Assembly (NCBI GenBank): GCA_002104905.1 | Contig: MCFE01000935.1 | Location: forward strand, 1-25,051 | Length of the DNA stretch: 25,051 nt | Origin: Basidiobolus meristosporus CBS 931.73 | Taxonomy: Eukaryota > Basidiobolomycota > Basidiobolomycetes > Basidiobolales > Basidiobolaceae | Direction of reading: 5' to 3' | Shown: positions 1-25,051 of the stretch, piece after piece | How positions within the stretch are numbered: the first letter of the stretch is position 1 | How the letters are laid out: each line of letters opens with the position of its first letter | Made by a program: the position numbers and the translations under genes | The notes under the pieces: model-generated | What the model saw: the letters and a program-made list of their open reading frames with translations, nothing else | The model's database searches: none | What the model was told of the DNA's origin: nothing

Positions 1-86
1 TTCTGCAAGCAAGGATAGGTAGTTGGCAAAGTCTTGTGTCTGTGATACTGAAGCTTTGGCTGGCAGGATTGTAAATGGCCAAAGGG
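1..86 (-). mobile_element. Left-edge fragment of a minus-strand element, 5'-truncated at TTAGGG
   Basis: One minus-strand frame is open across this stretch and reads as plausible protein (it begins LWPFTILPAKASVSQTQDFA), continuing off the left edge. Its right, upstream end stops at GGGTTAGGGGG (84-94), the same kind of junction as the 5'-truncated retrotransposon copies beside it. I infer it is the next member of the head-to-tail array. The residue pattern could come from the endonuclease-linker part of a LINE ORF2, but it is too short to assign. The window edge prevents any length estimate. Confidence 0.35.
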
Positions 87-94
87 TTAGGGGG
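84..94 (+). repeat. Interstitial telomere motif GGGTTAGGGGG
   Basis: A single telomere-type motif with extra G residues. It separates the truncated 5' end of the left-edge element from the 3' end of the next copy. It is taken as a remnant of a former chromosome terminus. Confidence 0.7.
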
Positions 95-153
95 AAGAGG
101 GGAAGACAGTCACCAACAGGTGAAATCTTTATTTCAGTTGAAACAATGAAGCC
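95..153 (-). mobile_element. Very short 3'-end copy of telomeric retrotransposon family A (copy 1)
   Basis: About 55-60 nt matching only the last bases of family A: the hairpin TCACC-AACA-GGTGA (110-123), then ATCTTTATTTCAGTTGAAAC. It stops at TTAGGGTTAGGG on the right. An extra AAGAGGGG-like stretch lies between the left TTAGGG and the hairpin, unlike other copies. The orientation, 3' end to the left, is that of every family A copy here. It is read as an abortive reverse-transcription product fixed at a former chromosome end. Confidence 0.75.
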
Positions 154-165
154 TTAGGGTTAGGG
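154..165 (+). repeat. Two interstitial TTAGGG repeats
   Basis: Two perfect TTAGGG units, followed by five more G residues (166-170), lie exactly between two truncated family A copies. Confidence 0.85.
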
Positions 166-225
166 GGGGGGAGACAGTCACCAACAGGTGAAATCTTTAT
201 TTCAGTTAAACAAAGAAGCCAGTGC
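166..225 (-). mobile_element. Very short 3'-end copy of telomeric retrotransposon family A (copy 2)
   Basis: About 60 nt of the family A 3' terminus: G-run, GAGACAG, hairpin TCACC-AACA-GGTGA (178-191), ATCTTTATTT, ending in CCAGTGC just before TTAGG at 226. It has the same orientation as its neighbours. It is longer by only a few bases at its 5' end than copy 1. Confidence 0.8.
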
Positions 226-1119
226 TTAGGGGGAGACAGTCACCAACAGGTGAAATCTTTATTTCAGTTGAAACAAAGAAGCCAGTGCTACTGTTGTAGC
301 TTTGATACCAGAGTGTGTAGCTGAGGGGAATTTGTAGGTAAGTTAATATGAAGTGATGATAGTTCTTCAGTGCTCAAGACACTGTTCAGTGGGAAGGGGG
401 GTAGCAAGAGAGGTAAGAATGACTTGTGAACAACATTAATGAGGGGAATATGATAAGGATTGATATTCATCATAAGGGAGTGTGCTGCTGCAGATATTGC
501 TGCCAAAGGTCTGTCAAGTACTTCAGGTAGGCCAGCTTGGGTTTTTCTGACTGCAGAATAAATTCAGCAAACTTCTTGACTTCAGGATCTCCAAGTATAG
601 TTCTCCAGCAGGAGTCAGGTGTTGGGTGGTGTGTTCTCTTCCAGGCCTTAATCAGTGGGTTGTTGCAGTTGTGAAGTCTGAGGTATAATCTGGTTCTAAG
701 GTAGAGAAGTCTGATCTTATAGGGCATAAACCCAAAAGCACCAAGAATAGCATGTCTGTAGGGGCATTCAGGCAAATGAGGCACCAAGGAGGTAATGCAC
801 CATACTGCAAACTTGTCAAGCTTAGTGCAGTCTCTAGAAGTAAGAGAGAGAAGTGGTAAGCCAAATACCAGGACAGGGAAGACAAACTGCTTGAGTAGAA
901 GGAGGCAGCTGGGGGCTGAAGTTGTAGGAGGAGTAACAGCCAGTAGCTTGTGGAGTGCCTGTCTTGCCAGGATAATTCTCTTCTTCAGGTGTGCTCCAGA
1001 GTCTAGTCCAGTAGGAAGGAAAGGAAAGCCAAGATATGTAGCAGAAACCTGAGCAGGTAGAGTGGAGTTCTCCAAGTTGATGGGAGAGCCCAAAGGTACT
1101 GTCTTTGCAATGGAAAGCT
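226..1119 (-). mobile_element. 5'-truncated copy of RT retrotransposon family A (copy 3)
   Basis: About 890 bp nearly identical to 22793-23689 of the distal element, with a handful of substitutions and one A lost from a short A-run near 473. It begins with TTAGGGGG at 226, then the GAGACAG/hairpin terminus (hairpin 240-253), and holds the 3' third of the RT gene. The match to the distal copy ends at 1119, where TTAGGG (1119-1124) takes over and unit X begins. The 5' truncation followed directly by telomere sequence matches LINE-type truncation and telomere healing. Confidence 0.9.
288..1118 (-). pseudogene. C-terminal part of family A reverse transcriptase, frameshifted
   Basis: This covers the last part of the RT protein. 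It holds the YLGF thumb motif and the C-terminal region ending in SKLQQ, and lacks every catalytic RT motif because the copy is 5'-truncated. A one-base deletion in the A-run near 473, relative to the distal copy, splits the frame into two pieces (about 470-1093 and 288-506). It therefore cannot encode a working polymerase. The high identity to the distal copy, with only one frame break, suggests a recent insertion or recent homogenisation. Confidence 0.85.
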
Positions 1120-1124
1120 TAGGG
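1119..1124 (+). repeat. TTAGGG at the retrotransposon/unit X junction
   Basis: A single TTAGGG joins the truncated family A copy to unit X. The other X copy is also entered through TTAGGG (21636-21641), so the left border of X appears to be a telomere-type junction in both places. Confidence 0.8.
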
Positions 1125-1160
1125 TATAGGAGTTGTGGTAAGGGCTACAAAGGGTAAGAA

Positions 1161-1240
1161 AGCAGGGGGTCTGGGGGACGCAGTCACCCAGATAATAAAA
1201 TAAGCAGGGGGTATGGGGGATGCAATCCCCCATACTGCTC
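1161..1240. repeat. Tandem 42-bp G-rich hairpin pair in unit X
   Basis: AGCAGGGGG starts at 1161 and again at 1203. The second unit holds a perfect 11-bp inverted repeat, GTATGGGGGAT (1211-1221), loop GCA, ATCCCCCATAC (1225-1235). The first holds a related stem, TCTGGGGGA with TCACCCAGA, one mismatch. Runs of five G also make G-quadruplex formation possible on the plus strand. The arrangement is conserved in the distal copy and in the diverged copy near 19680-19750. Confidence 0.8.
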
Positions 1241-2054
1241 TTTCTTTATTAAGATTCCTTTCAATTTCCTCTGTTTTCTTTACTTTAATTTTATCCTAAC
1301 CCTTCCTAACCCTAAACACTTTTTTTTCATTTTTCATTTTTTATTCAAATTACCATAAATATTGAAACTTATTCTTTGCTCACTGAGTATTCTTACTATC
1401 TCACCGTTGATTGTTATCCTTTTAGCCCTTTATCAATATTGAAATAAAAAAATTGCAAATCAATTATCCTATAAATTTTAGACCAAATATATAGATTTGA
1501 AGAATTATTAACTTTATATCATTGCTAAAGTCTAGCTCTTTGCTAATGCATATTTATTTATGTTATAACTTACTTAAGACATGTATCATCATATAGCAAG
1601 TAAAATATTTATTAATAAAGTTATATATATCATGATAAAATTTATTACAAAAATAAGGAACTCTCTGATATTCATAGCCTAATTAACTTTTATACACTCT
1701 TCAATATTATTGTTTTTAAATATTTAGAATACAAGCAATTTTTAAACCTCTTAATATATCTACTAATAAAAGTATTTCATATATCAAAACTTGAAAATAA
1801 ATATATTCACAAGAACAATGTTTATATATTGAAAATATCATAAAAAGTTATAATAAATCGTACCAATAGTTATTCTGCTCAATAGTGGTCATTATTAGTT
1901 TTGGGCAACATATATCACGCATGACTAATGTTACTCATGGATTGATGAATCAAGTTAAATCCCAGTAGCCCAATTTAAAAATATTTCCTATGATTTTATT
2001 GTGAAAAATGACCGCATAATATAAAGTAATTATGATATTTTTGATATCCAGAGT

Positions 2055-2249
2055 ATGATAATATAAGTTGGTAGAATTACATACCTGTAACACATTTAAC
2101 CTGCGCATCATACACAGCCTGGAGAATATCATTTGATTTTTTATAGATATACCAGCTACACAAAACACATGTTGCAGAGTAACAACTGTGTGGCATTCAA
2201 GTGTACAAGAAATCTTGCACCATGAACAAACAGAAAATTGAGAGCACAT
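2055..2249 (-). other. Weak exon candidate in unit X
   Basis: A minus-strand ATG at 2249 opens a Cys-rich frame (begins MCSQFSVCSWCKISCTLECH) that reaches a strong splice-donor-like CAG|GTATGT near 2082-2089. Past the donor the frame turns AT-rich and differs between the two X copies. A second open stretch on the same strand (about 2305-2420) lies upstream in copy 1 only. The protein is not recognised and may be part of an eroded gene or chance. Confidence 0.2.
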
Positions 2250-2265
2250 CTAATCTGCATTGCAT

Positions 2266-2846
2266 AGGTAACTCCAGAGTCAACCAACAAATTAGTTTGG
2301 TGATTATGCCTCTTTGACAGCTAAATCAAATGATTGGGTGTTATAAGAGTTGAAAAAAAACAAGTGTGCAGTGCTAAACTGCTTCAGAAAATCATAACCA
2401 TGTTCAACATTTATGAATGGAGTGATTTATATATAACAGAGTGGTTGATAAAGTATTTATTATACTTCTGGGTGGCAGAGGGATAGCTAAAATAATAAAT
2501 ATTATATTGTAGATACATCAGATAGTTTGCAGATAGATGAATCAGCAATTGACATTGAAAAATTTACAATTGAATGTGGAGTATTATATTAAGAATAAAG
2601 TTGGTTTAAAGTAGTGGTGATAATAGTTCAGATTAAAACAAATATTTGAAATTGTTGGAGTATCAGTCATAGTTGACTAGAAAATAAAGAAATATCTATA
2701 ATAAGCAGGGTTAGCCAGATTCATATGAGGCAAAGTAGACTTTGACGTTATTCAGTGATTAAAAGCTTAGTAAAGTAGTATAAACAAGGTTCATAGTAAA
2801 ATTCTGAAGATAGAAAACAATCAGCCAAGATAATACATATCAAGAT
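2266..2846. other. Spacer without a recognised gene
   Basis: AT-rich DNA just right of the unit X breakpoint. A short minus-strand open stretch near 2305-2420 reads as plausible protein (contains FLKQFSTAHLFFFNSYN) but ends in a stop, has no homolog I can name and may belong with the exon candidate in X. I see no RNA gene or repeat. Confidence 0.5.
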
Positions 2847-3314
2847 ATGAGCCAAAGAGTACAAGATTGTTATGCAAATCTCCCTACACATAGAGGAGAT
2901 TTGCTCTTTAAGAATAGTATTACATGGAAATCAGCCTCTAGTGGTAAAGCACCTGAAAAGAAATCAAATAGCGCTTGTAGTGATGTAACTACAAATGAAG
3001 AAACAGATACTACTACTGCAAAATTAACCTTTGGAAGTATAACGCACTTACAAGAGGTCCAGAGAAGAGGGGCAGAGCAATTGGTTCATCTTCAAAGACA
3101 GAGGACAATAGCAATTGAAAAGTTTTGTTCTCATCTACAACTGGATCAAACCATGCCACATTACCAAGTTCTTCAGGTTGCCTACTTAGATTATGAACAG
3201 ATGAAGAACAATGAGGCAGAGGCTGATAAATTAACAGCTGATCAGTTGAATGATTTGATTAAGCAGGCAGAAGAAATGTCTTGCAATTGCAATGATAGTC
3301 CTTCCACAGGTTAG
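2847..3314 (+). CDS. Hypothetical protein, probable first exon
   Basis: An open frame of 155 codons from an ATG at 2847. The composition is polar and charged, with a Ser/Thr-rich middle and a probable helical segment toward the C-terminus (HLQEVQRRGAEQLVHLQRQR and on). It ends at CCACAG|GTTAGTATT, a good splice donor just before the stop, so it may be one exon of a longer gene. The next open frame on this strand starts at 3575, about 260 AT-rich bases later. I do not recognise the protein. In this gene-poor subtelomeric region it may equally be a decayed or mobile-element gene. Confidence 0.4.
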   Translation: MSQRVQDCYANLPTHRGDLLFKNSITWKSASSGKAPEKKSNSACSDVTTNEETDTTTAKLTFGSITHLQEVQRRGAEQLVHLQRQRTIAIEKFCSHLQLDQTMPHYQVLQVAYLDYEQMKNNEAEADKLTADQLNDLIKQAEEMSCNCNDSPSTG

Positions 3315-3574
3315 TATTTAGTGTCAGTTGTCATTACATATAGGTATTTATATATGTTGTTTATTTTAAAATAAAGAGAGTTAGCTCATCCAATCATAAA
3401 CTAATTCTACAATATTGATATAAAATAAATGTTTCACCAAAGCTTTAGTGTAAACCAAAATTAAACTTGTAGTGATAAATAATTAAAGAGTAAAACTCAT
3501 GCTCTATTACATTTATAAAAAATAAGTAGTGGTCAAGCAAAAGGAAGGATGGAAATTACTTGTTTCCATAAAAT

Positions 3575-4313
3575 ATGGATAAAAGATCATCAGAAGCAGA
3601 AAATACTGTTACGGCTGATTTAACTCAATGTAGGAGACAAAGAAGAACCAACAGAAGGCAGAGGCCTGAAGAAAGAGGAGAAGATCAAGCAGACAATTCC
3701 TGGGAAGTAAATGAAGAAGTAGTGAAAGTTACCCCTAAACAGTGTTGGAGTAATCCAGTTGTGGAGGCTTTGGCTATGGTGCAAACAGAGCTTCCTGAAT
3801 ACTCATCCACTTCACACCACAAAATATTGCAAAGTATGTGCCAAAAGATTATTACAATGCAACATACAATAGACAATCTGAAAAAAAAGAATGATGGACT
3901 CCAAATGCAAATCAAATATAATTTCCACCACTCAACACAAGCATTAATAGCAGAAATGTTATTGAGTCTTTTAAGGAGCAGTACTCTGCAGGGGTGATTG
4001 ATGTCAAAACCCTCAGTTGAAGGCGTTTTACTGATACAACTGCACCAGTTACACCATCTACAAGCAGTCAAGCAGAGAGACCATCAACCACCAATGAAGA
4101 TGAAGAACAGAGTGTTACTTGTGGTGTGCATCCAGATGAAGATATTGTAGATAGTATCAGTGAATCACACTCTTCAATTACTTCATGTAAAAGGCCACAA
4201 TTACAGCCCCACCTACAGAAATACCAGTTTCAGGTACATCAATGCCACCATTGCTGCCACCACTACCACTACCACCGCCATCAACAATATCTTGAAGAAG
4301 TCAGATAAATAAA
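3575..4313 (+). pseudogene. Hypothetical coiled-coil protein, frame broken
   Basis: The first 140 codons encode a charged N-terminus with an Arg-rich patch (RRQRRTNRRQRPEE) and a coiled-coil-like stretch (IITMQHTIDNLKKKNDGLQM). Near 3955 the coding signal moves to another frame (NVIESFKEQYSAGVID), meets a TGA at 4018, continues as a Ser/Thr-rich acidic stretch (4021-4195) and then makes more sense in a third frame as a Pro-rich tail (to about 4290). I read this as one gene with frameshifts and a nonsense codon, though disordered sequence makes the exact breaks uncertain. A Pro-rich or His-rich reading of the tail cannot be settled by eye. No family is recognised. Confidence 0.4.
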
Positions 4314-4421
4314 ATCAATGATTCCTTTGTGTATTATGCAGAGTTTAATTGATATATTAATAAAGTATGCTTAGTGCATTATCTACTTGACTAATATTTA
4401 ACTAGCCAGTTGTAGACTATA

Positions 4422-5452
4422 ATGGATAAACTTGAGGCAAGCCACAAAGATGGTTACCCTGTTCATCATGACAACAATAGATATGATGACCGGAGAAAAT
4501 GATTACACACCGTATCAACAATGTCTTGGTTTATATCTGGCAGGAGTAATATCCGTTACTAGGCGCAGTTATTCTTTGGTGATGTCACACCTTCACTAAG
4601 AGACATCTTTTTATATGGTGGATATCTTGTAGAGCACTTGAGAGATTTATAATTGGAGGGTCACCATAGTAATAGTGGTAGGAGAAGTACCAGTGCCAGT
4701 AGCCAAAATTTCTCTATAACAGGAATTTTTGGCAAACTTGACTCTGGCATTTTGAGAATTAGAATGACTGATTTTAGAATACTGAAGATGCTAGAACCAG
4801 TACCCTAATGGACAGCAAAATAGTCAACCTATTTTTTCTGCAGGATACTATTACTAGAATGAGAGTCACAGGAAGACTTCTTCTTGGTAATAGTTGCGCA
4901 AGTGATCACAAGAATCTTTATGTATTTGGTGGCTTTGAGGTAGAGAACAAAATTTCCAACCCAACAACTAACAAAAGTGTAGATGGAGAAAATATCAAAG
5001 CAGCAGCAACTATTCATTGTAAAGATAATTTCAATTGTAAATATCCAAGTAAGCTACAAGTTATTTGTTACATGGATGCTGATCAGAATTGGAGAATGTG
5101 TAGTAGTAGTACCCTTCAAACTAAACCATTCATGGGGAACCCCAAAAACATGCCAACCCAACAAGCCTGGGCAATTCTAACATATGCATACAATTGCTTA
5201 TTTCTACTTGGTGGATATGCCATTTCCAACACAAAAATACCTTTATTCCCACCAGAGGATACCCCCTTTTTAAATGAGTTTTATTGCTTGAGGCTATGCA
5301 CTGGGACTTACAAGGAACTCTATATTCACTCCACAATTCAAAAGGAGTTACTAGGGGATGCTACTTTGGTTGTCAATGAATCTGGAAATCTAATTCATTA
5401 CATCAACAAGGAAAACGTTGCTTTTATGTATGACATTGATAATAGAATATGA
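4422..5452 (+). pseudogene. Kelch-repeat-like protein, degenerate
   Basis: Kelch blades are suggested by recurring hydrophobic-GG patterns: FLYGGYL (about 4610), NLYVFGGFE (about 4912-4938) and CLFLLGGYA (about 5194-5220), with NEFYCLRLCTGTYKEL between later strands. The main open frame is 4808-5452. Its first codons are probably intronic, since TTTTTTCTGCAG|GATAC at about 4834-4850 is a good acceptor. Upstream, ATG 4422 opens a related frame interrupted by several stops. Kelch proteins form beta-propellers for protein binding. The scattered stops and loss of most blades point to a pseudogene. A SNF2 remnant follows 84 bp downstream on the same strand. Confidence 0.45.
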
Positions 5453-5536
5453 ATTTATCCACCTGACCCAGCACAACATATTACTACCTAGCAACTTCTG
5501 GGACAAATAATCAATTAGTCAGCTGGAGTACCACTC

Positions 5537-7248
5537 ATGAGTATGGATGGAAGAAACAATAATTTACTTAGACAGAGTGCTGAGATTCTCAAAGTTCCTT
5601 TTAAGAATCATCAAATCTTTGGTGTGCATTGGCTTAAATACACAGAAATACTTCATAATGGAGTGCTGCCTGCAGATTCCATGGGGTTGGGGAAAACTCT
5701 AGAGATATTGAGCTTGATTGTGGAAACACCTATGCAACAACCAAATCTCATTATTGTTCTATTATCATTACTATTGAATTGGCTAGAAGAAATCAAGAGC
5801 AAAGCACAAATATCAATTCATGAGATACATGTGTTCCATGGGAAATATTGAGCCATATGTATGGTTGATATGAAGGCCAAATGGATTGTCCTCACTACCT
5901 ATCATACGCTTTGTATAGAAGCAAAGAACACTGGATCACCTATCTGGAAGCTGGAATTTGGTTGAGTGTAGCTGATGAAGCAGATATACTGAAGTACTAT
6001 TCTGGTGGAAGCACAAACACAATAGCCAAGGTGAATGAAAAGTCCTTGATTCTTATCACTGTGACCCCTTCTCAAAATGATCTTATGGATATATACTTGT
6101 ACTTTATTCTCTTTGGTCTATGGGAAGGCACTCCAGAGAATTTTCAATGACTATTGAGTGAGGAGAAGAATGCTAATAGGCTTGTTGACTGGGTGGTGAA
6201 AAGATTAGGCCATATAGTTTTGAGACAAGTACCAGAGTCTCAACTTTTTGGAGAGAGAGCAGTATAAATGATTGATATACAAGAGCGGATTATTCTGTGT
6301 CAATTTTCCCTGGAAGAACAAAAGAAATATACTGCACTACTAGGAGAACTGCCAAATGACATTGGTAAGATGGGAGCTAATACATATTTGCACCTATTTT
6401 CATGTCACCCATTGATGTATACCTGGAGCAGAGAGAAGAATATTAATTTGCAATGAATGAATACTATTGACAGGGAAGAGGATGATGTAGAAGCTGTTTC
6501 TGCTGGTATTCTTGATGAGATAAGTACATTACTAGGTAGTGGAGAAGAAGAAGAAGAAGAAGCAGTAGCAAGTACATCTAATTCTAACCCCTCTTCATTG
6601 TTGCCCAAAATGACTTCTGAGCAAGTGGAAATAGATCACGCCGTTGATAACAATAATGCCACTCCCAATGAAGGTATACTTATAACAAACACCCAGCAAA
6701 GAGGCAATACTACAGAGGGGTTAGATTTGGAACAAGTCTTTATGGAGGATTTTATTTCTGGTGTTGCTAATAACACAGTTAACAAACATAGTGTAAAGAC
6801 ACAGTAAGTGATTGATATCCTGCAAAAGGAGATACTTGCTAATGGGGAGCACAATTGGGTTGTCATATTTGCCTCTTTTAATCTGATGCTTGATTTAATT
6901 GCATATTATTTGATGAGAAATTCAATCCCTTTCCTTACTATAACTGGATATACTCCAGTACAAGCTCAAAAAAGCAATCTCAAACAATTTGCACCACCAG
7001 TTCCAGAGAATGGAATCCAGGTTTTATTAATGAACCTTAAATGTGATGCATTTGGGTTGAATTTACAGATGGTGTCAGTGGCAATCTTCACTGATAACTG
7101 GCAGAATCTATTTGTTGAAGCCCAAGCAAAAGCTTGTGTATGGAGAATGAATCAGCCAAAGGATGTAGTCAGTTACCAGCTGATAAAGCAGGATTCAATT
7201 GAGTCCCAAGGACTTATTGACAGTCAAACCCAAAAGCTTAACTTATAG
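5537..7248 (+). pseudogene. SNF2-family (Rad5/Rad16-like) helicase, multiple stops
   Basis: The family comprises DNA-dependent ATPases that remodel chromatin or act in DNA repair. The order of motifs is clear: motif I in ADSMGLGKTLE (about 5672-5704), motif Ia/Ib in WIVLTTYHTL (about 5881-5910), a DEAD-type motif II in VADEADILK, motif III as TVTPSQNDLMD (canonical TGTPxQN altered), then the C-terminal lobe with FASFNLMLDLIAYYL, GYTPVQAQ, LKCDAFGLNLQ, and motif VI-like CVWRMNQPKDVVSYQL. In-frame stops lie at 5849, 6148, 6265, 6454 and 6805, with one frameshift near 5960; otherwise one frame persists for more than 1.2 kb. An acidic insert (EEEEEE near 6545) sits between the lobes. Motif III and VI changes also argue against function. 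Confidence 0.85.
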
Positions 7249-7254
7249 ACTAGA

Positions 7255-7536
7255 ATGAGCAATACAATTGTTGATGAATCTTCCAAAGTTCCTATTTCTT
7301 TGAACCTTCAACAGCAAGATGACATGTATGTAAGTCAATTATGTGGAGTACAGGATAAAGATGAAGACAAGGATACTGCAGCAGCTACTAGCACACCCTG
7401 TGACAATATTATAGATGATGATGATGATGATTTGAAGAAGAAAAGAAAAGGAAAGGGAAAGGAGAAGGTTGTTGAATTGGATAGCAGTGCAGTAATAATA
7501 GTGTCTATATTGGGTTTCCTATATGGAATGTGCTAA
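7255..7536 (+). pseudogene. Acidic/basic tail downstream of the SNF2 remnant
   Basis: This frame is in register with the SNF2 remnant and separated from it by a TAG at 7246. It encodes an acidic run (DDDDDD, from a GAT microsatellite at about 7412-7431) followed by a Lys-rich run (KKKRKGKGKEK). It may be the former C-terminal extension of the helicase, or untranslated sequence if TAG 7246 was the native stop. No domain is seen. Confidence 0.3.
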
Positions 7537-8167
7537 ATATTACTAGTTGCTTGATTGAACTTGTATTAAGACTGCGTAATATAAATAAAGTAACTGAGTT
7601 GATTGCAATGTATACATGAATATAATATTTTTATTATGTGCAATAGTAACAAACAATTTAATATTTACAGATTACAGTCTTAATGATAGTTGAAATGATA
7701 CTCGTGAAAATCTGTTGTGTTAGATGCCATGCAGGCTCAGAGTAAATAGGTTTGTCATGAATACTTATTTAGGGGAAATTGAAGCAAAATCAATCTTAGT
7801 ATTAGGTGTTGTCAATATGATTTGATGGGCAAATAAATACACTTGAAACCAAACGGAGTTGATTCATTATAAAATTTCATTGAATCAAATTTACTCCTGA
7901 TCACCATGCTGTATTATGGCAACAGACTTTAGACTTGGATAGAGTACTCTAAATCTTCAAGATATTACCAAGATATATATCCCATTAAACTTGTTTTAGG
8001 TTTTAATCCTTTACCTGTCCAAAGAACCTAGTGGTTATTACACTGAATAGTTTTACACATACAAACAATAATGAACTGCCAAAAAGAAATAGGTAAGAAT
8101 CTATATTCATGATTTCAACAATAAATACAAACAGAAGAAATTGGGAGAAATTCGCATGTTTTATTAA
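7537..8167. other. AT-rich spacer, nothing recognised
   Basis: About 630 bp without a convincing open frame, repeat or RNA gene. The right end must hold the promoter, or an upstream exon boundary, of the recombinase-like gene. Confidence 0.6.
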
Positions 8168-8594
8168 TCTAATACTATTGTAGCTAATGTAACTAAGAAT
8201 TCAAGAAAAATAAGGAGAAAAGGCAAAAAAAAGGTGCGTAGAGGTAGAGGGTGCAGAGGAGGAGGAGGAGGAGAAGGAAGGCATACAAAACCCCAGAAGA
8301 ATCTCACAAAATTGGCAGAGGCGCCAGAGGAAGTACATAACAGAATCAACGAGAGTGAAAGCAATCAAGTAATCCTTATTCAAGCAGTCAACAGCTTTGC
8401 CTTGGCATTAGAACAAGCCAGTATTGGTGTTAGTAGATCAGCAGGGAATTTTGTGCAAGACAGGGATGCTAAGTGTAAAGTAATCCAATCGCAGCGTAAT
8501 CTACCTTCCTCTTATCCGTTGAATAACCAACCGAAGAAGAGGATGAGCAATATAGAAGATAATGGAGAACAAAATACTTCATCAGTTTCTAAAG
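8168..8594 (+). CDS. Probable upstream exon of the recombinase-like gene
   Basis: The frame is open from after a TAA at 8165 and lacks an in-frame ATG, so translation must begin in a further upstream exon or the 5' end is lost. It encodes a basic, Arg/Gly-rich segment (RRGRGCRGGGGG, from a GGA-rich stretch near 8256-8275) followed by a helical segment (ILIQAVNSFALALEQASIGV). TCTAAAG|GTAAAG at 8594/8595 is a possible donor. Joining it to an acceptor AAAAAG|CAATTG at 8806/8807 keeps the frame with the long downstream ORF. That intron would be 212 nt, longer than the two 62-nt introns elsewhere in the window, so the join is tentative. Confidence 0.4.
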
Positions 8595-8790
8595 GTAAAG
8601 TAGCATCTATTACATTAATCTACAAAGTTGCCAAGAATGCTAATTACGTAACAAATTGCTAATTGATATATCCTTAGTTGCTACATATGCTACCACTGCT
8701 ACAATATCAAATGAGAAGACTGCTGCTGCTACCGGTATTTTTCAAAAAACTATTCTTTTGATTGTAAAACCAAAATGCTCATTCTAATGA

Positions 8791-10842
8791 GATAATTTTC
8801 AAAAAGCAATTGATATTTATGAGACTCTGAGCAGCGAGAGTGATGAAGATAATGATACTCATTGCTTAACAAGGAAGGAAGGAACTGGTCATGATGATAG
8901 TTTCCATACTACTGCCGATTGTGATGAAAGTGACGGTGTTTGCAATAATCAGAGCTCTGTGAAAACTAACAAAGTGGTAGAGGTTGAGATTGTGGTTAAT
9001 AGTGTAGGAACATCATCGGATAATTTCACACCTGGTTCAGATTTACCAGAACAACAAATCTCACCTTCAAGCTCCCCCAGAGAATCAACAAACAAAGTTT
9101 ATCCAACTTGTGAAGAATTTGATGCAGCAATACAAGATTTGTTACTCTCGTCGTCAAGCTCACAAAAGAACAAAGATCTTACTAGAGGAGTATCTATATC
9201 AGAAATCGAAAGTATTGCCAATGAAGTTATGTTTAATGAGGCATCCCGCACAACTTCTTTGGTAGCAGTAGTGACTGGTAACAAAGAAGCCATTGAACAA
9301 GGCGGACTTCTTTGCCATTACGATACTCCTATGAGCGCAGCTGAGTTAAAGTTACTTGTCTCAATGCATCAGGAGTTCCTAGCATTTTGGTTAGAGGTAT
9401 TCTACCAGGAGCCTGGAAGGATGACACGCATTCTACATGGGAATCGAGGCCTTAAAGGGATTTCATCCACTCAGGCAAATGTCTATTGGAATGCAACAAT
9501 CAAACAGTTCTTGCTGTTGTCTATAAGGATCTCTAATGCAAATCTCCAAAATCAAGACAAATGTTGGGCTGTGGTTGCTAAAAAGGAAAATGTAAAGTCA
9601 TATTTACTGGTGAGAAGGTTTAAACATGGTTCAGCCCCGCTTAGCCCATCCACAATGAATAATGTCTTACATCATTTATTGAAAGCGGTGTATTTATATA
9701 ATATCTGCTATAATCCCCAAACAAAAAATGCACCAAATGTGCGCTGCAAAGTTGAGATGTACCTACATGCACTAGGAAGCTTTGCTGGACAAATGAAAAA
9801 TCAAAATATCTTACTTTGTCGACAACAAAAGCAAATTGAGTGTAGAGTGGAAGAAGCAGGGCCAACTGATAGAGAAATAAGCATATTATTCTCAGGGCTT
9901 TTGAGGAATATGCAGACTATCCTAGAGACAGTTTTGCCCTTGGATGAGTTGTCATATGCAGTATTGGAGAACACCGAACTGAACCAGCAGCAACAGAGTA
10001 CTTTGGGGAAATGGAGTTTTGTAACAGCTAAAAGTGGGAGAATGATTACCTACCTGACTGAAACCACTCACAGCAAGGAGTCACCTCATTGTCTGCTTCG
10101 TCAGTTATCAGTAAGGTTCCAACAGTTACTTTATACTGCTATTCAAATTTCAGCACCAAGTAGGAGATGTAAGCCACTGGCTTATATGTTATTACATTCG
10201 TCATATCAGCATTCTGCAAGAGATATCCGGTATTCAGGGGAGCGGAATGTAATGTATGATCCCAAGAATGAACAGTTTATTTTTAATCTCAACAAAGATA
10301 AGCGTCCAGGCGGTACTTTATTGTCGATGCCAGTAGAGTTGACCAAGTACATCATCTACTGGATTTCTTTGCTTCGCCCAACATGGGTACTGAATCAAGG
10401 CCAAGGTCACCCATATTTCTTTACTCGGTTATGTGGGAAGGGGAGTCTTGATCCGCAACGTACTGGCACTCTATTCCTAGCTGCAATTTGGCAGGTGTTT
10501 TCTGATTCAAACAGATCATTTGATCAGAGAGAATTTTGCCGCTGGTGTTCTGGTTATGGAATATCATATGGCTTAGTTGATGAATATGCTGCTGCTATGA
10601 ATCATCATCCATCCACGGCCAGACAGATCTACGCCCCTGAAACCCAGGAATCATTATCTGCTACTGCTATTAACTATTACCAGTGCAATGTGCTACGTAG
10701 AAGACTTGGTGGGGCTGAGGTTAATGATGACGATGATAATGATGATGACAATGATAACAATGATGGTACTTATTTGAAGTGTGGTCGTTTGCAGAAGCAG
10801 CGTCGAATAGTGTATACAACCTCTGAGGATGATGAACAATGA
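8791..10842 (+). CDS. Tyrosine-recombinase-like protein (Crypton / telomere-linked type)
   Basis: The frame is open from 8791 to TGA 10840 and is the longest intact one in the window. There is no in-frame ATG before 9229, so the start probably lies in an upstream exon. The N-terminus is acidic and Ser-rich; a helical central domain follows; the C-terminal third reads like a phage-integrase-type fold. Candidate catalytic residues: Arg in SRRCKPLA (10159-10182), Lys in NKDKRPGG (about 10300), Arg in QREFCRW (10528 or 10540), His in MNHHPSTA (10603/10606) and Tyr in RQIYAP (Tyr codon 10630). The box II His-x-x-Arg pattern is not canonical. The DEYAA...TARQIYAP layout resembles C-terminal domains of fungal Crypton and RecQ/telomere-linked proteins. 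The tail is Asp/Asn-rich (codons about 10726-10765), then basic. It could be a domesticated or mobile recombinase. Family placement is by eye only. Confidence 0.6.
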   Translation, partial: DNFQKAIDIYETLSSESDEDNDTHCLTRKEGTGHDDSFHTTADCDESDGVCNNQSSVKTNKVVEVEIVVNSVGTSSDNFTPGSDLPEQQISPSSSPRESTNKVYPTCEEFDAAIQDLLLSSSSSQKNKDLTRGVSISEIESIANEVMFNEASRTTSLVAVVTGNKEAIEQGGLLCHYDTPMSAAELKLLVSMHQEFLAFWLEVFYQEPGRMTRILHGNRGLKGISSTQANVYWNATIKQFLLLSIRISNANLQNQDKCWAVVAKKENVKSYLLVRRFKHGSAPLSPSTMNNVLHHLLKAVYLYNICYNPQTKNAPNVRCKVEMYLHALGSFAGQMKNQNILLCRQQKQIECRVEEAGPTDREISILFSGLLRNMQTILETVLPLDELSYAVLENTELNQQQQSTLGKWSFVTAKSGRMITYLTETTHSKESPHCLLRQLSVRFQQLLYTAIQISAPSRRCKPLAYMLLHSSYQHSARDIRYSGERNVMYDPKNEQFIFNLNKDKRPGGTLLSMPVELTKYIIYWISLLRPTWVLNQGQGHPYFFTRLCGKGSLDPQRTGTLFLAAIWQVFSDSNRSFDQREFCRWCSGYGISYGLVDEYAAAMNHHPSTARQIYAPETQESLSATAINYYQCNVLRRRLGGAEVNDDDDNDDDNDNNDGTYLKCGRLQKQRRIVYTTSEDDEQ

Positions 10843-11159
10843 GATTCTTCTGGATAATTAATCTTGAAGAATACCTTCCAATTTTCCTTACAAAGTGTTA
10901 TTATTTGTAAATTTTAGTAAACATCAAACCCAAAAGTTGTCTATCATTTAGTCAAGTCAAGTTAGTAGCTCCTCTATATCAATTGGCAATAGTGCAGTGG
11001 TATCTGCTACTTTTAAGATATAGTGTGAAACTTGGTGTATGAGTAGTGATTGATGATTGGAGCGCTAGTATGAATGATGAATACTAGTCATGATTTATAT
11101 ATACGTCTATTTTGTATCTCCTTCTTTATTCCTTTCCTTCTACTGAGAAATTTGATATT
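10843..11159. other. Spacer after the recombinase-like gene
   Basis: About 300 bp of AT-rich sequence with no open frame or repeat noticed. It presumably holds the 3' UTR and polyadenylation site of the upstream gene. Confidence 0.5.
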
Positions 11160-12400
11160 TGGTAGTTGTAGCGCAAAGCAGTCATTTGCTCAATGGCAAA
11201 ATGCAATAGGTCCTTTGTGACCTAGAGGCATGTGTGGTTATTGGAATCCCATGTACTCTGACTGTGAGACTCCTTTGAGGAAGTGCTCCCACTTATTATT
11301 ATTTCTCAAGTGATCCACCTAGCTATTGAGTGGTAGGGGTGAGGGTTAGAGTATTTTGCATAATATTTGCCAGCCCTGATTCTGACCTCCGCCTTGCTCT
11401 AGTCTAGTGTACTACAGTTTGAGATGTGGTTTTCAACACGATGTGGTCATTTGTCACTTTTTTTTGCTTCTTGACAATAGGTTCTTTTGTTCTGAACCTA
11501 GAGGCACCCTTTGCCTAAAGTAGAGGTGTACTCTGACTATGTCCTTGGCATTTCCCGAGTTGAATGTGTTGCCACATTTCCTGAACTGTAGACGTGTTGA
11601 TCCCTCTTGGCTGAAACCTATGTTGGGAGTAATATATAGCTTCCTATAGCCTTGGGTTTTAAGCAATAATTAGTAGCATCCATCTTTGGTTTGGCACCAC
11701 GCAATCATCCTCTAACCTCCTCTACCTTTCTTTTAAGGTGAGTTGAGCTGTGAAAGAGGCAGGTTTTCTTGAAATTTGGCTGCAATAAACAGACGTTGTT
11801 TGTTGGTTGCACTGATTGCAGCTCATTTGAGTGAGTGCGGCTATCTTGCTGTTTGCTTAAGGAAGAGAAGAAATCTTAGTCATGTGCGCCCACCTTTAGT
11901 ATCTTGCGAGTTACAATAATGGGCTTGCACTAGGCTCCCTTAAGCCTATGAGCGGCAATATCACTTGCATTGTCTGTCTCTGACTAAGTTTTGGGGTTGT
12001 TTTATCACTTGACATAGCTGTTTGCTGGTAAGGGTCTGGCAATAGGGACTTTGTTCTCTAGATGCACAAGGTGAGGGAGTGACCTTTGTGCTCTGGCTGT
12101 GCTCCTCATTTGAGTGAGTGTACACTTCAAAGCATTTCTTGAACGCATTTGCTGCAATATAAGGAATGGAGAGGTGTTGTTGTGTTGGTCATGTGCGCCT
12201 ACAATATCTTGTAAATTGCAAGAAAGGCTTGCACTGGGCTCCCTCACGCCCATGAGCGTTGATACTTCTAGTATTCTTTGTCTCTGACTGCATTACTATA
12301 TCTATTCAACTCTCCTAAATATTGCTGTTTGCTTGTAAAAGCCAGGCAATAGCAGCAGCGCACTTTGCATCCTAGATGCACAATTTTATATATTTCAGAA
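11160..12400. repeat. Old, diverged tandem repeats of about 280-310 bp
   Basis: The clearest pair is 11881-12068 against 12189-12380, period about 308. Both contain CATGTGCGCC, GGCTTGCACT(A/G)GGCTCCCT, CCxATGAGCG, TCTCTGACT, then TTGCTGTTTGCT or a variant, GGCAATAG and TAGATGCACA. TCATTTGAGTGAGTG recurs at about 11823 and 12107. More distant units are suggested by CCTAGAGGCA...GTACTCTGACT at about 11220 and 11495. No protein frame is shared between units, so this looks non-coding or long decayed. Confidence 0.6.
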
Positions 12401-12603
12401 ATATTTTACACCTGTCATGTTAATAACGGCTGGTATAGTTGTACATTAATAAACTTGTGAAATAGCACACCATTTATTAGGCAACATCTCTCCCGCGCAA
12501 TACAGCTCACCCATGGATAGCAATGAACTCTTCACTGTAGATATATATTTCCCAATTATGAAATTAGTTGTATTATGGATAAAATAAGTCTTAAGAAATC
12601 GGG

Positions 12604-15173
12604 CTATATATTATTTAAGAAAATGAATTTTTTGTTGATATCTGGATCGCACAGCATAGGTTGCCATTGCTGAAAGAAATTGGTTGACCCTCTGATCATT
12701 CCCGGCGACATAGTGTTTTTGCACCCATACGGGGTGTGCATTTCATATGGATCCTCATTGTCATGCAGCCTAATGAATTTGCTTGAATAGACAACCTTCT
12801 CTTGATTGTAGTTCTGGTTCATTATGCGCAAGAAGACATCCTGTAAGGATGCTCCCAAGATCCCATAGTTGGCAATTCCCATTGCTCTACCGTTCAATTT
12901 CAGAAAGCGTAGCAAGGCCGGGATTTCACGGTTACAGTTGGTTGGAATCATAATCACGCTTTCAGCACCCAAATCGGAGGTACTGACGGCTTTGGGAATG
13001 AGGCGCCAAACTCAAGTTAGGATCTCAACGTTGGTTATATGTGTGGTTGCATTTGTCTTGACAACAGTGAGAGTATAGCCTACCCCATAGTTAGCCTTGA
13101 AGAACAATGAGCTTCCAATACACTGGAGCCTGCTGTAACACACAATAGCGATCCAATCCCCAAGCAGGTTGGCCTTCTCCATGAAATGGGTGGTTAGCAC
13201 AATTATACGGCCTGCTCAATTATGGTTGATGACATCCCAGGTGGATCTCCTGGAATAAGGATCCATACCGCTAGTTGGCTCATCAAGGAATACAACCTTG
13301 GAGTCCCCAATAAAAGCGATGGCTACGGATAGCTTTTGCTTTTGCCCTCCAGATAAGGTCTGCACATAGCTATCTGCCTTTTCCAGTAGGCCAGTCTGAG
13401 CAATGAATTTCTCCACGTTGCCAGATATTTTTGAATTTGGCACTCCCTTCAGGCCGGCGTACAGAGTAAGTGTCTGCCTGACGGTCAGCCTGTCCCACAG
13501 TATATCATGTTGAGGACAGACGCCTAGCCGCTGACAAACCTGCTGCAAATCCCAACGTACACTATAGCCATTGTTGATAGCATCTCCTGAAGTGATGGGA
13601 ATCATCCCAGTGAGCATTGAGATAGTCGTAGATTTCCCACATCCATTATGGCCCAGGAATGAAACCACCTGACCCTCATACATATTGATGCTAAGTAGGT
13701 CAACTGCAGGAGTTTGGGAATTCCCGTAAACCTTGGTCAAACCCTTCAGAGACAACCCTACTTTTTGCTTGCTGGATACTGGCTCAACAAGGTGCTCCAA
13801 ATCTTCCTGGTTGTTGGCGTAGAATAGAAGATTTGATGGCGTCCCTTTCCAGTATGACATCTTGAATGGAAACAATATCGGTTTGGGCGTCCCATATTTG
13901 CTAGGGATCACCTGGCTGAGATACCAAGCCAGAACAAGGTACAAGAAAGTGTCCAAGACCAACATCATATAGGTCCCCAGCAAGCTCAAGTTGTTTTCCA
14001 AAGATTCCAAGATATCACTGGCTCCCAGCCCTGCCCCGCTCTGCTCCGCTCTTTCAAGACAAAGGCCATATTCCCATAAAGAAAAGCAGCTGGGGAAAAT
14101 ATCAACGCCAGGCCTTGAACCAATGCCCCTGCAGATGATCTTGAGGCTATTTGGCCCAAGGCTGACATGCAGCAAACAACCAGCATGGAGACAAGCCCCG
14201 AGAATTTAGATTTCAAGAAGAATGAGAATAGCGTAAATGACAAGGCGGTGATCGACATGCCAGTAAGCAGGTACAGCATCAGCACCAGAAATAAGCTAGA
14301 CCTGGGAAAGATCACATAATGAACTACAGTGGAACACAGCACCCATGGAATGCTATGGGTCAGAAGTCCAGTGATCAGCCAGCTGCAATAATACAACTGC
14401 TCACTAAGGCCCATCATCAACATCCCTTCCTTGATCTTGCTTTCTTTTTCTAGCGTCATTTGCCCAGTCAAATCCAAGATGGTTACTGTGAAGACAAGGA
14501 TGAAAAATGTGCACCCAACATCCCGGAGAATATCATGAAACTTGCAAAGATACTCAGCCTTGAGGCCGTCTTGATTTGACTCAGTGAACTGGATCTTCAT
14601 TGGTTGCCAGTCACTGGCAATAGGCGCATTCCCCAATACCTGGGAGATGATGGCCCAGTCTACTAGTAACTGTAATGGAAGCGCATCATTGGACTTGAAA
14701 TTCTCAATGTTGGAGTCAACATTGGTCATGCCATCCCGCTTGATTATTGGAATGGCGCAAATTGTGTAATTCCATGAATCACCGGCCTGAGTAAAAAGCA
14801 GCAAAGCCCAACATGGATATGTGTTGCTGCTGCAGAAGGAGTTCAAAGCATCAGTGGTGGGGAACTCTTGCAAGTGATCTGCTGCTATGCTGGGACTTAA
14901 TTTGGATAGAATCTGCAACACGCTACTTTGATCTCCAGATTGATCAGCCCATCCAAGCTTCTGGGTGGCAAAATTGCTAACTGTAAGCTTGATTGGAGTG
15001 GCCTCTATTGCATAGCCGTAGGTTTGGTTGTTGGCAAATTTGGTGACACTGCCACGGATGCTGGCAAAGAGCCCAATGATTAACAATGGAACAAGGACAT
15101 TCCTACATGTGCTGCGGATCCAGCTTGCCTTGTACAATAGGAAATTCTTATACAATAAATACTTAAGAGTCAT
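12604..15173 (-). pseudogene. ABCA-type ABC transporter, first half only, broken
   Basis: ABCA proteins move lipids or sterol-like substrates across membranes. The start at 15173 (MTLKYLLYKNFLLYK) is typical, followed by a first TM segment (NVLVPLLIIGLFAS), a long extracytoplasmic loop and at least five more TM segments. The nucleotide-binding domain shows Walker A GHNGCGKST (about 13627-13654), Q-loop CPQHD, signature LSGGQKQ (about 13340-13361) and Walker B VVFLDEPTSGMD (about 13261-13297), then [15 protein letters not shown] frameshift near 14010-14040 and TGA codons at 13216-13218 and 13012-13014 break the gene. The frame ends at 12604 soon after NFFQQWQPML, which looks like the start of the second transmembrane half, so the second half is missing. 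Both TGAs could come from CGA. Confidence 0.9.
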
Positions 15174-16152
15174 TTGAAAGTTGGTCTAACGTTGTTGAGG
15201 TACATGGTGCGGGATTTGTTTGCTTTTATTGCTAAGCGTGTTGCCAAGAAAATAAGTTGTGTAGCCCTTTGATTTTCTTGGCTATTTATGCTTGTACTAA
15301 CTAGCCCCATATTCCTTCCGTGTTGGTTGAACACCAGATATACAAAGCCAGTCTTGTGCAATCAATCTTGGCTCCAACAACGTGGATCAAATCATCATGC
15401 CAAGATGTATTATGACTATCCAGATTGAAAGTAATCACAATGTATGTAACTGGGTATTGGGCTTATGGAGTAGTGGCCTGGAAACCATTGCTTTAGCTGA
15501 ATGTTCCATGAGTCAGATAGCAATTGATAGAGTACAGTTAGAGTTATTGGTATTTAGCATTCTGTGTATCATTTTGCCCATAGTTTTGTTATTGATCATA
15601 TTATATATAAATACAAGAAAAATAGCCATGATCTTGTTTGCAAGCCATACATGAATCAACACCTGGAACACAATATTTGAATCTACACAATAACCAGTGA
15701 TACATTAAGTATGCTGCTATATTTGCACTGTTGCTTAACTTGCCATAGCTCCCAACATTTCACAACTGAAGATATTGGTGGTGTTGAAGCATGTAGAGAT
15801 ACAAAATAAGGAAGACAACTATGCTCCAAATATGTCACTACATCACATGCAGCTGTTTGTGGCCACAGAACCCATTCACATAAATGAGACAAAACACAGT
15901 AAGCACAGCTTTGGACCATACCGTCTCTCAAACAATGGAGCACAATAGAGTAATATCCTGTCACTTGGGAGAATGTTTTGTACGGAGGGAGTCATGTTTG
16001 TTGACAAAATAAGCATGGCGGCAAAATGGTTGACAAATAAGGAGAGTACTAGAGTGGGTCTGAAGCGTGGAGATAGTCACATGTCAGTAAGTGAAGTGCC
16101 ATACCTCCACAATTCAGTGACACAAATATTAACTTGACGCTTGGATTTTCAG
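15174..16152. other. Spacer between divergent transporter remnants
   Basis: About 980 bp between the ABCA start and the first surviving permease exon. The open frames at 15382-15654 (+) and 15683-15964 (-) match nothing I know and lack coding character; the first has one hydrophobic stretch. The permease's N-terminal half should lie here but is not visible. The end (16120-16152) has a splice acceptor, GGATTTTCAG. Confidence 0.55.
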
Positions 16153-16768
16153 AGGCATACCAACATTAGTGCTTGCTTTCGTATCATACTTCTATCTTCC
16201 AGACTTCCCAGAGACCGCATCATTCCTCATGGAAGATGAACGTCAATTGCTGATGGCACGGCTCAAGCATGATGCAGGTGCTGCATCAGCGACTGAATTC
16301 AAAGAATTCAAAGATGGCTTTATCGACTGGAAGATTTACTTGCATATGGTTGTCTACATATGCGGATCAACTCCATTGTATAGCTTGAGCTTATTCTTGC
16401 CAAGTATCGTAAGCGGGATGGGATTCACCAGCCTTACAGCCCAGCTCATGTCTTCTCCTCCTTGTGCCATTGCCTGTGCCTTCACTATTCTCGTATCCCT
16501 CCATGCTGATCAGAAGAAGGAGCGTGGGTTCCATATTGCACTTTGGATGTTTATCGGGATGATAGGTTACCTGTTGCTCATTGTACTTAGACATCATGGA
16601 TCAACAGCACTATATATTTTGGCAATTATTACGACCACCGGAGTATTTGCAAATATTCCTAGTATGCTGTTGTGGTTCACCAACAATATTGGTGGCCATA
16701 CCAAGAGGGCAGTAGCATCTGCTCTCATCATCTTCTTCGGTAACATTGGCGGAGCGTTAGGAGGCCAG

Positions 16769-16830
16769 GTAAATTATATTTAGCCAATTCAATCCTTGGA
16801 ATCCCGAGCTCACAGTCCTGTTGTTGAAAG
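16769..16830 (+). other. Intron of the permease remnant
   Basis: A 62-nt intron, donor CAG|GTAAAT and acceptor GAAAG|ATCTAC. Splicing joins GGALGGQ to IYRANDG, exactly as in intact family members. Confidence 0.8.
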
Positions 16831-17016
16831 ATCTACAGAGCCAATGATGGTCCATATTACCCACGTGGCCATGCTATTTGCTTGAGTTGCATGGCTCTTG
16901 GCTGGGTAACCGCATTGGTGTTCAAATGGCTATTGATTTGTGAAGACAAGCAACGTGATAATTTGACCATTGAACAGTATGAAAAGGAAAGTAATGTTAT
17001 TGAGCCAGGCAATTGG

Positions 17017-17078
17017 GTACGTCTCTTAAGAATCCCTTGTCACTAGAATCATCATTAAGATATCTCTTATATATATAG
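17017..17078 (+). other. Intron of the permease remnant
   Basis: A 62-nt intron, donor TTGG|GTACGT and acceptor ATATAG|CATCCA. It joins GNW to the terminal HPDFRYIS, in phase. Confidence 0.8.
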
Positions 17079-17105
17079 CATCCAGATTTCCGTTACATCT
17101 CATAA

Positions 17106-17791
17106 TTCCATCCCAAGTTTTGTCAATCTTTGGACACTCTGCATAACGAACTTGTCCATTAATTTTTATTCATATGTTGTATTAGTGATTGAATGGGTCG
17201 GTTTTCAGAACAAAGATCAAGTGCCTAATGGATTCAGAATGTGCATCACAGTATCAGTTGTATAATGGGTTGTAAGCAACTGTACCAGGGCTTATCCGGA
17301 TAATGTGACAATTTCATGTATAGTATATACTTATCGCATTTTTGATAACATCGCTACTTTATATATAAGTGATGTAAATAAATCAGGCTATGCTTGGAGC
17401 TGATCTGCAGTAGTGATCAAGTTAATTTGTTTGAGTTAGTATGTTGCAACCAAGAAGCAAAACTGGACTTTCTCCAATTATATTTGTGTATGCATTACGT
17501 GGATGACTTAGATTTACTGGACTTGATTTGTACTGTGAATGCCTATACATATTTGGTCATGGTGAACTACCTGCATGTGATTCATATGGACTAATTAGGC
17601 TATGCATACCTCTGATTGCACAACTTGCAGCCTCATAGTTACTTGCAAAACTCTAGTATTGTGCATTGTTCTAAGGTATTTCAGAATCAAATAATTGTTC
17701 AACCATGAATCAGATGCAAATGTACTCCCAATTGCATGTATTTATCTCAAGTAAGTCTCTGAACTATATTGTGCTGCCATATACACATTAC
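17106..17791. other. Spacer, nothing recognised
   Basis: About 690 AT-rich bases between the permease remnant and the first solo LTR. The open frame at 17394-17594 has no coding character that I trust. Confidence 0.55.
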
Positions 17792-18128
17792 TGTAGTGAA
17801 TTTTGTAATTACACCTGAATATTCACATGGTCACTTGGATCATAGCCTTCCAATCTTAGAGAATTCTGCCTAAATCTTTGGTTAGAACTTGGAGATTTTT
17901 TGTATGCAGTGTACAAGTTGCATTTGGTGAAATAATTTGGGTGATCTAAAGAGCCCTAAAATTTGCATACATGCTCTTGAAACCTTTTCCAACATATTCT
18001 ATAGGCTTGTTTTGCCAATACCATGTAAAAGTAGAGATCCAACTTTGAGATTCAATAAACATGAAGTGAGAACCAGAATATCTACTTATACTCCCATTCA
18101 CTACCAATATCTCTAAGAGCCTTACACA
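17792..18128 (+). mobile_element. Solo LTR, diverged copy
   Basis: About 337 bp, from TGTAGTGAA to CTTACACA. It aligns along its length with the LTR at 18437-18784 but is clearly older. Shared blocks include TCACTTGGATCAT, TATTCTAT, CCATGTAAAAGTA, ATTCAATAAA and ACCAATATCTC. No internal retrotransposon sequence adjoins it and I see no clear target duplication. The retrotransposon fragment of family D starts at its right edge. Confidence 0.65.
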
Positions 18129-18436
18129 GAGAAAGAGTCACTGTTGTATTGAAATCTTTATTCAGCTAAGCAGTTACATAAAGCTACTAAAGCTAATAAT
18201 TAAAGAAGCCAACCAATAGTTGCAACTCTCTTAGGTAAATAATAATAATAAAACTTAGAATCTTGGGTGAAATTGCACTAAGCTAAATGAAGCACTTTTG
18301 GCAAGAAGAGAAAGTTGAGGGCTTTTGGGGAAATTACAAACTGTAAATGGTGCTTGTCTATATAATGAATATTGCAGCAAAAGCCTGGAATCATGTTGTC
18401 ATGGAAACAGGTATAGACTTTGAGATAACTCTGGTC
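18129..18436 (-). mobile_element. Retrotransposon family D fragment (relative of family B)
   Basis: The left end (GAGTCACTG...TGAAATCTTTATT...AAGAAGCC) is a decayed version of the common 3' terminus. On the minus strand, about 18278-18400 encodes IPGFCCNIHYIDKHHLQFVI and SPKALNFLF, matching the family B protein end (HLQFVLPPKPLNFIF). A stop comes earlier than in B (TAG at 18278-18280). There is no TTAGGG at its left side, so later rearrangement or decay is likely. It lies between two solo LTRs. Confidence 0.6.
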
Positions 18437-18784
18437 TGTTGTAAAAGTTTATAATTCCACCTAAGTGTTTACCAAAGCTAGCCACTTGGATCATTCCCTT
18501 CTAATCCTAGAGAACACTAGCCAAATTACTTGTTGGGATCTACTCAGAATATTTTCACCAATTTAACAGGTAACCAGAACATGAGAAATCTCAAAGTTGT
18601 CCAAACAGTCCCAAACTTTGCACACATGTTCTTGGGACCTTCCTACACCTATTCTATGTGCCTTTATGCCAAGACCATGTAAAAGTATAAATACTACTTT
18701 TACATTCAATAAATCATTAAGTGAAAGCCACATAATCTACTTGTTCTCCCAATCACAGTCAAAATGTTTGAGACTCTTACAGCA
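18437..18784 (+). mobile_element. Solo LTR, plus orientation
   Basis: 348 bp from TGTTGTAAAAG to TCTTACAGCA, that is TG...CA with short inverted ends (TGTTGTAA / TTACAGCA). Inside are a TATA-box-like TATAAATA and, about 20 bp later, AATAAA, in the order expected for U3-R-U5. It is about 90% like the inverted LTR at 18876-19224. The flanks do not give a convincing 5-bp duplication. No primer-binding site or polyprotein follows. Confidence 0.75.
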
Positions 18785-18870
18785 GGTTATGAGCCCCAAG
18801 CTGTCACTCTCAGAAATGTCTACTGCTGCTAGTACTGGAATTTTTCCCTCTGCTGGAAAGTTGAATGGAT

Positions 18871-18875
18871 CAACC
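18871..18875. repeat. Target site duplication, left copy (CAACC)
   Basis: CAACC immediately left of the inverted solo LTR is repeated at 19225-19229. Confidence 0.8.
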
Positions 18876-19224
18876 TGTTGTAAGAGTCTTGGAGATATTG
18901 GAAGTGATTGGGAGAACAAGTAGATTATGTGGTTTTCACTTAATGATTTATTGAATGTAAAAGTAGTATTTATACTTTTACCTGGTCTTGGCATTACAAA
19001 CACATAGAATAGGTTAAGGAAGGTCCCAAGAACATGTGTGCAAAGTTTGGGGCTGTTTGGACAACTTTGAGAATTTTCATGTTCTGGGTACCTGGTATTT
19101 TGGTGAAAATATTCTAAGTAAATCCCGACAAGGAATTTGGTCAGTATTTTCTAGGATTTGAAGGTAATGATCTAAGTGACTAAGTTAGGTGAATATTTAG
19201 GTGGAAATACAAATTTTTACAACA
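18876..19224 (-). mobile_element. Solo LTR, minus orientation, with 5-bp target duplication
   Basis: 349 bp. On the minus strand it runs TGTTGTAAAA...TCTTACAACA with perfect 8-bp inverted ends. It carries the TATAAATA and AATAAA signals in LTR order and is flanked by CAACC on both sides. It forms a large inverted repeat with the LTR at 18437-18784 (spacer about 90 bp). A clean 5-bp duplication around a single LTR means insertion of a full element followed by LTR-LTR recombination. Confidence 0.88.
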
Positions 19225-19229
19225 CAACC
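19225..19229. repeat. Target site duplication, right copy (CAACC)
   Basis: Matches 18871-18875 exactly. Confidence 0.8.
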
Positions 19230-19286
19230 TACCCAGTGCAAAAGGTAAAGATGAAGATGTGGCTACAAGAAAGAGGCCTTTGGGAT

Positions 19287-19358
19287 ATTAGGGGAGGGAA
19301 AGTCACCAAGTTGATGAAATCTTTATTTGAGTTAACAACTAATCTAAGTACAAATAAA
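19287..19358 (-). mobile_element. Short 3'-end copy of retrotransposon family B
   Basis: About 68 nt, starting in ATATTAGGGGAGGG and repeating the first 68 nt of the next copy with a few changes. The hairpin is TCACC-AAGTT-GATGA (19303-19317); in RNA sense this gives TCATC/GGTGA, so the changed pair is a U-G wobble and the stem survives. It is a very short 5'-truncated insertion, like the two small family A copies. Confidence 0.75.
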
Positions 19359-19628
19359 GGGGAGGGAAAGTCACCAAGTTGGTGAAATCTTTATTTGAGT
19401 TAAGAACTAATCTAAGTACAAATAAAAAGCCAATTAAGAGGTCTAGAACCTCTCTAATAAGTAATCTAATCTATGTTTTGTTTCATCTCTAATGTGTGTT
19501 TCAATAAAGTAAAGCTCATCAGGGGTAAATATAAAATTCAGGGGTTTTGGGGGAAGTACAAATTGTAGATGTTTCTGATCAATATAATCCAAGACTGGAA
19601 CCCAGCCTGGGATTAGGTGTAGTAGGAA
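19359..19628 (-). mobile_element. Retrotransposon family B, 5'-truncated copy
   Basis: The 3' terminus (GGGGAGGGAAAG, hairpin TCACC-AAGTT-GGTGA at 19371-19385, ATCTTTATTTGAG) is followed by the minus-strand end of an ORF, with stop at 19443-19445. The frame stays open to about 19628, where GGGTTAGGG begins. Its protein end aligns with that of the family A RT (PLNFIFTPDELYFIE against PLNSVLSTEELSSLL), so it is the tail of a related but diverged RT element. Confidence 0.75.
19443..19628 (-). pseudogene. C-terminal end of family B reverse transcriptase
   Basis: About 60 residues, containing IPGWVPVLDYIDQKHLQFVL and ending LDYLLERF. It resembles the last 50 residues of the family A protein and the family D fragment at 18278-18400. 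All RT motifs are lost through 5' truncation. Confidence 0.6.
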
Positions 19629-19990
19629 AGGGTTAGGGTGTAGGTGTTATAGTAAGGGCTAGGAAAAGGTTAGAAGAGCAGGGGGTCTGGGGGATGCAGT
19701 CCCCTAGAGAATAAAAAAGCAGGGGGTTTGGGGGATGCAATCCCCCATACTGCTCCCATACTCTTTAAATTCCTGTGGGATTACTTTTCTCTCATTCTTG
19801 GTTCTGGTCCCTTAGGGTTAGAATTCCTCCTCCTAACCCTTATCACCCTAACCATAAATATTTTTACCCTACAATTGGCACATTGTCTGCTCATATAGTG
19901 GGCATGTCTGGGCCAATATTTGTCTCCCTATACTGTCCATACGCTCTGTATAAGTCTTGATGACTATTTAATTAATAAATTGTTATTTTT
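19629..19990. repeat. Diverged relative of unit X
   Basis: Begins GGGTTAGGGTGTAGG and carries the same paired G-rich hairpins (GCAGGGGGTCTGGGGGATGC near 19679-19698, GCAGGGGGTTTGGGGGATGC near 19720-19738, stem partner ATCCCCCATAC at 19740-19750), then mixed TTAGGG and CCTAACCC motifs (about 19813-19852). Similarity to X fades after about 19870. It is much older than the two near-identical X copies. Confidence 0.7.
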
Positions 19991-20212
19991 AATGTATATC
20001 TAATAATTAATGGGAATCATCCCAAGCTAGCCACAATCCCATATTTTGATAAGCTTTGGGCACCATAAATTGCGCGGCCCTAATATGATAAAAAAATTCA
20101 TGGCCAATACAAATTTTCTGTAACCTGATTGCTTTTACCAAATATAAAGTGTATCCAAAAGTTCAATATATATTATGACTATAATAGAAACTTTATTTGA
20201 CACCATTGCAAC
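19991..20212. other. Spacer, nothing recognised
   Basis: AT-rich, with no open frame or repeat seen. Confidence 0.5.
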
Positions 20213-20522
20213 TACTACTTATGTTCTATGCGCACATGTATCCCGCGGGAATTGTAAAACTTAGCCACGTGGTACAAAAGTGCTTTTATTTTTCATCATG
20301 ATAGTTTTACATGAGTTCCTAACGCACTTCGAAAGTACACAGTAGCCATACCCCAACAGGTTTTAAGGATGTCCACTAGCTACGTCTACTTGTGTCTAGC
20401 GGGAGCCATCAATCATCAGCCGCGAAATACTGAAATGCTTTTATTTTTCATCATGCCAGATTTGTATGAATCCCTAACGCACTTTCATAGTGCGCGGTAA
20501 CCATACCCCAACAGGTTTTAAG
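20213..20522. repeat. Two tandem units of about 155 bp
   Basis: TGCTTTTATTTTTCATCATG at 20281 recurs at 20436, and ATACCCCAACAGGTTTTAAGG at 20348 recurs at 20503, so the period is 155. The first half of each unit is more diverged. CTAACGCACTT with a small inverted repeat (CGCACT-TTCAT-AGTGCG in the second unit) lies inside. The array ends exactly where TTAGGGGGG of family C begins, as if it was once terminal. Confidence 0.75.
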
Positions 20523-20619
20523 GGTTAGGGGGGATGATCATCACCAAAGGGTGAAATCTTTATTTAAATAATAAATAAAGAAGCCAAGTTTGAATATGAA
20601 TATCTGAGATGCAGGAAGC

Positions 20620-21420
20620 CTACAAGATAAACTTGGACTTTGCTGTATCCCAAATATCCTCAATATCAAAGTCTAGAGGAGAGTGTAGCAAGACTGCTTG
20701 TTCACTGTAGTATTTCTTGAGGAAGTTTGTGACTTGAAGGGAAGGAGAGTTTTTCAATAAGCTGGTAAATCTTTTGAGGAGTTCTTTTTCCAGAGAGAAT
20801 GGCACAAAGAGTGGAATGTCCAAATGATGTTTGAATATATGCTCTGAGAGCTCCCAATCCAGCAAATTTTTGACTTCTTCTGTAAAATCTTCAACAATAT
20901 CTTTGTCAAGAATAACTTCCAAGAGATCCCTGGCAATGTACTGAATGTTAATAATCTTAGGCATATGAATACCTAGGTCCTTGAGGTAGTTTCTTTGTTC
21001 TGATATTGGGAGATATCCTGCATTTCTGAAATAGCAAACAGCCCAGTTGGCAGTAGGAGGAGTATCAGGGCTGACAGGGAATCTTCTTCTGGCTTTAGAG
21101 TGCACTGGCTTAGGAGACTGTCTTGATGGAAGGGCAGCTGGTTTTGGATGAGCTTGAAGTGCTTGAGAGTAGGTCTGAGTACAAGTAGTAGAAGTTCCTG
21201 GTTGCTGAGAATTTTCAGATTGACTGGATGAAGAGCTAATTGAGGGGTTGCAAGGTAAGGAAGAAGCTGAAAGAGCAGTGGAGAGGGCTGGGTGAAGTTC
21301 AGAAAGAGTTTTGAAAAGAATTTGGATCTGAGATTTCAACATTGAGTTTTCAGCTTCAAGAAGAGAAACTCTTTGTTCAAGGTAAGAAGTCTGTAAAGAG
21401 TGAAAGTTGGGTAAAGACAT
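20620..21420 (-). CDS. ORF1/Gag-like protein of family C
   Basis: 266 residues, intact, from ATG 21420 to TAG 20620. Residues about 8-45 have heptad-like hydrophobics (YLEQRVSLLEAENSMLKSQI), a likely coiled coil for self-association. Residues 50-115 are Ser/Gln/Pro-rich, with a basic patch KARRRFP near 110. The C-terminal half is a folded alpha/beta-looking domain (NYLKDLGIHMPKIINIQYIA, LLEVILDKD) whose pattern recalls the N-terminal/ORF1 proteins of fungal LINE elements. By analogy with such proteins it may bind element RNA and guide it to telomeres, but that is inference. There is no zinc knuckle. The surrounding 3' terminus is shared with the RT family, so RT is probably supplied in trans. 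Confidence 0.65.
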   Translation of the reverse strand: MSLPNFHSLQTSYLEQRVSLLEAENSMLKSQIQILFKTLSELHPALSTALSASSLPCNPSISSSSSQSENSQQPGTSTTCTQTYSQALQAHPKPAALPSRQSPKPVHSKARRRFPVSPDTPPTANWAVCYFRNAGYLPISEQRNYLKDLGIHMPKIINIQYIARDLLEVILDKDIVEDFTEEVKNLLDWELSEHIFKHHLDIPLFVPFSLEKELLKRFTSLLKNSPSLQVTNFLKKYYSEQAVLLHSPLDFDIEDIWDTAKSKFIL

Positions 21421-21467
21421 GGAAGTAATAAATCAGAAGAATGGAGTAGTTGGGGTGGGAGGGTGGC

Positions 21468-21595
21468 AAAATAGGTAAGAAGAAAAGAGAGGAAAGATCT
21501 GAAATTGAAAATCTCAGAATTTATAGATGGATGGACAAGGGTAGAGGATTGATTAATCCAGGGCCAGGGAAAAATAGATAAGAAGAAAAGAGAGG
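21468..21595 (-). promoter_or_regulatory. 5' leader of family C with 25-nt direct repeat
   Basis: AAAATAGRTAAGAAGAAAAGAGAGG occurs at 21468-21492 and 21571-21595, 103 bp apart, in the region expected to hold an internal promoter and 5' UTR. On the element's sense strand it is pyrimidine-rich. The outer copy ends at the element's 5' border. Promoter function is inferred from position only. Confidence 0.4.
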
Positions 21596-21596
21596 G

Positions 21597-21635
21597 TTAG
21601 GGGGGAGGAAAGTCAACAAGTGGTGAAATCTTTAT
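21597..21635 (-). mobile_element. Minimal 3'-end fragment of a telomeric element
   Basis: Only about 35-40 nt: TTAGGGGGG, then AGGAAAGTCAACAAGTGG, TGAAATCTTTATT, then TTAGGG again (21636). The hairpin is imperfect here (TCACC against TTGA, one mismatch). It is the shortest of the truncated insertions and joins family C to unit X. Confidence 0.7.
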
Positions 21636-21641
21636 TTAGGG
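21636..21641 (+). repeat. TTAGGG entering unit X copy 2
   Basis: A single repeat at the left border of unit X, equivalent to 1119-1124. Confidence 0.75.
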
Positions 21642-22787
21642 TAGGGTATAGGAGTTGTGGTAAGGGCTACAAAGGGTAAGAGAGCAGGGGGTCTGGGGGA
21701 CGCAGTCACCCAGATAATAAAATAAGCAGGGGGTATGGGGGATGCAATCCCCCATACTGCTCTTTCTTTATTAAGATTCCTTTCAATTTCCTCTGTTTTC
21801 TTTACTTTAATTTTATCCTAACCCTTCCTAACCCTAAACACTTTTTTTTCATTTTTCATTTTTTATTCAAATTACCATAAATATTGAAACTTATTCTTTG
21901 CTCACTGAGTATTCTTACTATCTCACCGTTGATTGTTATCCTTTTAGCCCTTTATCAATATTGAAATAAAAAAATTGCAAATCAATTATCCTATAAATTT
22001 TAGACCAATTATATAGATTTGAAGAATTATTAACTTTATATCATTGCTAAAGTCTAGCTCTTTGCTAATGCATATTTATTTATGTTATAACTTACTTAAG
22101 ACATGTATCATCATATAGCAAGTAAAATATTTATTAATAAAGTTATATATATCATGATAAAATTTATTACAAAAATAAGGAACTCTCTGATATTCATAGC
22201 CTAATTAACTTTTATACACTCTTCAATATTATTTTTTTTAAATATTTAGAATACAAGCAATTTTTAAACCTCTTAATATATCTACTAATAAAAGTATTTC
22301 ATATCTGAAAACTTGAAAATAAATATATTCACAAGAACAATGTTTATATATTGAAAATATCATAAAAAGTTATAATAAATCGTACCAATAGTTATTCTGC
22401 TCAATAGTGGTCATTATTAGTTTTGGGCAACATATATCACGCATGACTAATGTTACTCATGGATTGATGAATCAAGTTAAATCCCAGTAGCCCAATTTAA
22501 AAATATTTCCTATGATTTTATTGTGAAAAATGACCGCATAGTATAATGTAATTTTGATATTTTAGATATCCAGAGTATGATAATATAAGTTGGTAGAATT
22601 ACATACCTGTAACACATTTAACCTGCGCATCATACACAGCCTGGAGAATATCATTTGATTTTTTATAGATATACCAGCTACACAAAACACATGTTGCAGA
22701 GTAACAACTGTGTGGCATTCAAGTGTACAAGAAATCTTGCACCATGAACAAACAGAAAATTGAGAGCACATCTAATCTGCATTGCAT
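21642..22787. repeat. Subtelomeric unit X, copy 2, broken and capped
   Basis: Near-identical to 1125-2265. The hairpin pair lies at 21683-21762, with the perfect 11-bp stem at 21733-21743/21747-21757. It ends at ATTGCAT (22787), where copy 1 continues AGGTAACTCC into unique DNA but this copy turns into TTAGGG (22788-22793). The few differences cluster in AT-rich parts and in the right third. Confidence 0.85.
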
Positions 22788-22801
22788 TTAGGGCTAGGGG
22801 G
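22788..22801 (+). repeat. Telomere motif between broken unit X and family A
   Basis: TTAGGGCTAGGGGGG: two telomere-type units, one with a T to C change, followed by the family A 3' end. It marks the base where a broken end appears to have been healed. Confidence 0.8.
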
Positions 22802-24829
22802 GAGACAGTCACCAACAGGTGAAATCTTTATTTCAGTTGAAACAAAGAAGCCAGCGCTACTGTTGTAGCTTTGATACAAGAGTGTGTAGCTGAGGGGAAT
22901 TAGTAGGTAAGTTAATAAGAAGTGATGATAGTTCTTCAGTGCTCAACACACTGTTCAGTGGGAAGGGGGGTAGCAAGAGAGGTAAGAATGACTTGTGAAC
23001 AACATTAATGAGGGGAATGTGATAAGGATTGATATTCATCATAAAGGGAGTGTGCTGCTGCAGATATTGCTGCCAAAGGTCTGTCAAGTACTTCAGGTAG
23101 GCCAGCTTGGGTTTTTCTGACTGCAGAATAAATTCAGCAAACTTCTTGACTTCAGGATCTCCAAGTATGGTTCTCCAGCAGGAGCCAGGTGTTGTGTGGT
23201 GTGTTCTCTTCCAGGCCTTAATCAGTGGGTTGTTGCAGTTGTGAAGTCTGAGGTATAATCTGGTTCTTAGGTAGAGAAGTCTGATCTTATAGGGCATAAA
23301 CCCAAAAGCACCAAGAATAGCATGTCTGTAGGGGCATTCAGGCAAATGAGGCACCAAGGAGGTAATGCACCATACTGCAAACTTGTCAAGCTTAGTGCAG
23401 TCTCTAGAAGTAAGAGAGAGAAGTGGTAAGCCAAATTCCAGGACAGGGAAGACAAACTGCTTGAGTAGAAGGAGGCAGCTGGGAGCTGAAGTTGTAGGAG
23501 GAGTAACAGCCAGTAGCTTGTGGAGTGCCTGTCTTGCTAGGATAATTCTCTTCTTCAGGTGTGCTCCAGAGTCTAGTCCAGTAGGAAGGAAAGGAAAGCC
23601 AAGATATGTAGCAGAAACCTGAGCAGGTAGAGTGGAGTTCTCCAAGTTGATGGGAGTGCCCAAAGGTACTGTCTTTGCAATGGAAAGCTGGAGATTATTC
23701 TTCTGCAGATACTGGTGGATGGTCTGGGAGTCTTGTTGCACATTGGAGGAGGATATTCTGATGTCATCAGCAAAGAGAGTAACCAGGCAGTCAGCTGAGA
23801 GTCTTGGGAAATCATTCAGGAAGATGGCAAACAGTATAGGACCAAGCACAGAGCCTTGAACCACTCCATTAGGAACTGAGAACACAGCTGATTGCTCACT
23901 TGGGTGCAGAATTCTTGCTTGTGGATCCAGAAACAGAGATCTGACAAGGAGGGTGAGAGAGGTACTGGAGAAGCATTGCAACTTGGACCAAAGCAGATTT
24001 CTGTCAACAGAATCAAAGGCCTTAGTAATATCAAACAGAACAGAGGGATACTTGCACTGGAGAGAGTGATCTTGGCTAAGTATGACTGCATATTCCAAGG
24101 AGAGGCCAGGAACAAAGCCAAACTGTGCAGGATGAAACTTGAGGGAGTCAGAGTAGAGCTCCTGAGCAAGCAGAAGCTCAAACACCTTTCTGCAGGTGGG
24201 CAGCAGAGATATTGGTCTGTAGGAGCTAGGATCCAGGTGCTTTCCTTTACCCTTGTACAGTGGCAGAACATTTGCAAAGGACCATTCCTCAGGAGTAGAA
24301 AGCTGGGCTGAGCATTGCTGAAACAGTGGAAGCAGAAGTGCAGACATGGCCTTGGTACTAGTCTTCAGAAGCTCATAGGAGATTGTGTCCACACCTGGAG
24401 CAGTAGAGTTGGGAAGCCTCTTGAGCACATTATGGATTCTCCCTTGATCAAGTGCAAGTGGGATGGGCAGAGTCTTGAAGTCAGGATGAAAGCCAGGAGT
24501 TGGGTACTGCTTTGTAGAGAAGAAGATGTTAGCCAGCTGTTCTGTTGAAGGTAACTTCCTGGAAGAGGGCCTCATTGCCCTGTAGAGTCTTGATACTGTT
24601 CTTGTTATAGAGTTGGAAGATTGCAGAGGCAAGGAACTCATAATATGATCCCAGAGCTGAGTATGCAGAGTGTGGTGAATTGCCTTGGAGTGGTGTATTG
24701 CTGTCAGGAGGAGTTTCTCTGTTTTTGGGTTAGGGAAACTCAGGTAGCTTTGTTGCAGGGCTGAAACAATGGATTCCCATTTTCTTGAGGTAACAGCAGT
24801 AGTCTTGCATGGCAGTGAGAGGGAGGCAG
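22794..24829 (-). mobile_element. Telomeric non-LTR retrotransposon family A, distal copy
   Basis: About 2.0 kb with its 3' end toward the centromere and its truncated 5' end joined directly to the terminal telomere repeats. The 3' terminus is a C-run in RNA sense, hairpin TCACC-AACA-GGTGA (22809-22822) and AATAAAGAT. It carries an open RT gene lacking its upstream part. No poly(A) tract lies between element and telomere repeat on either side. Confidence 0.9.
22857..24829 (-). CDS. Reverse transcriptase of family A, 5'-truncated
   Basis: The frame is open from TAG at 22857 up to the telomere and even through the repeats, where it would read Thr-Leu. The first internal ATG is 24641, giving 594 residues; about 60 further residues lie upstream (from ASLSLPCKTTAV). 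Counting from that Met, RT motifs are YKGKG (129-133), YRPISL (141-146), motif A FDITKAFD (203-210), motif B QGSVLGPIL (262-270), motif C FADD (290-293) and thumb YLGF (346-349), all with the catalytic Asp residues present. This is a LINE-type RT that copies element RNA at its target. An endonuclease domain, if any, would lie in the missing N-terminus. The C-terminal 250 residues have no RNase H or zinc-finger signature that I can see. Intact catalytic motifs suggest recent origin, but this copy lacks its start and promoter. Confidence 0.9.
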
Positions 24830-25051
24830 TTAGGGTTAGGGTTAGGGTTAGGGTTAGGGTTAGGGTTAGGGTTAGGGTTAGGGTTAGGGTTAGGGTTAGG
24901 GTTAGGGTTAGGGTTAGGGTTAGGGTTAGGGTTAGGGTTAGGGTTAGGGTTAGGGTTAGGGTTAGGGTTAGGGTTAGGGTTAGGGTTAGGGTTAGGGTTA
25001 GGGTTAGGGTTAGGGTTAGGGTTAGGGTTAGGGTTAGGGTTAGGGTTAGGG
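24830..25051 (+). repeat. Terminal telomere, 37 perfect TTAGGG repeats
   Basis: 222 nt, exactly 37 TTAGGG units with no variant, running to the end of the window. The G-rich strand points right, so this is the right end of the chromosome. The repeats start directly at the truncated 5' end of the family A copy (GGAGGCAG|TTAGGG). The real array may be longer, because assemblies often stop within telomeres. Confidence 0.97.

Follow-up and report, generated by a model that had tools for sequence, protein, structure and literature searches.

Retrotransposons stacked on telomere stubs at chromosome ends of Basidiobolus meristosporus, with end-primed addition as the probable explanation

The window analysed here, 25,051 nt in length, spans an entire contig of the Basidiobolus meristosporus CBS 931.73 assembly (89 Mb). 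It contains retrotransposon copies of several families, short telomere-like seeds, two copies of a subtelomeric block and a terminal telomere (Table 1). The two block copies are 99.2% identical over 1146 nt. The family A copy at 228, whose 3' end is adjoined by CTTAGGG, is 98% identical to the family A copy at about 22790; on its 5' side it meets the telomere-like subtelomeric start TAGGGTATAGG with no plain repeat. TTTAGGGCTAGGG precedes the 3' end of the family A copy at 22797. Allowing up to one mismatch, TTAGGGTTAGGG occurs 43 times in the window compared with 0.16 expected by shuffling, and 36 of the 43 occurrences fall in the terminal array.

Table 1 Features of the 25,051-nt window.
Position	Strand	Feature	Remarks
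84–97	+	Telomere-like seed GGGTTAGGGGG plus AAGA	5' of the first 3' fragment; AAGA is the four bases between the repeat and the copy at 98
98–153	−	Family A copy, 3' end only	About the last 51 nt plus junction
154–165	+	Seed TTAGGGTTAGGG	Adjoins the copy at 166
166–222	−	Family A copy	About the last 57 nt left
228–1119	−	Family A copy, 5'-truncated	Retains the ORF2 C-terminal region (open frame 470–1144)
1120–2265	+	Subtelomeric block, copy 1	Continues rightward toward the Kelch/SNF2 region
19290–19357	−	68-nt 3' fragment	Assigned to family E
19358–19628	−	Second 3' fragment, also placed in family E	Right limit approximate; linked to the first fragment by AAAGGGG only
20519–20530	+	Seed AAGGGTTAGGG at family B 3' end	Precedes the copy at 20529
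20529–21595	−	Family B copy, ORF1-only (gag-only) element	About 1.06 kb
20620–21432	−	Family B ORF1	270 aa with a coiled coil and no RT; the stop lies some 90 nt short of the element 3' end
21601–21637	−	Family C (SINE-like) piece	3' hairpin region, 36–38 nt; assigned by eye; preceded by GGGTTAGGG
21642–22787	+	Subtelomeric block, copy 2	Ends abruptly at TTTAGGGCTAGGG
22788–22799	+	Seed TTAGGGCTAGGG	
22797–24828	−	Family A copy, 5'-truncated within ORF2	Abuts the terminal telomere directly
22857–24827	−	Family A ORF2 fragment	Reverse transcriptase domain (RVT_1, E 1.4e-25)
24829–25051	+	Terminal telomere	37 exact TTAGGG repeats

A sequence-only reading of this stretch had described minus-strand copies with the 3' end toward the interior (left), which holds for the copies recognised in the window, and had quoted six 3' junctions of TTAGGG type, all of which are in the sequence. 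Small amendments apply to its list of copies: the copy at 21601 belongs, by eye, to the SINE-like family, the 5' end of the 228–1119 copy is not a plain repeat, and two short copies (19290–19357 and from 19358) had been missed, the second of which joins through AGGGG only.

At least five families with a common 3' hairpin were recognised. Families A and E are LINEs with ORF1, an in-frame UGA-CUA and an ORF2 containing an APE-like domain and a reverse transcriptase (RT); families B and D have ORF1 only and resemble HeT-A; family C is a SINE-like element of 520 nt. Complete copies, copies with a coat-type gene only and short copies without a gene are stacked at the chromosome ends. In the RNA sense, the common 3' terminus consists of AATAAA (approximately 25–30 nt ahead of the junction), a TCACC/GGTGA hairpin and then a C-run. 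The 5-bp stem is nearly invariant and leaves little covariation to count. The key for the 3'-end search included part of the hairpin and AAATCTTTATT, so that the presence of the hairpin and of AATAAA at all ends partly reflects the search itself.

ORF1 of the family B type has 143 matches in the genome, subfamilies included, and a 269-aa homologue (P0121) in B. ranarum. The window copy (20529–21595) is HeT-A-like in that a gag-type ORF1 without pol is present at a chromosome end and is under selection. The AlphaFold model computed for the window ORF1 and two homologues was poor (pLDDT 41). Family C has the attributes of a tRNA-type SINE: its 5' end carries pol III boxes, it lacks an ORF (the longest frame is 49 codons), and its 3' hairpin is in common with that of the LINEs. 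The pol III promoter is recognised by its A and B box consensus sequences. In family C, an exact B box (GGTTCRANTCC) is at position 55 and a loose A box at position 12, and a strict A box was not found. Shuffled family C sequences contained the B box alone in 5 of 3000 cases and the A and B pair in none of 3000. Descent of family C from a tRNA was not confirmed, as neither ARAGORN nor Rfam gave a match in L077, which contains a full copy.

The RT of ORF2 is of the non-LTR kind (RVT_1, E 2.6e-25), and its best relatives among solved structures are LINE-1 ORF2p (E 8e-13); R2 is a weaker match (5e-4). The endonuclease-like domain is N-terminal in ORF2 and matches PF14529 with an E value of 3.5e-4, below the Pfam cut-off. 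GD(L/F)N, VDW and SDH are kept. The position of the catalytic Glu is occupied by Asp in families A and E and in P0001 and P0003; all nine outgroup homologues in the alignment have Glu (ten were fetched, and P0043 was excluded). The domain is also shortened. It lacks the full set of usual catalytic residues and is referred to as APE-like rather than as a proven APE nuclease. Restriction-like endonucleases carry CCHC and PD...D/E patterns, and a loose motif search found neither after the RT in A, P0001, P0003 and P0007. In a FastTree tree of 49 rows, which was built without named reference elements and for which the program warns of long branches, A and E group with five database relatives with a support of 100 on a long branch.

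GCC-TGA-CTA is the sequence at all 23 of the family A ORF1–ORF2 boundaries that could be located through a motif shortly after them, and a recount gave intact frames in 16 of the 23. One family E copy has the same TGA-CTA, with an ORF2 protein 44–51% identical and synonymous sites saturated in the compared part. ORF2 is probably made by readthrough of the in-frame UGA-CUA after ORF1. The pN/pS of family A ORF2 is 0.18 (17 copies, 136 pairs), and the dN/dS values of ORF1 are 0.18 for B and 0.25 for D (one pair each). These ratios indicate that the ORFs of A, B and D are under purifying selection.

The junction pattern is widespread beyond the window. Among 125 element 3' ends in 60 segments (258 kb), a sample chosen by element matches and not as a search for interior copies, 124 have at least AGGG of the telomere register and 101 have at least TTAGGG, with a median register of 8 nt. 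The perfect register is 12 nt or shorter in 116 of the 124, and a few internal seeds are 22–39 nt long. As a control, G-runs of four or more in the same sequence were compared: the TTAGGG register accompanies 108 of 135 at element 3' ends and 28 of 711 elsewhere. The claimed lack of poly(A) at the junction was borne out in the window and in all 125 junction rows, one of which has five A in the flank. The G-run at the family A junction ranges in length from 4 to 12, which is what slippage between GGG and the C-run would give; part of this variation could be homopolymer assembly errors. AGGG or TAGGG alone makes up 23 of the 124 seeds; these could come from chance matching, which counts against end priming.

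Where a contig carries a terminal telomere at its right end (18 contigs), all 55 element ends point in the same direction. The sequence-only reading had named the opposite direction at chromosome ends as evidence against itself; it was found for a minority. Of the 64 ends on contigs at least 50 kb long, 3 face the other way; they all lie in one inverted block on contig C726, and this block weighs against end priming. At 70 of 85 readable 5' ends the element stops at TTAGGG, which is the terminal array in 13 of them, in agreement with the earlier description of variable 5' truncation with telomere repeats directly on the truncated ends. The remaining 15 of 85 are off TTAGGG and count against end priming. 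The elements lie near chromosome ends with the RNA 3' end inward, mostly starting on a stub of 0.7–2 telomere repeats, and with a usually truncated distal end on a stub or the terminal telomere. Terminal arrays measure 125–238 nt in 17 of the 18 cases, as lower bounds where the contig stops. The genome also contains telomerase-like sequence: two adjacent Telomerase_RBD matches over the cut-off were found on contig C880, one of them with an in-frame TAG in its stretch.

No true case of the proximal flank resuming within 70 nt beyond the element was found in the 50 testable of 83 copies; the sole listed match is the body of the next copy, and the other 33 copies are uninformative. Classical internal insertion is accordingly unsupported for the copies tested. 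A looser test, accepting a match anywhere within 400 nt, listed 15 of 64 as resuming, and none of the printed rows does so at the element end. Most of these matches look like the next copy's body or the 3' end of another element.

Chromosome-end retrotransposition of non-LTR elements, primed by the ends of eroded telomeres, is the best explanation of the sequence data and in our judgement a fairly probable one. The stacks of elements on telomere stubs, some of them freshly capped, suggest that elements are copied directly onto worn-down ends. In such a process, element RNA would be held through its 3' hairpin by the ORF2 protein of family A or E, and the complex would meet a chromosome end of whose telomere only a stub is left. 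There, the GGG at the end of the G-strand would pair with the C-run of the RNA, and the G-strand 3' OH would prime cDNA synthesis outward. Synthesis would stop early, or the product would break back later, and telomerase repeats would then be placed on the new end; erosion and repeated additions would build the arrays. Families B and D would bring their own ORF1 and borrow ORF2, and the SINE-like family C would contribute no protein. The telomerase-like sequence, the short seeds, the direction, the 3' and 5' junctions, the failure of the proximal flank to resume, the variable G-run length, the purifying selection on the ORFs and the constant TGA-CTA at the ORF1–ORF2 boundary are counted for this explanation. 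The retained endonuclease-like domain with GD(L/F)N and SDH, which a purely end-primed element would not need, counts against it, although TART is described as keeping one as well (PMC5537684); so does the possibility that the short seeds could result from loss of repeats after insertion.

That possibility belongs to a target-primed reading, in which the APE-like domain nicks inside the TTAGGG duplex, the element inserts in the array and internal repeats are lost later. SART1 and TRAS1 are described as acting so (PMC7265360), the motifs GD(L/F)N, VDW and SDH are kept, and TTAGGG flanks most copies on both sides. We nevertheless consider it unlikely. Below the most distal element, 13 of 17 ends have a tolerant telomere tract of at most 18 nt, and the longest tract is 47 nt, whereas the arrays measure about 206 nt; under uniform nicking in 206 nt, stubs this short have P ~3e-11 if ends are taken as independent, yet at least C1180 and C823 have one junction in common. 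Further points against nicking are the shortened domain with Asp in place of the catalytic Glu, and the poly(A) junction and requirement for at least three repeats described for SART1 (PMC7265360), unlike the present copies. Template jumping is a distinctly improbable source of the pattern: on finishing one RNA the RT would move to the 3' end of the next, in a series of additions within one event, and the TTAGGG seeds would be copied from CCCUAA at the RNA 3' end rather than made by telomerase. The position of AATAAA would allow RNA ends to fall in or just past the C-run and proximal stub, and the seeds are short and variable; against this, 13 truncated copies carry a terminal array, which shows that ends of this kind do receive telomere repeats, and the internal seeds of 22–39 nt also speak against jumping.

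Spread of the arrays mainly by break-induced replication and recombination of subtelomere ends, with retrotransposition old or rare and the 5' truncations being terminal breaks healed by telomerase, appears very improbable. In its favour are the 1146-nt block present twice in this arm, a C-then-A pair with the same junction on several contigs, and the partial growth of MoTeR arrays in this way (PMC7367193). It would account for spread and not for the common 3' start on TTAGGG. The many different 5' breakpoints and proximal flanks with otherwise similar 3' ends, the tiny copies of 50–57 nt, a copy of approximately 14 nt followed by a new start, and the purifying selection on the ORFs also oppose it.

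Beyond end priming as such, a fuller scenario is tentative and, on the sequences at hand, somewhat doubtful: a LINE lineage with Asp for Glu and a shortened endonuclease may have abandoned ordinary nicking and may live by extending worn telomeres, the GGG end pairing with the RNA C-run much as a primer does with the telomerase template. The community would comprise two autonomous LINEs, whose Pol would arise from readthrough of UGA-CUA, together with gag-only partners and a SINE directed to telomeres; all would share one 3' hairpin and would serve as a back-up for telomerase. The earlier interpretation as a whole is partly supported. These are chromosome-end retrotransposons of an early-diverging fungus; they belong to a lineage of APE-like LINEs that seems to be independent of MoTeR, and gag-only and SINE-like partners coexist with a telomerase domain in one genome. 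LINE priming on a natural chromosome end, insertion as a response to eroded telomeres and production of LINE Pol by stop-codon readthrough could be addressed in one organism.

The system resembles MoTeR or HeT-A/TART in the way it works. MoTeR (Magnaporthe oryzae) and FoTeR (Fusarium oxysporum) are fungal chromosome-end non-LTR elements. MoTeRs are described as facing the chromosome end with their 5' ends, which may be truncated and carry added telomere, and as having interstitial telomere tracts; MoTeR2 has the same ends as MoTeR1 (PMC7367193). FoTeRs are found at chromosome ends, flanked on each side by telomeric motifs (PMC12857005). The elements here share the uniform orientation (except on C726), the telomereward 5' end and the short interstitial tracts, so the parallel drawn earlier holds for organisation. 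It probably does not extend to kinship: MoTeR1 and FoTeR are placed in a clade with Cnl1, SLACS, CRE and CZAR that has a restriction-enzyme-like endonuclease (PMC12857005), whereas here an APE-like domain precedes an RT for which LINE-1 is the nearest solved structure, ORF1 is separate and followed by a UGA-CUA junction, and ORF1-only and SINE-like families are present. The APE-like domain and separate ORF1 argue against the MoTeR lineage, and membership was rejected on endonuclease type, from the loose motif search and domain order. MoTeR is a good parallel in organisation and probably not a relative. HeT-A, TART and TAHRE of Drosophila are likewise attached to chromosome ends, some without pol. 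HeT-A is described as lacking pol, TART and TAHRE as having an APE-EN/RT pol in which the endonuclease is kept though no nick seems needed, and the elements as having poly(A) ends and lengthening telomeres instead of telomerase (PMC5537684); here, poly(A) junctions are absent, TTAGGG caps are present and the genome has a telomerase domain. TRAS and SART of the silkworm are telomere-associated LINEs of APE type in a TTAGG-repeat genome. Their insertion follows a nick inside the repeat array, with poly(A) at SART1 junctions (PMC7265360), in contrast to the short stubs and lack of poly(A) junctions inside the array here. Chromosome-end Penelope-like elements are described as having no endonuclease and an RT close to telomerase (PMC5537684). 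The parallel with them extends to attachment to chromosome ends and not to endonuclease deficiency: the autonomous elements here are LINEs encoding a retained APE-like domain with one catalytic position altered and GD(L/F)N and SDH kept.

Junctions were examined in 60 contig segments (258,310 bases, window included) of an assembly of 89,006,234 bases in 1311 contigs. The window is the complete contig C1241 (25,051 bases), which terminates on the right in a telomere with 37 exact repeats. The segments were a non-random choice: matches to the reverse transcriptase (RT) or to the family A 3′ end were taken in the order listed, and chosen contig ends were added. Element 3′ ends (RNA sense) were located by a pattern around the common hairpin of families A–E, and 125 were found. 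The telomere register before the element comprised at least AGGG at 124 of the 125 and at least TTAGGG at 101, and its length was 12 nt or less in 116 (median 8 nt, longest 39 nt). At runs of four or more G, the TTAGGG register was present for 108 of 135 at element ends versus 28 of the 711 other runs in these segments. The TTAGGG junctions quoted in the sequence-only reading were all found in the window sequence.

A terminal telomere array was present at 18 of the 27 contig right ends examined, and all 55 element 3′ ends on these 18 contigs face inward, as that reading had proposed. The contigs of 50 kb or more carry 64 element ends. Of these, 58 are directed toward the right end, at a distance of no more than 18.3 kb, and three toward the left end, no more than 3 kb away. 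The other three form a single inverted block on contig C726, 8.5–10.3 kb from its right end; the back-to-back arrangement there may be an inversion, a fusion or a misassembly. Across the whole genome, the family A 3′ end (up to two mismatches) was matched 761 times forward and 76 times in reverse (control, 0), and six consecutive TTAGGG units 6568 and 68 times, respectively (overlapping matches). This forward excess indicates that the telomere is at the right on most contigs. The best genome matches listed in the protein searches agree with this direction: 8 of the 130 family E matches and 11 of the 143 ORF1 matches are on the plus strand, each in the first 10 kb of its contig. For family A, 4 of the 67 best matches listed are plus-strand; C217, a small contig, and C726 have one each, and the other two lie close to left ends.

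The 5′ boundaries were read by aligning the A, B and C copies each to one long observed copy. They were readable in 85 of 111 copies, the other 26 running off the examined sequence. The proposed stop at another TTAGGG motif was seen at 70 of the 85, 13 of which carry the terminal array directly, and was not seen at 15. Among these 15, some are joined to the next element via a G-run or TAGGG, several end at other subtelomeric repeats, and one reflects an internal deletion. Family A breakpoints range from 50 to 4559 nt. Full-length copies number 2 of 51 in family A and 18 of 30 in family C; one copy is shortened to ~14 nt before a new start. At several truncated 5′ ends, a short TTAGGG tract is followed by TTCTAGTGCTTTATTGGGAAA, a recurrent sequence that is possibly another subtelomeric or element family.

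Features of the window and of other contigs.
Location	Strand	Observation
Window 2814–7248	plus	ORF run split over several frames; SNF2 helicase pieces, SNF2-rel_dom (E 6.6e-12) and Helicase_C (E 1.2e-7); weak Kelch match; adjoins left copy of subtelomeric block
Window 8791–10842		Open frame, 683 aa, adjoining the SNF2-like region; no Pfam hit
Window 12604–16783	minus; plus	ABC transporter pieces (minus) and MFS transporter piece (plus); frames broken or intron-split
Window 18129–18162		Decayed relative of common 3′ end (34 nt at ~71% to family E fragments); no TTAGGG seed
Window 18437–19224		Large inverted repeat (arm lengths 224 and 123 nt; 87–91% complementarity); truncated elements on C14 and C62 are followed by similar-looking sequence
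Window 20263–20523		106-nt repeat, 155-nt spacing; second copy cut at TTTTAAGG and running on as GTTAGGG into a family B element; resembles a healed break that served as a start
C726:56500–66499 (segment L073)	both	Opposite-orientation elements back to back, ~61.0–61.3 kb
C368, C427, C32, C45 (segments L005/L076, L016, L049–L050, L065)		TTCTAGTGCTTTATTGGGAAA sites

Internal insertion was examined with the 83 copies that have 60 nt or more of sequence past the 5′ end, for 50 of which the uninterrupted continuation of the flank is known elsewhere. The proximal flank truly resumed within 70 nt past the element in none of the 50, the one listed match being the body of the next copy. The sequence formerly beyond the joint is gone, which fits additions to an end, whether by end priming or by insertion into a terminal array. 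Of 18 terminal arrays, 17 were 125–238 nt long and one was 49 nt; where the contig breaks off, these lengths are minimum values. The tract under the most distal element, counted tolerantly at 17 ends, was 18 nt or less at 13 and 47 nt at maximum. If a 206-nt array were nicked uniformly and the ends were independent, such stub lengths would have P ~3e-11; at least two of the ends share a junction. Stub length is the best evidence for attachment to worn ends, an outcome that later repeat loss might mimic. An outward end-primed mechanism is, as we infer rather than demonstrate, the best explanation.

The family A reference copy (4559 nt, contig C713) encodes an ORF1 of 523 aa and an ORF2 of 922 aa divided by a single in-frame TGA. 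ORF1 contains a zinc-ribbon-like motif (seen by eye and in weak Pfam hits) and a coiled coil, and its C-terminal region resembles that of family B. GCC TGA CTA was present in all 23 A copies located by a motif just downstream, and 16 of these have the full ORF2 frame, whose first Met, at codon 142, lies past much of the endonuclease-like domain. Both TGA CTA and this frame recur in the one family E copy read. E is 44% identical to A in the C-terminal part of ORF2, 51% at the ORF2 start and 60% at the ORF1 end, and synonymous sites are saturated in the compared part. In a test with human cells (PMC4132726), 1.5% readthrough was obtained with UGA-CUA alone. Gag-pol is probably made via stop-codon readthrough.

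In an alignment of A, E, their relatives and outgroup homologues (nine of the ten fetched), the catalytic-site Glu of the nine outgroup sequences is Asp in A, E and the database proteins P0001 and P0003; P0004 and P0007 stop short of this site. The middle region of the domain is shortened in the Asp-bearing group, and GD(L/F)N and SDH are retained in the relatives reaching those sites. The common Asp change suggests that nicking may be altered, perhaps lost. Downstream of the RT, a search for restriction-like motifs in A, P0001, P0003 and P0007 found none. Five database proteins, with 46–80% identity to P0001 or to A, cluster with A and E in a single group on a long branch (support 100). A is paired with P0002 and E with P0007; both lineages are thus present in other sequenced material. 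The nearest solved structure is LINE-1 ORF2p (8e-13), with R2 much weaker (5e-4). The B. meristosporus CBS 931.73 proteins P0005 and P0006 match the ORF2 query; P0005 matches the assembly solely piecewise (up to 98%), as would a spliced gene model spanning tandem copies.

Families B (window and contig C244) and D (one copy examined, on C14, with its 3′ end ~100 nt from the stop) have ORF1 only. Among the best matches listed, B subfamilies were at 96–100% and 88–93%, and a further ORF1 set at ~47% was taken as family D. The dN/dS ratios were 0.18 for B and 0.25 for D (one pair each), and B. ranarum has an ORF1 homologue (P0121, 269 aa, 62%). The SINE-like family C (520 nt; longest frame 49 codons) has an exact B box at 55 and a loose A box at 12, a strict A box being absent. 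In RNA sense, all families contain AATAAAGATTTCACC-loop-GGTGA followed by a C-run, with predicted hairpins of −3.8 to −9.6 kcal/mol for hand-written representatives. This common hairpin would be the expected handle for ORF2 acting in trans.

Among the open-licence papers listed, none concerned Basidiobolus telomeric elements by title and abstract start, and none by title a telomere-directed SINE or readthrough in non-LTR elements; these absences are weak evidence. The chromosome-end retrotransposon system is real. It resembles MoTeR in layout and HeT-A/TART in division of labour, and its make-up is that of an APE-like LINE with a SINE-like partner.
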